Below are positions 1 through 64,000 of a stretch of 64,000 bases of DNA, in pieces. The translations under genes and the position numbers were made by a program. The notes beneath the pieces were generated by a model that saw nothing but the letters and a program-made list of their open reading frames with translations, was not told the origin of the DNA and did no database searches. Position 1 is the stretch's first letter, and every line of letters begins with the position of its first letter. Where the stretch lies: positions 372,001 through 436,000 of the forward strand of contig NZ_VYXP01000003.1 in NCBI RefSeq assembly GCF_008725655.1, in the 5' to 3' direction. This DNA comes from Marinihelvus fidelis (lineage in GTDB: Bacteria > Pseudomonadota > Gammaproteobacteria > Xanthomonadales > SZUA-36).

Positions 1-664
1 CCATCGTGCCCTGCTCGGCCGCCTGGCGGGCGATGGCGATGAGTTCTTCCCCGCTCATGTCCACGGGGCCTGTCACCGGCACGCGGTATGGGTCCAGCGT
101 GGCCATGTCGGGCACCACCGCCCCACCACCGATCTTGATACCGATAAACATCGGCTCGATCGCGTCCAGGTAGACCTTGCCGCCGGCGGTCTGGTCAAAG
201 CAGGTCGCGGTGAAGGTTCTTTGCTTCAGGCCATCCACGGCCTCCAGGAAGGTGTTCGCCAGCTCAACCCGGGCGGTGATCTCCTCCACGCTCATGGTGT
301 CGAGATCCGACCATTCGCTGACCCACTCACGGTTCGGCAGCGAGCCGCGGCAGGCATGGAACAGCGTGTGGTTGCCCAGCTCATGACCATTGGCGGCGGC
401 CGCGCGCCAGTCACCGATGCGATCGCGCATGGCGGCGCTGGCCGGCACCACGTAGAACGAACCTTTCAGGCCGTGGCGGTCCAGCTGCGGAATGGCCACG
501 TCCAGCTGGGTGTTCAGCGCATCGTCGTAGGCCAGGCTGATGGCCGCGCGCTGGCCGCCGGGCCATTGATAACCAGTGTCATCATTCACTTGACCAGCCT
601 GCAGGCAGGCGGCCCACGGCACCAGCGCGGTGACAAGCAGGAAAAACCGTACAGTGTGTTTCAT
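1..664 (-). CDS. Polysaccharide deacetylase family protein (3' end outside window)
   Basis: Reading leftward from the ATG at 662-664 gives an open frame that runs off the window edge, so the C-terminus is missing. The protein begins with a signal peptide (MKHTVRFFLLVTALVPWAAC) and then shows NodB-domain motifs: SLAYDDALN near residue 45, in the place of the usual TFDD catalytic/metal motif, and GHELGNHTLFH near residue 95, which holds the H-T-x-x-H zinc ligands. The family removes acetyl groups from GlcNAc or xylan polymers, usually in the periplasm or outside. A GGAG ribosome site lies about ten bases before the ATG. The Cys at the end of the hydrophobic stretch could make it a lipoprotein, but the lipobox is poor. 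The substrate cannot be read from this sequence. Confidence 0.85.
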   Translation of the reverse strand, partial: MKHTVRFFLLVTALVPWAACLQAGQVNDDTGYQWPGGQRAAISLAYDDALNTQLDVAIPQLDRHGLKGSFYVVPASAAMRDRIGDWRAAAANGHELGNHTLFHACRGSLPNREWVSEWSDLDTMSVEEITARVELANTFLEAVDGLKQRTFTATCFDQTAGGKVYLDAIEPMFIGIKIGGGAVVPDMATLDPYRVPVTGPVDMSGEELIAIARQAAEQGTM

Positions 665-723
665 CGTTGTTCACTCCAGGGGGGGACGCCATGAATCCGC
701 GTCCGAATTGAGTTGACCTTCTT

Positions 724-742
724 AATGAGAATAGTTATCATT
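724..742. promoter_or_regulatory. Fur-box-like site
   Basis: The 19-mer AATGAGAATAGTTATCATT has two 9-base arms around a central A that match as an inverted repeat at 7 of 9 positions. It closely resembles the classical Fur consensus (GATAATGATAATCATTATC type). It lies between the divergent deacetylase and DUF2061 genes, 36 bases before the DUF2061 start. Iron regulation of either gene is inference. Confidence 0.6.
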
Positions 743-778
743 TGCATTAACGCGCTTCAGACCCATGGACGATCGACA

Positions 779-1000
779 ATGCATACGACACTCAAAACTG
801 CGACGTTTGCCGTGACACACTTCAGCGTGGCATTTGTTGTTGCCTGGCTGCTGACTGGCAGTTTAGTCATCGGTGGACTGGTCGCCCTGGTTGAACCCGC
901 CGTCAACACCGTGGCCTACGCCATACACGAAAAACTGTGGTCACGTGTCCGTCCTTCACCGCCACCGAAGTCAACCGGGTTTTCTGTCAACGCGGGGTAA
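779..1000 (+). CDS. DUF2061 small membrane protein
   Basis: A 73-residue protein starting MHTTLKTATFAVTHFSVAF. It has one or two hydrophobic segments (residues about 8-45) and the family pattern KTATF...WLLTGSL...EPAVNTVAYAIHEKLW. DUF2061 proteins are short predicted inner-membrane proteins of unknown function. I chose the ATG at 779 over an in-frame ATG at 713 because the family begins here and the earlier start would place the Fur-like box inside the gene. The last 30 bases overlap the end of the convergent nnrS gene. Iron-responsive expression is possible given the upstream site, but unproven. Confidence 0.75.
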   Translation: MHTTLKTATFAVTHFSVAFVVAWLLTGSLVIGGLVALVEPAVNTVAYAIHEKLWSRVRPSPPPKSTGFSVNAG

Positions 1001-2143
1001 CAACAGCACCGGCGCGTAGACCAGTACAAACAGCCCATAGGCAAACACCCATAGTCCTCCGGCCAGGTGAATGGCCGGCGAATATTCCAGCATGCCGGTG
1101 GAACTGGCGAAGACACGGACCGCGACCGCCAGGGTCAGTGCAATGTAGGCGACGACAATTCGCTTTCCGACTTTCAGTGGCCGCCCCGTATGGCCCAGGG
1201 CGGCGCGAGTCATCACGGCCAGAATCATCATGCCGGCGGCTCCCGCGCCCAACGCATGGAGCCACTGCCCCGCCCAGGCGACGCCACTGGCGATCGATAC
1301 CGCGTGCAGCAGCAACCCAATGGGTATCCACGCATAAGCCAGGTGAAGCACCCAAACTATCGGCATGCGCAGGGTCTTCACTCCTTGCCAGCCCAGCATG
1401 CGTACGCCGTGCAGTCCCGCCGCCAACGCGGCGATGACGGCCGTAATCATGGCGACGGGTGATATCGCTACGGCAATCGCCCAGGCCACCGTCGCGGCAA
1501 TCGTGCAACGAGCCAGAACAGCCGGTGAGCGCATGGTTGTTTCAATTCCCGATCCACGCAGGGCGTTCCCAGTAAATGCAGGGACGATGCGCCCACCGAT
1601 GACCGTGATTAGCACCATTACCAGGCCCAGCGCGCCACGCAGGGCCATTGCGCATAGCATGGGCTGGGACATCCAGGTCCCGTACAGGAACACCGCGTCC
1701 AGTAGCCAGAACGCCAGGAGCACAAGCAACAGCGGCCGGTTCCGATTGGCGGTACGCGCCAGGCTGGGCCCAATCAGGATGGCCAGCCCGGGCAAGAAAG
1801 CCAGTTCGAACAATGCGACCAGGGCCAGCGGCAACACATCGCCCATGAAAAATGCCAATCGCCCGATCAGCCAGGCCACGGTCAAAACGACCAGCGGCCA
1901 GCCTCCAAACCCCTTCTGCCCGGTCCAGCTGGGTACCGCGGTGAGCATGAAACCGGCGATCGCCGCGCCGATGAAACCGAAAATCATTTCATGACCATGC
2001 CAGTACATGGCCGGCTGCCCGAAGAACGCGCGGTCAGACGACGGCCAGCTCGACACCCACAGCAGGATCGCGACGACGGCATACACCCCCGCGAGCAGGA
2101 AAAAGGGGCGAAACCCGTATGCGAAAGGTACCCAGCGTTTCAT
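971..2143 (-). CDS. nnrS: NnrS family haem-copper membrane protein
   Basis: A 390-residue polytopic membrane protein with about twelve hydrophobic segments. It begins MKRWVPFAYGFRPFFLLAG and contains YWHGHEMIFGF and RAALGHTGRPL, motifs typical of NnrS. NnrS proteins are haem- and copper-containing membrane proteins linked to nitric-oxide stress and denitrification regulons. A longer frame extends upstream to 2326, but it would lie inside the next gene and has no NnrS-like residues, so the ATG at 2143 is preferred. The oxidoreductase gene ends 13 bases upstream, so the two may be co-transcribed. No denitrification enzymes are in the window. Confidence 0.85.
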   Translation of the reverse strand: MKRWVPFAYGFRPFFLLAGVYAVVAILLWVSSWPSSDRAFFGQPAMYWHGHEMIFGFIGAAIAGFMLTAVPSWTGQKGFGGWPLVVLTVAWLIGRLAFFMGDVLPLALVALFELAFLPGLAILIGPSLARTANRNRPLLLVLLAFWLLDAVFLYGTWMSQPMLCAMALRGALGLVMVLITVIGGRIVPAFTGNALRGSGIETTMRSPAVLARCTIAATVAWAIAVAISPVAMITAVIAALAAGLHGVRMLGWQGVKTLRMPIVWVLHLAYAWIPIGLLLHAVSIASGVAWAGQWLHALGAGAAGMMILAVMTRAALGHTGRPLKVGKRIVVAYIALTLAVAVRVFASSTGMLEYSPAIHLAGGLWVFAYGLFVLVYAPVLLLPRVDRKPG

Positions 2144-2156
2144 ACCCGGGTCGTCT

Positions 2157-3167
2157 TCATGATGCGGTCGGCGATTCCCACCGGCCGGATTCCGCGCTAT
2201 GCACCAAGGCGTCGATGACCGCCATGTTGGCCACCGCATCGTCCAGCGGCGTTGGCGCCAGCGTATCGTCCAGCACGGCGCGCGCGAAGGCGTCGCCCTG
2301 CAGGGTGTACTGGTCGCAGGCATCAAAGGTCAGCGTTTCAGCACCTGAACCATCGTGAAGCCACGCCGTGCAGGCCCTGTCCGGCGGCGCGTTGAACGGT
2401 ATCTCGATCTCCAGCCGCCCTGTTGTTCCCACCGCCAGCATTCGCTGGTACGGCGCCGCCTGGGTGCTGCAGGTAAACGCAGATGTACCGGCCTCGAACT
2501 GGAGCACCCCGGCCGTCAGCCGGTCCACGCCGAAGCGCGGATCGCGATCCATCGTGGCCATCACCCGCAGCGGCTCGGCCCCGAACAGGAAGCGGGACAG
2601 GGACACGTTGTAGCAGCCGATATCCATCAGTGCTCCGCCACCGATCGCCGCGTGGTTACGAATGTTGTCCGGGTCGTCGTTGAAATAGGAAAACCATGAC
2701 TGGATCGCACGCAACTCGCCCAGGCCACCATCGGCCACCCGTGCCTTCGCCGCCTGCCACTGCGGGTGGAACCGGTACATGAAGGCTTCCATCACTTTCA
2801 GGTCGGGGCGTGACCGGGTCGCGTCGACCAGGGCCCGGGCCTGGTTGGCATCCAGCGCGATGGGCTTTTCGCACAGCACATGCTTTCCGGCCTCGATCGC
2901 GCGAACGGTCCACGGCACGTGCATGTGATTAGGCAGCGGGATGTAGATGGCGTCGATATCCCGGTCGACCAGCAACGCTTCATAGCTGCCATGGGCGGTG
3001 GCAATACCCAGTGCCGAGGCCGCGGCCCGGGCAGAATCCGGGTTTCGCGAAGCGATCGCCCTGACGTCGCCATACCGGCTGGCCTGCAGCGCCGGTATGA
3101 CTTTTTCTATACCGATGCGGGCGGTGCTGAGCACGCCCCAGCGGACTTTTCGTGTCGGATCACTCAT
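2157..3167 (-). CDS. Gfo/Idh/MocA family oxidoreductase
   Basis: A 336-residue NAD(P)-dependent oxidoreductase. The N-terminal Rossmann fold starts RWGVLSTARIGIEKVIPAL (residues 7-25), the AGKHVLCEKPIALD motif with the conserved EKP lysine is near residue 95, and the C-terminal alpha/beta domain has GGGALMDIGCYNV near 180. The family acts on sugars, inositols and related alcohols. The substrate is not evident. The start at 3167 (MSDPTRKVRW) is preferred over an in-frame ATG 36 bases upstream because it sits directly before the Rossmann strand. It is divergent from pgm across a 106-base gap that contains a 12-bp palindrome (CATCCGCGGATG, 3216-3227). Confidence 0.85.
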   Translation of the reverse strand: MSDPTRKVRWGVLSTARIGIEKVIPALQASRYGDVRAIASRNPDSARAAASALGIATAHGSYEALLVDRDIDAIYIPLPNHMHVPWTVRAIEAGKHVLCEKPIALDANQARALVDATRSRPDLKVMEAFMYRFHPQWQAAKARVADGGLGELRAIQSWFSYFNDDPDNIRNHAAIGGGALMDIGCYNVSLSRFLFGAEPLRVMATMDRDPRFGVDRLTAGVLQFEAGTSAFTCSTQAAPYQRMLAVGTTGRLEIEIPFNAPPDRACTAWLHDGSGAETLTFDACDQYTLQGDAFARAVLDDTLAPTPLDDAVANMAVIDALVHSAESGRWESPTAS

Positions 3168-3273
3168 TCCGGCACCATACACCTGCCGCTTCCGGCACTG
3201 CAATCACGCAGCGGTCATCCGCGGATGTTACATTGAAGGCCCGTTCACAATTGCCCTGGTTTGACGCTTAAAC

Positions 3274-4933
<1,660 letters not shown>

Positions 4934-4944
<11 letters not shown>

Positions 4945-5121
4945 CGGGTGACGGGTGACGCGTGACGCGTGACGCGTGACGCGTGACGCGAAGAATACAG
5001 GCCACTTGGAAGGCCGCGCACTGAAAACCGCTGGCCCCTCCTGGCTCGACCACTCCCCGGGCACGCGCGCCCGCCAGGCACGCTCCGCGTTACGCGTCAC
5101 GCGTCACCCGTCACGCGTCAC
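4934..5121. repeat. Opposing runs of a 7-bp repeat (GTGACGC / GCGTCAC)
   Basis: Eight tandem copies of GTGACGC or close variants occupy 4934-4989, starting inside the last codons of pgm. Five tandem copies of the reverse complement GCGTCAC occupy 5087-5121 and run into the last codon of the VOC gene. About 97 bases separate the two runs. The arms could pair into a long imperfect stem between two convergent genes. The tract may act as a bidirectional transcription end, or it may be a slippage-prone microsatellite or mobile-repeat remnant. Confidence 0.85.
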
Positions 5122-5489
5122 CCCACGTGTTGGTCGACGAGGATGGGGTTGCCGTCGGGGTCGACCACGACGAAGCTGGCGGGGCCGGTGGTTGACTCGT
5201 CGGCTTCGTTGGCGAATTCGATGCCCTGGGCCTTCAGCTGTTTTTGTAACTCGCGCACATCGGTGAAGCCATCGATGGTCTCACACTGCTGGGTCCAGCC
5301 GGGGTTGAAAGTCAGGATGTTGTTGTCGAACATGCCCTGGAACAGGCCGATGACGGTGTCGCCGTTGCGCATCATCTGGTAGTGCTCACCGTCGCCGGCG
5401 AACGGCTCGAAACCGAATTTTTCATAGAACGCGCGTGAAGCGGCCAGGTCCCTGACCGCCAGGCTGATGGAAAATGCGCCGAGTTGCAT
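5118..5489 (-). CDS. VOC (glyoxalase/bleomycin-resistance fold) family protein
   Basis: A 123-residue single-domain protein. It opens with the beta-alpha-beta unit [25 protein letters not shown] and closes with [17 protein letters not shown], the pattern of the vicinal-oxygen-chelate superfamily. Members include glyoxalases, dioxygenases and antibiotic-binding proteins. This short form gives no substrate. Its last bases overlap the inverted heptamer tract. It follows the alpha/beta hydrolase on the same strand with a 58-base gap and could be the last gene of that operon. Confidence 0.75.
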
Positions 5490-5547
5490 GGGCTATCTCC
5501 TGTTTGAAAGATGCCCCATGAATAGTCGAATGAGACCCCGCTGTCCA

Positions 5548-6441
5548 TCACAGCCGCGCCAGGAAGGCATCGATGGCCGCGCGCGACACCGGCTCGTCCA
5601 GCGTGGGGGCGTGGCCGCGGTTGGGGACCTCGACGACATCCAGGTCCGGCTTGATGGCCTTCATTCCTTCCACCGTCTCCTCCGCGACCAGGTCGGAGAT
5701 GCCGCCCTTGAGCAACAGGACCGGCATGGTCATCTTGCGGAAGTTGTCCCAGGGCGACAGGTTAAGGCCCTTGAGACGGCGCACACCAAGCTTTTGCAGG
5801 AACCGAATCAACCCCATCGACTTGGCCATGTGCCGTAGCGCGTCACCAATCTTGCGGTCATAATCCGGGGCCACCTGGCCATCGGCGGTCTCGCGCCAGG
5901 CCAGGCGCGCCTGCTCATCCCAGAACGCATCGTCCTGATCCGGGTAGGCGATTTCGTAGTTCTGCCTGGCCAGCGTCGCGGCCGCGGCCCAGTCAGGCTG
6001 GGCAGGTGTTCGGCCCGCATACTCCAGGATTCGTTCCAGTGCCGCCGGCGCCACTTCCGGGCCCACGTCATTCATGACCACGCCGCGCATGCGCTGCGGC
6101 TGCTGGTCGGCCATGATCATCGCCATCAGGCCACCCAGCGACGTGCCGATAATGGCCGCGGACTCGATACCCAGCGTGTCCATCAGCGTCCAGGTATCGC
6201 GCACGTACGTGGGCGGCAGGTATTGCTTCCACTTCGGGTCATGGGCCGAGCGGCCGCGGCCGCGCAGGTCCGGCGTCAGCACCCGCCAGCGGCCTGAAAG
6301 GTGTTCGGCCAGGCCCTGGAAATCCTTGCTGTTGCGGGTCAGGCCGGGCAGGCAGATGACGGTATCGTCACCGCCGCCGTATTCGCGATAGAAAAGCTCC
6401 AGCCCATCGTGCGAAGTGTAGGTGTGCTCGGTGGCGGTCAT
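5548..6441 (-). CDS. Alpha/beta hydrolase
   Basis: A 297-residue alpha/beta hydrolase with CLPGLTRNSKDF (oxyanion loop), LTPDLRGRGRS, the nucleophile elbow GTSLGG near residue 110, and the catalytic His in NRGHAPTLDEP near the C-terminus. It has no signal peptide, so it should be cytoplasmic. Its start overlaps the acyl-CoA ligase stop by four bases (ATGA), which implies translational coupling. From context it may hydrolyse imported 3-hydroxybutyrate oligomers or a CoA ester. That is inference; the fold alone does not fix the substrate. Confidence 0.8.
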   Translation of the reverse strand: MTATEHTYTSHDGLELFYREYGGGDDTVICLPGLTRNSKDFQGLAEHLSGRWRVLTPDLRGRGRSAHDPKWKQYLPPTYVRDTWTLMDTLGIESAAIIGTSLGGLMAMIMADQQPQRMRGVVMNDVGPEVAPAALERILEYAGRTPAQPDWAAAATLARQNYEIAYPDQDDAFWDEQARLAWRETADGQVAPDYDRKIGDALRHMAKSMGLIRFLQKLGVRRLKGLNLSPWDNFRKMTMPVLLLKGGISDLVAEETVEGMKAIKPDLDVVEVPNRGHAPTLDEPVSRAAIDAFLARL

Positions 6442-8030
6442 GTCTGTTCCTCGTGGTGATCAGCCTGGCCCAGCCAGTGGCGATAACGGTCGCGAAGTTC
6501 GCGCTTCAGCACCTTGCCGTTGGCGTTTCGCGGCAGCGCATCGATCAATTCAACCCCGGCCAGGCGTTGGTGTTTACCGACCCGGGTGTTGGTCCAGTCA
6601 CGCAGGGCGTGGGCCTGGGCGGGTTCGTCGTTTGCGACGACCAGCGCCAGCGGTGTCTCTCCCCAGCGCGGACAGGGGATGCCCACCACGGCGACCTCGC
6701 CGACGGCCGGGTGCCCGAGCATGACGTGCTCGATATCGGCCGGGTAGACGTTCTGTCCGCCGGAAATCAGCAGGTCCTTCTTGCGGTCGACCAGGTACAG
6801 GTAACCCTGCTCGTCGATTCGACCGATGTCGCCGGTGCGTAGCCAGTGGCGGCCGGCCTGGTCCACCCAGCGGGCTTCAAGGCTGGCGTCGGGCCGTTCA
6901 TGGTAGCCCGCCATCAGGTGGCGACAGCGACCGACGATCTCGCCCGGCTGGCCCGGCTCGCAGGGCCTATCGTTGTCATCGAGGATCAGCAGGTCAACAC
7001 CCATGAGCGGTTTGCCGACACTGTCGGGGCGCTCGCGTGCCTGCTCCGGCTCCAGCGTGGTGATCACGCCCTCTGTCAGGCCGTACAGCTCAATCAACTG
7101 CGGCGCCAGCCGGTCCATGACTTCCAGTTTCAGCGTCGGCGGCAGTGGAGATCCACAGCACATCAAGCTCTTGATAGATGACAGGTCATGGTCCGCAAAT
7201 GCCGGTTCATCGACAATGCGCTGGAACTGCAACGGCACCATGGCCGAATGCGTCACACCATGGCGTTCAACCGCCTGCAGCCAGGCCGCCGCGTCGAAGG
7301 CCGGCATCACCACCACTGTGCCGCCGACCAGCAGGCTGATGCCCATGCCCACCCAGGAAATATTCGAGAACAGCCCGATGGCGCAGAGGTTGACGGCCGC
7401 GCGGTCATAACGCAGCGCCAGCGCCAGGTCGTAGAACCAGTCCAGGCGGCGGCGATGGGTATGGACAATACCCTTGGGCTGGCCCGTGGTGCCGGAGGAG
7501 TAAATGATGTTGCAGGCATCGTCGTCGCGCAGCAGCACGGCCGGGTCGGTGTTGTCCTGCGATGCACGCCAGCCGGCGAAATCACGCCACCCGTCACGGG
7601 CCGCCCCGGTAGTGAACCAGCCTTCCGCCAGGACGCTGGCCATTTGGATGCGCTCGGCGTCCAACCGCGGCGCATGGTCGTCACTGGTGATCACTACGCG
7701 GGCGCCGGCATCGTTGATCATGGCCACCAGGCCCAGGTCGGCGACCATGGTGTTCAGGGGGACGGCGACAAAACCACCCACCACGGCGCCGAACATGGCC
7801 ACGACCATGTCGTCACTGTTGCTCATCAGGACGGCGACACGGTCTCCGCGTTCGAGGCCCATGGCGGCCAGGCCATTGGCGACCTGGCAGGTACGGCGGA
7901 AAAATTCCGGCCAGTCGAGCACTTTCTCACCGAAGATGACGGCGGGTCGACCTGGCAGCCAACGCGCGTTCATGGCCAGCACTTCCGGCAGCAGCGGGGC
8001 CGGCGAATCGAACCCCTGGAGGTCAGTCAC
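6438..8030 (-). CDS. AMP-forming acyl-CoA synthetase
   Basis: About 530 residues of the ANL adenylating superfamily. The P-loop-like IYSSGTTGQPKGIVHTH is near residue 160, the ELYGLTEG core motif near 290, WLRTGDIGRIDEQGYLYLVDR near 400, and the C-terminal NANGKVLKREL holds the catalytic lysine. It ligates a carboxylic acid to CoA with ATP giving AMP and PPi. I chose the GTG at 8030, which has a GGTGGGA ribosome-like site and clears the upstream gene. An in-frame start at 8072 would overlap that gene by 23 bases. Its place beside a 3-hydroxybutyrate dehydrogenase suggests acetoacetate or 3-hydroxybutyrate as substrate, by inference. Confidence 0.8.
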   Translation of the reverse strand: MTDLQGFDSPAPLLPEVLAMNARWLPGRPAVIFGEKVLDWPEFFRRTCQVANGLAAMGLERGDRVAVLMSNSDDMVVAMFGAVVGGFVAVPLNTMVADLGLVAMINDAGARVVITSDDHAPRLDAERIQMASVLAEGWFTTGAARDGWRDFAGWRASQDNTDPAVLLRDDDACNIIYSSGTTGQPKGIVHTHRRRLDWFYDLALALRYDRAAVNLCAIGLFSNISWVGMGISLLVGGTVVVMPAFDAAAWLQAVERHGVTHSAMVPLQFQRIVDEPAFADHDLSSIKSLMCCGSPLPPTLKLEVMDRLAPQLIELYGLTEGVITTLEPEQARERPDSVGKPLMGVDLLILDDNDRPCEPGQPGEIVGRCRHLMAGYHERPDASLEARWVDQAGRHWLRTGDIGRIDEQGYLYLVDRKKDLLISGGQNVYPADIEHVMLGHPAVGEVAVVGIPCPRWGETPLALVVANDEPAQAHALRDWTNTRVGKHQRLAGVELIDALPRNANGKVLKRELRDRYRHWLGQADHHEEQT

Positions 8031-8049
8031 CGTCCCACCACCATGCCAG

Positions 8050-8853
8050 TCATCGTGCCGTCCAGCCACCATCCATGGGCAGCACCGTGCCGGTCACGGA
8101 AGCCGCGCCGTCGCCAGCCAGCCAGGCGACCATCGAGGCGACCTCGTCGACACTGATCAGTCGCCGCGTGGGCTGGGCCACCAGCATCACGTCGCGCACC
8201 ACGTCGTCTTCGGAGATCCCGCGCGCCTTTGCCGTGTCGGCAACCTGCCCGCGCACCAGCGGCGTGTCGACATACCCCGGCGCAATAGCGTTCACGGTGA
8301 TGCCCTGCTCGGCCACTTCCAGCGCCACCGTCTTGGTCAAACCGGCCACGCCATGCTTGGCGGCCACGTACGCCGCCTTGTACGGTGAGGCCCGCAGCGC
8401 GTGCGCGGAGGCGATATTGATGACGCGGCCATGCCCCGCATCGATCATGCCCGGCAGCGCACAGCGGATGGTGTGGAACACCGCAGAGAGGTTGATGGCG
8501 ATGATGGCGTCCCAGCGATCGACGGGGAAGTCCTGCACCGGGGACACGAACTGGATACCTGCGTTGTTGACCAGGATATCGATCGCACCGCGCGCGCGCT
8601 GCGCCGCCGTCACCATGGCCTCGATCTGCGCCACGTCCAGCAGGTCCGCCGGCACGTGGTCCGCCTCGGGCGCGCCGGCTTCCACCAGGTCCTGGGTCAA
8701 TTCGGCGATATCCTCTGCCTCGCCAAGCCCGCTGAAAGACAGGCGGCAGCCATGGCGTGCCAGCGCCATTGCAATGCCCAGGCCGATGCCGGACGTCGCC
8801 CCGGTCACCAGGGCATGCCGCCCCTCCAGTTCACTGGCCGAAGTACCCATCAT
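8050..8853 (-). CDS. Short-chain dehydrogenase, 3-hydroxybutyrate dehydrogenase-like
   Basis: A 267-residue classical SDR. It has the cofactor loop VTGATSGIGLGIA (near 20), NNAGIQFVSPVQDFP (near 98), the catalytic Ser in NIASAHAL, the YKAAYVAAKHG active-site Tyr/Lys (near 165) and APGYVDTPLV. NNAGIQFV with AHALRASPYKAAYVAAKHG is characteristic of D-3-hydroxybutyrate dehydrogenases, which oxidise 3-hydroxybutyrate to acetoacetate with NAD. Two adjacent ATGs (8853, 8850) are possible; the first overlaps the MFS stop as ATGA. Its position between the carrier and the ligase fits 3-hydroxybutyrate use. Confidence 0.8.
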   Translation of the reverse strand: MMGTSASELEGRHALVTGATSGIGLGIAMALARHGCRLSFSGLGEAEDIAELTQDLVEAGAPEADHVPADLLDVAQIEAMVTAAQRARGAIDILVNNAGIQFVSPVQDFPVDRWDAIIAINLSAVFHTIRCALPGMIDAGHGRVINIASAHALRASPYKAAYVAAKHGVAGLTKTVALEVAEQGITVNAIAPGYVDTPLVRGQVADTAKARGISEDDVVRDVMLVAQPTRRLISVDEVASMVAWLAGDGAASVTGTVLPMDGGWTAR

Positions 8854-10130
8854 TCCTCCCAGTCGCGCTCGATCCAGCGCGCTGACAGAAGGAACAGCGC
8901 CGCCGCAGCCACGTAGAAGCCGGTGCCGGCCACGATGGACCACCGCAGCGCGTCTTCACCCAGGCGGGTCGTGAGCATGTCCGACAATGCACCAATCAGC
9001 CACGTCCCCAGGCCAATGCCCAGGAGATTGTTGACGAACAGGAACACCGCCGAGGCCGTGGCGCGCATTTCGGCACGCACCAGTTGCTGCACGGTGGACA
9101 TCACCGGGCCGATCCAGACCAGCCCCAGGGCGACCGGGATCAACAGCACGCACCAGGCCAGCCAGAGGGTGGGCGTGAGCACGCCCAGGATGTAGGTGGG
9201 CACCGACAGAATGAACGCAGCCGCCGGAATAGTCACGAACCTTGTCCGGTTGGTCGCGCCGTAGCGATCCCCCAGCCAGCCACCCGCCCACATGCCGGCC
9301 ATGCCGCCGACCAGCAGGATGCTGCCGTAGAACAATGACGCGTCCAGAAGGGTCAGGCCATGACTGCGGACGATGAAGGACGGCATCCAGAAGAACAGGC
9401 CGTAACCCATCATCGACGAGCAGGACGCGCCCACCGAAAGCAGCCAGAAGCTCGGTTTGCGTGACAGTGCCGCGGCGATATCCCGAAGGCCGGGCGGGTT
9501 GGCAGGCCGCGGAGCGGTGTCATAGCGCCCGCGCTCCGGCTCGCGAACCAGCAGCCGGAACACCGGCGCCAGCAGCAGCCCGGCCATGCCCACTGTGAAA
9601 AAGGCCCAGCGCCAGTCGATCATGCTGGCCAGCACGCCGCCCAGGATGATGCCCAGCGCGCTGCCAATGGGAATACCGAAGGAATACGCGCTGAGCGCCC
9701 TTGCCCGCTGTCCCGGCGGATAGTAGTCCATGATCATGGAGTACGCCGGGGTCACGCCGCCGGCTTCGCCGATGCCCACGCCCAGGCGGGCCAGGAACAG
9801 GTGCCAGAACCCCTGCGCCATGCCGCAGACCGCCGTCATGGCGCTCCAGATGGCCAGCGCGCCGGTAATCACCCAGGTGCGGCTGACGCGGTCGGCCAGC
9901 ATGGCGACGGGAATACCCAGGCCGGTGTAGAACAGTGCAAAAGCCAGCCCGCCCATCAGGCCCAGCTGGCTGTCACTCAGCCCCAGGTCGGCCTTGATGG
10001 GCACGGCCAGGATGCCGACAATCTGCCGGTCAATGAAGTTGAAGGTGTACACCAGCACCAGCATGATCAGCGCCAGGGTGCGACGCTCGGCCACGCCGGG
10101 GGCCGGCTGTTCAGAAGTCACGGAAGTCAT
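8850..10130 (-). CDS. MFS transporter, spinster-like
   Basis: A 426-residue major facilitator with twelve predicted membrane segments. It has YTFNFIDRQIVGILAVPIKADLGLSDSQLGL at its N-terminus, the ADRVSR cytoplasmic loop motif, and ARLGVGIGEAGGVTPAYSMI. This N-terminal signature is typical of spinster-type MFS proteins that accompany TonB receptors and organic-acid catabolic genes. The start at 10130 (MTSVTSEQPAP) is preferred to a longer frame from 10163. It is probably the inner-membrane step for whatever the adjacent receptor imports, here proposed as hydroxybutyrate or its oligomers. Confidence 0.8.
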   Translation of the reverse strand: MTSVTSEQPAPGVAERRTLALIMLVLVYTFNFIDRQIVGILAVPIKADLGLSDSQLGLMGGLAFALFYTGLGIPVAMLADRVSRTWVITGALAIWSAMTAVCGMAQGFWHLFLARLGVGIGEAGGVTPAYSMIMDYYPPGQRARALSAYSFGIPIGSALGIILGGVLASMIDWRWAFFTVGMAGLLLAPVFRLLVREPERGRYDTAPRPANPPGLRDIAAALSRKPSFWLLSVGASCSSMMGYGLFFWMPSFIVRSHGLTLLDASLFYGSILLVGGMAGMWAGGWLGDRYGATNRTRFVTIPAAAFILSVPTYILGVLTPTLWLAWCVLLIPVALGLVWIGPVMSTVQQLVRAEMRATASAVFLFVNNLLGIGLGTWLIGALSDMLTTRLGEDALRWSIVAGTGFYVAAAALFLLSARWIERDWEE

Positions 10131-10154
10131 GATTTTTATTCTAAGCCTTTTCGT

Positions 10155-10180
10155 CCGGGCCACCCGGCCGGGTGGCCCGG
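10155..10180. repeat. Perfect 26-bp GC palindrome between receptor and MFS genes
   Basis: Positions 10155-10180 form a perfect self-complementary sequence (arm CCGGGCCACCCGG). It lies between the TonB receptor stop and the MFS start. No T-run follows on either strand, so it is not a standard intrinsic terminator. It may act as an mRNA stability or attenuation hairpin that separates expression of receptor and downstream genes. Confidence 0.7.
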
Positions 10181-10188
10181 TATCGCAA

Positions 10189-12429
10189 TCAGTAGCGGTA
10201 GTTCAGGCTGACATTCCAGGTTCGCGGATCACCGTAGTAGGCGGTCATGATATTGCCCACGCTACGGAATTCCTGGCCCTCGACCTTGTAGACCTCATCG
10301 GCGATGTTCTTCATGCCGGCCATCACCTGCCAGTGGCCATCGGCGTGGTTCCAGGTGGCGAAGGCGTTGGTCAGCCAGTAGGACTCTTCGCGCAGCGGCT
10401 CGACGTTCTCCACCGACAGCCACATACCATCGCGGTAGTTGGCATCGGCGCCGAACGCCAGGCTATGCCCACCGGACAGGTCCAGGGTCCAGACCGCACC
10501 CACGCGGCCGGTCCACTCCGGCGCGAAAGCGGGTTCATCGAGCACGCCGTCGGACCCGGTGAAGCCGTCAGCACCGTACTCGGTGTCCAGGTAGCCGATT
10601 TGCGAGAACAGCTGCAGCGAGTCCACCAACAGCCACGAAAGCTCGAATTCCGCGCCGTTGATGTCCAGCTCCGCGGCGTTCAGCACCGGAAAGCGGAAAT
10701 CGACACCGTCACCAACCGACACGCGAGCCTGGAAGTCGTCGTACTGGCTGGTGAACACGGCGTAGTTGGCCTGCATGCGGCCATCCATCATCGTGGTCTT
10801 GGCGCCGATTTCAGCGGTCCACACGGTCTCCGGATCGAAGGTTGAGACGTCGGCGGCACTATTGGCGCGGCCGTTGAAACCGCCGCTCTTGAAGCCGTTG
10901 GCCAGGCGACCGTAGAAATGCACATCGTCATTCAGCATGTAGTCCAGCGTCACCGTGGGCGTCCAGTCGCTCCAGCTGTCACTGTCGCTGAAGGCGAACG
11001 CCGGGTCGGCATTGCCCAGCAGGTCGCTGAAGGTGCTGGTGGTGCGGAAATAATCCTTGTCTTCCTTGGTGTAACGCAGGCCCAGGCCCAGGCTCCAGGA
11101 TTCGGCGAAGGCCCAGTCGACCTGGCCGAACACGGCATAGCTGGTGGTCTGAAGGTTGTCGTCGATCGTGCGCAGGAAGCTGACCGGGATGCCTCCGAAC
11201 ACCAGGAAATCATCGGCGTAGGCTTCCTGGTGACTGGGCAGGTTTTCATCCAGGTAATAGAGGCCGGCCACCCAGTGCAGGTTGCCGCCATTGTCGCCCA
11301 ACAGTTGGAACTCCTGGCTAAACTGGTCCTGGTCGACGCTGACCAGCACGTCACCCAGCTCCAGCTCGGTGGCGTCGATATCAACGAACAGGTCGGCATC
11401 GAGTTCACGGTAGGCGGTAATCGAGCGCAGGCTCAGGCTGTCACTGATATCCCAGTTCAGCGTCATGCTGCCGCCCCAGTTCTCCACCTCCTGGCCATCC
11501 GAATCACCCAGCGAGGTGCGGGTGCGGAAGTCCCAGTCTCCGGGCGCCGGCACATGCCGCAGCACCGCGCCACCGGTGGCCAGGTCGACGCTGATCAGCG
11601 GCGCCTCGGCCTTGCCCAGCGTCAGCTCGGTGTCCTCGATGGTGTAATCGAAGGAGAACGTCGCATCAACATTGTCGCTGATGCCCCAGGCCAGCTTCAC
11701 GCGCGCCGACTGGGTGTTCTCGTCGTTGTAGTCACGGCCCGTGGACGGGTCGATGACGTAACCGTCACGGCTGTCGCTGAGCACGCTCAGGCTCATGCCG
11801 ATGTTGTCACTCACCGGTCCGGCCATGTAGCCGCTGATCTGCCAGCGGTCATAATCACCGTAGAGGATGCCGGCCTCGGCCTCGAAATCCTCGCCCGGGC
11901 TGCGGGTGATCAGGCGAATGGCGCCACCGGGGGTGTTCTTGCCGTACAGCGTGCCCTGTGGGCCACGCAGGACCTCGATGCGCTCAATATCGTTAAGTTT
12001 GAACAGCGCACCCTGGATGCGGGACATGTAGACGTCATCGACGTAAATGCCCACGGCGGGGTCGAAGGTCTGCAGCGCGTCGGGCTGGCCGACACCGCGG
12101 ATAAAGACATTGGCGCTGGAACTGGAGCCGCGCCCCTGGACCAGGTTCAGGTTGGGCACCGCCCCCTGCAGCGAATCAAGATTGTCGGCCTGGAGGTATT
12201 CCAGGTCCTCGCCGGTGAAGGCGCTGATCGACATCGGCACTTCCTGCAGCGTCTGTTCACGGCGCTGGGCCGTGACGACCACTTCTTCGAGAAGGGTGGC
12301 GTCGACATCGTCTTCCTGGGCCTGCGCCATGACGGCCTGCGGCGCTCCAACAGCGGTCGCAATGGCCAGGGCCAGTGTGGAATGGCGCAGCGCGCCGAAC
12401 ACGTTCGTGCGGGAGTTTAACTTTTTCAT
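10189..12429 (-). CDS. TonB-dependent outer-membrane receptor
   Basis: About 746 residues. A signal peptide ending near AVMAQA is followed by a TonB-box-like LEEVVVTAQRREQ, then the plug domain (VPMSISAFTGEDLE through RIEVLRGPQGTLYGKNTPGGAI) and a long beta-barrel ending in an aromatic residue (NVSLNYRY). These are hallmarks of siderophore/oligomer receptors. Codon 1 is taken at 12429 (MKKLNSRT); an ATG 15 bases upstream is also possible. It is divergent from a TetR gene across a promoter with two palindromes. With a secreted PHA depolymerase in the same cluster it is a candidate importer of hydroxyalkanoate oligomers, which is inference. Confidence 0.88.
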   Translation of the reverse strand: MKKLNSRTNVFGALRHSTLALAIATAVGAPQAVMAQAQEDDVDATLLEEVVVTAQRREQTLQEVPMSISAFTGEDLEYLQADNLDSLQGAVPNLNLVQGRGSSSSANVFIRGVGQPDALQTFDPAVGIYVDDVYMSRIQGALFKLNDIERIEVLRGPQGTLYGKNTPGGAIRLITRSPGEDFEAEAGILYGDYDRWQISGYMAGPVSDNIGMSLSVLSDSRDGYVIDPSTGRDYNDENTQSARVKLAWGISDNVDATFSFDYTIEDTELTLGKAEAPLISVDLATGGAVLRHVPAPGDWDFRTRTSLGDSDGQEVENWGGSMTLNWDISDSLSLRSITAYRELDADLFVDIDATELELGDVLVSVDQDQFSQEFQLLGDNGGNLHWVAGLYYLDENLPSHQEAYADDFLVFGGIPVSFLRTIDDNLQTTSYAVFGQVDWAFAESWSLGLGLRYTKEDKDYFRTTSTFSDLLGNADPAFAFSDSDSWSDWTPTVTLDYMLNDDVHFYGRLANGFKSGGFNGRANSAADVSTFDPETVWTAEIGAKTTMMDGRMQANYAVFTSQYDDFQARVSVGDGVDFRFPVLNAAELDINGAEFELSWLLVDSLQLFSQIGYLDTEYGADGFTGSDGVLDEPAFAPEWTGRVGAVWTLDLSGGHSLAFGADANYRDGMWLSVENVEPLREESYWLTNAFATWNHADGHWQVMAGMKNIADEVYKVEGQEFRSVGNIMTAYYGDPRTWNVSLNYRY

Positions 12430-12452
12430 TGTGTGAGCCTGCATGTTGTATT

Positions 12453-12468
12453 TTCAACAAGTGTTGAG
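12453..12468. promoter_or_regulatory. Palindromic operator 1 (candidate TetR site)
   Basis: TTCAACAAGTGTTGAG has 7-base arms TTCAACA and TGTTGAG around AG, with one mismatch at the outer position. It lies 24 bases before the receptor start. The half-site TTCAAC recurs in the second palindrome 54 bases away, as expected for a TetR dimer controlling both directions. Confidence 0.6.
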
Positions 12469-12506
12469 AATTTAAACGCCGCGAACTCAAGGCTGTCAAG
12501 CACTTT

Positions 12507-12522
12507 TTCAACAACAGTTGAA
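12507..12522. promoter_or_regulatory. Palindromic operator 2 (candidate TetR site)
   Basis: TTCAACAACAGTTGAA is a perfect inverted repeat with arms TTCAAC/GTTGAA and a 4-base spacer. It lies 51 bases before the TetR start. The two sites share arms, which supports binding by one regulator. Confidence 0.6.
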
Positions 12523-12572
12523 TTTCGGAACGACAAGGGGTTCAATACAGAAAACGGAGCTCAATTCCCGGC

Positions 12573-13259
12573 ATGGCCGCGAAAAACAAACGTAAAACAC
12601 GTAAAGACAGGATTATTGAAGTCGCCGAAAAGTTGTTTGCCCAGCGGGGCTTCAATGGTGTCTCGTTGCGTGAAATCACCCGCGAGGCCGGCGTCGACGT
12701 GGCCCTGGTCAAGTATTACTTCGACAACAAGGAAGGCCTGTTCGACGCGCTGTTGCAGCGCCGGGCGGACATCCTGAACCGCGAACGTGCCGAGGCGCTG
12801 GAACGCGTGCTGGAACGCAACAACCCGGCGCCGGTCGAGGACATCATCGACGCCTTCACGCACCCCCTGCTGAACGAAGTGGTGGGCGAAGACAGCACCT
12901 GGCGGGACTATTTCGGTCTGCTGGCGCAGGTCAACAACAACCCGGAATGGGGTGGCCAGGCCATGTCGAAGTACTTTGACCCACTGGTGCGCCGCTTTAT
13001 CTACGCGCTCAAGGACGCCCTGCCCGACGCTGACATGGTCGACATCTACTGGTGCTACCACTTCCTGTCAGGCGCGCTGACCCTGACGTTCGCCGACACC
13101 CGCCGAATCGACGCACTCTCCGGCGGGCTGTGCCATTCGGCCGATTTCGAGAGTGTCCATAAACGCATGGTGCCCTTTATCGCCGCCGGCTTCCGCGCCA
13201 TCTGCGCGGAACGCGCGGAGGCCCGGGCGTCGGGCGATATCACGGAGACCGGCTCATGA
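12573..13259 (+). CDS. TetR family transcriptional regulator
   Basis: 228 residues. The N-terminal helix-turn-helix (KDRIIEVAEKLFAQRGFNGVSLREITREAGVDVALVKYYFDNKEGLF, residues 11-55) is typical of TetR. The rest is an all-helical ligand domain. It is the first gene of a three-gene rightward unit: its stop overlaps the depolymerase start by four bases. It probably represses itself and the divergent receptor through the two palindromes in the shared promoter, released by a catabolic intermediate. The ligand is unknown. Confidence 0.88.
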   Translation: MAAKNKRKTRKDRIIEVAEKLFAQRGFNGVSLREITREAGVDVALVKYYFDNKEGLFDALLQRRADILNRERAEALERVLERNNPAPVEDIIDAFTHPLLNEVVGEDSTWRDYFGLLAQVNNNPEWGGQAMSKYFDPLVRRFIYALKDALPDADMVDIYWCYHFLSGALTLTFADTRRIDALSGGLCHSADFESVHKRMVPFIAAGFRAICAERAEARASGDITETGS

Positions 13260-14254
13260 AAATACACCCCCATGGAGTACCCACCGCGCTGATCGCCTTG
13301 CTGGCAACCTGCCTGGTCTCGGCCGCGACCGCGACCGCGGACAGTGCCGCGCCCGGGCCGGACATTGATGCGACAGGTATCACCGTTTCCGGCATTTCCT
13401 CCGGCGCCGCCATGGCGCAGCAACTGCACCTGGCCCACCCGGAGCTGTTTTCAGGCGCCGCGCTGATTGCCGGTGTGCCGCGAGGTTGTGCCGATGGCCA
13501 ACTGGCAACGGCCATGGCGGGCTGCATGGGCAAGGCCGGCGAGAATCTTGACGCCGGCGAACTGGCGGAGCGACTTCGCACCGAAGCCAGCGCCGGGCGG
13601 GTCGGCGACCCTGCCCTGCTTGCCGATGACCGCGCCTGGACGTTCCATGGCCAACTCGACGCGACCGTGGCCGAGGATGTTTCATTGGCCGCCACCGACC
13701 TCTACCGCGCCTTCATGGCCACCGACAATGTCGCCTGGGTCGATAACGTCGCCGCCAACCACACCTTTCCCACGCACTCCAAGGGCGGCGCCTGCGACGC
13801 CATCGCGCCGCCGTTCCTGGGCGCCTGTGATTACGATGCCGCCGGCGAGTTGCTCACGTTCCTGTATCCCGGGCTGACACCGCCGGAGCAGGCACAGAAC
13901 GGTGAACTCGTCACCACGGAGCTGCCCGGCGCGGCTGCGGCGGGCCTGGCCGACGAGGCCTGGCTCTACGTGCCCGAAAGCTGCCCGGCCACTGGCTGCC
14001 GCCTGCACCTGGTCCTGCACGGCTGCGGACAGTCGCAGTCGCAGGTCGACATGGCCTTCATGGAAGGTGCGGGTTACCTGGAGTGGGCGCAGGACAACGC
14101 CATCGTCCTGGCGTTTCCCCAGGTCGCTCCCGCGGCGGCCAACCCGCTGGCCTGCTGGGACTGGTGGGGCTATACCGGCCCGGACTACATGACCCGCGAA
14201 GGCGCGCAGATCCGGGTGCTGGCCGACTGGATCCGCGGCATGGCCGATTCGTGA
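13256..14254 (+). CDS. Secreted poly(3-hydroxyalkanoate) depolymerase-like esterase
   Basis: 332 residues. A signal peptide (about 1-28) is followed by an alpha/beta hydrolase of the short-chain-length PHA depolymerase type. The lipase box GISSG gives Ser48 as nucleophile, HGQLDATV near 125 supplies the catalytic Asp, and NHTFPT near 165 supplies the catalytic His. The C-terminal half has YVPESCPATGC, LVLHGCGQS and WDWWGYTGPDY, as in type-2 catalytic-domain PHB depolymerases. It should cleave polyhydroxybutyrate or its oligomers outside the cytoplasm. It is coupled to TetR upstream and an SDR downstream by 4-base overlaps. A short-chain ester other than PHB cannot be excluded. Confidence 0.78.
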   Translation: MKIHPHGVPTALIALLATCLVSAATATADSAAPGPDIDATGITVSGISSGAAMAQQLHLAHPELFSGAALIAGVPRGCADGQLATAMAGCMGKAGENLDAGELAERLRTEASAGRVGDPALLADDRAWTFHGQLDATVAEDVSLAATDLYRAFMATDNVAWVDNVAANHTFPTHSKGGACDAIAPPFLGACDYDAAGELLTFLYPGLTPPEQAQNGELVTTELPGAAAAGLADEAWLYVPESCPATGCRLHLVLHGCGQSQSQVDMAFMEGAGYLEWAQDNAIVLAFPQVAPAAANPLACWDWWGYTGPDYMTREGAQIRVLADWIRGMADS

Positions 14255-15012
14255 ATATCGAAGGCGCCCGTATCGTTATCACCGGCGCCGGCCGCGGCCT
14301 GGGGCAGGCCATCGCGCGCCACCTGTCCGGCCATGGCGCGCGGCTGGCCCTGCTCGATATCGACGGTGGCGCTGCGGCGGAAACGGCAGCCGATTGCGCC
14401 TCGAACGCCATGGAGGTGTTCACGGCGGCCTGTGATGTCAGCCGCGAAGATGCCGTCACCGAAGCCTTCGACCACGCCGCCAGCGCCCTGGGCGGCATTG
14501 ATGCACTGGTCGCCAATGCCGGCATCCTGCGCGACGGCCTGCTGGTGAAGGCGCGCGAAGGCGAGGTGATCGATCGCATGAGCCTGGCCGACTGGCAGGA
14601 GGTGATCGATGTCAACCTGACCGGCGTCTTCCTGTGCGGTCGCGAGGCCGCCACCCACATGATTCGCCAGGGCACCGGCGGCTGTATCGTCAACATCAGC
14701 AGCATTGCCCGCGCCGGCAACTTCGGCCAGTCCAACTATGCCGCGGCCAAGGCCGGTGTTGCGGCGATGACCGTCACCTGGGCCCAGGAGCTGGCCCGTC
14801 ACCGTATCCGCAACATGGCAATCGCGCCGGGCTTTATCGAGACCGCCATGACCGATTCGATGAAGCCGGAAGCCCTGCAGCGCATGGTCGAGCGCGTGCC
14901 CGCCGGGCGCGCGGGCCACCCCGATGAGGTCGCACTCACGGTGGCGCAGGTATTGGAAAACGACTACCTCAATGGCCGCGTGCTGGAACTGGACGGCGGA
15001 CTGCGCATCTAG
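14251..15012 (+). CDS. Short-chain dehydrogenase, FabG/PhaB-like
   Basis: 253 residues beginning with a GTG that overlaps the depolymerase stop (GTGA). SDR features are VITGAGRGLGQAIA (near 8), ANAGILRDGLL (near 88), the catalytic Ser in NISSIARAGN, YAAAKAGVAAMT (Tyr/Lys) and APGFIETAMT. This pattern matches 3-oxoacyl-ACP or acetoacetyl-CoA reductases. In this operon it may interconvert hydroxyacyl- and ketoacyl-CoA esters derived from PHA monomers. A longer frame reaching back to 14083 is rejected because it lies within the depolymerase and lacks SDR residues. Confidence 0.82.
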   Translation: MNIEGARIVITGAGRGLGQAIARHLSGHGARLALLDIDGGAAAETAADCASNAMEVFTAACDVSREDAVTEAFDHAASALGGIDALVANAGILRDGLLVKAREGEVIDRMSLADWQEVIDVNLTGVFLCGREAATHMIRQGTGGCIVNISSIARAGNFGQSNYAAAKAGVAAMTVTWAQELARHRIRNMAIAPGFIETAMTDSMKPEALQRMVERVPAGRAGHPDEVALTVAQVLENDYLNGRVLELDGGLRI

Positions 15013-15061
15013 GCGTCAACACCAGGGTGCCCGCCCGCCAGCCCGGCGGTAGAATCAGCGC

Positions 15062-15745
15062 ATGCCCTGGTTGATCCTGATCCTGCTGGTCGTGGCGATC
15101 GTCTACCTGCCGTCCTGGTGGGTGCGCCGCACCATGACCCGGTACAACCACCCCGAGGACCGCTACCCGTCCACCGGCGCCGAGCTGGCGCGTCACCTAT
15201 TGGACGAAGCCGGTCTCGATCACGTCAGCGTGGAGACGACCGAGCATGGCGACCACTACGATCCCATCGAAAAAGCGGTTCGCCTGGCGGCAGAACGCTT
15301 CCATGGTCACTCTCTGACCGCCATCACGGTGGCCGCGCACGAGGTCGGGCACGCCTTGCAGGATGCCACCGGCTACGCACCACTGGTGGCCCGCACCCGG
15401 CTGGTGCGGCTGGTCCGTCCGCTGGAACGCTGCGGCGCCGGCATCCTGATGCTGGCCCCGGTGTTGGCATTGCTGTTGCGGTTACCTTCCGCGGGCCTGT
15501 TGATGATGGCGGGTGGCATCCTGGTACTGGGTGGGGCCACGCTGGTTCACCTGGTGACGCTGCCCACCGAGCTGGATGCCAGCTTCCAGCGCGCCATGCC
15601 CCTGCTTGAGCGCGACGGCATCCTGGTTTCCGGTGACGGGCCACATGCGCGGCGGATCCTGAAAGCGGCCGCGCTCACCTATGTCGCGGCCTCATTGCTG
15701 AGCCTGCTCAACGTGGCCCGCTGGTGGGCTATTCTCCGGCGCTGA
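15062..15745 (+). CDS. YugP-type membrane zinc metallopeptidase
   Basis: 227 residues. An N-terminal membrane helix (residues 1-20) is followed by the zinc motif HEVGHALQDATGY near residue 97 and two or three further hydrophobic segments. The closing ILKAAALTYVAASLLSLLNVARWW is typical of the Zn_peptidase_2 (YugP) family. These are predicted membrane-bound metalloproteases of poorly known substrate. The gene has a 49-base gap from the SDR and a 17-base convergent overlap with the GST gene. It is probably unrelated to the PHA cluster. Confidence 0.85.
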   Translation: MPWLILILLVVAIVYLPSWWVRRTMTRYNHPEDRYPSTGAELARHLLDEAGLDHVSVETTEHGDHYDPIEKAVRLAAERFHGHSLTAITVAAHEVGHALQDATGYAPLVARTRLVRLVRPLERCGAGILMLAPVLALLLRLPSAGLLMMAGGILVLGGATLVHLVTLPTELDASFQRAMPLLERDGILVSGDGPHARRILKAAALTYVAASLLSLLNVARWWAILRR

Positions 15746-16424
15746 CCGGCGCGCGCAGGTCCGCGGTGACCCGGCCAGCGGCACGAACCTCGGCCTCGTG
15801 ATCCTCATCGCGCCAGGGCTCAGCCAGCGCATCCGCATACCAGGCCTGCATCGGCGCCAGGGCCAGCAACCGTTCCACGTAGGCCTGCGCCTCCTCAGAC
15901 AGTGACGGCGAATAGGTCTGCGCGCGAAAGGCCACCGGGGCGTAAAACGCGTCGACGGCGGTAAAGCGGGTGCCGGCCAGGAACGGCCCGCGGAACTGCG
16001 CCAGGCCCTCGCACCACAGCGCGTCAACGCGGGCCCACTCCTTCGCCAGCGCGGCCGGCGGATCGACCAGTTCCACCCGCTGCCCGCAACTCATGCCGCA
16101 GACGTTGCGGATGGTGGCAAAGCCCGAGTGCATCTCGGCGCTGGCGCTGCGCGCCCAGGTGCGTGCCGTGTAACGCTCCGGCCAGACCTCTGGGTAGCGC
16201 TCGGCCAGCGTTTCCGCGATCGCCAGCGAATCCCAGACGGTCAGTTTGCCGTCCACCAGGCAGGGCACCTTGCCGCTGGGCGAAAACGCCAGGAACGCGG
16301 CCTGAGGCCCGCCGCCCTGGAACGGCACCAACACTTCCTCGAAGTCGATCTCGAGCATGCGCATCAGCACCCAGGGACGCAGCGACCAGGACGAGTAGTT
16401 CTTATTGGCGATATACAGTTTCAT
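15729..16424 (-). CDS. Glutathione S-transferase family protein
   Basis: 231 residues. The N-terminal thioredoxin fold (KLYIANKNYSSWSLRPWVLMRM, residues 2-23) has Ser residues in the usual glutathione-activating position. PSGKVPCLVDG and VWDSLAIAETLAERYP give the glutathione-binding cis-Pro loop and Ser. The C-terminal half is helical. The ATG at 16424 follows a strong GGAGGTGCC ribosome site, so the longer frame from 16478 is rejected. Cytosolic detoxification or a maleylacetoacetate-isomerase-like role is possible; the substrate is unknown. Confidence 0.85.
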   Translation of the reverse strand: MKLYIANKNYSSWSLRPWVLMRMLEIDFEEVLVPFQGGGPQAAFLAFSPSGKVPCLVDGKLTVWDSLAIAETLAERYPEVWPERYTARTWARSASAEMHSGFATIRNVCGMSCGQRVELVDPPAALAKEWARVDALWCEGLAQFRGPFLAGTRFTAVDAFYAPVAFRAQTYSPSLSEEAQAYVERLLALAPMQAWYADALAEPWRDEDHEAEVRAAGRVTADLRAPVSAGE

Positions 16425-16572
16425 GGCACCTCCTGCCAGCTGTGTTTCATTATGCGCGCGTGACCATGGGCAGGTCACCCGGCAGGATTTTTTTCGTTGC
16501 TACACTCTATTGGAAGCGCGCACCCGGCAGGCCTGTGCCACGGGCAGGAAAACGCGTATGGGAGACACAACA

Positions 16573-17400
16573 ATGAAAAACCTTTTCTTCTGGTTGCTTG
16601 CCTTGTCCGCAACCTCACCCACCCTGGCCGACGACCCCATCGAATGCGGCCGCTACATCGTCGAGGTCATCGGCGCCTGCGGCAACTGCCATACGCCGGT
16701 GGGCCCCGAGGGGCCGGACACGTCGAAGCACCTGGCCGGCGGCATGACCTTCGAGTTTCCGGGCATGGCGATTACCGTGCCCAACATCACCCCGGACAAG
16801 GAGACCGGCATCGGCGCCTGGAGCGACGCCGAGATCATCCGTGCGTTTCGTGAAGGCGTGCGCCCGGATGGCCGCGTACTCGGGCCGCTGATGCCGATTG
16901 CGCTGTACCGTGAGATCTCCGACGGCGATGCCGCCGCGATCGTCGCCTACCTGCGCACGGTCCCGCCGGTGAACAATGCGACCGAGGTGTCCCGCTATGA
17001 CTTCCCCCTGCCGGACAACTGGGGCCCGCCGCTGGGCGTGGTGCCTGAGCCGGACCGCGATGACCCGGTGGCCTATGGCGAGTACCTGGCCGGCCCACTG
17101 GGACACTGCGTGGAATGCCATTCACCGCCCGGGGAAAACGGCCTGCCCGACCATCACAACCAACTGGCCGCCGGCGGCCTGACGTTTCCCGGCCCCTGGG
17201 GCACCTCGGTATCACCCAACCTGACGCCCACGGGCCTGGCCCAGCGCAGCGATGACGACATCCGCCAGATGATCACCACCGGCACCCGGCCCGACGGCAG
17301 CCCGATGCTGCCACCGATGCCGTTTTACGCCTACGCCAACCTGGTGCCTGAAGACCTGGACGCGATCATCGCCTACTTGCGCTCGTTGCCACCCAAATAG
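16573..17400 (+). CDS. Dihaem c-type cytochrome, exported
   Basis: 275 residues with a signal peptide (MKNLFFWLLALSATSPTLAD). There are two cytochrome c modules, each with a CxxCH haem site: CGNCH near residue 34 and CVECH near 182. Distal Met ligands are likely in LMPIAL and LPPMPFY. This layout resembles dihaem subunits of membrane-anchored alcohol/aldehyde dehydrogenases, but no dehydrogenase partner is nearby. A longer frame upstream of 16573 lacks a signal peptide and is rejected. The end overlaps the convergent amidohydrolase by 28 bases. Confidence 0.88.
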   Translation: MKNLFFWLLALSATSPTLADDPIECGRYIVEVIGACGNCHTPVGPEGPDTSKHLAGGMTFEFPGMAITVPNITPDKETGIGAWSDAEIIRAFREGVRPDGRVLGPLMPIALYREISDGDAAAIVAYLRTVPPVNNATEVSRYDFPLPDNWGPPLGVVPEPDRDDPVAYGEYLAGPLGHCVECHSPPGENGLPDHHNQLAAGGLTFPGPWGTSVSPNLTPTGLAQRSDDDIRQMITTGTRPDGSPMLPPMPFYAYANLVPEDLDAIIAYLRSLPPK

Positions 17401-19508
17401 ACCGGGTCGACGAACGGCTTGACGCCCATGGCCTGGTAAAGCGCGGACGGTTCGTATGCCGTATCGCCCTTGAGCACCAGCACGGCGCGCCGGATGGCGC
17501 TCATGTCTTCCAGAGGGTTGCCGTCCAGCAGCACCAGGTCGGCGTCCTTGCCCACGGCGATGGAACCGGTGCGCTCGTCGGCGCCGACGATGCGCGCCGA
17601 ATCCAGCGTGCCGATACGCAGCACCTCGGCGTTGGGGATGCCGGCCTCGGCGTAGAGCTCCAGCTCGCGGTGAATGGTGAAGGCCGCGATGCTGTCACTG
17701 CCCGGCACCAGCTGGACGCCGGCGTCGTGGAGTTTCTTCAACATCTGTGACTGGCGCCGGCCGGATTCCGGCCAGTTCTCGCCCAGCACCATCTCGGGGT
17801 TGTACATCGGCCGCGCCACGTTCGGCGGCAGGTGGTCGATGATGGCCGCGAAGGTCGGGTCCGGCTCGCCCGGCACGTGGCTGAGCATGGTGTCGAAGAT
17901 GGCCGCGGTGGCGTCCACGGTCACGTCGTTGTCCTTCAGCAGCGTGATGAAGGACTCGACTTCCTCGCTGTCCAGGTCGATGCCCGCCGCACCGTCACCG
18001 TAGCCGGTGAAGCGGATCTGCTGGCGGGTGTCGCCCTCGTCACCGACGATGAAGTTCAGGAACACCATGTTGATATGCTGGATCTCGTCGTAGCCGGCGC
18101 GCACGGCCTGCTCGGCCGACATGAACGCCGGGATATGGCCGCTGACCCGCAGGCCGCGCGCATGCGCGCGCTCGGCGATGGGCGCCACCCATTCCGGCTC
18201 GATGGAGCTGTACAGCTTGACCTGCAGGTAACCGTTGTCGGCATAGAAATCGACCCGCGCCAAAGCCTCTTCCAGGTCATTGACCACGGAACCCGACGCA
18301 TACGGACCGGCCTTGTCCATGAACCCGGCACGGTAGGTGTGCGGACCGATCACCTCCCCGCTGTCATACCGGCGGGTCAGTTCCATGATCTGTTCGTGCA
18401 CACTGCCGATATCACGCACGCTGGTGATGCCGCCGGCAACGTTCAGTACGCCCTGCTCCAGGCTGAAGTGCCCGTGCATGTCCCACAGTCCGGGAATCAG
18501 CGTGCGGCCCTGGCCATCCACGGCGCGGGCTTCTCCGCTGTCGATGGGCTCGGCCGACACCTGCGCGATCTTGCCATCGACCACCAGCACGTGGTGGTCC
18601 GTGAGCAGTTCACCGGATTCGACGTCGACGACATCCACGTTCTCAATCAGCAGCGGGCCATCCAGGGGGTGCGCCAGCGTGCCCGAGAGCTTTTCGATAT
18701 GCGCGGCGCTCTGTTCCAGCTGTACGCGTCCCAGCCGCTCCAGCACGGCCGGGTCCCAGCCCTCGGGCACCATGCCCAGGTAGCCACGGAAATCCAGCGC
18801 CGCCAGGTGCAGCTTCTCGTCCATCCAGGCGTACTGCGGTGTGAAACCGATGCCGGTGATCGAGTACAGCGTCAGGGCCTGCTCGCCGTCCGGGGTCGGC
18901 ACGGTCGTCTCATGAACCGGCTCGGCCCGGGCGGTGCCTGCGGGCAGCAGCCGGACACTGCCGTCGATACTCTCCGCCGCGGCACGCACCAGCGCCCCCA
19001 GCGATTCCAGCGCGCCGCCTTCCGCCGGCAGGTAGAAGGCACGCCCGTCGACGTTCGCGCCGCCCTCGCTGCCCACCGTTTTCCAGCTGGCCTCGCCCTG
19101 CGACAGCTCAAAAGACTCGTCGATAGGCGCCTGGAACGGCGAGATCCCGGTAATGCGCTGCGCCACCGGCAACCCGGCGTCGTCCAGCTGCACTTCCGAC
19201 TTCACCGTCCACTCCCGGTTGTTCCAGTGAATGAACGAATCGCTGGTGATCTTGCCGTCGCCCAGCTCGTTGATGCGGGTATGGCCGGCCGGGGTCTTAC
19301 CCTCCAGGTACCACGCGAAAGCGCGTTCGGCGGGTTCACCGGAGCCGGCCGTCGCCGGGGCGGTCGCGGTGGTCGCCGGGGCGGGTTCGGCCGGGGCCGC
19401 CGCGGTTGAGGCGGGTTCGTCAGCCGGCTTGCAGGCCAACATGGCCGTGGCCGCCAACCCGGCAAGCAGCCAGCCGCCGATGGTGTTGAGATTCGTTCGT
19501 GTACGCAT
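17373..19508 (-). CDS. Amidohydrolase family lipoprotein
   Basis: 711 residues. The lipoprotein signal (LAGLAATAMLAC, Cys26) is followed by a Pro/Ala/Thr-rich linker, a beta-rich domain of about 200 residues and an imidazolonepropionase-like amidohydrolase. GLWDMHGHFSLE holds the HxH metal ligands, HINMVFLNF follows, and the C-terminus carries GSDSIAAFTIHRELELYAEAGIPNAEVLRIGT and GSIAVGKDADLVLLDGNPLEDM. It probably hydrolyses a cyclic amide or peptide in the periplasm. The unusual N-terminal domain has no family I recognise. The substrate is unknown. Confidence 0.85.
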   Translation of the reverse strand: MRTRTNLNTIGGWLLAGLAATAMLACKPADEPASTAAAPAEPAPATTATAPATAGSGEPAERAFAWYLEGKTPAGHTRINELGDGKITSDSFIHWNNREWTVKSEVQLDDAGLPVAQRITGISPFQAPIDESFELSQGEASWKTVGSEGGANVDGRAFYLPAEGGALESLGALVRAAAESIDGSVRLLPAGTARAEPVHETTVPTPDGEQALTLYSITGIGFTPQYAWMDEKLHLAALDFRGYLGMVPEGWDPAVLERLGRVQLEQSAAHIEKLSGTLAHPLDGPLLIENVDVVDVESGELLTDHHVLVVDGKIAQVSAEPIDSGEARAVDGQGRTLIPGLWDMHGHFSLEQGVLNVAGGITSVRDIGSVHEQIMELTRRYDSGEVIGPHTYRAGFMDKAGPYASGSVVNDLEEALARVDFYADNGYLQVKLYSSIEPEWVAPIAERAHARGLRVSGHIPAFMSAEQAVRAGYDEIQHINMVFLNFIVGDEGDTRQQIRFTGYGDGAAGIDLDSEEVESFITLLKDNDVTVDATAAIFDTMLSHVPGEPDPTFAAIIDHLPPNVARPMYNPEMVLGENWPESGRRQSQMLKKLHDAGVQLVPGSDSIAAFTIHRELELYAEAGIPNAEVLRIGTLDSARIVGADERTGSIAVGKDADLVLLDGNPLEDMSAIRRAVLVLKGDTAYEPSALYQAMGVKPFVDPVYLGGNERK

Positions 19509-19609
19509 GGCAGGTTCCCTTTTTCTGGTCCCGGCCCGCGCCGGGTGTTGTCTCCCCAGTGTAGCAACCCGGTGATGCTAGAATCGCCGCTTTTGCAGGG
19601 ATCGCCACC

Positions 19610-20871
<1,262 letters not shown>

Positions 20872-20875
<4 letters not shown>

Positions 20876-21423
20876 CGCCGGGTGGCGGGCAGCTCCCGCC
20901 ACTGCCCCGGCCGCAGGCCATCCAGCGCCCAGTCGCCGACCCGGGCGCGCACCAGACGCAGCGTGGGAAAACCCACCGCCGCCGTCATTCGCCGCACCTG
21001 GCGGTTCCGGCCCTCGGTGATCGTCAGTTCGAGCCAGGTCGTGGGGATGTTGGCGCGGTAGCGGATGGGCGGTTCGCGGTCCCAGAGCCCGTCCGGTTCT
21101 TGCATGGAACGCACCCGTGCCGGCCGTGTCGGCCCGTCATTCAGGGTCACGCCGCGCCGCAGGCTGTCCAGCGCCTGCGCGGTGGGCTCACCTTCGACCT
21201 GCGCCCAGTAGGTCTTGGGCCGCTTGTTTTTCGGGTGGGTCACCCGCTGCACCAGCCGGCCGTCGTCGGACAGCACCATCAGGCCCTCGGAGTCGTAGTC
21301 GAGCCGGCCCGCGACCCTCAGGGCGGGGTCATCGAAGAAAGCGGCCAGCGTCGTCTTGTCGCCAGCTTCACGGAACTGCGACATCACGCGAAAGGGTTTG
21401 TTGAACAGGACAACCCGGCTCAC
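20872..21423 (-). CDS. rluE: 23S rRNA pseudouridine synthase, RluE-like
   Basis: 183 residues of the RsuA/RluB/E/F family. It has VLFNKPFRVMSQF at the N-terminus, GRLDYDSEGLMVLSDDGRL with the catalytic Asp near 42, and EGRNRQVRRMTAAVGFPTLRLVRARVGDW. The short form without an S4 domain matches RluE, which modifies U2457 in 23S rRNA. It is slightly shorter than the E. coli protein (217 residues), the difference being at the N-terminus. It is convergent with the serine hydrolase by four bases. Confidence 0.85.
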
Positions 21424-21454
21424 GGCACGCTGCTCCGAAAGAAATCGAAATAGG

Positions 21455-21470
21455 TATCATGTTTATGATA
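21455..21470. promoter_or_regulatory. Inverted repeat TATCAT-GTTT-ATGATA
   Basis: Perfect 6-base arms with a 4-base spacer lie in the 99-base divergent region between rluE and the sialidase-fold gene. The surrounding DNA is AT-rich compared with the window. It fits an operator for an unknown regulator. A T-run follows on the plus strand, but no plus-strand gene ends here, so a terminator role is unlikely. Confidence 0.45.
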
Positions 21471-21522
21471 TTTTTCGTAAGTTTTCGAAACCACACGCAT
21501 ACTACCGAGGCATCCACCAGGC

Positions 21523-23442
21523 ATGATTCTAACCAAGGCGTCAAAGGCATACCCCGCCCTCCTGTCCACCACGCTGCTGCTGGCCGCGTGGGGCCACTCC
21601 ACCCCGGCCGCCGCCGAACCCGGTGACGCCGACGAGCCGGTGGTCTACACCGGCACCGACGTGCCGTCGGCCAGTGGCTACGAGGACGGCTGGCACCACG
21701 GCCGCCTGCCGACCGCGGTGGGGGTGCAGAACTACGAGGTCATGCGCGCCAACCGCTCGCACCCGGAATGGTCCGACGGCCTGGGCTGGACCTACAACCA
21801 CGCGCCCAACCTGGCGTTCTGGAACGGCCGATTCTACTACCACTACCTGGCCACGCCCGTCGGCGAGCACATTCCCCCGGGCGTGACCCTGCTGATGACC
21901 TCGGAAGACGGCCGCAGCTGGACGAAACCGGAGGTACTGTTCCCCATGGGATTCTGGTCCGAGCAGACCGAGGTGCGCGAGGACCAGGTCAAAAACCTGG
22001 TCATGCACCAGCGCATGGGCTTCTACGTGGCCCCCGACGGCCGCCTGCTGACGTCCGGTTTCTACGGCACCAACGACGGCCATGGCATGGGCCGGGTCAT
22101 GCGTGAAATCTACCCGGACGGCGGCTTCGGCCCGATCTACTTCGTCAAGAAGAACAGCACCTGGCCGCATGGTGATTTCATGTTCCCGGACTACACCGAG
22201 GCGGCAGACGCCGGCTTCATCGCCGCCGTCGACGCCTTCCTGGCCGACCCCGTCCGCCGTATCCAGTGGTGGGAGGAGCACTGGCTGGAACCGGACATCG
22301 ATCCTTTCGTCGGCGGCCTGCAGCCGATTGTCAGCGGTGGCGAAACCGATCCGGGCAAGGGCTTCAACTTCTACACCCGCGACGACGGCGCCATCGTCGG
22401 CCTGTTCAAGGACAGCTTCGCCACGCTCAGCACCGACAACGGCGAGCACTGGAGCCCGCTGGTCAAACTGCCGCGCTTTACCTGGGGCGGCGCCAAGGTC
22501 TGGGCCCAGTCGTTGGACAGCGGTGGTTACGCCATGGTCATCAACCCCACCCACAGCGCCGCCCGCCACCCGCTGGCGGTGACCACCAGTGACGACGGCA
22601 TCCACTACCAGGGCATGGCCGGCGTGCACCAGGAGCTGCCGTCCAAACGCTACTGGGGGCTGCACAAGCGGCCCGGCCAGCAATACGTGCGCGGCATCGT
22701 CGAGGGCAATGGCAACCCGCCCGGCGATGACCTGTGGGTGGCCTACTCGGTGACCAAGGAGGACATGTGGATCTCGCGTATCCCCACGCCCATCCGCCAC
22801 CGTGTCGATGGCCCCGTCAACGATGATTTCGATGCCATGGACACCGGCGGCGTGGTGACCGACTGGACGATCTACCACGGCCCCTGGCACCCCGTCGAAG
22901 TGGCTGAAGGGCCGGACGGCGACCGCAAGGCGCTGATGCTGCAGGACCGCGACCCTTACGACTATGCCCTGGCCCAGCGCGTGTTTGCAGCGGCAGACAA
23001 GGTCACCCTCCGCTTCAGCCTGTTCACGCAAGCGGCCGACGGCCCGCTGGAAATGGATGTCACCACCGCACCGGGCGATCGCCTGGTGCAGCTGCGGCTG
23101 CAGGACGGCCAGCTCTCCGCGCATGACGGTGAGACGGGCCTGGCGGCCGTGACCAGGCTTTCAGCGGGCGCGTGGTACGAAATCGAGATCAGGATCGATG
23201 CCAGCGGCGAAACCTACGACCTGGTCATCGACGGCCAAGTCGTGCTCGACCAGGCATCACTGGCCGTCATCGGCGCCGGGCAGCCTGCGCGCATCGACTT
23301 CCGCACCGGCGACTATCGCGCCGAAGATGATGTGCAGAAGCAGAAGAGCGGCAGCGAGGACGTACCCGGCTGGGATGAACCCGGCGCCGACGAGCCGACG
23401 CCGGTGTCGACCTACTACGTGCGCGACTTCAGCGCGTCCTGA
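21523..23442 (+). CDS. Secreted sialidase-fold (BNR-like) protein with C-terminal lectin-like domain
   Basis: 639 residues. The signal peptide ends near HSTPAAAE. Residues about 40-430 show repeated Asp-box-like turns (TSEDGRSWTKP, LSTDNGEHWSPL, TTSDDGIHYQG), as in six-bladed sialidase-type propellers. Residues about 430-600 look like a concanavalin/LamG-type beta-sandwich (MLQDRDPYDYALAQRVF...YEIEIRIDASGETYDLVIDG). It is probably an exported glycan-active enzyme or binding protein. I do not see a recognisable sialidase arginine triad and cannot name a substrate. The end overlaps the convergent MscS gene by 28 bases. Confidence 0.6.
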   Translation: MILTKASKAYPALLSTTLLLAAWGHSTPAAAEPGDADEPVVYTGTDVPSASGYEDGWHHGRLPTAVGVQNYEVMRANRSHPEWSDGLGWTYNHAPNLAFWNGRFYYHYLATPVGEHIPPGVTLLMTSEDGRSWTKPEVLFPMGFWSEQTEVREDQVKNLVMHQRMGFYVAPDGRLLTSGFYGTNDGHGMGRVMREIYPDGGFGPIYFVKKNSTWPHGDFMFPDYTEAADAGFIAAVDAFLADPVRRIQWWEEHWLEPDIDPFVGGLQPIVSGGETDPGKGFNFYTRDDGAIVGLFKDSFATLSTDNGEHWSPLVKLPRFTWGGAKVWAQSLDSGGYAMVINPTHSAARHPLAVTTSDDGIHYQGMAGVHQELPSKRYWGLHKRPGQQYVRGIVEGNGNPPGDDLWVAYSVTKEDMWISRIPTPIRHRVDGPVNDDFDAMDTGGVVTDWTIYHGPWHPVEVAEGPDGDRKALMLQDRDPYDYALAQRVFAAADKVTLRFSLFTQAADGPLEMDVTTAPGDRLVQLRLQDGQLSAHDGETGLAAVTRLSAGAWYEIEIRIDASGETYDLVIDGQVVLDQASLAVIGAGQPARIDFRTGDYRAEDDVQKQKSGSEDVPGWDEPGADEPTPVSTYYVRDFSAS

Positions 23443-24662
23443 CCGGGCTGGCCGGCCAGGCCGGCCAGGTCGAAGCCACTGGGCGACTGGAACAGCCGCA
23501 GGCCGAACGCCGGCACGATGGCGCTGACGTGGTCGAACAGGTCCGATTGCACGCCTTCGTAGGTGGCCCACTGGGTATCGTTGGTGAAGCAGTAAATCTC
23601 GATGGGCAGGCCATCCCTGCCCGGCTGTAACTGCCGCACAATCAGCGTCATGTCGTCGTGAATCGCCGGGTGGTTGCGCAGGTAATTGACGATGTAGGCA
23701 CGCAGCGTGCCGATGTTGGTCAGGCGCCGCAGGTTGACGTCGCTGTCACTGTCCACGCCGATGGCGGCGTTGTACTCGTCCAGCTCGGCCTGCTTGTCGG
23801 CGATGTAGTCCTGCAGCAGCCGGAAGCGCTTGAAGCGCTCAATCTCCGCATCGTCCAGGAAACGGATCGAGTTCATGTCGATGTAAATCGACCGCTTGAT
23901 GCGCCGCCCGCCGGCCTCGGTCATGCCGCGCCAGTTCTTGAACGAATCGCTCATCACCCGGTGCGTGGGGATCACCGTGATGGTCTTGTCCCAGTTCTGC
24001 ACCGTGATGGTGTACAGCGCCACGTCGATGACATCGCCGTCGGCCCCGTACTGCGGCAACTCCAGCCAGTCGCCCACCTGGATGACCTTCTGGCTGGTCA
24101 ACTGGATGCTGGCCGCCAGCGACAGCAGCGTGTCCTTGAACACGATCATCGCCACCGCACCCATGGCGCCAAGGCCACCCAGCAGCACCAGCGGTGAGCG
24201 GTCGATAAGCACGGAAATCACCAGGATGCCGCCGATGATATACAGCACCAGCTGCGCCATCTGCAGGAAGCCCTTGATGGGCCGCTCGCGGCTCTCCGGA
24301 CGCTGCTCATAGATGGCGTTGACGGCGTCCAGCGCGGCCACACCGGCCAGGGACACCGCCAGCGAGGTCCAGGCCGTGGCGACATTGCGCACCACGGTCA
24401 CCACGCCTTCGCTTAAACCGGGCACCAGGTTGACGCCGTAATGCACCACCAGCACCGGCATGATCCAGGCCAGGCGCTGGAAGACCTTGCTTTCAACCAG
24501 GGCGTTATCCCAGGTGGCCTCGGTGCGGCGGGCGATGCGCGCGACCATGCCCAGCAGGATGCGTTTGACGATGATGTCGGCCAGCCAGGCCAGCAGGAGC
24601 AACAGCGCCATGCCGACGACGTGCGGCGCCAGGGGGTGAATGTTTTCTAGGGATGCGAACAT
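23415..24662 (-). CDS. Mechanosensitive ion channel, MscS family (YbdG/MscM-like)
   Basis: 415 residues, the same length as E. coli YbdG. Four or five N-terminal membrane helices precede the MscS pore and beta domain (LVLLGGLGAMGAVAMIVFKDTLLSLAASIQLTSQKVIQVGDWLELPQYGADGDVIDVALYTITVQNWDKT, around 170-240). It gates on membrane tension at the inner membrane. The ATG at 24662 is preferred to an upstream TTG at 24680. A perfect TATAAT on the minus strand (24670-24675) lies only seven bases before this ATG, so transcripts may be near leaderless, or the gene may simply follow the carbonic anhydrase gene 27 bases upstream. Confidence 0.88.
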   Translation of the reverse strand: MFASLENIHPLAPHVVGMALLLLLAWLADIIVKRILLGMVARIARRTEATWDNALVESKVFQRLAWIMPVLVVHYGVNLVPGLSEGVVTVVRNVATAWTSLAVSLAGVAALDAVNAIYEQRPESRERPIKGFLQMAQLVLYIIGGILVISVLIDRSPLVLLGGLGAMGAVAMIVFKDTLLSLAASIQLTSQKVIQVGDWLELPQYGADGDVIDVALYTITVQNWDKTITVIPTHRVMSDSFKNWRGMTEAGGRRIKRSIYIDMNSIRFLDDAEIERFKRFRLLQDYIADKQAELDEYNAAIGVDSDSDVNLRRLTNIGTLRAYIVNYLRNHPAIHDDMTLIVRQLQPGRDGLPIEIYCFTNDTQWATYEGVQSDLFDHVSAIVPAFGLRLFQSPSGFDLAGLAGQPGQDALKSRT

Positions 24663-24689
24663 GGCGCGGATTATAGGCAAGCGCCGCGC

Positions 24690-25220
24690 TCAGGACACCC
24701 CGTCTCGATGTGCCCTGGCCACGACCAGGTACTTGGCCGCCCAGCGGCGGATATTCGCCCGCTCCTCGTCACCCAGCGTACGGCTGACGCGGGCCGGGGA
24801 ACCCACCACGACACTGCCGGGCGGCACCACGGTCCCAGGCGTGACCAGGGCGCGGGCGCCGATGATGGACTGCTCGCCAATCACCGCCCCGTCCATGACC
24901 ACCGCGCCCATGCCCACCAGGCACTCGTTGCCGATGGTGCAGGCATGCAGGATGGCGCAATGCCCGACCGTGACATCGTCGCCAATGACCACACCGTAAT
25001 CATCCGACAGGTGGATCACCGTGCCGTCCTGGATGTTGCTGCGGTCACCGATGCGGACCGAATTGATGTCGGCGCGGATGACGCAACCCGGCCAGATGTT
25101 CGCTTCCTCGCCCAGCACCACGTCGCCCAGCAAGGTGGCACCCGGCGCGACATAGGCACTCGCCGGCACTCGCGGGGACTGGCCCAGGTGCCTGGCCAGG
25201 CGCTCCTCGGTGGTTATCAT
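24690..25220 (-). CDS. Gamma carbonic anhydrase family protein (YrdA-like)
   Basis: 176 residues of left-handed beta-helix hexapeptide repeats (VLGEEANIWPGCVIRADINSVRIGDRSNIQDGTVIH...VGHCAILHACTIG). His residues sit in the positions that bind zinc in gamma-class carbonic anhydrases. The C-terminal helix (DEERANIRRWAAKYLVVARAH) is typical. Its start overlaps the GFA protein stop by four bases, so the two are translationally coupled. Catalytic activity in YrdA-type proteins is often doubtful. Confidence 0.88.
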   Translation of the reverse strand: MITTEERLARHLGQSPRVPASAYVAPGATLLGDVVLGEEANIWPGCVIRADINSVRIGDRSNIQDGTVIHLSDDYGVVIGDDVTVGHCAILHACTIGNECLVGMGAVVMDGAVIGEQSIIGARALVTPGTVVPPGSVVVGSPARVSRTLGDEERANIRRWAAKYLVVARAHRDGVS

Positions 25221-25627
25221 TCCGGGTATTCCGCGAAGGTGGGCAAGGCCGACTCATCGCAGGACCAGGCCGCGCGTGAGTCACGGAAAATTCTTGCCTG
25301 CGGAAGGAAATCCGGCTCGTCATCGAGTGTGCCGGCGGGCACCATCACGGCGCCCAGCTCCGGCACCGCCTTTGGCAGGCGGCTGCCACACTGGCTGCAG
25401 AAGGTGTTGCTGAAGCGCTCGGCCTCGGGCAGCTTGTAGAAGCCGATCTGCTCTTCACCCGAGAGCCACTCCAGCGTCCCCTTGATAAACAGGTTGCTGG
25501 CATGGCCGGTCCCGGTCGCCTTGCGGCAACGCTTGCAGTGGCAGTGATAGAACTTGCGGACGTCGCCGTGGGCCTGGTAGCGCACCGCGCCGCACAGGCA
25601 ACTTCCGGACAGGGTGTTCGTTGTCAT
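25217..25627 (-). CDS. GFA family (Mss4-like) zinc protein
   Basis: 136 residues with the GFA zinc-cysteine pattern: SGSCLCGAVRY at the N-terminus, YHCHCKRCRKATGT (near 38) and FSNTFCSQCGSRLP (near 85). Founding members were described as glutathione-dependent formaldehyde-activating enzymes, but many homologues have unknown roles. It is first in a short leftward operon with the carbonic anhydrase-like gene. The upstream intergenic region carries a perfect 16-bp palindrome. Confidence 0.88.
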   Translation of the reverse strand: MTTNTLSGSCLCGAVRYQAHGDVRKFYHCHCKRCRKATGTGHASNLFIKGTLEWLSGEEQIGFYKLPEAERFSNTFCSQCGSRLPKAVPELGAVMVPAGTLDDEPDFLPQARIFRDSRAAWSCDESALPTFAEYPE

Positions 25628-25650
25628 GGTGATTTGTCCTCCGGGGAACA

Positions 25651-25666
25651 GGATAATGCATTATCC
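25651..25666. promoter_or_regulatory. Perfect 16-bp palindrome GGATAATGCATTATCC
   Basis: This self-complementary sequence lies in the 71-base divergent region between the GFA gene and the DUF2214 gene. The AT-rich core stands out from the GC-rich flanks. Its position suits a dimeric repressor or activator acting in both directions, or overlapping -10 elements. The cognate regulator is not in the window as far as I can tell. Confidence 0.5.
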
Positions 25667-25698
25667 ACTGACCAGAACCCTCGCGGGACCCGTAAACG

Positions 25699-26136
25699 AT
25701 GACCGAAATCCTCATTCGCTATGTCCATATCCTGGCCGTTCTGGTGCTGTTCGCCTGCCTGGTCTCGCAACACATGCTGGTGTCCGCGCAGGTGCCCAGG
25801 GCCACGCTGCGCCGGATCGCGATTCTCGATGGTCTTTACGGCCTGTCGGCCATGATCGTGCTGGCGGCCGGCCTGGTGCTGTGGTTCGGGGTGGGCAAAC
25901 CCGCCGCCTACTACAACGGCTTTGGCCTTTTCCACTTGAAGGTGACGCTGTTCGTGGTCATCGGCCTGCTGTCGATCTACCCGACCGTGTTTTTCCGGCG
26001 TGCGATGAAGGCGGCCGCCGAGACGGTGACCGTGCCGAAGGGCGTGATCATGGTGATCCGCCTGGAGTTGCTGCTGGTGGCGCTGATGCCGCTGCTGGCC
26101 ATCTGCGTGGCGCGGGGTGTGGGCGGAGGCGGCTGA
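25699..26136 (+). CDS. DUF2214 family membrane protein
   Basis: 145 residues with four hydrophobic segments (about 5-27, 45-65, 80-100, 118-138). The pattern IRYVHILAVLVLFACLVSQHML...GLYGLSAMIVLAAGLVLWFGVGKPAAYY...FHLKVTLFVVIGLLSIYPT matches DUF2214, a family of four-helix membrane proteins distantly like HemJ. No function is established. It appears monocistronic, divergent from the GFA gene. Confidence 0.8.
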   Translation: MTEILIRYVHILAVLVLFACLVSQHMLVSAQVPRATLRRIAILDGLYGLSAMIVLAAGLVLWFGVGKPAAYYNGFGLFHLKVTLFVVIGLLSIYPTVFFRRAMKAAAETVTVPKGVIMVIRLELLLVALMPLLAICVARGVGGGG

Positions 26137-26158
26137 CGCCGCCCCCGCACCGGGCAGG

Positions 26159-26743
26159 TCACTCGCTATCGGGTGACTCGACCAGGACGCCTGCGGCCAG
26201 GATGACCGTCATCACGACCAGGTCACCGACCTCGGCACGCTCAAGGTTGGCCGGGTCGGCCGCCTCGAAAGTGCCGACGTTGCCCTCGGGGCCACGCAGT
26301 GAATAGGTGCCGGCTTCCAGATCGATATCCTCGACCACGGCGGTAATCACGGTGGTACCAACGGACATACCGCCGGGTGCCTCGCCCTCCTCGGCGCGGC
26401 CCTCCACCGTCATGTCACCGTATCCCGGCTCCAGGCCATCGGGGTTGGGGAACACCTCGATGGAGATTTCTTCGTACATCTGGGCCACCACCACGTCGCC
26501 GACGTGCACCTGGTCCAGGTTCCGGACATCATCACTGGCGACAAAGCTGAAGCTTTCGCCGGCCTCACCCGTCAGCGTGACCTCACGGGTGTCGTGATCA
26601 ATGGCCGCGACCTCGGCCTCCAGCGTCACGGTGCGCGAGCCGCTCATCGACGGCCGGTCCATTTTCTCCGCCGGGTCGCCGGCCAGGACAGTGAGAGGCA
26701 GTGCCAGCGTCAGCGCGGCGGCGGCATTCAGGAATCGGTTCAC
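26159..26743 (-). CDS. Exported protein of unknown function with two OB-like repeats
   Basis: 194 residues. The GTG at 26743 follows GGGGAG with six-base spacing and begins a clear signal peptide (VNRFLNAAAALTLALPLTVLAG). An upstream TTG in frame has no such support. The mature part is acidic and has two similar modules: SRTVTLEAEVAAIDHDTREVTLTGEAGESF and TVITAVVEDIDLEAGTYSLRGPEGNVGTF, each followed by a V-x-VGDxV strand. This resembles DUF5666-type OB domains. I do not recognise a specific function. It lies 78 bases after the EIICB gene on the same strand. Confidence 0.65.
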   Translation of the reverse strand: MNRFLNAAAALTLALPLTVLAGDPAEKMDRPSMSGSRTVTLEAEVAAIDHDTREVTLTGEAGESFSFVASDDVRNLDQVHVGDVVVAQMYEEISIEVFPNPDGLEPGYGDMTVEGRAEEGEAPGGMSVGTTVITAVVEDIDLEAGTYSLRGPEGNVGTFEAADPANLERAEVGDLVVMTVILAAGVLVESPDSE

Positions 26744-26821
26744 TTTGAACTCCCCATGGTTGGTTGAGCCCAAAGTGTAGTCTCTGCACAGCGTGCCGTC
26801 AGCATTCGGACGGCGATCGAT

Positions 26822-28591
26822 TCAATCCGCCCGTGCGTCGATCCATTGCGCCGCGTCTCCTTCGCACAGCACGTGCGCGAGCCCGCCCGGCAAGGTGGCC
26901 AGGCCGCGGAAGCCGGCGGACTGAACGCTGGCGGCATCAGCCCGTGCCGGATCCGCCAGGCGCACCGCCAGGCGGGTGCCCAGTGCCTCGGCCTGGTCCA
27001 CGTTACCGGCGCCGCCCAGGGCGGCGAGCAAGGCCTCGTGATTGAGCTGACCGGAAACCGCTGCAACCGCAGGGGCCGGTAAGCGCGCGGTGGTGGCGGT
27101 CTGCCCGGGGCCGGCACTCGCCGCACAGCGCAGGTTATCCGCGATCTCGTCCGCGCGCAGGCCCATGATCACCTGCAGGGTGTCGGCCGTCGGCCGCAAC
27201 ACGCCGGCGGCGCCCAGCCGTTTCAGGCCGGCTTCGTTGACGGCGCCCTGGTCCGCCACGCGCAGCCGCAGCCGCGTGGTGCAGGCATCGATATCGGCCA
27301 GGTTGCCGGCGCCACCCAATGCCGCCAGGATCGCGGCGGTCTCCTCATTTGTATCCAGTGGCGCGGCGGCCTCATCACCGGCGACGGCGTCGGTGACCGG
27401 CCCGCGCCCGGGCGTCGGGATGTTGAAGCGCAGGATCGCCCAGCGAAAGGTGACGTAGTACATGGCAAACCAGACGGCACCGATCACCGGGACCATCCAC
27501 GGTCGGGTCGCCAGGCCGAAGTTCAGGACATAGTCGAACAGGCCGGCCGAGAAACCGAAGCCATGGCGGACACCGAGCAGGTCCATCAGCGTCATGCTGA
27601 TGCCCGTCAGCACCGCGTGCACGGCGTACAGCACCGGCGCGACGAACATGAAGGTGAACTCGATGGGCTCGGTGATCCCGGTCAGGAAAGAGGTCAGGCC
27701 CATGGACAGCAGCAGGCCGCCGACGGCCTTGCGGCGCGCCGGCTCGGCGCAGTGGTACATGGCCAGGCAGGCTGCCGGCAGGCCAAACATCATGACCGGG
27801 AAGAAACCGGCCATGAAGGCCCCGGCGGACGGGTCGCCGGCGAAGAAGCGGCGCAGGTCACCGGTCACACCTTCGAAATCACCGACGATGAACCAGGCGA
27901 TGTTGTTCAGGATGTGATGCAGGCCGGTGATGATCAGCAGGCGATTGAGCAGACCAAAGATGAACAGCCCCACCCCGCCCGCGCCGACCACGGCCTCGCT
28001 GAGCGCGTTCATGCCCGTTTCCACCGCCGGCCAGCCGAAGCCGAACAGCAAGGCCAGCCCCAGGCCGGCGACACCGGAAACGATCGGTACGAAACGGCGC
28101 CCGGCAAAGAACGCCAGGTAATCCGGCAGGCGGATTTCGGCATAGCGGTTGTACAGCCAACCGGCGACGATGCCGCAGATCAGGCCCACCGGCACGCTCA
28201 TCTTGCCAATCGCGCCATCAAGAAAATCAGCCTTCAGCAGCGCCTCGTACTCTGACGCGTTGAGCGCCGTGGCGGCGGCGAAGGCCTCCGGCGGCACCGG
28301 GATCAGGGTGCGCGCGCCTTCGGTGGTGACGAAATAGGCCACGGCCGCCGCCAGGCCGGCCGCACCGTTATTGCCACGCGCCAGTCCGACGGCCACGCCG
28401 ATGGCAAACAGCAGGCCCAGGTGCGAGAACACGGCATCGCCAGCGGCGGCCATGAATGGCAGGTTCAGCAGGTCGTCCTGGCCCAGGCGCAGCAGCAGGC
28501 CGGCCACTGGCAGCACCGCGATCGGCAGCATCAGCGAGCGGCCGAGTTTCTGGGCGGCGGGGAACAGCGTTCCGGTAACGAATGATTTCAT
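26822..28591 (-). CDS. nagE: PTS N-acetylglucosamine transporter EIICB with second degenerate EIIB
   Basis: 589 residues. Residues 1-380 are the membrane EIIC domain of the glucose/GlcNAc family (LMLPIAVLPVAGLLLRLGQ; FMFVAPVLYAVHAVLTG). Residues about 410-485 form EIIB with the phospho-cysteine in DIDACTTRLRL (Cys437). A second EIIB-like module (about 513-589) aligns well, but its cysteine position is Leu537 (EALGTRLAVRL), so it cannot be phosphorylated. The ATG at 28591 is chosen because EIIC starts MKSFVTGTLFPAAQKLGRS. It lies 13 bases after the EIIA-HPr-EI gene. It imports and phosphorylates GlcNAc to GlcNAc-6-P, feeding NagA. Confidence 0.9.
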   Translation of the reverse strand: MKSFVTGTLFPAAQKLGRSLMLPIAVLPVAGLLLRLGQDDLLNLPFMAAAGDAVFSHLGLLFAIGVAVGLARGNNGAAGLAAAVAYFVTTEGARTLIPVPPEAFAAATALNASEYEALLKADFLDGAIGKMSVPVGLICGIVAGWLYNRYAEIRLPDYLAFFAGRRFVPIVSGVAGLGLALLFGFGWPAVETGMNALSEAVVGAGGVGLFIFGLLNRLLIITGLHHILNNIAWFIVGDFEGVTGDLRRFFAGDPSAGAFMAGFFPVMMFGLPAACLAMYHCAEPARRKAVGGLLLSMGLTSFLTGITEPIEFTFMFVAPVLYAVHAVLTGISMTLMDLLGVRHGFGFSAGLFDYVLNFGLATRPWMVPVIGAVWFAMYYVTFRWAILRFNIPTPGRGPVTDAVAGDEAAAPLDTNEETAAILAALGGAGNLADIDACTTRLRLRVADQGAVNEAGLKRLGAAGVLRPTADTLQVIMGLRADEIADNLRCAASAGPGQTATTARLPAPAVAAVSGQLNHEALLAALGGAGNVDQAEALGTRLAVRLADPARADAASVQSAGFRGLATLPGGLAHVLCEGDAAQWIDARAD

Positions 28592-28604
28592 GTCAATTCC
28601 TTGT

Positions 28605-31166
<2,562 letters not shown>

Positions 31167-31214
31167 GCTAACTCCATTCCCGGGAAAGGGGTTTCCCGGC
31201 AAGGACATGGGCCA

Positions 31215-31240
31215 ATAAAAAGGCCCGGTGAACCGGGCCC
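31215..31240 (-). terminator. Intrinsic terminator after the GlcNAc-locus TonB receptor
   Basis: Read on the minus strand, an 8-bp stem (GGCCCGGT/ACCGGGCC, 31222-31239) is followed by TTTTTATT. This is a standard rho-independent terminator for the receptor gene. It separates receptor transcription from the PTS genes downstream. Confidence 0.85.
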
Positions 31241-31259
31241 GACATACGCTTGTCGTGAC

Positions 31260-31284
31260 CCCCGCCGCCTTGCCGGCGGCGGGG
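31260..31284. repeat. GC-rich stem-loop
   Basis: A 10-bp perfect stem (CCCCGCCGCC/GGCGGCGGGG) with a 5-base loop lies between the receptor stop and the intrinsic terminator. It may stabilise the receptor mRNA 3' end or act as a pause hairpin. Confidence 0.6.
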
Positions 31285-31307
31285 ACTCACGGACCAGGGG
31301 GACCCGC

Positions 31308-34076
31308 TCAGAAGTTGAACCGCAGGTTCAGGTAGTACTGGCGGCCGTTCTCGTAGATGGAACGCGGACGCTCCTTGCTCTCGGCGTAGTACTTGTAGGC
31401 CTCGTCGGTCAGGTTACGACCATCCAGTGACACGGTGAAGTTGTCGCTGATGATGTAGCCGATGGAGCCGTCGACGCTCTGGATGTCATCCTGGTAGAAC
31501 GCGGATGCACGGTCCAGGCCGCTGTAGAACGCGGAGCGGAAGTTGTACGACAGGCGCACGGACCAGTTGTCGGTTTCGAAGTAGCCACCCAGGTTGTAGG
31601 TGTTCTTCGAGGTGCCCAGCATCGGCTGGTCATCCGCCGTGTCGGCGTCGGCGTACGAGTAGTTGGCCATGATGCCGAAGTAGTCGCCAATCGGCTGCTG
31701 CAGCGCCAGCTCGAAGCCCTTGACCTTGGCCGAGGAGTTCACCGGCACGGTCAGCAGGTAGTCGACGTAGCGGCCCTGCGGGTTCTGCGCGTCAATCGTG
31801 AAGATCGAGCGGGTCTCCTGGCCCAGGGCGATGTAGTTGTCGATGTCCATGTAGAACAGGCTCGCGGCCAGCAGCGCACGGTCGGCGAAGTACCATTCCC
31901 AGGCCACGTCGAAGTTGGTCGACAGGATCGGCTCCAAGTCCGGGTTGCCGCCGGAACCGCTACCCACCTCGCCTTCAACCGCCGGCGGCACCAGGCTCAC
32001 GGAGCCGGCCAGGGCAGAGTAGTCGGCGCGGGACAGCGTCTGGGTCAGCGCCACGCGCAGGTCCATGTCCTCGGCCAGTTCGTAGCGGAAGTTGGCCGTC
32101 GGCAGCCAGTCGTTGTAGGTGTGGCTGGTGTTGACCTGCTTGTACGGGCCGAAGGCCGACGTGGTGATCGCGTCCGGGTCGGAGGCATCGGCGTTCACGT
32201 AGGTGTCGATGTCTTCCTTGGTCTGCACGTAGCGCAGGCCCAGGTTGCCGGACCAGCGGGCACCGTTGAAGTTGAACTGCACGTAACCGGCGGTAGAGGT
32301 TTCCTCCAGGTCGTAGGTACCCTGGAAGTAGAAGCGTGACAGCGGGTCGCGGTCGGTGAAGCGGTTGTATTCGGCCAACTGCTCCGGCGAGAAGTACCAG
32401 ATGTCGCGCGGAATGTTGCCACCCAGGTTGCCACCCCAGTCACCCGGGTAGTTCTCGTAGCCGGACGGGAAGTTGGCCGGGTCGAACGGCGACTCGGAAC
32501 CCACCGGGCAGAAGAACTCCTGTGACCAGTCAAACGGCACGGTGTTGCCACCGGAATCAATACAACCCGGCCCCTGCGCGGTGACCTGGCCCAGGCTGCG
32601 GCCGTGCTCGGCGCGGCGGGCGCCGAAGTCGATGGAGCTCAGCACACCGGACTCGATGTCCCAGGTGGTGTCGAGCTGCAGCCAGTCTTCCTCGTCCACC
32701 ACGTCGATGTCCTGGTAACCGAAGATCCAGTCCAGCTTGTAGTCGGTCAGCGGGTCGCCGGGCTGCGAGGTGTCGGTGCTGCCCAGGTGCCAGTCGGCCG
32801 TGCCGACACCGTTCAGCTGCCAGCCGGCGCCGGTGCCAAGGCCCAGGTCCCATTCGGCGACGTCCTGGGTCGGCGTCTTGCCGCGGCCCTCGGAGGTGCC
32901 GGCCTGTGCGAACACGGTCCAGCTGTCGTTCAGCGACCACTCCATCTCGGCGCTGATGTAGTCCGAGCTGGACTCGTCGCCCGGGCGGGAGATCTGGTCG
33001 TAAATGCCATATTGCTGCGTGGCGACCGGGCTGAACTCGGCCGCGACCAGGGTGTTGTCGCGCACGGTGAAGCCAGAATCCGGCACCGCGCCGCCCTGGA
33101 TGATGCGGGCGCCCCAGAGCATGTAGTTACGGTTGTAGTTGCTGGCTTCCAGGTTCGAGCTGAAGGCGTCGACGACAAAACTCAGGTCGTCGGTGGGCGC
33201 GAACTCGACGGTCACCTGGCCACCGGTGCGCTTGCGCTCCTGCTCGAACAGCGCGGAGCCGACCAGCGTCGGGTACAGCACGCCTTCCAGTTCCGGATAG
33301 GCCTGGGCGGCGGCATCGCCGGCGCCGATGACGTTGTAGCCCAGGATCTCCTGGCCGTCACGGCGCAGGTGGCGCTCCTGGCTGAAGCCCTGGACCATGA
33401 TGCCGAAGGTGCCGTCGGCGTTCTTCCAGTTCAGCAGCGCGGACAGCTGCGGGTCCATCTCGTCCGGCAGGTCGGCGTAGACCATGCCGACGTTACCGTG
33501 CACGGTCACACCATCGTCGAAATTCAGCGGGCTGTGGGTCTTGATGTCGATGCTGCCGGTCAGGCCGCCTTCCACCAGCTTGGCCTCGTAGGTCTTGCGC
33601 ACCACGATCTGCTCGACCAGCTCGGACGGCAGCAGCGAGTAGCTGACGCTGCGGCCGACGGTGCCAGTCTGGTTAAGTACGAACCAGTCACCGGTGCCGA
33701 TGTTGTGGCCGTTGATCAGCGTCTGCGTGTACGACGGGCTGGTGCCGCGCATGCTGACGCGGTCGTTCTCGTCGAAGGCGCCTTCGTTGGCGCTGGCGGC
33801 GCTGATGGTAATACCGGGCACGCGCTGCAGCGAGTCGGCGATGTTGCGGTCGGGCATCTTGCCGATGTCCTCGGCGCTGATCACTTCAACGTGTGAATCA
33901 GAGCTGCGCTTCACGTCCAGTGAACGCTGCAGGCTGCCGCGGATACCGGTGACCACGACCTCTTCCATCACGGGGTCGACGGCGTCATCGCTGTCCTGGG
34001 CATGTGCGGGGTTGATGTTGGCATACAGCGCCAGGGCAATGGCGGCGCTCAATACGGCGGTGTTTTTCTGGGTCAT
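31308..34076 (-). CDS. TonB-dependent receptor, NagP-like (GlcNAc/chitooligosaccharide uptake)
   Basis: 922 residues. The signal peptide ends at NPAHAQ, followed by the TonB box MEEVVVTGIRGSLQRSLDVKR, the plug (VEVISAEDIGKMPDRNIADSLQRVPGITISAASANEG) and a barrel ending in LNLRFNF. This N-terminal signature is that of the large Xanthomonas/Caulobacter-type oligosaccharide receptors, which are common in GlcNAc regulons. It is divergent from the GntR gene, and ATTGGT half-sites sit in front of both. It probably brings GlcNAc oligomers or disaccharides across the outer membrane for the PTS. The exact ligand is inferred from context. Confidence 0.9.
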   Translation of the reverse strand: MTQKNTAVLSAAIALALYANINPAHAQDSDDAVDPVMEEVVVTGIRGSLQRSLDVKRSSDSHVEVISAEDIGKMPDRNIADSLQRVPGITISAASANEGAFDENDRVSMRGTSPSYTQTLINGHNIGTGDWFVLNQTGTVGRSVSYSLLPSELVEQIVVRKTYEAKLVEGGLTGSIDIKTHSPLNFDDGVTVHGNVGMVYADLPDEMDPQLSALLNWKNADGTFGIMVQGFSQERHLRRDGQEILGYNVIGAGDAAAQAYPELEGVLYPTLVGSALFEQERKRTGGQVTVEFAPTDDLSFVVDAFSSNLEASNYNRNYMLWGARIIQGGAVPDSGFTVRDNTLVAAEFSPVATQQYGIYDQISRPGDESSSDYISAEMEWSLNDSWTVFAQAGTSEGRGKTPTQDVAEWDLGLGTGAGWQLNGVGTADWHLGSTDTSQPGDPLTDYKLDWIFGYQDIDVVDEEDWLQLDTTWDIESGVLSSIDFGARRAEHGRSLGQVTAQGPGCIDSGGNTVPFDWSQEFFCPVGSESPFDPANFPSGYENYPGDWGGNLGGNIPRDIWYFSPEQLAEYNRFTDRDPLSRFYFQGTYDLEETSTAGYVQFNFNGARWSGNLGLRYVQTKEDIDTYVNADASDPDAITTSAFGPYKQVNTSHTYNDWLPTANFRYELAEDMDLRVALTQTLSRADYSALAGSVSLVPPAVEGEVGSGSGGNPDLEPILSTNFDVAWEWYFADRALLAASLFYMDIDNYIALGQETRSIFTIDAQNPQGRYVDYLLTVPVNSSAKVKGFELALQQPIGDYFGIMANYSYADADTADDQPMLGTSKNTYNLGGYFETDNWSVRLSYNFRSAFYSGLDRASAFYQDDIQSVDGSIGYIISDNFTVSLDGRNLTDEAYKYYAESKERPRSIYENGRQYYLNLRFNF

Positions 34077-34131
34077 GGCATGTTCACCTTCGTGTGCGTT
34101 CTGTACTGAATGACGGGGACCTATCCGACTT

Positions 34132-34147
34132 ATTGGTTAGTACCAAT
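34132..34147. promoter_or_regulatory. HutC-type GntR operator ATTGGT-TAGT-ACCAAT
   Basis: Perfect 6-base arms with a 4-base spacer. The core TGGT-N4-ACCA matches the consensus known for HutC-subfamily GntR regulators (TGGTCTAGACCA). It lies 56 bases before the receptor start. The nearby GntR gene is the obvious partner. Confidence 0.7.
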
Positions 34148-34163
34148 TTGATAAAAGCATATT

Positions 34164-34310
34164 ACCAATGAATACCAATTTCCAGCCCAATTTACGAAAA
34201 AGCAACATAAAATCGCTATGTCACTGTTTTTATATTGGATAAATCACCCGTGCAAAATTAATCACAATAATCTCTTGGCATTATTGGTCTTATATTGGTT
34301 ATATTATTGG
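34164..34310. promoter_or_regulatory. Additional ATTGGT half-sites in both orientations
   Basis: ACCAAT occurs at 34164-34169 and 34174-34179 (10-base period). ATTGGT occurs at 34283-34288 and 34294-34299 with a partial ATTGG at 34306-34310 (11- and 12-base steps). The plus-strand copies end just before the GntR start at 34312. Direct repeats at one helical turn suggest cooperative binding or auto-repression by the regulator, beyond the single palindrome. Confidence 0.5.
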
Positions 34311-34311
34311 C

Positions 34312-35082
34312 ATGAGCGAACCAGCCCCCAAATCCCTGTCCGCCGACCTGGCCGAGCGTTTTGCGCAGGTCGAGCAGAATGAACACCTGCCGTTGTACCG
34401 CCAGGTGCAGAACCTGTTGCGTGACGCGATCAATGAGCGAAGCCTGAAGCCCGACGACGTCCTGCCGCCTGAAAGGGAACTGGCGCAGCTGTTTGGCGTG
34501 TCCCGAATCACCATCCGCAAGGCCATCGAGGGGCTGGTGAACGAGGATGTCCTGGGCACCCGGCAGGGTTCCGGCACCTTCGTGCGCCCGAAGGTGGAGA
34601 AGAACTTCGCCCAACTCAATTCCTTCTCCGAGGAAATGGCCGCCCGCGGTATGACCCCGGACAGCGTCTGGCTGAGCCGCGCCGAGGGCACGGTCTCCCC
34701 GGACGAATCAATGACGCTGCGAGCCAGCCCGGGCACGCGGGTTTTCCGCTTCAACCGTATTCGCCTGGCGGACGGCAACCCGATGTCGATCGAAAAAGCC
34801 GTGGTGTTGGCGGACTGCCTGCCGTCCATTACTGCGGTCGACCACTCGCTCTACGCGGCGCTGAAGAAGACCGGCAACCGTCCGGTGCGGGCGCTGCAGC
34901 GGCTGAAAGCGCTGCTGCTGAACGCCGAGCAAGCCAAGCTGCTGGGCGCACGCGAAGGCGATGCCGGCCTGCTGGCCGAGCGCATCGGCTTTAACGCCAA
35001 GGGGGCCGCCATCGAGTTCTCGCAAAGCTGGTACCGTGGCGACACCTATGACTTCGTGGCCGAACTGAGCCTGGGAGAATGA
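34312..35082 (+). CDS. GntR/HutC family regulator of GlcNAc use (NagR/NagQ-like)
   Basis: 256 residues. The winged helix at 27-95 (LPLYRQVQNLLRDAINERSLKPDDVLPPERELAQLFGVSRITIRKAIEGLVNEDVLGTRQGSGTFV) is followed by a UTRA effector domain from about 105 to 250. Regulators of this subfamily sense amino-sugar phosphates such as GlcN-6-P or GlcNAc-6-P. It is the first gene of a unit with NagB-II and NagA: its stop overlaps the next start by four bases. It probably represses both directions through the ATTGGT sites. Confidence 0.9.
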   Translation: MSEPAPKSLSADLAERFAQVEQNEHLPLYRQVQNLLRDAINERSLKPDDVLPPERELAQLFGVSRITIRKAIEGLVNEDVLGTRQGSGTFVRPKVEKNFAQLNSFSEEMAARGMTPDSVWLSRAEGTVSPDESMTLRASPGTRVFRFNRIRLADGNPMSIEKAVVLADCLPSITAVDHSLYAALKKTGNRPVRALQRLKALLLNAEQAKLLGAREGDAGLLAERIGFNAKGAAIEFSQSWYRGDTYDFVAELSLGE

Positions 35083-36140
35083 CCATGACCACGAGCCCCG
35101 CGGCGCCCGCGCGCGCGCCCGAATCCACCGCCATGTTCCGCGAAGCCGCCGAGGCGGCCCGCGTGGTCAGCGACCAGATCGAGCACAACCGGGACATCGC
35201 CCGCGACATCGGCCGCCTGCTGCGCGAGCGCGACCCCGCGTTCATGCTGACGGTCGCGCGCGGCAGCTCTGACCATGCCGCCACCTATGGCAAGTACCTG
35301 GTCGAGACCCGTAGTGGCCTGTTTACCGCTTCCGCCGCACCATCGGTCAACTCCATTTACAAGGCGCCGATGCAATTTGAGCGTGGCGCCTGCATCGTCA
35401 TTTCCCAATCCGGCGCCAGCCCCGACCTGCTGGCCGTAGCCGAAGCGGCGCGCCGTGGCGGTGCGCCGGTCATTGCCCTGGTCAATGTTGAATCGTCACC
35501 GCTGGCCGAGATGGCCGACGCCGTGCTGCCCCTGCGGGCCGGCCCGGAGAACAGCGTGGCCGCCACCAAGTCCTTTATCGGCTCGCTGTCCGCGCTGGTG
35601 CAGCTGACCGCCGAATGGCAGGACGACCAGGACCTGCGTGACGCGCTCGCCACTGCCCCGGAACACCTTGCCGCGGCCTGGGACTGCGACTGGAGCGCCG
35701 CGCTGGAACCGATCATGGCGACCCGCAGCCTGTTCACGCTGGGCCGCGGTATCGGCCTGGGCATCGCCCAGGAAGCCGCGCTCAAGTTCAAGGAAGTCTG
35801 CGGCCTGCACGCGGAAGCCTATTCCTCGGCGGAGGTCCTGCACGGACCGGTCACCATCGCGCGCGACGCGTTCCCGATGCTGGTCATGGCGCAGGACGAC
35901 GCCACCGCGCCCGGTGTGCGCGACCTGGTCGCCGAGCTCAGCGGCCGCGACCTGACGCTGATGACGGCCGGCGTGACCGCCCCCGGCGCGATTGAACTGC
36001 CAACGCCATCCGCGCACCCGGTGATCGAGCCGCTACTGCGCATCCAGAGCTTTTACCGCCTGGCCAACCAGCTGTCACTGGCGCTGGGGCAGGACCCGGA
36101 CAACCCGCCGTTCCTGCGCAAGGTCACCGCGACCGTCTGA
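35079..36140 (+). CDS. nagB-II: SIS-domain glucosamine-6-phosphate deaminase, NagB-II type
   Basis: 353 residues with two SIS domains like the isomerase half of GlmS but without the glutaminase domain: ARGSSDHAATYGKYLVE (near 52), VISQSGASPDLLAVAEAARRGGA (near 107), LGRGIGLGIAQEAALKFKEVCGLHAEAYSSAEVLHGP (near 222) and a closing DPDNPPFLRKVTATV. This is the NagB-II form that replaces classical NagB in many Proteobacteria. It converts GlcN-6-P to fructose-6-P and ammonia. It sits between the GntR and NagA genes and starts in the ATGA overlap (an ATG six bases later is also possible). Confidence 0.9.
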   Translation: MTMTTSPAAPARAPESTAMFREAAEAARVVSDQIEHNRDIARDIGRLLRERDPAFMLTVARGSSDHAATYGKYLVETRSGLFTASAAPSVNSIYKAPMQFERGACIVISQSGASPDLLAVAEAARRGGAPVIALVNVESSPLAEMADAVLPLRAGPENSVAATKSFIGSLSALVQLTAEWQDDQDLRDALATAPEHLAAAWDCDWSAALEPIMATRSLFTLGRGIGLGIAQEAALKFKEVCGLHAEAYSSAEVLHGPVTIARDAFPMLVMAQDDATAPGVRDLVAELSGRDLTLMTAGVTAPGAIELPTPSAHPVIEPLLRIQSFYRLANQLSLALGQDPDNPPFLRKVTATV

Positions 36141-36142
36141 CC

Positions 36143-37321
36143 ATGATCCACAACGCCTCCACGCTGACGGCCATCACCGATGCCCGGGTGGTGACCCCGG
36201 ACGGCATCCGTGACGACCTCGCGGTGATGGTGCGCGGTGGCCGCATCGTCGACCTGGTCCCGGCCACTGCGGTGGGCGACGCGAAGGTCATCGACCTGCT
36301 GGGCAGCTACCTGTTGCCCGGTTTTGTCGACACCCAGGTCAATGGTGGCGGCGGTGTGCTGTTCAACGACGACCCGTCGCCGGGCACGGTGCGGACCATC
36401 GCCCGCGCCCACGCGCGCTACGGCACCACCGGGCTGCTGGCCACGCTGGTCAGCGACCACCTGGACGTGGTCGAGCGCGGGCGCAAGGCGGTCGACGCCG
36501 TCATCCGCGACGGCGAGCAGACCGTCATCGGCCTGCACATCGAGGGGCCTTTCATCAACACGGAGCGGCGCGGCGTGCACGACGCCGAGCGCATCCGGCC
36601 GCTGACCCGTGCGACCGCCGAACGGCTGGCGCCGCTGGAACTGGGCCCCACCCTGATCACCGTGGCGCCGGAAATGGCCGAACCCGGCGCCATCCGTGCG
36701 CTGGTCAAACGCGGTTTCATCGTCGCCGCCGGCCACAGCGCGGCCAGCCACGAGCAGGTTGCCGCCGCCATCGACGAGGGACTGACCGGCTTCACTCACC
36801 TCTACAACGCCATGTCGCAACTCACCGTGCGCGAGCCCGGCGTAGTGGGCGCGGCGCTGGACAGTGACAACACCTATGCCGGCTTCATCGCCGACGGTGT
36901 GCACGTGGCCGCCGCCTGCGCGCGCATCGCGTTGCGCTGCAAGGGCCCGGAAAGGCTGATGCTGGTGACGGATGCCATGCCGGCGGTGGGCACGTCACAG
37001 ACCACCTTTGAGTTACTTGGCGAAACCATCACTGTTGAAGACGGCGTCTACCGCGACCGCCACGGCGCCCTGGCCGGCAGCAGCCTGGACATGGCGACCG
37101 CGGTGCGTGGCATGATGCGGCTCACCGGTTGCGACCTGGTCACGGCGGCGACGATGGCCGCCACCACCCCGGCCCACTTCCTGGGCCTGCAGCGTGAGCG
37201 CGGCGCCATCGCCCCGGGCCTGGCCGCCGACTTCGCTATCCTCGACCACGAGCTGCGCCCCGTCGCCACCATCACCGGCGGCCTGACGGCATGGTCAAAA
37301 AACGAGGAACCGCTACACTAG
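36143..37321 (+). CDS. nagA: N-acetylglucosamine-6-phosphate deacetylase
   Basis: 392 residues. Metal and substrate motifs in order are LLPGFVDTQVNGGGGVLFND (near 55), GLHIEGPFINTERRGVHD (metal Glu, near 132), AAGHSAASHEQV and THLYNAMSQ (His ligands near 195 and 216), and LVTDAMPAVGT (catalytic Asp, near 274). It removes acetate from GlcNAc-6-P to give GlcN-6-P for NagB-II, encoded two bases upstream. It is one of two NagA proteins in the window. The two differ through most of their length, so they are not a recent duplication. Confidence 0.93.
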   Translation: MIHNASTLTAITDARVVTPDGIRDDLAVMVRGGRIVDLVPATAVGDAKVIDLLGSYLLPGFVDTQVNGGGGVLFNDDPSPGTVRTIARAHARYGTTGLLATLVSDHLDVVERGRKAVDAVIRDGEQTVIGLHIEGPFINTERRGVHDAERIRPLTRATAERLAPLELGPTLITVAPEMAEPGAIRALVKRGFIVAAGHSAASHEQVAAAIDEGLTGFTHLYNAMSQLTVREPGVVGAALDSDNTYAGFIADGVHVAAACARIALRCKGPERLMLVTDAMPAVGTSQTTFELLGETITVEDGVYRDRHGALAGSSLDMATAVRGMMRLTGCDLVTAATMAATTPAHFLGLQRERGAIAPGLAADFAILDHELRPVATITGGLTAWSKNEEPLH

Positions 37322-37327
37322 CGGACC

Positions 37328-37789
37328 ATGATCCTGCTCGAAGACGCCACCGACATCGCCCACGTCATCGAACTGGCGGTGGCGCCGGTGTTCCTGCTGG
37401 CCGGTATCGGCGCCTTCATCAACGCCTTCGCCGCCCGCCTGGGGCGCGTGTTTGACCGTGGCCGACTGCTCGAGGACATGCTCGACCATGCCGGCTCCGA
37501 AGAAGCGGCACTGATCCGCGTGGAGCTGGCTATCCTGTGGCGCCGCGCACGCCTGGCCAATATCGGTATTGCGCTGGATATCCTCTCGGCGCTAATCGTC
37601 TGCATCCTCATCGCGGTGGCCTTTGCCGGTTTCTTTTTCGATTTCGAGATCCGCGCGGCCGTGGCCAGCCTGTTCATCCTGGCCATGCTGGCACTGATCG
37701 GCGGCCTGGTGGCGTTCCTGTGGGAGGTCTACATCGCGGTGCGGCGGTTTTCCTTCGGCATTCGCTCTTCCGGTGTCAAGCGCGACTGA
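37328..37789 (+). CDS. DUF2721 family membrane protein
   Basis: 153 residues. There is one N-terminal membrane segment (about 12-33), a charged stretch (FAARLGRVFDRGRLLEDML...IRVELAILWRRARLANIGIALD) and two C-terminal segments (about 78-98 and 103-127). This pattern fits DUF2721, an uncharacterised family. It starts six bases after nagA and may be co-transcribed with it, but no amino-sugar role is known. Confidence 0.75.
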   Translation: MILLEDATDIAHVIELAVAPVFLLAGIGAFINAFAARLGRVFDRGRLLEDMLDHAGSEEAALIRVELAILWRRARLANIGIALDILSALIVCILIAVAFAGFFFDFEIRAAVASLFILAMLALIGGLVAFLWEVYIAVRRFSFGIRSSGVKRD

Positions 37790-37855
37790 AGACCGCGCCA
37801 CGGCAACGTATGGCCGCAACATGGAATATGCTATGTTTGCGTCGCACCCATTTGG

Positions 37856-37870
37856 GGAATTGTTTATTCC
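37856..37870. promoter_or_regulatory. GAAT-N5-ATTC operator (murR promoter)
   Basis: GGAATTGTTTATTCC has 5-base arms and a 5-base spacer and ends directly before the regulator's ATG at 37871. Matching inverted repeats occur at 50846-50858 and 51957-51971. Because it covers the ribosome-binding region, binding here could block the start of its own operon. Confidence 0.6.
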
Positions 37871-38710
37871 ATGTCCTGCCTGGCCAAAATCCGTGCGTTC
37901 CAGGATGAACTGTCTCCGAACGAGAAGAAGATCGCTCGCTTCATCCTGGACAACCCGGCACTGATCCGAGACTACTCGTCGCAGAGCCTGGCCCACGCCG
38001 TGGGCGTCAGCCAGTCCAGCATCGTCAAGTTCAGCCAGAAACTGGGCTTCCGCGGTTTCACCGACCTGAAGCTCGCCATTCACGAGGCCTTCCTGACCGG
38101 CGACGGTCACGACAACGGTGACGGTAACGGCAACGGCGGCGTCGACGACGATGCCTCGGTGGCCGAACTGCTGTACCAGACCAAGCAGCAGGCACTGCTG
38201 AACACCATGCAGCTGAACGAGGAAAAGCAACTGGAGGCAGCGGTCGATATCCTGGAAAAAGCCCAGCGTACGCAGATTATCGCCATGGGCTGGAGCGCGC
38301 TGGCGGCGCGGCATTTCGCCTCCATGCTCAGCCAGATCGGGCGCGCCGTGATCGCCGAGACCGATGCCTATTTCCAGCTCTCCAGCGTCGCCACGCTGGG
38401 TAAGGGCGACGCCATTTTCCTGGTCTCGCTCACCGGCCAGGCGCCGCGTACGCTGGAGGCCGTCAAGAAGGCGCGCCGCGCCGGCGTCAAGGTGGTCACG
38501 CTGACCACCTACAGCGCCAACCCGTTCCGCTCGCTGGCCGACGTGCAGCTGTACTCGGTCAGCACGGCGGGCAAATACGAACTGCCGCAGATTGTCTCCA
38601 TGACCTCGCAGCAGTACATGATCGACCTGCTGTTCAAGCTGATTATTCGCCGCAACCGCAAGGCGAAAGAGTTACTGGCGCTGAACCGCCAGGATGTCGA
38701 AAGCTTCTAG
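37871..38710 (+). CDS. murR: MurR/RpiR family regulator
   Basis: 279 residues. The N-terminal RpiR helix-turn-helix (ELSPNEKKIARFILDNPALIRDYSSQSLAHAVGVSQSSIVKFSQKLGFRGFTDLKLAI, 13-72) is followed by a Gly/Asn/Asp linker (GDGHDNGDGNGNGGVDDD, 78-95) and a C-terminal SIS domain (IIAMGWSALAARHFASMLSQIG; FLVSLTGQAPRTLEAVKKARRAG). SIS domains sense sugar phosphates; MurR of E. coli responds to MurNAc-6-P. It leads a tightly packed operon of murein-peptide and D-amino-acid enzymes. The low-complexity linker is unusual for the family. Calling it MurR rests on context. Confidence 0.85.
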   Translation: MSCLAKIRAFQDELSPNEKKIARFILDNPALIRDYSSQSLAHAVGVSQSSIVKFSQKLGFRGFTDLKLAIHEAFLTGDGHDNGDGNGNGGVDDDASVAELLYQTKQQALLNTMQLNEEKQLEAAVDILEKAQRTQIIAMGWSALAARHFASMLSQIGRAVIAETDAYFQLSSVATLGKGDAIFLVSLTGQAPRTLEAVKKARRAGVKVVTLTTYSANPFRSLADVQLYSVSTAGKYELPQIVSMTSQQYMIDLLFKLIIRRNRKAKELLALNRQDVESF

Positions 38711-38750
38711 ACCGGGGACCACCCTCCCCGCACCCATGAACAGGACCGCC

Positions 38751-40367
38751 ATGACCCACAGAATTCTCCTGCCCGGCCTGCTATTGATGCTGGCCGGCTG
38801 CGCCACCGCGCAGGCGCCGGCAACCGTGCCAGCCGCTGAATCAGCACCCGCTGCGCCTGCCACGGCAAACATCGACATCGACCTGCTGGCTCGCTACGCC
38901 ATGGAGACCTTCGATGTCCCCGGCATGGCCGTGGGCGTCATCAAGGATGGCGAAGTGGTGTATGCCGCTGGCCACGGCCTCCGCGAGGCCGGGCAGCCGG
39001 GTGGGGTCAATACCGACACCCTGTTCCGCCTGGCCTCGGTAACCAAGGCCTTCACCGCCGCCGCGGCAGCGGTAATGGTCGACGATGGCAAGCTCAGCTG
39101 GGACGGCCCGGTCAACCAGGTGCTGCCGGCGCTGCGCATGAACGACCCCTGGGTCACGGCCAATATTTCCATGGTCGACCTGCTGGCCCACCGCAGCGGA
39201 CTGCCCGCCCATGCCGGCGACCTGCTGCTATGGCCGGTGCCCAACGCGTTCACCGAGGACGATATCGTCGCCGCGCTGCAGTACTTCCCGCTGGATGCCG
39301 GTTTCCGCAACGGCTACACCTACGACAACGTGCTCTACATCGTTGCCGCGCAGGCCATCGAGCAGGCCGGCGGCACGAGCTGGGGTGAAACGGTCGACAC
39401 GCGGCTGATGGCCCCACTGGGCCTGGACCGTTGCTTCGCCGGCGTGATCCCGGAAGAGCAGATGCGCAACCTGGCGGCTCCGCACGGCGGCCGCGGCAGC
39501 GACTGGAGCGTGATCGAGCGCAACCGCATTCCCCGCCAGCCCGACAAGTTCTCCCCTGCCGGCGGCATCGCCTGCAGCCTGGATGACATGCTCACCTGGG
39601 TGGGCACACAGCTGGCCGGCGGCGTGGGCCCGGACGGCACCGCGGTGTTCAGCCCGGCGGCGGCCCGGACCATGTGGCGGCCGCACAACCCGCTGGGCGT
39701 CAGCGGCGCCGAGAAGCAACTGCACGGCACCAACTTCAAGGCCTACGGCCTGGGCTGGCGGCTGCGCGATGTGCATGGCGTCATGGAGGTCTCGCACACC
39801 GGCTCGCTGGACGGCTGGCGCGCCCACGTGGTGATGGCGCCGGACCTGGGCCTGGGCATCGTCACGCTGCTGAACAGTTCCAGCAGCGCCGCCCGCAGCG
39901 CCGTCTCGACCCAGATTCTCTACAGCTACCTGGACGCACCCCCCATCGACTGGGTGGGCTGGTACCGTGACCAGCAATCATCCGGCGGTGGTTCAGCCGA
40001 ACAGGACGCCGAACCGGACCGCGGCCCGGTCCAGCCCGCGCGGCCGCTGGCACGCTACACCGGCCAGTATGCCGACCCATGGTTCGGCGACGTCGCCATC
40101 ACGCTGGACGAGGGCACGCTGCGGTTCAGCGCCGACAAGGCGCCCAAGTTCACCGGGCCGCTGCTGCACCATGACGGCGACCTGTTCCTGGCGCAATGGG
40201 ACGATCGCGAGGTCGGCATGGACGCCTGGGTGCGCTTCGTGTTCGACCCAGCGGGCCGGGTGACCGGCGTGCGCATGAACCGGCAGATGAACAGCCCTTC
40301 AGACCTGGACCACTTCCGCTTCTTGGACCTGGTCCCCGTCGATAACGCCAAGGAAGCCAACCGATGA
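38751..40367 (+). CDS. Serine hydrolase lipoprotein, class C beta-lactamase/D-peptidase family
   Basis: 538 residues. The lipobox LMLAGC (Cys17) is followed by an Ala/Pro linker, the catalytic domain with SxxK (Ser96, Lys99 in ASVTKAF), YxN (Tyr191-Asp-Asn193) and a HTG motif (SHTGSLDG), and a C-terminal DUF3471-type beta domain. The ATG at 38751 has AGGA five bases upstream; ATGs at 38736 and 38694 are less likely. Family members include AmpC, AmpH and D-aminopeptidases. In an operon with MpaA and racemases it is most likely a periplasmic murein DD-peptidase or D-aminopeptidase. Beta-lactamase activity is possible but not indicated. Confidence 0.85.
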   Translation: MTHRILLPGLLLMLAGCATAQAPATVPAAESAPAAPATANIDIDLLARYAMETFDVPGMAVGVIKDGEVVYAAGHGLREAGQPGGVNTDTLFRLASVTKAFTAAAAAVMVDDGKLSWDGPVNQVLPALRMNDPWVTANISMVDLLAHRSGLPAHAGDLLLWPVPNAFTEDDIVAALQYFPLDAGFRNGYTYDNVLYIVAAQAIEQAGGTSWGETVDTRLMAPLGLDRCFAGVIPEEQMRNLAAPHGGRGSDWSVIERNRIPRQPDKFSPAGGIACSLDDMLTWVGTQLAGGVGPDGTAVFSPAAARTMWRPHNPLGVSGAEKQLHGTNFKAYGLGWRLRDVHGVMEVSHTGSLDGWRAHVVMAPDLGLGIVTLLNSSSSAARSAVSTQILYSYLDAPPIDWVGWYRDQQSSGGGSAEQDAEPDRGPVQPARPLARYTGQYADPWFGDVAITLDEGTLRFSADKAPKFTGPLLHHDGDLFLAQWDDREVGMDAWVRFVFDPAGRVTGVRMNRQMNSPSDLDHFRFLDLVPVDNAKEANR

Positions 40368-41086
40368 GCAACCTGGTGCAGGTACCGCGTTCTGAGAAGG
40401 GGTTGCTGCGGCACCCCGCGCATCGCTACGGCACGTCTGAACGCGGCGTGGCGCTGGAATTCTTTGGCCCCGACGCGGGCCCCGTGGACCTGCTGGTCAT
40501 GGCATCGATGCACGGCGACGAGTGCGACTCCACCGTGGCCCTGTCCGAAGCCCTGCGAGTGGTGCCCAACGGCGCGCTGGCCAACCCGGTGATCCTGTCG
40601 GTGAACCCCGACGGCATCCTGCGCGGCACCCGTTGCAACGCCAATGGCGTGGACCTGAACCGCAACTGGCCGGCCAGCAACTGGTCACCGGAGCCGGTGC
40701 GCTATAAGGACCACGGCAAGACCGTTCAGGACATCGAGCTGAGCACCGGTGCCTCCGCCGGGTCGGAGGCGGAAACCCAACACCTGCTGGCACTGGTGGA
40801 ACGACTGCGCCCACGCGCCATCGTCAGCCTGCACGCACCGCTGGGCTGCATCGACGACCCCGACGACTCCGCGCTGGGCCGCTGGATTGCCGCGGAAACA
40901 GACCTGCCCCTGGTGCCCGACGTCGGCTACGCCACGCCCGGCTCCTTCGGCAGCTGGTGCGCCGAGAAAGGCATTCCCATCATCACCTGGGAACTACCTG
41001 CCGACCCGCTGCCGGCGGTCATCGACTCGCACGCGCCGGTGCTGTTCAAGCTGATCACCGGCACGTATATCGACGAGGTCGGCTGA
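40364..41086 (+). CDS. mpaA: Murein peptide amidase A-like M14 carboxypeptidase
   Basis: 240 residues, close to E. coli MpaA (242). M14 zinc ligands are His50 and Glu53 in SMHGDECDS and His157 in SLHAPLG. NPDGILRGTRCNANGVDLNRNWP supplies substrate contacts, and Glu210 in TWELP is the likely general base. It has no signal peptide. MpaA cleaves the gamma-D-Glu-mDAP bond of L-Ala-gamma-D-Glu-mDAP in the cytoplasm. Its product L-Ala-D-Glu is the substrate of the epimerase encoded at 48.4-49.5 kb. The start overlaps the hydrolase stop (ATGA), and glutamate racemase follows with no gap. Confidence 0.9.
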   Translation: MSNLVQVPRSEKGLLRHPAHRYGTSERGVALEFFGPDAGPVDLLVMASMHGDECDSTVALSEALRVVPNGALANPVILSVNPDGILRGTRCNANGVDLNRNWPASNWSPEPVRYKDHGKTVQDIELSTGASAGSEAETQHLLALVERLRPRAIVSLHAPLGCIDDPDDSALGRWIAAETDLPLVPDVGYATPGSFGSWCAEKGIPIITWELPADPLPAVIDSHAPVLFKLITGTYIDEVG

Positions 41087-41998
41087 GTGCGCATCGCCAT
41101 CACCGATTCCGGCGTGGGCGGCCTGTCGGTGTGCGCGGCGCTGGAAGCCGAGCTGGCGCGGCGCGGGCTGGGCGCCAACCTTGAACTGCTGTACCTGAAC
41201 GCCGCGCTGGAAGACGACTACGCCTACAACTCCATGCCGACCCGGCGCGAGCAGGTGGAAACCTTCGACGGTTTCCTCGACGCCGCTTTCAGCGATTACG
41301 CGCCCGACCTGCTGTTTATCGCCTGCAACACCCTGAGCGTGATGTTCGACGACCCGTATTTCGACCACCAGACGCGCGACCGCGTGGCCGGCATTGTCGA
41401 CACCGGTGTGGCCGAAATCCTGGCGGCGCTGGAGGACTGGCCGGATGCCGGCGTGGCCGTGTTCGCGACGCCGATCACGGTCGCCGGCAACACCTACCGC
41501 CGACGACTGGAGTCGGCTGGGGTGGCGCCATCGCGCATCGTCCAGCAGGCCTGTCCCGAGCTGCCGGATGCCATTTCCAACGACGTGACCGGCGAGCAGG
41601 CGGCACGCCTGCTGGAACAGTTCGTGCCGGACGCACTGGGACAGTTCGAACCGTCACCAACCCGGGTGCTCGCCGCGCTGGGCTGCACACATTTCGGCTA
41701 CCAGGCCGAGCGGTTCGCGCGGGAACTGGAACACCATGTGAACGCGGCCCGGGTGATTGACCCGAACGCGGCATCCGCAGGCGTGATCATCGATCGCGCG
41801 CTGGCCAAGGCGCCCGCCACCGCATCCCCCGGCGCGCCGCGGGTCACGGTCGTCAGCCGCTACACCATTCCCGACCGCCCGATGACCTCGCTGGCGAAGT
41901 ACCTGGGGGACGCCGCACCGCTTACACTGGCGGCCCTGGTCAACCATGAAACCCGGCCGGACTTTTTCGCCCGCAAACCACAGGACCTCTCCGCTTGA
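41087..41998 (+). CDS. murI: Glutamate racemase
   Basis: 303 residues starting with GTG directly after the mpaA stop. ITDSGVGGLS (Asp7, Ser8) and the two catalytic cysteines in FIACNTLS (Cys80) and ALGCTHFGY (Cys200) define the Asp/Glu racemase fold. It interconverts L- and D-glutamate. In this operon a catabolic role is likely: converting D-Glu freed from stem peptides to L-Glu. The sequence is unusual for a housekeeping MurI (for example LYLNAALEDDYAYNSMP in place of the usual YGDxARxPYG), which supports a specialised paralogue or a related racemase. Confidence 0.82.
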   Translation: MRIAITDSGVGGLSVCAALEAELARRGLGANLELLYLNAALEDDYAYNSMPTRREQVETFDGFLDAAFSDYAPDLLFIACNTLSVMFDDPYFDHQTRDRVAGIVDTGVAEILAALEDWPDAGVAVFATPITVAGNTYRRRLESAGVAPSRIVQQACPELPDAISNDVTGEQAARLLEQFVPDALGQFEPSPTRVLAALGCTHFGYQAERFARELEHHVNAARVIDPNAASAGVIIDRALAKAPATASPGAPRVTVVSRYTIPDRPMTSLAKYLGDAAPLTLAALVNHETRPDFFARKPQDLSA

Positions 41999-43425
41999 GC
42001 GACACGAAAACAACAAGAACGCCCGCCGACCCGATGCGGTCGTTCAGCGAAGACACTGACATGAAGCGCGACCTGGGCCTGCTCGAAGCGGTGTCCATCG
42101 TCGTCAACCGCATCATCGGCTCGGGCATCTTCCGCACGCCGGCGCCCATCATGGCGGCCGTGGCCAGCACCTCGCTGTTCGGCCTGGTGTGGGCGCTGGG
42201 CGGCATCGTTACCATCTTCGGCGCGGTGATTTACGCCGAGCTGGCGGCGATGATGCCGCGCTCCGGCGGGCCGTATGAATACCTGAAGATGTCCTACGGG
42301 CCGTTCTGGGCCTTTTTGCGCGGCTGGGCGATGTTTTTCGTGTCGGAAACCGCGTCGATTACCGCGGTGGCGCTGATCTTCGCCGAGTACCTGAGTGCCG
42401 CCTGGTTCCTGGTCAATGGCGTACACCTGGACAAGATGGTGATCTTCGGCGTCGCCTTCGGCACCATCTGGCTGCTGACGGCAATCAATATGTGGGGCGT
42501 GCAGTTCTCCGGCTGGGTGCAGAACATATTCAGCTTCGTCAAGATCGCCGCGGTGGGCAGCATTATCGGTATCGCCTTCACCAGCTGGAGCACCGGCAAC
42601 TGGGCCAACTTCATCACGCCGCTGTTCCCGGAATCATTCGGCGGCACGACCATCCTGGCCGTCGGCGCGGCGCTGCGCTACGCGTTCTTCGCCTTCAGCG
42701 GCTGGGAGGGCGCAACCTATATCGCCGAGGAAGTGAAAAACCCGCGCCGCAACCTGCCGCTGTCGCTGTTCATCGGCATTGGCGGCGTCATGCTGTTGTA
42801 CCTGGGCGCCAACGCCGCCTACCTGTTCCAGCTGCCGCCCGAGCGCATTGCCGAGGCGCCGTGGGTGGCCACCGAGGTGATGACGGTCGCCATGGGCGCC
42901 ACCGGCGGCATCCTGATCTCCGTCGCCGTGATGATCAACACCTTCGGCAACGTCAACACACAGATCCTGTGCAAGGCGCGCACCTGGCAGGCCATGGCCC
43001 GCGACGGCGTGTTCTTCGACTGGTTCGCGAAACTGCACCCGACCTACCGCACGCCCAACAACGCGCTGATCGGACAGGCCGGCTGGGCCACGGTGCTGCT
43101 GGTATTCGCGGTGCTGGCCGATAACTCTTACGAGACCATGATCGACTTCTTCTCGGCCACCTCGACCATCTTCAACATCCTGGTTTTCACATCAATCTGG
43201 GTCCTGCGCCGGAAATACCCGGACGCGCACCGGCCGTACCGCGCCTGGCTGTACCCGTGGAGCCTGGTCGGCATCCTGGCCATCTACTTCGCCTTCCTGG
43301 TCATCACGCTGATCACCGCCTTCGTGCCGTCGATCATCGGCCTGGGCCTGACGGCCACCGGCGCGGTGTACTACTTCTTCAAGGTAGGTTTCGGGCGCCG
43401 CGCGGCCGGGGCATCGGCGGACTGA
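41995..43425 (+). CDS. APC superfamily amino-acid/peptide permease
   Basis: 476 residues with about twelve membrane segments. The N-terminal GLLEAVSIVVNRIIGSGIFRTPAPIM is the APC consensus (substrate-binding GSGIF), and AAMMPRSGGPYEYLKMSYGP is the second conserved region. The TTG start at 41995 overlaps the racemase stop (TTGA); in-frame ATGs at 42034 and 42061 are alternatives. Its position between racemases suggests import of D/L-amino acids or small murein peptides, the role that YkfD plays in the Bacillus ykf operon. Substrate is inference. Confidence 0.85.
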   Translation: MSDTKTTRTPADPMRSFSEDTDMKRDLGLLEAVSIVVNRIIGSGIFRTPAPIMAAVASTSLFGLVWALGGIVTIFGAVIYAELAAMMPRSGGPYEYLKMSYGPFWAFLRGWAMFFVSETASITAVALIFAEYLSAAWFLVNGVHLDKMVIFGVAFGTIWLLTAINMWGVQFSGWVQNIFSFVKIAAVGSIIGIAFTSWSTGNWANFITPLFPESFGGTTILAVGAALRYAFFAFSGWEGATYIAEEVKNPRRNLPLSLFIGIGGVMLLYLGANAAYLFQLPPERIAEAPWVATEVMTVAMGATGGILISVAVMINTFGNVNTQILCKARTWQAMARDGVFFDWFAKLHPTYRTPNNALIGQAGWATVLLVFAVLADNSYETMIDFFSATSTIFNILVFTSIWVLRRKYPDAHRPYRAWLYPWSLVGILAIYFAFLVITLITAFVPSIIGLGLTATGAVYYFFKVGFGRRAAGASAD

Positions 43426-43435
43426 GGCCTGGGGT

Positions 43436-44515
43436 ATGAGACCGACGCGCGCGATCGTCCGGCTCGACAACATCGTCCATAACCTGGGCGTGGCCGCGCG
43501 GCTGGCGCCGGGCTCGAAGAACGTGCCGGTGATCAAGGCAAACGCCTACGGCCACGGCGCCGTGGAAGTGGCCCGCGCGCTGGCGCCGCATGCACCGGCA
43601 CTGGCCGTGGCCTTCATGGACGAGGCCGTCGCGCTGCGCGAGGCCGGCATCGATCACCCGCTGCTGGTGTTGCAGGGGCCTTCGGCGCGCAGCGACGTCG
43701 AACTGGCGGCCGCCGAAGGTTTCTGGCTGATGCTGCACCGACCCGGCCAGGTGGACTGGCTGGCCAACGTGCGACTGGCGCGGCCCGTAACGACATGGCT
43801 GAAGGTCGACACCGGCATGCACCGCCTGGGCCTAGCCGCCGACGAGATCCCACCCGCGCTGGCACGACTCGAATCACGGGGCAATGTGCACGGGGATGTA
43901 GTGCTCAGCACCCACCTGTCACGCGCCGATGAAACCGACCAGGCCTTCACCCGCGAGCAACTGGCGCTGTTCCAGTCACTGACGCTGCCGCACGAACGTC
44001 CACGCAGCATCGCCAACTCCGCGGGCATCCTGTTCTGGCCGGAGGCCCATGCCGAGTGGAACCGCCCCGGCTACATGCTCTATGGCCAGTGCCCCAGCAA
44101 CACGGCGTCGCCTTCCGGCCCGACCGCCGAACTGCGCGCGGCCATGACCATGCAATCGGCCATCATTTCCGTTCGCGACCTGGCGCCCGGCGAAGGCGTC
44201 GGTTACGGCCAGCGTTGGCGCGCCGAGCGACCATCACGCATTGGCACCGTCGCCATCGGTTACGGCGATGGCTACCCGCGCCATGCACCATCGGGAACGC
44301 CGGTGTGGGTGCGTGGGTGTCGCGCACCGCTGGTCGGTACGGTGTCCATGGACATGATCACGGTGGACCTGACCGACGTGGCGGGCGCCGATGTGGGCGA
44401 TGAGGTGGAACTCTGGGGCGAGCATGTGCCGGTCAACGAAGTGGCCGCCCTTTCTGGCACAATCGGCTACGAACTCCTGGCCGGACTGACCGGGCGCGTG
44501 CCCCTGACGACATGA
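43436..44515 (+). CDS. alr: Alanine racemase
   Basis: 359 residues of the PLP-dependent fold-III family. Lys34 in VIKANAYGHG binds PLP, Tyr257 in EGVGYGQRW is the opposite catalytic base, and NRPGYMLYG, IGYGDGYPR and VSMDMITVDLTD are conserved. It interconverts L- and D-alanine. Within this operon it should degrade D-Ala released by the LD- and DD-carboxypeptidases, comparable to catabolic DadX. It starts ten bases after the permease and overlaps the next gene by four bases. Confidence 0.93.
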   Translation: MRPTRAIVRLDNIVHNLGVAARLAPGSKNVPVIKANAYGHGAVEVARALAPHAPALAVAFMDEAVALREAGIDHPLLVLQGPSARSDVELAAAEGFWLMLHRPGQVDWLANVRLARPVTTWLKVDTGMHRLGLAADEIPPALARLESRGNVHGDVVLSTHLSRADETDQAFTREQLALFQSLTLPHERPRSIANSAGILFWPEAHAEWNRPGYMLYGQCPSNTASPSGPTAELRAAMTMQSAIISVRDLAPGEGVGYGQRWRAERPSRIGTVAIGYGDGYPRHAPSGTPVWVRGCRAPLVGTVSMDMITVDLTDVAGADVGDEVELWGEHVPVNEVAALSGTIGYELLAGLTGRVPLTT

Positions 44516-45588
44516 TCGATTCCCCGACCCTGCTGCTGGACCGCGATCGCGCGCTGCGCAACCTGCACCGTATGCAGGACCGCGCGCAGGCCGCGGGCGT
44601 AGGCTTCCGGCCGCACTTCAAGACCCACCAGTCGCGCGCGGTGGGCGAGTGGTACCGCGAGGCCGGCATCGACCGGATCACCGTGTCGTCCATCGCCATG
44701 GCAGAGTACTTTGCCGACGCCGGCTGGGACGACATCCTGGTCGCGTTCCCGCTGAACCCGCTGGCCCTGCCCCGTTACCAGGCGCTGGGGTCACGCGTCC
44801 GCCTGGCCACGCTGGTGGACAACCCGGCCGCGCTGGCGGTCATCGCCGACGGGCCGGAACCGACCATGGACCTGTATGTCGACATCGACGCGGGCTATGG
44901 CCGCACCGGTGTTCCGGCCGATCAGGCTGACCGTGTCGGGGCATTGATCGACACCATCGACGCCATGTCCGGGCTGACGTTCCGCGGTTTCTACTGTCAC
45001 CCCGGCGACACCTATCACCACGCCGATGCGGACGAGCGCGGCGCGATCCACACCCGCGCGACCGACGGCCTGCAGGCGCTGAAACAGCGCTTCGCTGCCC
45101 ATACCCCGCGGGTGCTGATGGGCGATACCCCGGGCTGCAGCACCGCGGATGGCTTTCCCGGCGTCGACGAGATCACGCCCGGCAACTTCATCTTCTACGA
45201 CCTGGTCCAGGCCAGCCTGGGCGCCTGCGACGAGGATGACATCGCCATCGCCATGGCCTGCCCGGTGGTTGGTCATTACCCGGACCGGGGCGAGATCGTC
45301 ATCCACGGCGGTGGTGTTCATTTCGCCAAAGATGTACTCGAGGTCGACGGTCGCCACGTGTTCGGCAAGCTGGCCGAGCGCGATGGCGATGGTTGGCGGA
45401 TCAGCCGCCAGGCGCTGTACCTGGACTCAATCTCGCAGGAGCACGGCATTATCCGTGTGCCGGCAGAGCGCTTGAACGAGTTTCGCGTGGGTGACGTGGT
45501 GATCGTGCTGCCCGTGCATAGCTGCATGACCGCGGACGCGATGGGCGGCTATGTCGATCTGAATGGCGTCGCAATCGATCATTTTTGA
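44512..45588 (+). CDS. D-serine dehydratase-like / D-threonine aldolase family PLP enzyme
   Basis: 358 residues. The alanine-racemase-type PLP barrel has Lys37 in RPHFKTHQS, and the C-terminal domain has VLPVHSCMTAD, whose His and Cys bind a metal in eukaryotic-type D-serine dehydratases. Such enzymes dehydrate D-serine or cleave D-3-hydroxy amino acids. As last gene of a D-amino-acid operon it may dispose of D-amino acids from modified stem peptides. The true substrate is open. The operon ends here; a hairpin at 45592-45621 lacks a T-run. Confidence 0.82.
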   Translation: MIDSPTLLLDRDRALRNLHRMQDRAQAAGVGFRPHFKTHQSRAVGEWYREAGIDRITVSSIAMAEYFADAGWDDILVAFPLNPLALPRYQALGSRVRLATLVDNPAALAVIADGPEPTMDLYVDIDAGYGRTGVPADQADRVGALIDTIDAMSGLTFRGFYCHPGDTYHHADADERGAIHTRATDGLQALKQRFAAHTPRVLMGDTPGCSTADGFPGVDEITPGNFIFYDLVQASLGACDEDDIAIAMACPVVGHYPDRGEIVIHGGGVHFAKDVLEVDGRHVFGKLAERDGDGWRISRQALYLDSISQEHGIIRVPAERLNEFRVGDVVIVLPVHSCMTADAMGGYVDLNGVAIDHF

Positions 45589-45680
45589 TCTCATCCAAAA
45601 GGGTATTAGGCTTTCTGGATGACATTACGGGTCGGACTTTTCCTACAGATTGCGCTCAGTCCGAAAGCTATAATCAGGTT

Positions 45681-45920
45681 ATGACCGATGCAAACACCAT
45701 CGACGCCATAGAAAAGGCCGCGCTGGAGCTGAAGCCCGACGCCCGGGCAAAACTGGCGCAACGCCTGGTTGAAAGCCTTGCTGCTCTACCTGAATCTGAA
45801 CTGGCCGAACTCTGGCTTAGGGAAGCCGAACGGCGTGACCAGGAACTTGACAGTGGAAATACGGCTGCGTTGCCCGGAATAAGCGTAATCGCTGACATCA
45901 GGTCCCGCTACGACAAGTAA
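45681..45920 (+). CDS. Addiction-module antitoxin component
   Basis: 79 residues: MTDANTIDAIEKAALELKPDARAKLAQRLVESLAALPESELAELWLREAERRDQEL..., ending GISVIADIRSRYDK. This is the short helical addiction-module family that pairs with RelE/ParE-type toxins. The ATG at 45681 (TCAGGTT upstream) is chosen; an in-frame ATC-rich extension to 45585 overlaps the previous gene. Its stop overlaps the toxin start (TAATG). The cassette is clearly more AT-rich than its neighbours, a sign of recent arrival. Confidence 0.75.
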   Translation: MTDANTIDAIEKAALELKPDARAKLAQRLVESLAALPESELAELWLREAERRDQELDSGNTAALPGISVIADIRSRYDK

Positions 45921-46226
45921 TGCTTTCGTACACGTTTCACCCTCTGGCCGCTATAGAACTGAACGCCGTTGTTGAATACTACGAAAACATCGCTCCCGGA
46001 AAAGGGTCTGGAGTTTTTGGCCGCCGTCGAATCCGGAATCGACCAGCTTTGCCAGTATCCTGAATCTGGTCCGGTCAAACGCGGCATGATTCGGTCACTG
46101 GTATTACCGCCTTCGGGTCGCTGGCCGTACTCACTTCATTACAGCATTAAGCCTGCCGAAATCCGCGTTCTGGCAGTCGCGCATCATCGTCGCCAACCCT
46201 TTTACTGGCTGGGAAAAAGGGTCTGA
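45920..46226 (+). pseudogene. RelE/ParE-type toxin gene with a frameshift
   Basis: From the ATG at 45920 the frame reads MLSYTFHPLAAIELNAVVEYYENIAPG, then leaves the family pattern. From 46002 the adjacent frame continues KGLEFLAAVESGIDQLCQYPESGPVKRGMIRSLVLP...YSLHYSIKPAEIRVLAVAHHRRQPFYW to a stop at 46224. Dropping one A from the AAAA run at 46000-46003 joins them into a normal ParE-like toxin of about 101 residues. It may be a real inactivating +1 insertion, a sequencing error in a short homopolymer, or slippage-controlled expression. Confidence 0.75.
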
Positions 46227-46229
46227 ACC

Positions 46230-46778
46230 TTAACCCAGCAGCCACTGGCACAGGTAAACGGCGCTGATGGCGCCGACGGCGTCGGCGAACAGGCCTGCCG
46301 GCACCGCGTGGCGGCTGCGCAGCACGCCCACCGAGCCGAAGTACACGGCCAGAACGTAAAACGTCGTTTCCGAGGAGCCGAACATCGTCGCGCCGATCTT
46401 GGCCTGCATGGAGTCGGCGCCGTATTCGTTGACGAGATCGGTCAGCAGGCCGAGTGAGCCGCTGCCGGACAGCGGGCGCATCAGCGCCAGCGGCAGGTTC
46501 TCGGGCGGGAAGCCAATGAAGTTCAGGAACGGCGCCAGCAGGTTCAGCAGCACATCCAGCGCGCCGGAGGCGCGAAACATGCCGACGGCCACCAGGATGG
46601 CCACCAGGTAAGGAATGATGCGTACGGCGATGGTGAAACCGTCCTTGGCACCCTCGACGAAGACCTCGTAGACCTTCACGCGGCGCGCGGCCATGGCGTA
46701 CAGCGGGATGCCGACGATCAGCGCCGGGATGATGTAGCGGGCCAGCTCGTTCAGGCCGTCGGTGAAGGTCTCGATCAT
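46230..46778 (-). CDS. spmB: SpmB-like nucleoside-recognition (Gate) membrane protein
   Basis: 182 residues with about five membrane segments. ARYIIPALIVGIPLYAMAA, AKDGFTIAVRIIPYLVAILVAVGMFRASG and the closing FGSSETTFYVLAVYFGSVGVLR...AGLFADAVGA match SpmB and the Gate domain. The family is known from Bacillus spore maturation; in Gram-negatives its role is undefined. It overlaps spmA by four bases. Placed after an LD-carboxypeptidase, epimerase and NlpC/P60 peptidase, it may form with SpmA a transporter for murein peptides or amino acids. That is inference. Confidence 0.85.
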   Translation of the reverse strand: MIETFTDGLNELARYIIPALIVGIPLYAMAARRVKVYEVFVEGAKDGFTIAVRIIPYLVAILVAVGMFRASGALDVLLNLLAPFLNFIGFPPENLPLALMRPLSGSGSLGLLTDLVNEYGADSMQAKIGATMFGSSETTFYVLAVYFGSVGVLRSRHAVPAGLFADAVGAISAVYLCQWLLG

Positions 46779-47425
46779 CGTTCGTCCCCTTCACCTTGCT
46801 CAACCGGCGCGCTTGCTTCGTCACCAGCTCCATCCTCGGGCGCCGGTGTCAGCCGGAACCACTTCGTGTTCTCCAGCACCTTGACGATAACGATCGCGGC
46901 GATGGTCGAGCAAAGCGTCGCCAGGATGGTGGTGATGAAGATATCGGCGGAAACCACGCCCATCAGCGCCACCACGGTGGCCGGCAGGATCAGTTGCACG
47001 CTGGAAGTGTTGATCGCCAGGAACATGACCATGGCGTTGCTGGCCGTTTTCTTGTCCGGGTTCAGCTCCTGTAGCTCCTCCATCGCCTTCAGGCCCAGCG
47101 GCGTGGCGGCGTTGCCCAGGCCCAGCATGTTCGCGGACATGTTCAGCACGATGGAACCGATGGCCGGGTGGTCGTCGGGCACGTCGGGGAACAGGCGGAT
47201 GGTGATCGGCCGCAGCAGTTTGGCGATGATGCGGATCAGGCCGGAGGCCTCGGCGATCTTCATGATGCCCAGCCACAGCGCCATGATGCCGACCAGGCCG
47301 ATGGCGATCTCCACCGACAGCTTGGCCATATCGATGGCCGCCTGGGTGACCTGGTCGATTCGACCGGTGAAGGTCCCGACCACGACGGAGATCAGGATCA
47401 TGCCCATCCAGATGTAGTTCAGCAT
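46775..47425 (-). CDS. spmA: SpmA-like nucleoside-recognition (Gate) membrane protein
   Basis: 216 residues. Hydrophobic segments include WMGMILISVVVGTFTGR, VEIAIGLVGIMALWLGIMKIAEASGL, IGSIVLNMSANMLGLGNAATPLGLKAMEELQ (family signature) and ATVVALMGVVSADIFITTILA. The C-terminal tail is acidic and cytoplasmic. SpmA and SpmB occur as an adjacent pair in Bacillus, where they affect spore core dehydration. It lies 27 bases after the LD-carboxypeptidase gene in the same operon. No sporulation genes are present here, so a different job is expected. Confidence 0.87.
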   Translation of the reverse strand: MLNYIWMGMILISVVVGTFTGRIDQVTQAAIDMAKLSVEIAIGLVGIMALWLGIMKIAEASGLIRIIAKLLRPITIRLFPDVPDDHPAIGSIVLNMSANMLGLGNAATPLGLKAMEELQELNPDKKTASNAMVMFLAINTSSVQLILPATVVALMGVVSADIFITTILATLCSTIAAIVIVKVLENTKWFRLTPAPEDGAGDEASAPVEQGEGDER

Positions 47426-47452
47426 GCGCTTACCTTGACAGTCCGCGCGAGA

Positions 47453-48388
47453 TTAACTGACTGGTGACTGCGGGATCCGGATGCGCGGGTCGTCCGGGTC
47501 CGCATGCAACTCTACCGTGTGCGCGACCGGAAGTGTGGCCTGGCAGTCGCCATGGCCGCAGGGGAAGTGACTGATAATGGGAATGCCCAGGTCGCCGAAC
47601 ACGTCCATGATGATCGCGTCCGTGTCCTTGCCAAACGACACGTCGCCGCCATCGTGCATCTCCAGCATCTCGCCCACCACCAGGCCGCGGATGCCATCCA
47701 GGCAGCCGGCAGAGCGCAGTTGCAGCAGCATCCGGTCGAAAGCGTGCAGCTTCTCGTCGATATCTTCGATGAACAGGATCGCGCCGTCGGTGCAGACCTG
47801 CCCTGGCGTGGCCAGGCGTTCGATCAGCAGTGAAAGGTTGCCGCCCCACAGCGGGCCGCTGGCCTCACCGGGTGCCAGGACACGGGCCTGGCACCCGGCG
47901 GTCGAACGAATCTCGACATTGTCTTCACCGGACAGCACGGCCAGCAGCGTGTCGATGTTGTAGGGCACGGTCTCGCGGCCGAACGTGGTGAGCATCGGCC
48001 CATGAAAGGTGACGAATTCACATTGCTGCGACACCGTGGTCAGCAGGCCGGTGATGTCGCTGAAGCCCACCAGGATCTTGGGGTTGACCGCGATCATGTC
48101 GTAATCCAGCAGCGGCAGCACCCGGTTGACGCCGTAGCCGCCGCGCGCGCAGATGATGGCGTCGATCGAAGGATCGGTGAACATCGCCATCAGGTCGGCC
48201 GCGCGCGCTTCCGGCGGACCGGCGTACTTGTCCTCGCGCAGGCCCACGTTATCGCCAAGAACGACATCGAAGCCGCGGTCGCGGAACTCGCCCACGGCAC
48301 GCGCCAGCCGGTCCGGCAGTGGCCAGTAGGCCGGGCTGACGATACCGATTCGGGCGCCGTCGCGCAGTCGCGCCGGGCGGAAAGCCAT
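47453..48388 (-). CDS. ldcA: LD-carboxypeptidase (YkfA/LdcA-like), cytoplasmic
   Basis: 311 residues, S66 family. ICARGGYGVNRVLPLLDYD precedes the nucleophile Ser110 in VGFSDITG; Glu208 lies in LFIEDIDE and His279 in FPCGHGD. It has no signal peptide. It removes the terminal D-Ala from murein tetrapeptides (L,D bond to mDAP). It follows the epimerase by 18 bases, giving the gene set ykfA-ykfB-ykfC known from Bacillus, here in reverse order. A second, exported homologue lies at 60948-62003. Confidence 0.92.
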   Translation of the reverse strand: MAFRPARLRDGARIGIVSPAYWPLPDRLARAVGEFRDRGFDVVLGDNVGLREDKYAGPPEARAADLMAMFTDPSIDAIICARGGYGVNRVLPLLDYDMIAVNPKILVGFSDITGLLTTVSQQCEFVTFHGPMLTTFGRETVPYNIDTLLAVLSGEDNVEIRSTAGCQARVLAPGEASGPLWGGNLSLLIERLATPGQVCTDGAILFIEDIDEKLHAFDRMLLQLRSAGCLDGIRGLVVGEMLEMHDGGDVSFGKDTDAIIMDVFGDLGIPIISHFPCGHGDCQATLPVAHTVELHADPDDPRIRIPQSPVS

Positions 48389-48406
48389 CAGGGCAACACC
48401 TTCATA

Positions 48407-49528
48407 TCAGCAGTGTCGCCCCGCGCCGTTGGCCACGTCCAGCGGTTCCAGGCCGTCGATGTTCTCGATGCCCAGGCCCGGCGCATCGGTGATACGGATT
48501 TCCGGCCCCTCGAAGCGCACACCGCTGGTCACCGGGTCGTATTTGCCCAGTGACGGCGTGTCCAGGTCGATCTTGGTGATGACCGACGACTTGGCCGCCG
48601 CCACGTGCGCGGCCGCGGCCACGCCGATGCTGGATTCCAGCATGCAGCCGATCATGCACTCGATGCCATGGATGCCGGCGATATCGGCAATCTTCACGGC
48701 GTTGGTGATGCCGCCCGTCTTCATCAGCTTGATATTGATGATGTCCGCGGCGCGATTACGAATCAGCTCGATCGCCTCGCGCGGCCCAAACGAGCTTTCA
48801 TCCGCCATCACCGGCGTATGCACGCGCTCGGTGACGTACTTCATGCCCTCGATGTCCTCGCCCAGCACCGGCTGCTCAACCAGCTCCAGCTGCACGCCGG
48901 ATTCCTCCAGTGCGCGGAGCACGGACACCGCCTGCTTGGGCGACCAGCCCTGGTTGGCGTCCAGCCGGATCAGCGCCTTGTCGGCGGTGGCGGTGTAGAT
49001 GGCCTTGATGCGCTCGATGTCCATCTCCGGGTCCTTGCCCACCTTCACTTTCAGGGTCTCGAAGCCGGCATCACAGGCGGCGACGGCGTCGTCCACCATC
49101 TTGTCGATGTAGTCCACGCTGATGGTGATATCGGTGACGATCACCGACTCGCCGCCGCCCAGCAGCTTATAGATCGGCGCGCCATACAGCTGCCCGAACA
49201 GGTCGTAGACGGCAATTTCCATGGCCGCCTTGGCGCTGTAGTTCTTGATGATCGACTTTTGGATGTGATCGGTGATCGCATTCAGGTTACCGACCTCCAT
49301 GCCGATGATGTTGGGCGCAATGACCTTATGAATGGCCTCGATAATCGAGCCATGCGTGTCGCCGGTGATCACCGCGGTGGCCGGCGCGCTGCCGTAACCG
49401 GTGCGGCCGTCGTCGGTATCGACCATGACCACGACATCGGCGATTTCATCCACCGTCCTCAGGGACGTCTTGAACGGCGTGGCCAGCGGCACCCGCAGCA
49501 TCCCGAAACGGACTCTTTCTATTTTCAT
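48407..49528 (-). CDS. L-Ala-D/L-Glu epimerase (YkfB/YcjG-like)
   Basis: 373 residues of the enolase superfamily. Lys160-Val-Lys162 (TLKVKVG) and Lys267 (NIKLMKTGG) are the paired acid/base residues. Asp190 (LDANQGW), Glu218 (VEQP) and Asp243 (MADESSFG) bind magnesium; DESSFG is typical of dipeptide epimerases. The enzyme converts L-Ala-D-Glu from stem peptides to L-Ala-L-Glu so ordinary peptidases can finish the job. Its start overlaps the NlpC/P60 stop by four bases. It lies between the peptidase that makes its substrate and the LD-carboxypeptidase. Confidence 0.92.
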   Translation of the reverse strand: MKIERVRFGMLRVPLATPFKTSLRTVDEIADVVVMVDTDDGRTGYGSAPATAVITGDTHGSIIEAIHKVIAPNIIGMEVGNLNAITDHIQKSIIKNYSAKAAMEIAVYDLFGQLYGAPIYKLLGGGESVIVTDITISVDYIDKMVDDAVAACDAGFETLKVKVGKDPEMDIERIKAIYTATADKALIRLDANQGWSPKQAVSVLRALEESGVQLELVEQPVLGEDIEGMKYVTERVHTPVMADESSFGPREAIELIRNRAADIINIKLMKTGGITNAVKIADIAGIHGIECMIGCMLESSIGVAAAAHVAAAKSSVITKIDLDTPSLGKYDPVTSGVRFEGPEIRITDAPGLGIENIDGLEPLDVANGAGRHC

Positions 49529-50796
49529 GACTCTCCAACCCCAGCTCTGATCGATTTGATCGCGTACATCTCGTCCAGGTAAGTGACGTCGCGCGACATA
49601 TGCAGCGAAACCAGCGGCGTGACCGACACGCCACTGAACTCGCGTTCGTGATACTGCCCCTCGTCATCCATCCAGCCGGCGCCGGCCAGGTCGTGGATCA
49701 CCCAGGGTTCGTTATCCACCAGGCCCAGGAACATCATGACATGGCCGGTGGAGTACAGCAGGTCGCCGACATCGGCGCCGCGGATATGTTCGAGTTTCTC
49801 GGCGACGGTGGCGTCTTCGGCGAAGCGCGTGTTGATGCCGATGGGGCTGTGGCCCTGCTGCGCCGAGTTGCGCGGCAACACGAAGCCCATGGCCCGGTAG
49901 ACCTCGGACACCAGCCCTGTGCAGTCGCGGGCATTGCGTGAATGGCCCCAGCCATAGGGCTCACCCAGGAACCGAAACGCCAGCTCGACCAGGTGCCGCC
50001 GCGTGTACGGCAGCCAACCGCGGCGCACACCCTCGGTCGCAGGCAGGAAGGCATCGGCGAAAGCCAGCCCGCCCGCGGAGTCAGCCACCGGCAGGCGGAC
50101 CGGCCATCGGCCTGCCCCTTCTTCGCCCCCCTGGCAAATTGGCAGGCTGGCGCCCATTTCCAGCGCCAGGGCGCCACGATCGTGTTCGGGCTCGTTGAAT
50201 TGCGCATCGACAAAGGCCGCGGTCACCACCACCCGCTCCGGCGCGTCACGCCAGGCGAGCATGTCAGCCCGGTCGCCGGTCGCCAGCGAGCCGACAAGCA
50301 CCCACGCGGCATAATTATGTGACTGCACAAACAGCCACTGGCCATCCTGGCTTCGATGCAACACGGCGACCACGTCGCCGGGGAAAAGCGTGTTCTCCTG
50401 GAATCGGTCCAGGTGGCGGGTTTCCTCGTCGCGGAAAACAACATCGGCACTCGGCCAGGTGCGCATGTCGGCGCGAAGGTGGGCCATCGCGAACACCACG
50501 TCCACGGTGTCGTCCACGCCGCCAGGGTTGCATGCGGCTTGGTAGCCCTGCCAGTCCGCCTCGGTCACCTCGCTGCCGTCGGCGTGGCGCAGGGCCATAG
50601 CTGGCCGGCGACTGGTCGCCTCGATGCGTGCCTGCACGTCGGCCGCGGACAGTTGCCTGGAAAAGTGCGCCAGGTCGACCAGGCTGGGGTCACGGGCGTA
50701 AGCGTCGCGATTGAAGGCCTCAATCGCCTCGGGCGGCATCAGCACCGTGTCCGGCGCGCGGCATCGGTCGATCCAGAATTCCGGCGTCTGGCGCAT
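49525..50796 (-). CDS. NlpC/P60 gamma-D-Glu-mDAP endopeptidase, YkfC-like
   Basis: 423 residues. The N-terminal helical region (1-100) is followed by SH3-like modules (about 110-255, with FPGDVVAVLHRSQDGQWLFVQSHNYAAWV) and the C-terminal NlpC/P60 domain: Cys292 in NARDCTGLVSEV, His352 in STGHVMMFLG, and a third polar residue near His366. No signal peptide is evident, so it should act inside the cell on imported peptides. Bacillus YkfC has the same SH3 plus NlpC/P60 layout. The ATG at 50796 (MRQTPEFWIDRC) is chosen because the longer frame to 50886 would bury the operator at 50846-50858. It is first in the operon. Confidence 0.88.
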   Translation of the reverse strand: MRQTPEFWIDRCRAPDTVLMPPEAIEAFNRDAYARDPSLVDLAHFSRQLSAADVQARIEATSRRPAMALRHADGSEVTEADWQGYQAACNPGGVDDTVDVVFAMAHLRADMRTWPSADVVFRDEETRHLDRFQENTLFPGDVVAVLHRSQDGQWLFVQSHNYAAWVLVGSLATGDRADMLAWRDAPERVVVTAAFVDAQFNEPEHDRGALALEMGASLPICQGGEEGAGRWPVRLPVADSAGGLAFADAFLPATEGVRRGWLPYTRRHLVELAFRFLGEPYGWGHSRNARDCTGLVSEVYRAMGFVLPRNSAQQGHSPIGINTRFAEDATVAEKLEHIRGADVGDLLYSTGHVMMFLGLVDNEPWVIHDLAGAGWMDDEGQYHEREFSGVSVTPLVSLHMSRDVTYLDEMYAIKSIRAGVGES

Positions 50797-50845
50797 GTGC
50801 AGGGGTCCGTTGCGATGAAAGATTCGACCCGCCTTTGGCGCGCCT

Positions 50846-50858
50846 GAATAATTTATTC
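50846..50858. promoter_or_regulatory. GAAT-N5-ATTC operator (ykfC operon)
   Basis: GAATAATTTATTC is a perfect palindrome around a central T, 50 bases before the ykfC-like start at 50796. It shares arms and spacing with the sites before murR and between the amidase and receptor genes. Confidence 0.6.
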
Positions 50859-50910
50859 TATGAAGGGCGTCAGGCATCTGCAACAAGGCTCATCGCGGTA
50901 CCAGGGGCGC

Positions 50911-51900
50911 TCAGCCGGCGTCGGCCGGCGTAACGGGAACCGTGACCGGAACGACAGCAGGTTCCGGCACCAGCACAGGTTCAGGCTCGGGCGCCAACAG
51001 CGGTGCCAGGTCGTTCTCGTAATACTTCTCGATCAGCGCGTAGAGCACGGCCGCGGTAGCCGGGCTGTTCTGGCCAGTCACTTCCCAGGGCAGGAAATGC
51101 ATCTGGAAGGCGCTGATGACGTTACGGGTCTGCTCGTCATACTCGCCGGTCAGTTCGATTTCGTAGCCATAGGTCTCCAGCGCTTCCTGCATGCGGCCGA
51201 TGCCGGGCAGGTCCAAGCGGAAACGATCCCAGTAGCGGGCGACCGTGTCATCGTCATACCAGGCGCCGTAGCCCTGGGTATACAGCCACTGCCAGGGGAA
51301 TCGCGGGCCGGGGTCGATCTTGCGCTGCGGCGCCAGGTCCGAGTGGCCAATCACGTGAGTGGGTGGCACGTCCGGATGGCGTGACAGGATGCCCTCCAGC
51401 GTTTCCGCCACCAGCGCCATCTGCTCCTCGGCAAAGTCCGGGTAGAAGCAGATGCGCTCCGCGGCCCAGTCCGCCACGGTGGGCTCGGCCGGCTCAGTGT
51501 CATCCTGCGCCTCGTGGCAATGTGCCTGGTTGACGATCTCGATGCCCACGGACATGTTGTTCAGTTTCTTCATGCCCCGCCACGAGCCCACACCGGCATG
51601 CCAGGCCCGACGGTTCTCGTCCACCAGCTGGTAGACCTGCAGCTTCTCGCCCTCGTAGCTGTCGTCACCGGGCTCGGGAATCAGGTAGTGCGAGCTGACC
51701 GGGCGGCTGGTGCGCTTGGTCAGCACGTGCATGGAGTCGGCAAAATCGCTGACGGTGAAGTGAAGCACCACCACCGCCACCCGGCTGTCCTGGTTTTCCG
51801 ACTCGACCTGCACCGGGCCCGACGTCGACGCGCAACCGGCCAGCGCCAGCGCGGGAACCGCCAGTAACAGCAGGCGTCGGGGAGAAATCGTGTTGAACAT
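50911..51900 (-). CDS. amiD: N-acetylmuramoyl-L-alanine amidase lipoprotein, AmiD-like
   Basis: 329 residues. The lipobox ALALAGC (Cys23) marks an outer-membrane lipoprotein. The amidase_2 domain has the zinc His47 in VVVLHFTVSDF, NNMSVGIEIVNQ and GHSDLAPQRKIDPGPRFPW. A peptidoglycan-binding helix bundle follows (EYDEQTRNVISAFQMHF), then a Pro/Val/Glu-rich tail. It splits the bond between MurNAc and L-Ala, freeing stem peptides from glycan. The start at 51900 fits the signal peptide; a longer frame to 51957 would cover the operator there. It is divergent from the Oar-type receptor. Confidence 0.92.
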   Translation of the reverse strand: MFNTISPRRLLLLAVPALALAGCASTSGPVQVESENQDSRVAVVVLHFTVSDFADSMHVLTKRTSRPVSSHYLIPEPGDDSYEGEKLQVYQLVDENRRAWHAGVGSWRGMKKLNNMSVGIEIVNQAHCHEAQDDTEPAEPTVADWAAERICFYPDFAEEQMALVAETLEGILSRHPDVPPTHVIGHSDLAPQRKIDPGPRFPWQWLYTQGYGAWYDDDTVARYWDRFRLDLPGIGRMQEALETYGYEIELTGEYDEQTRNVISAFQMHFLPWEVTGQNSPATAAVLYALIEKYYENDLAPLLAPEPEPVLVPEPAVVPVTVPVTPADAG

Positions 51901-51956
51901 ATTAAGGCCCGTTTCAGCTACGCGTGAATCGTAGGTTCGATACGCATGTGAAATCA

Positions 51957-51971
51957 AGAATAAATAATTCT
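51957..51971. promoter_or_regulatory. GAAT-N5-ATTC operator (amidase/receptor divergent promoter)
   Basis: AGAATAAATAATTCT, extendable to 6-base arms (AAGAAT/ATTCTT, 51956-51972), lies in an AT-rich divergent promoter 57 bases before amiD and about 100 before the receptor gene. A second inverted repeat, ACGAAA-N10-TTTCGT (52005-52026), lies closer to the receptor. The first site matches the candidate MurR motif. Confidence 0.6.
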
Positions 51972-52074
51972 TTACATGAATTCACAATATGATATTTTAT
52001 TTTGACGAAAATATAACGAATTTCGTATCGGTTGTTTAACCACCATCACTCGGGGACGGACCATGAGGAGTAAC

Positions 52075-55047
52075 ATGCACACTTCGTTAGCACGCAGAAT
52101 CATGCCCTATGCCAGTTTGCTGATGCTCGCCATTGCGGCGCTGCTCATCAGCATGCCGGCCATGGCGCAACAATCCGGCGACATTGCCGGCACGGTCGTC
52201 GACGCCGACGGCGTTGGCATTGAAGGCGTCACGGTTGATGCGACCAGCCCGGTACTGCCCGGCAAGCGCACCGCGACCACCAACGAAAACGGCCAGTACC
52301 GCCTGCCGCTGCTGCCCCCGGGCAACTACACGCTCATGTACACGCTGCCGGACGGCACCGAGCGTTCCCGGGCCGCCGAGGTTCTGCTGCAGCAGCGTTC
52401 AACGGTCAACGTGGCGATTACGCCGGAAGTCGACGGTGCGACGCTCGAGGAAGTCCTCGTGGTGGGTACCAGCCCGTTGCTGGCCACCGAAGACGCCTCG
52501 CTGTCTGACGCCGTCAACTACGAGACCTTCGATTCCCTGCCCGTTGGCCAGGAATACCGCGACCTGATCAAGCTGATCCCCGGTGTCCAGTACACCCAGG
52601 ACAGCATCCGCGGCCCAAGCGCTGGCGGTAACGGCCAGGACAACACCTACCAGTTTGACGGTGTGGACGTGTCCCTGCCGATGTTCGGTACGCTGTCTGC
52701 CGAGCCCTCCACCCATGACATCGACCAGGTGAGCATGGTGCGTGGTGGCGCTTCCGCGGTTGGCTTCAACCGTTCCGGCGGTTTCAAGATCAACACGATC
52801 TCCAAGCGCGGCACCGACGAGTTCCACGGTGAGGCCAGCTACCAGGTCGAGGATTCCGACTGGTCCGCCGACCCGGATACCGGTGTGGCATCGTCTGACC
52901 GCACGCGCGAATGGATCGTCGCCAACATCAGCGGCCCGATCCTGCAGGACAAACTGTACTTCTACGCGTCCTACTACAACCCGACCACGGAACTGGTCAA
53001 CCGCGACAACGCCTACGGCCCGGTGCCGGACTACAAGTCCGACCGTAAGGAGTACTTCGGCAAACTGACCTGGGCACCGACCGATTCCATCCTGCTGGAC
53101 GCCAGCTACCGTAACTCCGACAACGAAGGCCGCGGCCAGGGCGTTGGTTTTTACGAGACGGTCGATGGCTCCACCGGTTCGGATGCCACGCTGGAAATCA
53201 CCATCCTGGAAGGTTCCTGGGTGATCAATGAGAACTCCAGCGCGTACTTCAAGTACACCGACTTCGCCAACGAAACCCGTGGCGGGCCTGACCTGTTGCT
53301 GTCGGCACAGCCGAGCGTCGGTGGTTCACTGGACCTGAACAACCTGGACCGTATGGGCCACTTCATCGTCCCGCAGGCGCGTGACGACGATCCGGCCTGG
53401 AACGCCTTCGCACAGCCGCTGATTGACCGCTACGGTTACGTCGGCGACGACGGCACCCTGCAGGGTGGCGGCCTGGTTGGCGCGGCCCAGACCATTAATG
53501 ACCAGAACTTCTACCGTGAGTCGTTCGAAGTCGGCTACGACTACACGCTGGACTTTGGCAACGTGTCGCACGAGCTGCACATCGGTTACCACCAGGAAGA
53601 GATCCATGAAATCCTGATCCGCTCATCCAACGGCTGGGGCCTGATCGAGTCCGTCGGCGGCGAGGAAACCACGGCGGTTGGCGACATTCCGATCTACTAC
53701 CGCGCCAACTTCTTCCAGACCAGCCTGGGCGACTATGGCATCCCGCCGATCAACTCGTACGCGGAATCCCGCAACATCGAGCTGAACGACATCATCACCT
53801 GGAATGACTTCGAGTTTAACGTCGGCGTCATGTTCTCCGAGGACACCCTGTACGGCCAGGGCCTGAAGGCCGTGTCCGGCAACCTCAGCGGTTTCGAGAA
53901 CAGCCCGGGTACCAAGTACAAGATGAAGAAGGTCAGCTTTGACGAAATGATGCAGCCGCGCCTGGGCGTGACCTGGCATTTCGCCGACAACGCGTCATTG
54001 TTCGCCAACTACGCCCGGTACTACCCGTCCGCCAGTTCACTGGCCCGTGCGGCGTCCTGGGACCGTAACCTGCACACCGAGATTGAAGCCCTGTTCGATA
54101 TCAACGGCAACATGATCGGCCTGGAAGAAGATGCGTCCTCCTCGGGCAAGCTGTTCCAGGAAGGCATCGACCCGCGTCACGTGGACGAGTTCCTGGTCGG
54201 CGCCAACTGGCAGCCGATGGACAACCTGACCACGCGCATTCACTACCGTCGTCGTGAAGCCCGCAGCTTCTGGGAAGACACCTACAACTGGGCACTGGAA
54301 GCTTACTCCTGCACCGCAGAACCGGACCGTTTCGGCTGCATGCCGGCCGGCTGGGCGCCTGAAGAGCCCTACATCCCGAACCTGAACGACTACCGTGCAG
54401 AAATCGGTGGTTCCACGTTCGTGATCGCCGAGGTACCGAACGGCTACACCGACTACGACGAAGTCAGCCTGGAAGCCGAATGGTCACAGGACAACTGGTA
54501 CGTGCAGGCGTCTTACACCTGGAGCGACTACCGCGGTAACTTCGACCAGGACAACGCGACCTCCGAGAACGACTTCAACACGTTCATCGGCTCCTCGCTG
54601 CTGTCTGACGGCCGTGGCCGCATGCTGTGGAACATGAAGGACGGCCAGCTGCGTGGCGACCGTACCCACCTGTTCAAGGCTTACGGTTACTACCAGTTCA
54701 GCTGGAACGGCAGTGTCGGCGCCTACGCGCTGTACCAGTCCGGCCAGCCCTGGGAAACCTGGGACGGCTCACTGTACGGCTACTCCAGCGACACGATCCG
54801 TTTCGCCGAGCCGGCCGGTACCCACCGTTCCGACGCGCACTACCAGTTGGACCTGAACTACACCCAGAACTTCTACTTCGGGGCCAACGATCGTTACGGC
54901 GTGCAGCTGCGCGCAGACCTGTACAACGTGTTTGATAACCAGACCGGTTACAACATCCAGCCGAGCATCAACACCGCCGGCTACGGTGAACCGCGTTCGT
55001 ACTACCTGCCGCGTCGCCTGCAGCTGATGGCCAAGTTCCTGTTCTGA
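52075..55047 (+). CDS. Oar-type TonB-dependent receptor with carboxypeptidase-regulatory domain
   Basis: About 990 residues. The signal peptide ends at PAMAQQ. Then comes a beta-sandwich regulatory domain (SGDIAGTVVDADGVGIEGVTV...TNENGQYRLPLLPPGNYTL, 30-105), a TonB-box-like LEEVLVVGTSP, the plug (NGQDNTYQFDGVDVSLP; VSMVRGGASAVGFNRSGGFKINTISKRGTDEFHG) and a long barrel ending PRRLQLMAKFLF. Oar-like receptors import large or peptide-like ligands. ATGAGGAGTAACATG offers two starts; AGGAG favours 52075 over 52063. The shared promoter with amiD makes muropeptides a good candidate ligand, by inference. Confidence 0.9.
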   Translation: MHTSLARRIMPYASLLMLAIAALLISMPAMAQQSGDIAGTVVDADGVGIEGVTVDATSPVLPGKRTATTNENGQYRLPLLPPGNYTLMYTLPDGTERSRAAEVLLQQRSTVNVAITPEVDGATLEEVLVVGTSPLLATEDASLSDAVNYETFDSLPVGQEYRDLIKLIPGVQYTQDSIRGPSAGGNGQDNTYQFDGVDVSLPMFGTLSAEPSTHDIDQVSMVRGGASAVGFNRSGGFKINTISKRGTDEFHGEASYQVEDSDWSADPDTGVASSDRTREWIVANISGPILQDKLYFYASYYNPTTELVNRDNAYGPVPDYKSDRKEYFGKLTWAPTDSILLDASYRNSDNEGRGQGVGFYETVDGSTGSDATLEITILEGSWVINENSSAYFKYTDFANETRGGPDLLLSAQPSVGGSLDLNNLDRMGHFIVPQARDDDPAWNAFAQPLIDRYGYVGDDGTLQGGGLVGAAQTINDQNFYRESFEVGYDYTLDFGNVSHELHIGYHQEEIHEILIRSSNGWGLIESVGGEETTAVGDIPIYYRANFFQTSLGDYGIPPINSYAESRNIELNDIITWNDFEFNVGVMFSEDTLYGQGLKAVSGNLSGFENSPGTKYKMKKVSFDEMMQPRLGVTWHFADNASLFANYARYYPSASSLARAASWDRNLHTEIEALFDINGNMIGLEEDASSSGKLFQEGIDPRHVDEFLVGANWQPMDNLTTRIHYRRREARSFWEDTYNWALEAYSCTAEPDRFGCMPAGWAPEEPYIPNLNDYRAEIGGSTFVIAEVPNGYTDYDEVSLEAEWSQDNWYVQASYTWSDYRGNFDQDNATSENDFNTFIGSSLLSDGRGRMLWNMKDGQLRGDRTHLFKAYGYYQFSWNGSVGAYALYQSGQPWETWDGSLYGYSSDTIRFAEPAGTHRSDAHYQLDLNYTQNFYFGANDRYGVQLRADLYNVFDNQTGYNIQPSINTAGYGEPRSYYLPRRLQLMAKFLF

Positions 55048-55087
55048 TCGGACGGAACCTGTGCCGCGGCGTTTAGCCGCAACCTAC

Positions 55088-55121
55088 AAGGCCGGTCCGG
55101 AATTTCGGGCCGGCCTTTTTC
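55088..55121 (+). terminator. Intrinsic terminator after the Oar-type receptor
   Basis: An 12-bp stem with one mismatch (AAGGCCGG-CCG / CGG-CCGGCCTT) and a 6-base loop is followed by TTTTTCTT on the plus strand. It lies 40 bases after the receptor stop and 32 bases before the symporter gene, so that gene needs read-through or a promoter inside this short gap. Confidence 0.85.
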
Positions 55122-55152
55122 TTGCCAGCGTGTTGGATAATCATCGGACGAC

Positions 55153-56610
55153 ATGGACCTGAATATTTCGCTCATCGACGCCCTGATCGTGATCGCCTAC
55201 CTGGCCGGCGTCATGGTGTTTGGCCTGTGGATGGGCCGCGGGCAGCACACCCTGGCGGATTACTTCCTGGGCTCGCGCTCCCTGCCCTGGTGGGCGTTGC
55301 TGCTGTCCATCGTCGCCACCGAGACCAGCACGGTCACCTTCCTGAGCCTGCCGGGCATTGCCGCGGCACCAGGTGGCGACCTGACCTTCCTGCAGATCAC
55401 GATCGGCTACATCGCCGGCCGCCTGCTGATCATCCGTTTCCTGCTGCCGCTGTATTTCCGCGGTCAGAATTTCACCGCCTACCAGGTGCTGGAGTCGCGC
55501 TTCGGTCGCCTGAGCCGGCGTGCCGCGTCGTCCCTGTTCCTGGTCACGCGCAATGTCAGTGATGCCTTGCGGTTGTTCCTGACCGCCCTGGTGCTGCAGA
55601 TCGTGCTGGGGCTCGATTTGTCGGTTTCCGTGGTGCTGCTCGGGCTGATCACCATCGCCTACACGCTGATGGGCGGCGCCCGCTCAGTGATCTGGAACGA
55701 CTGCCTGCAGTTTGTCGTATACATGGTCGGCGCGCTGGCGGCGTGGATGATCATCGTCGACCGGGTGCCGGGCGGCATGACGGCGGTGACCGAGTTCGCT
55801 CGCGAGTCGGGACGGCTACGGTTGTTCGATTTCGAATTTTCCCTGCTCAAGCCGACGATGACGTTCTGGGCGGGGCTGGTTGGCGGCGCCTTCCTGACCG
55901 CCGCCACCCATGGCACGGACCAGCTGATGGTCCAGCGCTACCTCTCCGGCCGCAACCAGCGCGATGCCGCAAAGGCGCTGGCGGCCAGCGGCTTTATCGT
56001 CGCCGGGCAGTTCGCCGTGTTCCTGCTCATTGGCGTGGCCCTGGCGGCGTTTTACGCGCTCTCCCCGGCGATGGCCGGCCTGGATGCGCCGGCCGGCGAC
56101 CGGCTGTTTGCGACATTCATCGTCGATGAAATGCCGGCTGGCCTGGCGGGTATCACGCTGGCGTCGGTGTTCGCGGCGGCGATGAGCACGCTGTCCAGCT
56201 CCCTTAACTCTTCGGCCACCGCGCTGGTCAACGATGTCTGGCTGCCGTTACGGCGCGAGCCGCTGGACGCGGCCGGCCAGTTACGCGCGGGACGCCTGGC
56301 CACGGCGCTGTTCGGCGTGGTCCAGGTGGGCATCGCGCTGGCCTTCGGCGCGCTCGATTTCAGCGAAAGCGTGGTCGCCAACGTGCTGAAGGTGGCCGGC
56401 TTCGCCAGCGGCCCGGTGCTGGGTGTCTACCTGCTGGGTGTGTTCGCCCACGGTGTGCGTCAACCGGCCGCCATTGCCGGCTTCGTGGTCGGCGTACTCA
56501 TTCTCTCGGTGCTGGCCTTCGGCACCGCCCTGTACTGGCCCTGGTATGCGGCCGCCGGCGCGCTCGTCACGCTGGCGGCGGGCATGGCCGCCCAAAAGGT
56601 GATGCGATGA
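55153..56610 (+). CDS. Sodium:solute symporter (SSS family)
   Basis: 485 residues, about thirteen membrane segments. It begins LIDALIVIAYLAGVMVFGLWMGRGQHTLADYFLGSRSLPWWALLLSIVATETSTVTFLSLPG, the standard SSS N-terminus. HGTDQLMVQRYLSGRNQRDA is the family signature near 260, and AAMSTLSSSLNSSATALVNDVWLPL lines the transport path near 345. It overlaps the second nagA by four bases. With MurQ and a BadF kinase nearby and no MurNAc-type PTS (MurP), it may carry unphosphorylated MurNAc or anhydro-MurNAc. The sugar is inferred. Confidence 0.88.
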   Translation: MDLNISLIDALIVIAYLAGVMVFGLWMGRGQHTLADYFLGSRSLPWWALLLSIVATETSTVTFLSLPGIAAAPGGDLTFLQITIGYIAGRLLIIRFLLPLYFRGQNFTAYQVLESRFGRLSRRAASSLFLVTRNVSDALRLFLTALVLQIVLGLDLSVSVVLLGLITIAYTLMGGARSVIWNDCLQFVVYMVGALAAWMIIVDRVPGGMTAVTEFARESGRLRLFDFEFSLLKPTMTFWAGLVGGAFLTAATHGTDQLMVQRYLSGRNQRDAAKALAASGFIVAGQFAVFLLIGVALAAFYALSPAMAGLDAPAGDRLFATFIVDEMPAGLAGITLASVFAAAMSTLSSSLNSSATALVNDVWLPLRREPLDAAGQLRAGRLATALFGVVQVGIALAFGALDFSESVVANVLKVAGFASGPVLGVYLLGVFAHGVRQPAAIAGFVVGVLILSVLAFGTALYWPWYAAAGALVTLAAGMAAQKVMR

Positions 56611-57767
56611 CACGGACTGCGCTGGTCAACGGCCGGGTTTTTGACGGCGACACAACGCTTGAAGACGCGACCGTTGTCGTTGATGACGGTGTAATCGCCG
56701 AGGTACGGGCCGCTTCCGACGGCGCGACGGCGGCTGACAAGACCATCGACCTGCACGGCCGCTGGCTGGCGCCCGGGTTGATCGACATCCAGGTGAACGG
56801 CGGTGGCGGCCGGTTGCTGAACGACGACCCCAGCGTGGACACGATCCGAACCATGGGCGCAGCGCACCGCCGCTTTGGCACCACCGGCTTTTTGCCCACC
56901 CTGATCAGCGACAGCGCGGACGTGATGTGCCGGGCCTTGACGGCCGTCCGCCAGGCCACGGCCGAAGGCGTGCCCGGCGTGCTCGGCATTCATGTCGAAG
57001 GGCCGTTCCTGGACCCGGGGCACCGAGGCATCCACGACGACCGGCATTTCCGTCCAATCTCGGACGAAGATATTGAACTGCTCACACCACGTGGTGACGA
57101 GGTGGTGCTGCTGACCATCGCACCGGAGCGCTACGGCCCGACCATGGTGCGGCGCATGGTCGACGCCGGCATCCGCGTCTATGGCGGGCACAGCGGCGCG
57201 ACCTTCGAACAGGCGCGCGAGGCACTGGACGCAGGTCTCAGCGGCTTCACCCACCTGTTCAACGCCATGACGCCGTTCACCAGCCGCGCGCCCGGCATGG
57301 TGGGCGCGGCGCTGCAGGATCCGAACAGCTATGTCGGTCTGATCGCCGACGGCCATCACGTGCACCCGGCCAGCGTCGCCGTGGCCCATGCGGCCAAGGC
57401 CCGTGACCGCATGCTGCTGGTGACCGACGCCATGTCGACCATCGGCGCGGAAGGCGACAGCTTTGAATGGAACGGCGAGACCATCCACGTGGCCGATGGC
57501 GCACTGCGTCTCGCCGATGGCCGCCTGGCCGGCTCGCACCTGGACATGATCAGCGCCGTGCGCAACATGGCGCGATTCACCGGCATCGACCGCACGGCCG
57601 CTTTACGCATGGCCGCGACCGTGCCGGCCATGGCCCTGGGGCGCGATCATGAACTGGGGTATATCCGGCCCGGCTATCGCGCCAGCCTGGTGGAACTCGA
57701 TGACGACTTCAGCGTGGTGGGCAGCTGGATTGACGGACAGCGCGAGGCGTACCGTGAGCCGGGCTGA
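56607..57767 (+). CDS. nagA: N-acetylglucosamine-6-phosphate deacetylase, second copy
   Basis: 386 residues with the full NagA motif set: LAPGLIDIQVNGGGGRLLNDDPS (near 50), GIHVEGPFLDPGHRGIHDDRHFRP (near 130), GGHSGATFEQAREALDAGLSGFTHLFNAMTPFTSRAPGMVG (His ligands) and LVTDAMSTIG (catalytic Asp, near 273). It starts in the ATGA overlap with the symporter. Close to MurQ it would deacetylate the GlcNAc-6-P that MurQ makes, while the other copy serves PTS-derived GlcNAc-6-P. Whether it prefers a different sugar phosphate is open. Confidence 0.92.
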   Translation: MTRTALVNGRVFDGDTTLEDATVVVDDGVIAEVRAASDGATAADKTIDLHGRWLAPGLIDIQVNGGGGRLLNDDPSVDTIRTMGAAHRRFGTTGFLPTLISDSADVMCRALTAVRQATAEGVPGVLGIHVEGPFLDPGHRGIHDDRHFRPISDEDIELLTPRGDEVVLLTIAPERYGPTMVRRMVDAGIRVYGGHSGATFEQAREALDAGLSGFTHLFNAMTPFTSRAPGMVGAALQDPNSYVGLIADGHHVHPASVAVAHAAKARDRMLLVTDAMSTIGAEGDSFEWNGETIHVADGALRLADGRLAGSHLDMISAVRNMARFTGIDRTAALRMAATVPAMALGRDHELGYIRPGYRASLVELDDDFSVVGSWIDGQREAYREPG

Positions 57768-57771
57768 CGGT

Positions 57772-58986
57772 TCAGTCGTAGCGCAGGAACGCCGCGCGGC
57801 GTTCGCGGAACGTGTCGAGTTCGGCCTGGTAGGTGTCGACCAGCGCGTCGATGTCTTTGCCCTCCCGCAGCGCCTCCAGAACGGCCTTGTTGGCCAGCAG
57901 GCGCGTGTAGGGCTCGATGTCCCAGGTATCCGGGTAGTCATGCCGCAGCTGCAATGCGACCTGGAACCCGGTTCTGACCGGGTCAAAGGCGGCGCGATCA
58001 GTGATCAGGATGTTGATGCCGCCGCAGCGCTCACCCTCGAACTTGCTGGCATCTGGCGTGAATGTCACGGATATGAACGCAACACCGGGGATCCTGAGGC
58101 GATTCAGGTCGCGCGCCAGCGCATCGCCGTCCAGCCACGGCGCGCCGATGATCTCGAACGGCGTATCGGTGCCCCGCCCCACCGAGAGATTGGTGGTCTC
58201 GAGCAGGCCGATACCGGGGTACAGCAGCGCCTGGTTCAGGTTGCGCATATTCGGCGAGGGATTGACCCAGCGCTGGCCGGTGGCGTCGAAAAAGTCGGCG
58301 CGCGACCAGTGACGCAGTTCGACGACCTGCAGGTCCAGGTCCAGCTCGAGCTCGGCGCGGAACATCTTCGCCAGCTCGCCGACGGTCATGCCATGACGGG
58401 TCGGCAACGGATGCCAGGCCACGAACGACAGCAGGTCGGCATCGGCCACGGGGCCGCCCACGTCGATGCCGTTGATCGGGTTCGGCCGGTCGAGCACGAC
58501 AAACCGCTTACCATGCTCCGCCGCAGACGTCATCGCCAGGCCCATGGTCGAGATGTAGGTGTAGAACCGCGCGCCGATATCCTGGATGTCGAACACCAGC
58601 GTGTCGATACCCTCCAGCATCCATGGCTCGGGGCTGCGGGTGTCGCCGTAAAGGCTATAGATGGGCAGGCCGGTGGTACCGTCTTCGCCATGATCGATTT
58701 CGGGGATGTCTAGCTTGCCCTCGATACCGTGCTCGGGGCTGAACAGCGCCACCAGCTCGACACCGGGCGCGTCAGCCAACAATTGCAGGGTGCTGTCGCC
58801 GTTGCGGTCGATGCCGGTGTGATTGGTGACCAGGCCGACGCGGCGGCCCGCCAGGGGCTCAAAATCCGCCTGGCGCAGCACATCGATGCCAGACAGGGTC
58901 TGCTGGGCGGAAGCGTCGTCGCTGGATTCGGCGGCCACCACCAGGCCAGGGGCGAGTAACAAAATGATCAACAGGAATTTGCGCAT
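57772..58986 (-). CDS. namZ: DUF1343 / NamZ-type exo-beta-N-acetylmuramidase, copy 1
   Basis: 404 residues. The signal peptide MRKFLLIILLLAPGLVVAAE is followed by a DUF1343 domain: GRRVGLVTNHTGIDRNG, LFSPEHGIEG, VFDIQDIGARFYTYISTM, VVLDRPNPI, WVNPSPNMRNLNQALLYPG and GAPWLD. NamZ of Bacillus subtilis (YbbC) removes MurNAc from the non-reducing end of peptidoglycan fragments. An ATG nine bases upstream (58995) is possible. It ends five bases from nagA-2 in convergent orientation and is divergent from murQ with only about 50 bases between. The protein should be periplasmic. Confidence 0.9.
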   Translation of the reverse strand: MRKFLLIILLLAPGLVVAAESSDDASAQQTLSGIDVLRQADFEPLAGRRVGLVTNHTGIDRNGDSTLQLLADAPGVELVALFSPEHGIEGKLDIPEIDHGEDGTTGLPIYSLYGDTRSPEPWMLEGIDTLVFDIQDIGARFYTYISTMGLAMTSAAEHGKRFVVLDRPNPINGIDVGGPVADADLLSFVAWHPLPTRHGMTVGELAKMFRAELELDLDLQVVELRHWSRADFFDATGQRWVNPSPNMRNLNQALLYPGIGLLETTNLSVGRGTDTPFEIIGAPWLDGDALARDLNRLRIPGVAFISVTFTPDASKFEGERCGGINILITDRAAFDPVRTGFQVALQLRHDYPDTWDIEPYTRLLANKAVLEALREGKDIDALVDTYQAELDTFRERRAAFLRYD

Positions 58987-59040
58987 GGGTGGCATTCTTG
59001 CAGAGCCGTCCGTGCCAGCGCAATGCGAAGGAAACCGACG

Positions 59041-59976
59041 ATGACCGAACGGGAATTACCCGATAATGCCAACCTGGCCGGCCTGACCACCGAGGCGCGC
59101 AACCCGCGCAGCCAGGACCTCGACGCACTGTCGACGCTGGAGTTCGTGCGCCTGCTGAACAGCGAGGACGCGGGCGTCGCCAATGCGGTGGCCGATGCCG
59201 CCGAGGATATCGCGCAGACGATCGACATTATCGCCGAGCGCATGCGCCGGGGCGGCCGCCTGGTCTACTCCGGCGCCGGCACCTCCGGCCGGCTGGGCGT
59301 GCTGGACGCCTCCGAGTGCCCTCCGACGTTCAACGCCGAACCCGGCCGCGTGGTCGGCCTGATCGCCGGAGGCGAGTACGCGCTGACGAACGCCGTTGAG
59401 GGTGCCGAGGACAGCCCGGAACAGGGCCGCGCCGACCTCGAGGCCATCGGTTTCGGCCCCGACGACGCCCTGGTCGGCATCGCCGCCAGTGGCCGCACGC
59501 CGTACGTGATCGGCGCGCTGGACCACGCCCGCGAGATCGGCGCGGCCGCCATCGCCTTCACCTGCAATGCCGGCTCGGAAATGACCCGTCATGCCGACCT
59601 GTCCATCACCACGGTGGTCGGCCCCGAAGTCCTGACCGGCTCGACCCGAATGAAGGCCGGCACGGCCACTAAGATGGTGCTGAACATGCTGAGTACCGGC
59701 GCCATGGTCAGGCTGGGCAAGACCTACGGCAACCTGATGGTCGACCTGCAGGCGAAGAACGTGAAGCTGGTGGAGCGCGCCATCGGCCTGGTCATAACCC
59801 TGACCGACTGCACCCGTGAACAGGCCAAAGCGCTGCTGGACGCCAGCAACGGTGAAGTCAAAACGGCGGTGCTGGTGCAGCTGGCTGGTGTTTCACCTGG
59901 CGAAGCGCGCGAGCGCCTGGCAGCCGTGAATGGCCAGCTGGGCAAGGCCCTGGCCGGCAGTGACGCAGCACCTTGA
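59041..59976 (+). CDS. murQ: N-acetylmuramic acid 6-phosphate etherase
   Basis: 311 residues, near E. coli MurQ (298). TTEARNPRSQDLD is the N-terminal signature. The SIS domain has YSGAGTSGRLGVLDASECPPTF with catalytic Glu92 and AVEGAEDS with Glu123, plus GIAASGRTPYVIGAL and GSTRMKAGTATKMVLNMLSTG. It splits the lactyl ether of MurNAc-6-P into GlcNAc-6-P and D-lactate in the cytoplasm. AAGGA eight bases before 59041 decides the start over an ATG at 59023. The kinase gene follows after ten bases. Confidence 0.95.
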   Translation: MTERELPDNANLAGLTTEARNPRSQDLDALSTLEFVRLLNSEDAGVANAVADAAEDIAQTIDIIAERMRRGGRLVYSGAGTSGRLGVLDASECPPTFNAEPGRVVGLIAGGEYALTNAVEGAEDSPEQGRADLEAIGFGPDDALVGIAASGRTPYVIGALDHAREIGAAAIAFTCNAGSEMTRHADLSITTVVGPEVLTGSTRMKAGTATKMVLNMLSTGAMVRLGKTYGNLMVDLQAKNVKLVERAIGLVITLTDCTREQAKALLDASNGEVKTAVLVQLAGVSPGEARERLAAVNGQLGKALAGSDAAP

Positions 59977-59986
59977 GGCCGAACCG

Positions 59987-60955
59987 TTGAACACCACGAA
60001 ACATCTCCTGGGCATCGACGGCGGCGGCAGCCGAACACGCGCGGTGCTCGCCGAGATGACGCCCGACGGCCAGGTGACGGTACTCGGCCGTGGCGATGCA
60101 GGTTCCGGCAACCCGTTGCTGGCCGGCCACCGGCAGGTGCTCGCCAACCTGGATTCGGCCACCGCGCAGGCCTTCTCGGCGCTGCCCGACCCATCCATCA
60201 TCGTGGATGCGGCGGTGCTCGCGCTGGCGGGCGCCGGGGCGGCCGAGGAAAGCGCCTTGATCGAACAATGGGTGACCGCCAATCCACGGCTGTCGGCCTA
60301 CCGCCTTATCCCCGACTGGCAGCCCGTGCTGGTGGCCGGCACGCCTGACGGCCACGGTATCGGCCTGATCGCCGGCACCGGCTCGGTCGCGTTCGGCGCC
60401 ACCGCTGACGGCCGCACCGTCAAACGCGGCGGCTGGGGCCACTGGTTCGGCGACCAGGGCAGCGGCTACGACCTGGGCCGGCAGGCCCTGACAGCCGCCG
60501 CCCACGCGGCCGATGGCCTGGCGGCCGCCACCCGGCTGGGCGCCGCCATTGCCACGCATTTCGATGGCGCAACCCCGGATGCCATTTCGACGCTGCTGGC
60601 CCGCCACGACAACCCACGCCGCGCCATCGCCGCGCTGGCGCCGGTGGTGCTTGACGCCGCCGCGGACGGTGACGATGTCGCGGTTAACATCACCGAGAAC
60701 GGCGCCCGCCACCTGGCCGGCCTGGTCGCCTCCGTCGCCAACGCCCTGGCGCTGGACGACGGTTATCCGTTGGCGCTGGCCGGTTCCGTGGTCTGCGAAA
60801 ACGCGGCGTACCGGCAGCGCGTCCTGGATACGCTGGGCCAGTCAGGGCCCGTGCCTGGCACCGTTACACGCGTCGAAGAACCCGTCATGGGCTGCATCAC
60901 GCTGGCCCGTCATGAACTGTTGAACACGAACACCGCCTGGAGAGACCATGCATAG
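59987..60955 (+). CDS. BadF/BadG-type amino-sugar kinase (MurNAc/GlcNAc kinase)
   Basis: 322 residues of the ASKHA fold. The phosphate-1 loop LGIDGGGSRTRAVLAEM is at the N-terminus, the GTGSVAFG loop near 130, and GGWGHWFGDQGSGYDLGRQAL near 145 is the hallmark of NagK/MurK-type kinases. A TTG start at 59987 has GAGG eight bases upstream; an ATG at 59930 lies inside murQ. As the direct partner of murQ it probably phosphorylates MurNAc (and perhaps GlcNAc) at O6 with ATP. It resembles the Clostridium MurK type rather than AnmK, judged by the BadF motifs. Confidence 0.87.
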   Translation: MNTTKHLLGIDGGGSRTRAVLAEMTPDGQVTVLGRGDAGSGNPLLAGHRQVLANLDSATAQAFSALPDPSIIVDAAVLALAGAGAAEESALIEQWVTANPRLSAYRLIPDWQPVLVAGTPDGHGIGLIAGTGSVAFGATADGRTVKRGGWGHWFGDQGSGYDLGRQALTAAAHAADGLAAATRLGAAIATHFDGATPDAISTLLARHDNPRRAIAALAPVVLDAAADGDDVAVNITENGARHLAGLVASVANALALDDGYPLALAGSVVCENAAYRQRVLDTLGQSGPVPGTVTRVEEPVMGCITLARHELLNTNTAWRDHA

Positions 60956-62003
60956 ACGACTGCTTTTGAAGAATTCCGCCGCGCTGGCCGCGCTCGGCAT
61001 GGGTGCACCCCTGCCTACCGCCCAGGCGGCGAGTGCCACCGGTGCCGCGAGGGACATCATCAAACCCCGACGGCTGGAACCCGGCATGACCCTGGGTCTG
61101 ATCGCCCCGGCCAGCCCGCCCGACGAGAAGGAGAGCATCCGCTTCGCCGGCGACGTGATCCGCTCACTGGGCTACGCGGTCAAGGAAGGCGAGAACCTGT
61201 ACGCCAAGACCCAGTACCTGGCCGGCACCGACCAGCAGCGCGCCGACGACGTCAACGCGATGTTCGCCGACCCCGACGTCGACGCCATTTTCTGCGTTAC
61301 CGGCGGCTACGGCACCACGCGCATCCTGCCGCTGCTCGACTACGACACGATTGCCGCCAACCCCAAGGCCCTGATCGGCTACAGCGACATTACCGGCATT
61401 CTCAACGCCATCTACACGAAGACCGGGCTGGTGGGCTTCCACGGCCCGGTCGCACAGCGCAATTTCGGCGATTACGCGCTGGCGGAGTTCCAGAAGGTGC
61501 TGGTGAACCCGTCGGCCCCGGTCGCGTTGGCGGCGCCGCCGCCGTTCGAGACCAGCCCCGGCCAGGTCGAGCGCTACAACCGCATCACGCACATCAGCGG
61601 CGGCAAGGGCAGCGGCCGCCTGGTGGGCGGAAACCTGACGCTGATGGCGTCGATGACGGGCTCACCGTATTTCCCATCCACCGACGGCAACATCCTGTTC
61701 CTGGAAGACATCGACGAAGCACCCTACCGCGTCGACCGCATGCTCACCGAGCTGTGGCTTGCCGGGCACCTGGACAACCTGGCCGGCGTGGTGCTGGGCC
61801 GCTTCACCAAGGCGGACGCCAACGGCAACTCGTTCACGCTGGAGGAAGTGTTTGAAGACCGCTTCGGCGACGCCCCCTACCCCGTCATCCGCGGCCTGAT
61901 GATTGGCCACATGAAAGATCTCAGCACCATCCCGGTCGGCGCGCGCGCCGAACTCGACGGCAATGCAGGCACGTTGACACTGCTTGAAACCGCGGTGCGG
62001 TAA
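60948..62003 (+). CDS. LD-carboxypeptidase with export signal
   Basis: 351 residues, S66 family. The N-terminus MHRRLLLKNSAALAALGMGAP looks like a Tat signal (twin Arg, then hydrophobic), unlike the cytoplasmic homologue at 47453-48388. The catalytic region has FCVTGGYGTTRILPLLDYD, nucleophile Ser146 in LIGYSDITG, Glu in LFLEDIDE and His in MIGHMKDL. It should remove terminal D-Ala from tetrapeptides in the periplasm before uptake. Its start overlaps the kinase stop by eight bases, so murQ, kinase and this gene form one unit. The two LD-carboxypeptidases share motifs but are clearly different. Confidence 0.9.
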   Translation: MHRRLLLKNSAALAALGMGAPLPTAQAASATGAARDIIKPRRLEPGMTLGLIAPASPPDEKESIRFAGDVIRSLGYAVKEGENLYAKTQYLAGTDQQRADDVNAMFADPDVDAIFCVTGGYGTTRILPLLDYDTIAANPKALIGYSDITGILNAIYTKTGLVGFHGPVAQRNFGDYALAEFQKVLVNPSAPVALAAPPPFETSPGQVERYNRITHISGGKGSGRLVGGNLTLMASMTGSPYFPSTDGNILFLEDIDEAPYRVDRMLTELWLAGHLDNLAGVVLGRFTKADANGNSFTLEEVFEDRFGDAPYPVIRGLMIGHMKDLSTIPVGARAELDGNAGTLTLLETAVR

Positions 62004-62007
62004 CGCC

Positions 62008-62075
62008 GGGGTCAGAGTCGAACCAGGTTGGGGTCAGAGTCGACTCTGACCCCAACCTGGTCCGACTCTGACCCC
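62008..62075. repeat. 68-bp near-perfect palindrome built from GGGGTCAGAGTCG units
   Basis: Positions 62008-62041 and 62042-62075 are reverse complements with one mismatch in 34 bases. Each arm carries the unit GGGGTCAGAGTC twice, separated by GAACCAGGTT or its complement, and the centre is a SalI-like GTCGAC. It lies between the convergent LD-carboxypeptidase and namZ-2 genes. It resembles REP/BIME-type palindromic elements linked to REP-associated transposases, none of which is in the window. It may also serve as a bidirectional transcription end. Confidence 0.8.
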
Positions 62076-62082
62076 ACCCCTC

Positions 62083-63324
62083 TCACTCGTAGAGCAGGTA
62101 GCCTTTACGCCGCTCGACATAGGCCTTATACGCCGCCTGCTCTTCCGCGGACGGCGCAGGTGGCTGGTTGGCGGCCAGCTGTTCAGCCATTTGGCGGCTG
62201 CCCAGCGCTTTCAGGAATCCGGTGGGTTTGCCTTCAGAAGTCAGGTATTCGGAAAAAATGGCCTGCTCCGGAGCTAGCTTCACCAGTTCGGTCATCAGCG
62301 CCAGGCCGACCGCGGCCGGGTCCACGGCGGAGAAGTCGGTCACGTGCAACTGCACACCCTGCACGGATTCGCCACTGAAGGTGGCGTAACGCGGCGAGTA
62401 GGTCAGCGGCCGGAACGCGATGCCTTCAAGCCCCCGCGCCGACATGGCCGCGGCGAAGGCCTGGCTATCCAGCCACGGCGCACCCATCAGCTCGAATGGC
62501 GTCGGCGTGCCGACCCCCTCGTTCAGGCGCCGCAGCTCGCCGATGATGCCGGTCATGGCGTAGAAATAGCTGCTTTCCCAGCGTGGGATGTGCTGCGACG
62601 GCGGCACCCATACCCAGTCGAGATCACCGTAGGTCATGCCGCGCTTCCAGCCGTCCATCGGGATCACCCGCAGGTCGATGTCCGGCACACGCTCGGCGCG
62701 GATCATTCGCGCCCATTCGCCCGGCGTCAGGCCGTAGACCTGCGGCACGGGGTGAATGCCGATAAACGACAGCAGGTCGTCGTCGATCATCGGGCCGCTG
62801 ACCACGCGCCCGCCCATCGGCTCCGGCCGGTCCAGCACCCAGACGGCCACGCCGGCATCGGCGCAGGCCTCCATCAGGTAGGTCAGCGAGGATACGAAGG
62901 TGTAGCTGCGGCTGCCGATGTCCTGGATGTCGTAGAGGATGACATCCAGCCCTTCGAGCATCTCCGGCGTCGGCTTGCGGGTCGCGCCATACAGGCTGGC
63001 CACCGGGATACCCGAGACCGGGTCGATATCGCCGGCCACCTTGTCACCCGCGAAGTACTGCCCCCGCACGCCGTGCTCCGGGCCGAACAGGCGGGCCACG
63101 TTGACGTCCGGCAGCGCGCGAACGACGTCAATGGTCGACACCAGCTGGCGATCCACCCCGGTCGGGTTGGTCAGGATGCCGGCGCGCTTGCCGGCCAGTT
63201 CGGCCGCGTGATCGCGCACCAGTACTTCCACGCCGGGCAGCACCTCCGCGCGGGCCGCGCTCACCGCGCCCAGCGCCATCACCATCATCACCAAAACCAG
63301 GGCTCGAACCATTCCAACCATCAT
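62083..63324 (-). CDS. namZ: DUF1343 / NamZ-type exo-beta-N-acetylmuramidase, copy 2
   Basis: 413 residues. The signal peptide ends at SAARAE. DUF1343 motifs are GKRAGILTNPTGVDRQ, LFGPEHGVRG, LYDIQDIGSRSYTFVSSL, WVLDRPEPMGG, WVPPSQHIPRWES and GAPWLD. The protein is divergent from copy 1 in many positions (NTP for NHT, GPEHG for SPEHG), so the copies probably differ in preferred substrate, for example peptide-bearing versus naked MurNAc. The ATG at 63324 overlaps the acetyltransferase stop; the next codon is also ATG and better spaced from GGAG. Expected location is periplasmic. Confidence 0.9.
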   Translation of the reverse strand: MMVGMVRALVLVMMVMALGAVSAARAEVLPGVEVLVRDHAAELAGKRAGILTNPTGVDRQLVSTIDVVRALPDVNVARLFGPEHGVRGQYFAGDKVAGDIDPVSGIPVASLYGATRKPTPEMLEGLDVILYDIQDIGSRSYTFVSSLTYLMEACADAGVAVWVLDRPEPMGGRVVSGPMIDDDLLSFIGIHPVPQVYGLTPGEWARMIRAERVPDIDLRVIPMDGWKRGMTYGDLDWVWVPPSQHIPRWESSYFYAMTGIIGELRRLNEGVGTPTPFELMGAPWLDSQAFAAAMSARGLEGIAFRPLTYSPRYATFSGESVQGVQLHVTDFSAVDPAAVGLALMTELVKLAPEQAIFSEYLTSEGKPTGFLKALGSRQMAEQLAANQPPAPSAEEQAAYKAYVERRKGYLLYE

Positions 63325-64000
63325 GCGCTCCGTTTATCGATCGTCTTTTTCATGCGAACCAGCCGCGCGCTGACTTCGGCGCCCACCTGGGCCTGGTAGA
63401 ACGGCACCGGACCAACCCACGGGATCACGGCCGTCTGAAACCCCAGTTCACGCAGGTCGCGAAGACAGCGCTTCAACAACACGCCGCCGATGCCCAGCCC
63501 GCGCGCGGCGGGCAAGGTGCCCATGGGCCCGAACCAGCCGGCGGCGGTGTTATTCCCACCCCACGCGGAAAACCCGAGCAACTCCGAATCACGCCAGGCC
63601 AGGTGTACGCCGACTGGCATCTGGGCCATCGAGCGCCCGACCTCGTCGTGCCAGCTACCGCCAAAATGGTCCAGCAAAGCGCCCAGGGCCACCTGGTCGC
63701 CAGCTTCGGCCCGGCGAACCGCCACGCCCTGCCCGACCAGCCGTGACTCCGCGTCAGCAGTTTCCAGGTCGGCCGCCGTTAAGTCGGCCGTCATGTTCTC
63801 GGTCTCGCCGGTCACCTGGTAGCCGTGATGGCCCAGGAAAGCCAGCCCATCCGCGTAGCGGTCATCCACGCCCGGCGAAAGGTAGTTCGGTGCCGACCCA
63901 GCCACCGTGATTGAACCGGCGCCCTTCGAAAGCAAAGCGGACTCCACTGCGCCAAGCAAAGTGGATCCATAACCGGCACGCCGCGCCTCTGGCGCGACCG
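63321..64000 (-). CDS. Tandem GNAT acetyltransferase (5' end outside window)
   Basis: The frame stays open to the right window edge, so the start is missing. Near the edge RRAGYGSTLLGAVE is an acetyl-CoA-binding motif A (R-x-x-G-x-G/S), and a second one, LPAARGLGIGGVLLKRCLRDLRELG, lies in the C-terminal half. This points to two GNAT domains in one protein. A TTG at 63959 could be taken for a start but would cut off the first motif. The last codon overlaps the NamZ-2 start by four bases, so the two are coupled. Substrate unknown; a murein-sugar or peptide acetylation role is only a guess from position. Confidence 0.8.
   Translation of the reverse strand, partial: VAPEARRAGYGSTLLGAVESALLSKGAGSITVAGSAPNYLSPGVDDRYADGLAFLGHHGYQVTGETENMTADLTAADLETADAESRLVGQGVAVRRAEAGDQVALGALLDHFGGSWHDEVGRSMAQMPVGVHLAWRDSELLGFSAWGGNNTAAGWFGPMGTLPAARGLGIGGVLLKRCLRDLRELGFQTAVIPWVGPVPFYQAQVGAEVSARLVRMKKTIDKRSA

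Follow-up and report, generated by a model that had tools for sequence, protein, structure and literature searches.

Peptide-handling genes of Marinihelvus fidelis very probably form a regulon with a shared palindromic operator

Which regulator acts through the inverted repeat GAAT-N5-ATTC that recurs ahead of peptide-handling genes in Marinihelvus fidelis, and is that regulator MurR? The window analysed here is a stretch of 64,000 nt (contig NZ_VYXP01000003.1, positions 372,001-436,000 of the forward strand), and all positions given below are counted within it. The first-pass annotation had reported three equally spaced copies of the repeat in AT-rich promoter positions, had assigned them to a MurR regulon forming the peptide arm of a locus with a separate sugar arm, and had proposed a whole-genome motif scan and a comparison of promoters in related species. 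All three copies are present, against 0.37 expected, and all three are inside the locus. The AT-rich surroundings are also there (51%, 46% and 70% AT over 100 bp at sites 1, 2 and 3, compared with 34% window-wide). In the whole genome, GAAT-N5-ATTC with a free spacer occurs at 21 places (two for a reversed control), a number that leaves room for chance palindromes, and with the A/T-rich spacer WNWWW it occurs at four places in 3.43 Mb, three of which are this locus. However, none of 100 shuffled windows reached three copies, on which ground we rejected a chance origin of the sites, and the site between amiD and the receptor gene is exact in all nine genomes that yielded the receptor, out of 12 searched, which by itself makes chance very unlikely. 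Chance is thus scarcely credible as an explanation, and a peptide-arm regulon with a shared operator is very probably real.

The promoter positions ascribed to the three copies hold up, and they are conserved in relatives. Site 1 (GAATTGTTTATTC, 37857..37869; 37856-37870 in its 15-bp form, GGAAT-N5-ATTCC) ends one base ahead of the ATG (37871) of rpiR, which encodes an RpiR-type regulator (37871..38710, plus strand; Pfam, alignment and tree), the likely owner of the operators. On the same strand follow genes for a beta-lactamase-fold protein with DUF3471 (38736..40367; Pfam), the murein tripeptide amidase MpaA (40364..41086; NCBIfam equivalog, 241 bits, cut-off 157), an Asp/Glu racemase family protein (41087..41998; Pfam), an amino acid permease (41995..43425; Pfam) and alanine racemase (43436..44515; TIGR00492, 335 bits, cut-off 168). 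Site 2 (GAATAATTTATTC, 50846..50858) lies over a -10-like TAGAAT, identified by eye, of the putative ykfC operon on the minus strand. There are 49 bases between it and the likely ykfC ATG (50796); an alternative ykfC ORF with a TTG start, extending to 50886, would take in the site. The operon would comprise genes for a YkfC-like NlpC/P60 endopeptidase (49525..50796; Pfam, start picked from the sequence), an L-Ala-D/L-Glu epimerase-like enolase (48407..49528; Pfam, below the NCBIfam cut-off) and an LD-carboxypeptidase of family S66 (47453..48388; Pfam). Site 3 (GAATAAATAATTC, 51958..51970) is 57 bases from the ATG (51900) of the gene for an AmiD-like N-acetylmuramoyl-L-alanine amidase (50911..51900, minus strand; Pfam, start picked from the sequence) and 92 bases from the ATG of the gene for an Oar-type TonB-dependent receptor (52063..55047, plus strand; Pfam), whose -35-like TTTACA (51971-51976) it adjoins. 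The SSF transporter gene behind the receptor gene (55153..56610, plus strand; Pfam) may be served by site 3 as well and is a possible further regulon member; a terminator-like hairpin is located between the two genes (55088-55117).

Each site has a second, weaker palindrome nearby. The partner of site 1 (GAATATGCTATGT, 37824..37836) lies upstream at 33 bp and covers a -10-like TATGCT, with two mismatches in eight positions; it is the same in two relatives (G001 and G002) and has three mismatches in a third (G005). The partner of site 2 (CGATGAAAGATTC, 50813..50825) lies 33 bp closer to ykfC with two of eight positions mismatched, as it is in the three other genus members. The partner of site 3 (GAATCGTAGGTTC, 51926..51938) lies 32 bp closer to amiD with one mismatch in eight; it is the same in G001, has three mismatches in G002 and is absent in G005. 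A search of the window for pairs at 31-33 bp returned three, exactly these, and genome-wide (32 and 33 bp searched, at most two mismatches in 16) there was one pair at 32 bp and two at 33 bp, all in the locus. Sites 1 and 2 have partners of equal quality at other spacings too (-99 for the former, -77 and -70 for the latter). These weaker halves had been overlooked in the first reading of the sequence. The search at 32 bp is swamped in G001 by false pairs, which come from arrays of an 8-base unit.

The comparison of relatives extends beyond the receptor promoter. Sites 1 and 2 are each exact in four of four genus members (for site 1, those in which the regulator was found). Ahead of rpiR, 11 regulators of the family have an exact site in six cases, one mismatch in two and two mismatches in one; of the remaining two, one has an exact site 365 bp away in the rpiR/epimerase gap and the other has none that we saw. 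No site with at most one mismatch stands directly before rpiR in G033 or G034, none between ykfC and amiD in G024, and none in the ykfC/S66 gap in G034. The amiD/receptor sites of group g9 have no partner with at most two mismatches at 31-33 bp. Among seven Woeseiaceae-type regulators, a site with at most one mismatch within 500 bp upstream was seen for L120 only, and it falls within the match to a neighbouring gene. When motif and regulator were compared over 101 genomes, a relaxed form of the motif was found within family f1 in all 11 genomes that carry the regulator and also in 11 of the 28 that lack it, a weak control because some genomes have many relaxed matches.

The regulator belongs to the RpiR family, with an N-terminal HTH_6 domain (PF01418, 82.4 bits, cut-off 28.3) and a C-terminal SIS domain (PF01380, 52.9 bits, cut-off 25). 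It scores far below the cut-offs of both the MurR equivalog model (PRK15482, 135.6 bits, cut-off 408) and the YfhH model (PRK11557, 182.3 bits, cut-off 355), yet higher on the latter. In an alignment, the recognition helix SQSS-I/V-VKF-S/A-QKLG is common to the regulator, MurR and YfhH and differs in HexR, which is likewise of the RpiR family and 23% identical to the regulator; HexR-type control was rejected on this ground. In a tree from which L122 and L185 were left out, the regulator falls in a clade of 50 rows, mostly regulators linked to peptide genes (support 100/99), and apart from most murQ-linked regulators. Two regulators with murQ and NamZ beside them (L148 and L163) sit within this clade on long branches, so the peptide and murQ kinds are not perfectly separated; the L163 neighbourhood contains ykfC and an epimerase gene as well. 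The position of E. coli MurR is unsure because it forms a long branch beside YfhH.

Could the regulator nevertheless be a true MurR, a repressor that MurNAc-6-P releases and whose targets in this lineage happen to be peptide genes? The MurQ-like enzyme and BadF-type kinase of the locus (59023-60955) would handle MurNAc-6-P, the recognition helix and operator code are those of MurR, and the same motif occurs in murQ-linked relatives. The SIS loop also retains Ser186 and Thr188. According to a preprint on SpNanR, an RpiR-type regulator, the joint change of three Ser/Thr residues abolished effector binding (PMC12713135); by our alignment, two of these three positions have Ser/Thr in the window regulator. 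Against this stand the tree position among mostly peptide-linked regulators, the absence of a site with at most one mismatch ahead of the window murQ, and the SIS loop itself: R-x-A-Q is found in 25 of 27 murQ-linked regulators but in none of nine of the regulator's family. This count covers 71 regulators whose classes were assigned by hand from neighbouring genes (27 murQ-linked, 9 of family f1, 6 Woeseiaceae-type, 24 Lysobacterales-type and 5 Pseudidiomarina/Rheinheimera peptide-type), leaving out EcYfhH, EcHexR, L122, L123, L125, L128, L147, L148, L150, L157, L162, L163, L181 and L185. The accompanying count of G.G.S was strict, the window regulator reading A-M-G-W-S with the serine itself present. 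The peptide-linked clade and the missing R-x-A-Q loop make MurNAc-6-P doubtful as the ligand and MurR doubtful as the name, and we regard a true MurR as unlikely, though worth keeping in view. What stands of the proposed MurR regulon is a single RpiR-type regulator with a shared operator; its sensing half has changed, and it may sense something other than MurNAc-6-P.

MurR recognises a pair of adjacent inverted repeats, with MurNAc-6-P as its effector. The window regulator shares the RpiR fold and a near-identical recognition helix with E. coli MurR but is 30% identical to it, has other targets and lacks the R-x-A-Q loop. Two palindromes with one mismatch each lie 32 bp apart in the murR-murQ intergenic region. 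In the 7 kb around murR, matches with at most two mismatches number 27 against 31 expected by chance, and one exact match is inside murQ, so the murR-murQ pair is backed by its spacing and place only. A study of murR autoregulation (Ishii 2009) is cited in PMC3105977. YfhH, whose NCBIfam model is the closest, has the same helix, and two exact GAAT-N5-ATTC sites lie 32 bp apart ahead of yfhH; it differs in being 32% identical and in having mltF as the sole annotated murein gene in the 8 kb examined. YfhH is annotated in K-12 merely as a putative regulator. One paper lists it with those E. coli regulators whose function is unknown (PMC9308461), and another mentions its SIS domain and neighbourhood (PMC6055005). 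Our literature search, which took in few subscription papers, returned no description of a YfhH operator, the available parts of PMC9308461, PMC6055005 and PMC3105977 included, nor of a peptide-arm regulator of this kind. It is very unlikely that some other factor or an A/T-rich promoter core accounts for the repeats: the sites do overlap or adjoin promoter-like boxes, but distant bacteria have the same code ahead of their rpiR-type genes, among them E. coli yfhH and, with a less exact match, murR.

We refer to GAAT-N5-ATTC palindromes paired at 31-33 bp as the MurR/YfhH operator code, a description coined here rather than an accepted definition of a family; the window sites are of this kind. 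The more distant regulator loci contain 38 exact sites (spread over 29 of 72 loci, without deduplication), compared with two for a control palindrome. The first pair profile used 35 hand-picked sites, including the Lysobacterales and E. coli ones that had originally suggested the pitch. A cleaner count over 37 grouped sites has a partner at 31-33 bp in 19, against at most 4 (mean 1.16) in other 3-bp windows; without the nine Lysobacterales-type groups it is 10 of 28, with some close relatives still among the groups, against at most 4 (mean 0.97). Only some half of these more distant sites thus show the pitch. The ykfC-epimerase-rpiR clusters of Lysobacter, Stenotrophomonas, Pseudoxanthomonas and their kin encode the same enzymes, and their regulators are in the same clade as the window regulator. 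They have CAATAAWTTATTC in 21 of 24 loci, mostly a few hundred bp ahead of ykfC, with a partner at 31-33 bp in nine of nine groups. They differ in that the regulator gene lies behind ykfC and the epimerase gene and in that the SIS loop is further altered (S-x-S/T-G in none of 24).

The sugar side of the locus has its own motif, as the first-pass annotation had noted. TTGGT tandem repeats (34164..34311) precede the gene for a GntR/UTRA regulator (34312..35082, plus strand; Pfam) beside nagA/nagB, the arrangement of a NagQ regulon, a different family with a different operator. NagQ sites are tandem repeats (PMC5343134). A loose TTGGT pattern matches the window at two further places, near 40360 and near 61822, both G/C-spaced, which we took as chance; the A/T-rich repeats are confined to the GlcNAc genes, and NagQ control of the peptide genes was rejected. 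Ahead of the window murQ there is no palindrome with at most one mismatch and at least three A/T in the spacer. The proposed division into sugar and peptide arms is borne out in part: in three examined loci of the regulator's family (the window, L089 and L095), neither murQ nor NamZ has a site with at most one mismatch ahead of it, but the motif occurs near murQ-linked genes in other bacteria, and site 3 may reach the SSF transporter. A one-mismatch site does occur in L095, at 16849, where it follows the second nagA and does not stand ahead of murQ or NamZ.

On the observed motif, its positions, conservation and pitch, the shared recognition helix, the tree and the lost sensor signature, we consider it likely that each repeat is the stronger half of a two-part operator belonging to the regulator encoded at 37871-38710, a paralogue that became specialised for the peptide moiety of muropeptides and kept the MurR/YfhH DNA code while its sensor drifted. 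One dimer would bind each palindrome and, as we infer it, two dimers joined in a tetramer would span a pair of palindromes at 32-33 bp; this distance is three helix turns, which would place both on one face. At ykfC one half lies over the -10-like box and the other 33 bp downstream, and rpiR, and perhaps amiD, can be read likewise, which suggests repression by covering of the promoter and blocking of the leader. Ligand binding to the SIS domain would lift repression of three targets: the regulator's own putative operon, with the genes for the beta-lactamase-fold protein, MpaA, the racemases and the permease; the likewise putative operon of ykfC, the epimerase gene and the LD-carboxypeptidase gene; and amiD together with the gene for the Oar-type receptor.

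At the receptor promoter the regulator might instead be an activator while repressing elsewhere. The centre of site 3 is at about -41 of the predicted receptor start, a place also fit for an activator, and SpNanR, likewise RpiR-type, is an activator according to its preprint (PMC12713135). The partner of site 3, however, lies toward amiD, as expected if amiD is repressed, and the receptor promoter is itself a prediction; we think activation improbable. If the preferred reading is right, a dedicated peptide-side regulator of peptidoglycan recycling would exist in several gammaproteobacterial groups, with a DNA code precise enough for its regulon to be read off the sequence. From the same code one would expect E. 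coli YfhH to act on its own gene by way of an operator in two parts, which would give YfhH a testable operator. More tentatively, and with slightly less than even confidence, we propose that MurR, YfhH and this regulator have kept an old two-part code with a pitch of about 32 bp while their sensors diverged. Here and in Lysobacterales, the sensor would respond to a peptidoglycan peptide or another ligand that is not a phosphosugar, coupling outer-membrane uptake to peptide breakdown apart from the sugar arm. A family of sugar-phosphate sensors would then possibly have moved to another kind of ligand with its DNA code kept. Three Pseudidiomarina genomes in our set have both kinds of regulator, about 30 kb apart.

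The palindrome GAAT-N5-ATTC occurs in the window at the three places where the first-pass annotation had reported it (site 1, 37857-37869; site 2, 50846-50858; site 3, 51958-51970), against 0.37 copies expected, and three copies arose in none of 100 shuffled sequences. The motif represents a genuine two-part operator that is conserved, and the predicted binding protein is very probably the product of the adjoining RpiR-type gene (37871-38710, forward strand). Across the whole genome (3,432,746 bases), the form with a free spacer was found at 21 places compared with two for the reversed control, and is therefore not specific by itself, while the form with an A/T-rich spacer (WNWWW) was found at four places, three of which are sites 1 to 3. 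Among the 18 free-spacer places outside the locus, the 12 that were examined all carry G or C in their spacers. Eight of these 12 are spanned by an open frame longer than 220 codons and the other four are not, although this measure discriminates poorly between coding and non-coding DNA because sites 1 to 3 likewise sit in open frames of 356-454 codons.

Site 1 lies 5' of the RpiR-type gene (HTH_6 and SIS domains), which is followed in order by genes for a beta-lactamase-fold protein, MpaA (with a score that exceeds the curated threshold), an Asp/Glu racemase, a permease and an alanine racemase. Behind the racemase genes is an antitoxin-like gene (PF09720; 45585-46200), and the DNA behind it may hold a toxin partner. 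Site 2 lies 5' of genes for a YkfC-like NlpC/P60 protein, an epimerase-like enolase, an S66 LD-carboxypeptidase and two small proteins, one with a Gate domain. Site 3 lies between the genes for an AmiD-like amidase and an Oar-type TonB-dependent receptor. A strong terminator-like hairpin (55088-55117) separates the receptor gene from an SSF transporter gene, beyond which come a second NagA-like enzyme, NamZ, a MurQ-like SIS protein, a BadF-type kinase, a second S66 enzyme and a second NamZ. No operator with one mismatch or fewer was found before the genes at 57772-63324, which encode the two NamZ exo-muramidases, the MurQ-like protein, the kinase and the second S66 enzyme. Together, the predicted targets of the operator make up the peptide and uptake arm of muropeptide use. 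On the upstream side of the locus are a GntR regulator, NagB-II-like and NagA enzymes and PTS genes, including an EIIBC gene adjoining a gene that fuses EIIA, HPr and EI into one protein (26822-31208). TTGGT tandem repeats form a separate element at this GlcNAc regulator, confirming the earlier claim that the GlcNAc genes have a different motif, and agree with NagQ, which also has tandem-repeat sites (PMC5343134).

A search of 101 genomes (E <= 1e-30) detected the regulator in 21, including 11 within the family. Of the 11 in the family, six have an exact site before rpiR (M. fidelis, G001, G002, G005, G008 and G024), two have a site with a single mismatch (G013 and G035) and one, G033, has a site with two; none was seen before rpiR in G034, and in G036 the exact site sits 365 bp away, within the rpiR/epimerase gap. 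The amiD/receptor site is exact in each of the nine genomes with a detected receptor (12 searched), as is the ykfC site in all four genus members. The ykfC/S66 gap has exact sites in G033 and G035 and none in G034, and no site was found between ykfC and amiD in G024. Exact sites are present between the epimerase and amiD genes of G013, G033, G034 and G035, where gene order is altered; therefore, the sites largely move together with their genes. The same-genus genome G001 also carries arrays of the 8-base unit GATTCCCC at contig ends (C2:4-72 and C4:1-69) and inside contigs.

Each site has a weaker partner: at 37824 for site 1 (two mismatches in eight, 33 bp away), at 50813 for site 2 (two mismatches, 33 bp) and at 51926 for site 3 (one mismatch, 32 bp). 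No other pair in the window at 31-33 bp has two mismatches or fewer in total; all spacings from 14 to 120 together give nine such pairs. In the whole genome, only these pairs have at most 2/16 mismatches at spacings of 32 bp (one) and 33 bp (two). Over 35 hand-picked sites, one of them counted twice, partner spacing peaks at 31, 32 and 33 bp (3, 7 and 10, with at most 4 elsewhere). A cleaner test used 72 loci of more distant regulators, with 53 sites placed in 37 groups by similar flanks. A partner at 31-33 bp was found in 19 of the 37 groups (other 3-bp windows, at most 4, mean 1.16), including 9/9 Lysobacterales-type groups; when these were omitted, 10 of 28 remained (maximum of 4 and mean of 0.97 for other windows). 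The 72 loci, which were not deduplicated, contain 38 copies of the exact motif, spread over 29 loci, versus two copies of TAAG-N5-CTTA, a control palindrome made up of identical bases. A pitch of three helical turns would place both palindromes on one face of the helix.

The pitch recurs in E. coli K-12, where two exact sites 32 bp apart lie upstream of yfhH (L107:2659-2703); at least two matches arose in three of 200 shuffles of the 8 kb at this locus. The murR-murQ intergenic region (L106:4184-4228) contains two one-mismatch palindromes, also 32 bp apart, for which spacing and place are the evidence, as nearby matches with up to two mismatches are at chance level. Both pairs fit the two-part operator. 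For yfhH, annotated as a putative regulator, the paired exact sites offer a ready prediction of the YfhH operator.

Promoter-like boxes of ykfC were read by eye on the minus strand as TTGCAG (TTGAAG in G002), 17 bp and TAGAAT; TTGCAG is a poor match, and the promoter scan does not list this promoter. The operator covers TAGAAT, with its partner 33 bp downstream, an arrangement kept in the genus. At rpiR, where the scan found no promoter, the weak half lies by eye over TATGCT and the strong half adjoins the start codon. At site 3 the partner is on the amiD side and the operator adjoins the TTTACA box of the receptor gene. Judged from this geometry, repression of rpiR, ykfC and amiD would fit best, and the receptor gene could conceivably be activated through site 3.

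The label MurR, given in the first-pass annotation, did not hold on the three features tested: the regulator scores below the MurR cut-off, it groups with peptide-type regulators, and no operator with one mismatch or fewer precedes murQ. The best NCBIfam match is YfhH (182 bits), followed by MurR (136 bits), both below cut-off. In a PMSF tree of 83 regulators, the window regulator falls within a supported 50-member clade (100/99) consisting mostly of regulators that adjoin ykfC/epimerase, LD-carboxypeptidase, or alanine racemase and beta-lactamase-fold genes. Two other supported clades (Microbulbifer and Idiomarinaceae/Alteromonadaceae) are formed by regulators adjoining murQ, NamZ and SSF genes, and Rhizobiales-type regulators and E. 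coli MurR and YfhH also fall outside, the latter two on long branches whose joining is unsure. Two regulators with murQ and NamZ nearby (L148 and L163) are yet inside the peptide clade on long branches, which speaks against a clean split. The window regulator and its relatives share the recognition helix SQSS-I/V-VKF-S/A-QKLG, with few changes, with MurR and YfhH, and HexR has a different one. A non-exhaustive search of the literature, covering sources in part, returned no earlier account of the peptide-type group or of a YfhH operator.

The sensor domains differ in signature. In 27 murQ-linked regulators, G.G.S, S.[ST]G and R.AQ are present in 27, 27 and 25, respectively, compared with 0, 9 and 0 in the family of the window regulator (n = 9), 0, 4 and 0 in Woeseiaceae-type (n = 6), none in Lysobacterales-type (n = 24) and 5, 1 and 0 in Pseudidiomarina/Rheinheimera peptide-type regulators (n = 5). 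R-x-A-Q is thus lost in 44/44 peptide-type regulators counted; E. coli YfhH has C-x-A-Q there. The window regulator reads A-M-G-W-S at G.G.S, with the serine itself present. According to a preprint (PMC12713135), the RpiR protein SpNanR no longer bound its effector when it carried the triple change S179A/S181A/T184A. In our reading, these positions would correspond by motif to Ser186, Thr188 and Ala191; two of the three are thus Ser or Thr, and the regulator may still bind an anion. MurNAc-6-P as the ligand does not follow from the sequence. Solved MurR structures on record are 7en5, 7en6 and 7en7.

Three Pseudidiomarina genomes (CB1, insulisalsae and aquimaris) have one regulator of each kind, approximately 30 kb apart. 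Peptide-type regulators of this genus (L142, L143, L145 and L166, near 3941) have TAATAAATTATTC upstream, versus GAATAAAAAATTC upstream of several murQ-type regulators; therefore, the spacer may help to distinguish the sites of the paralogues.
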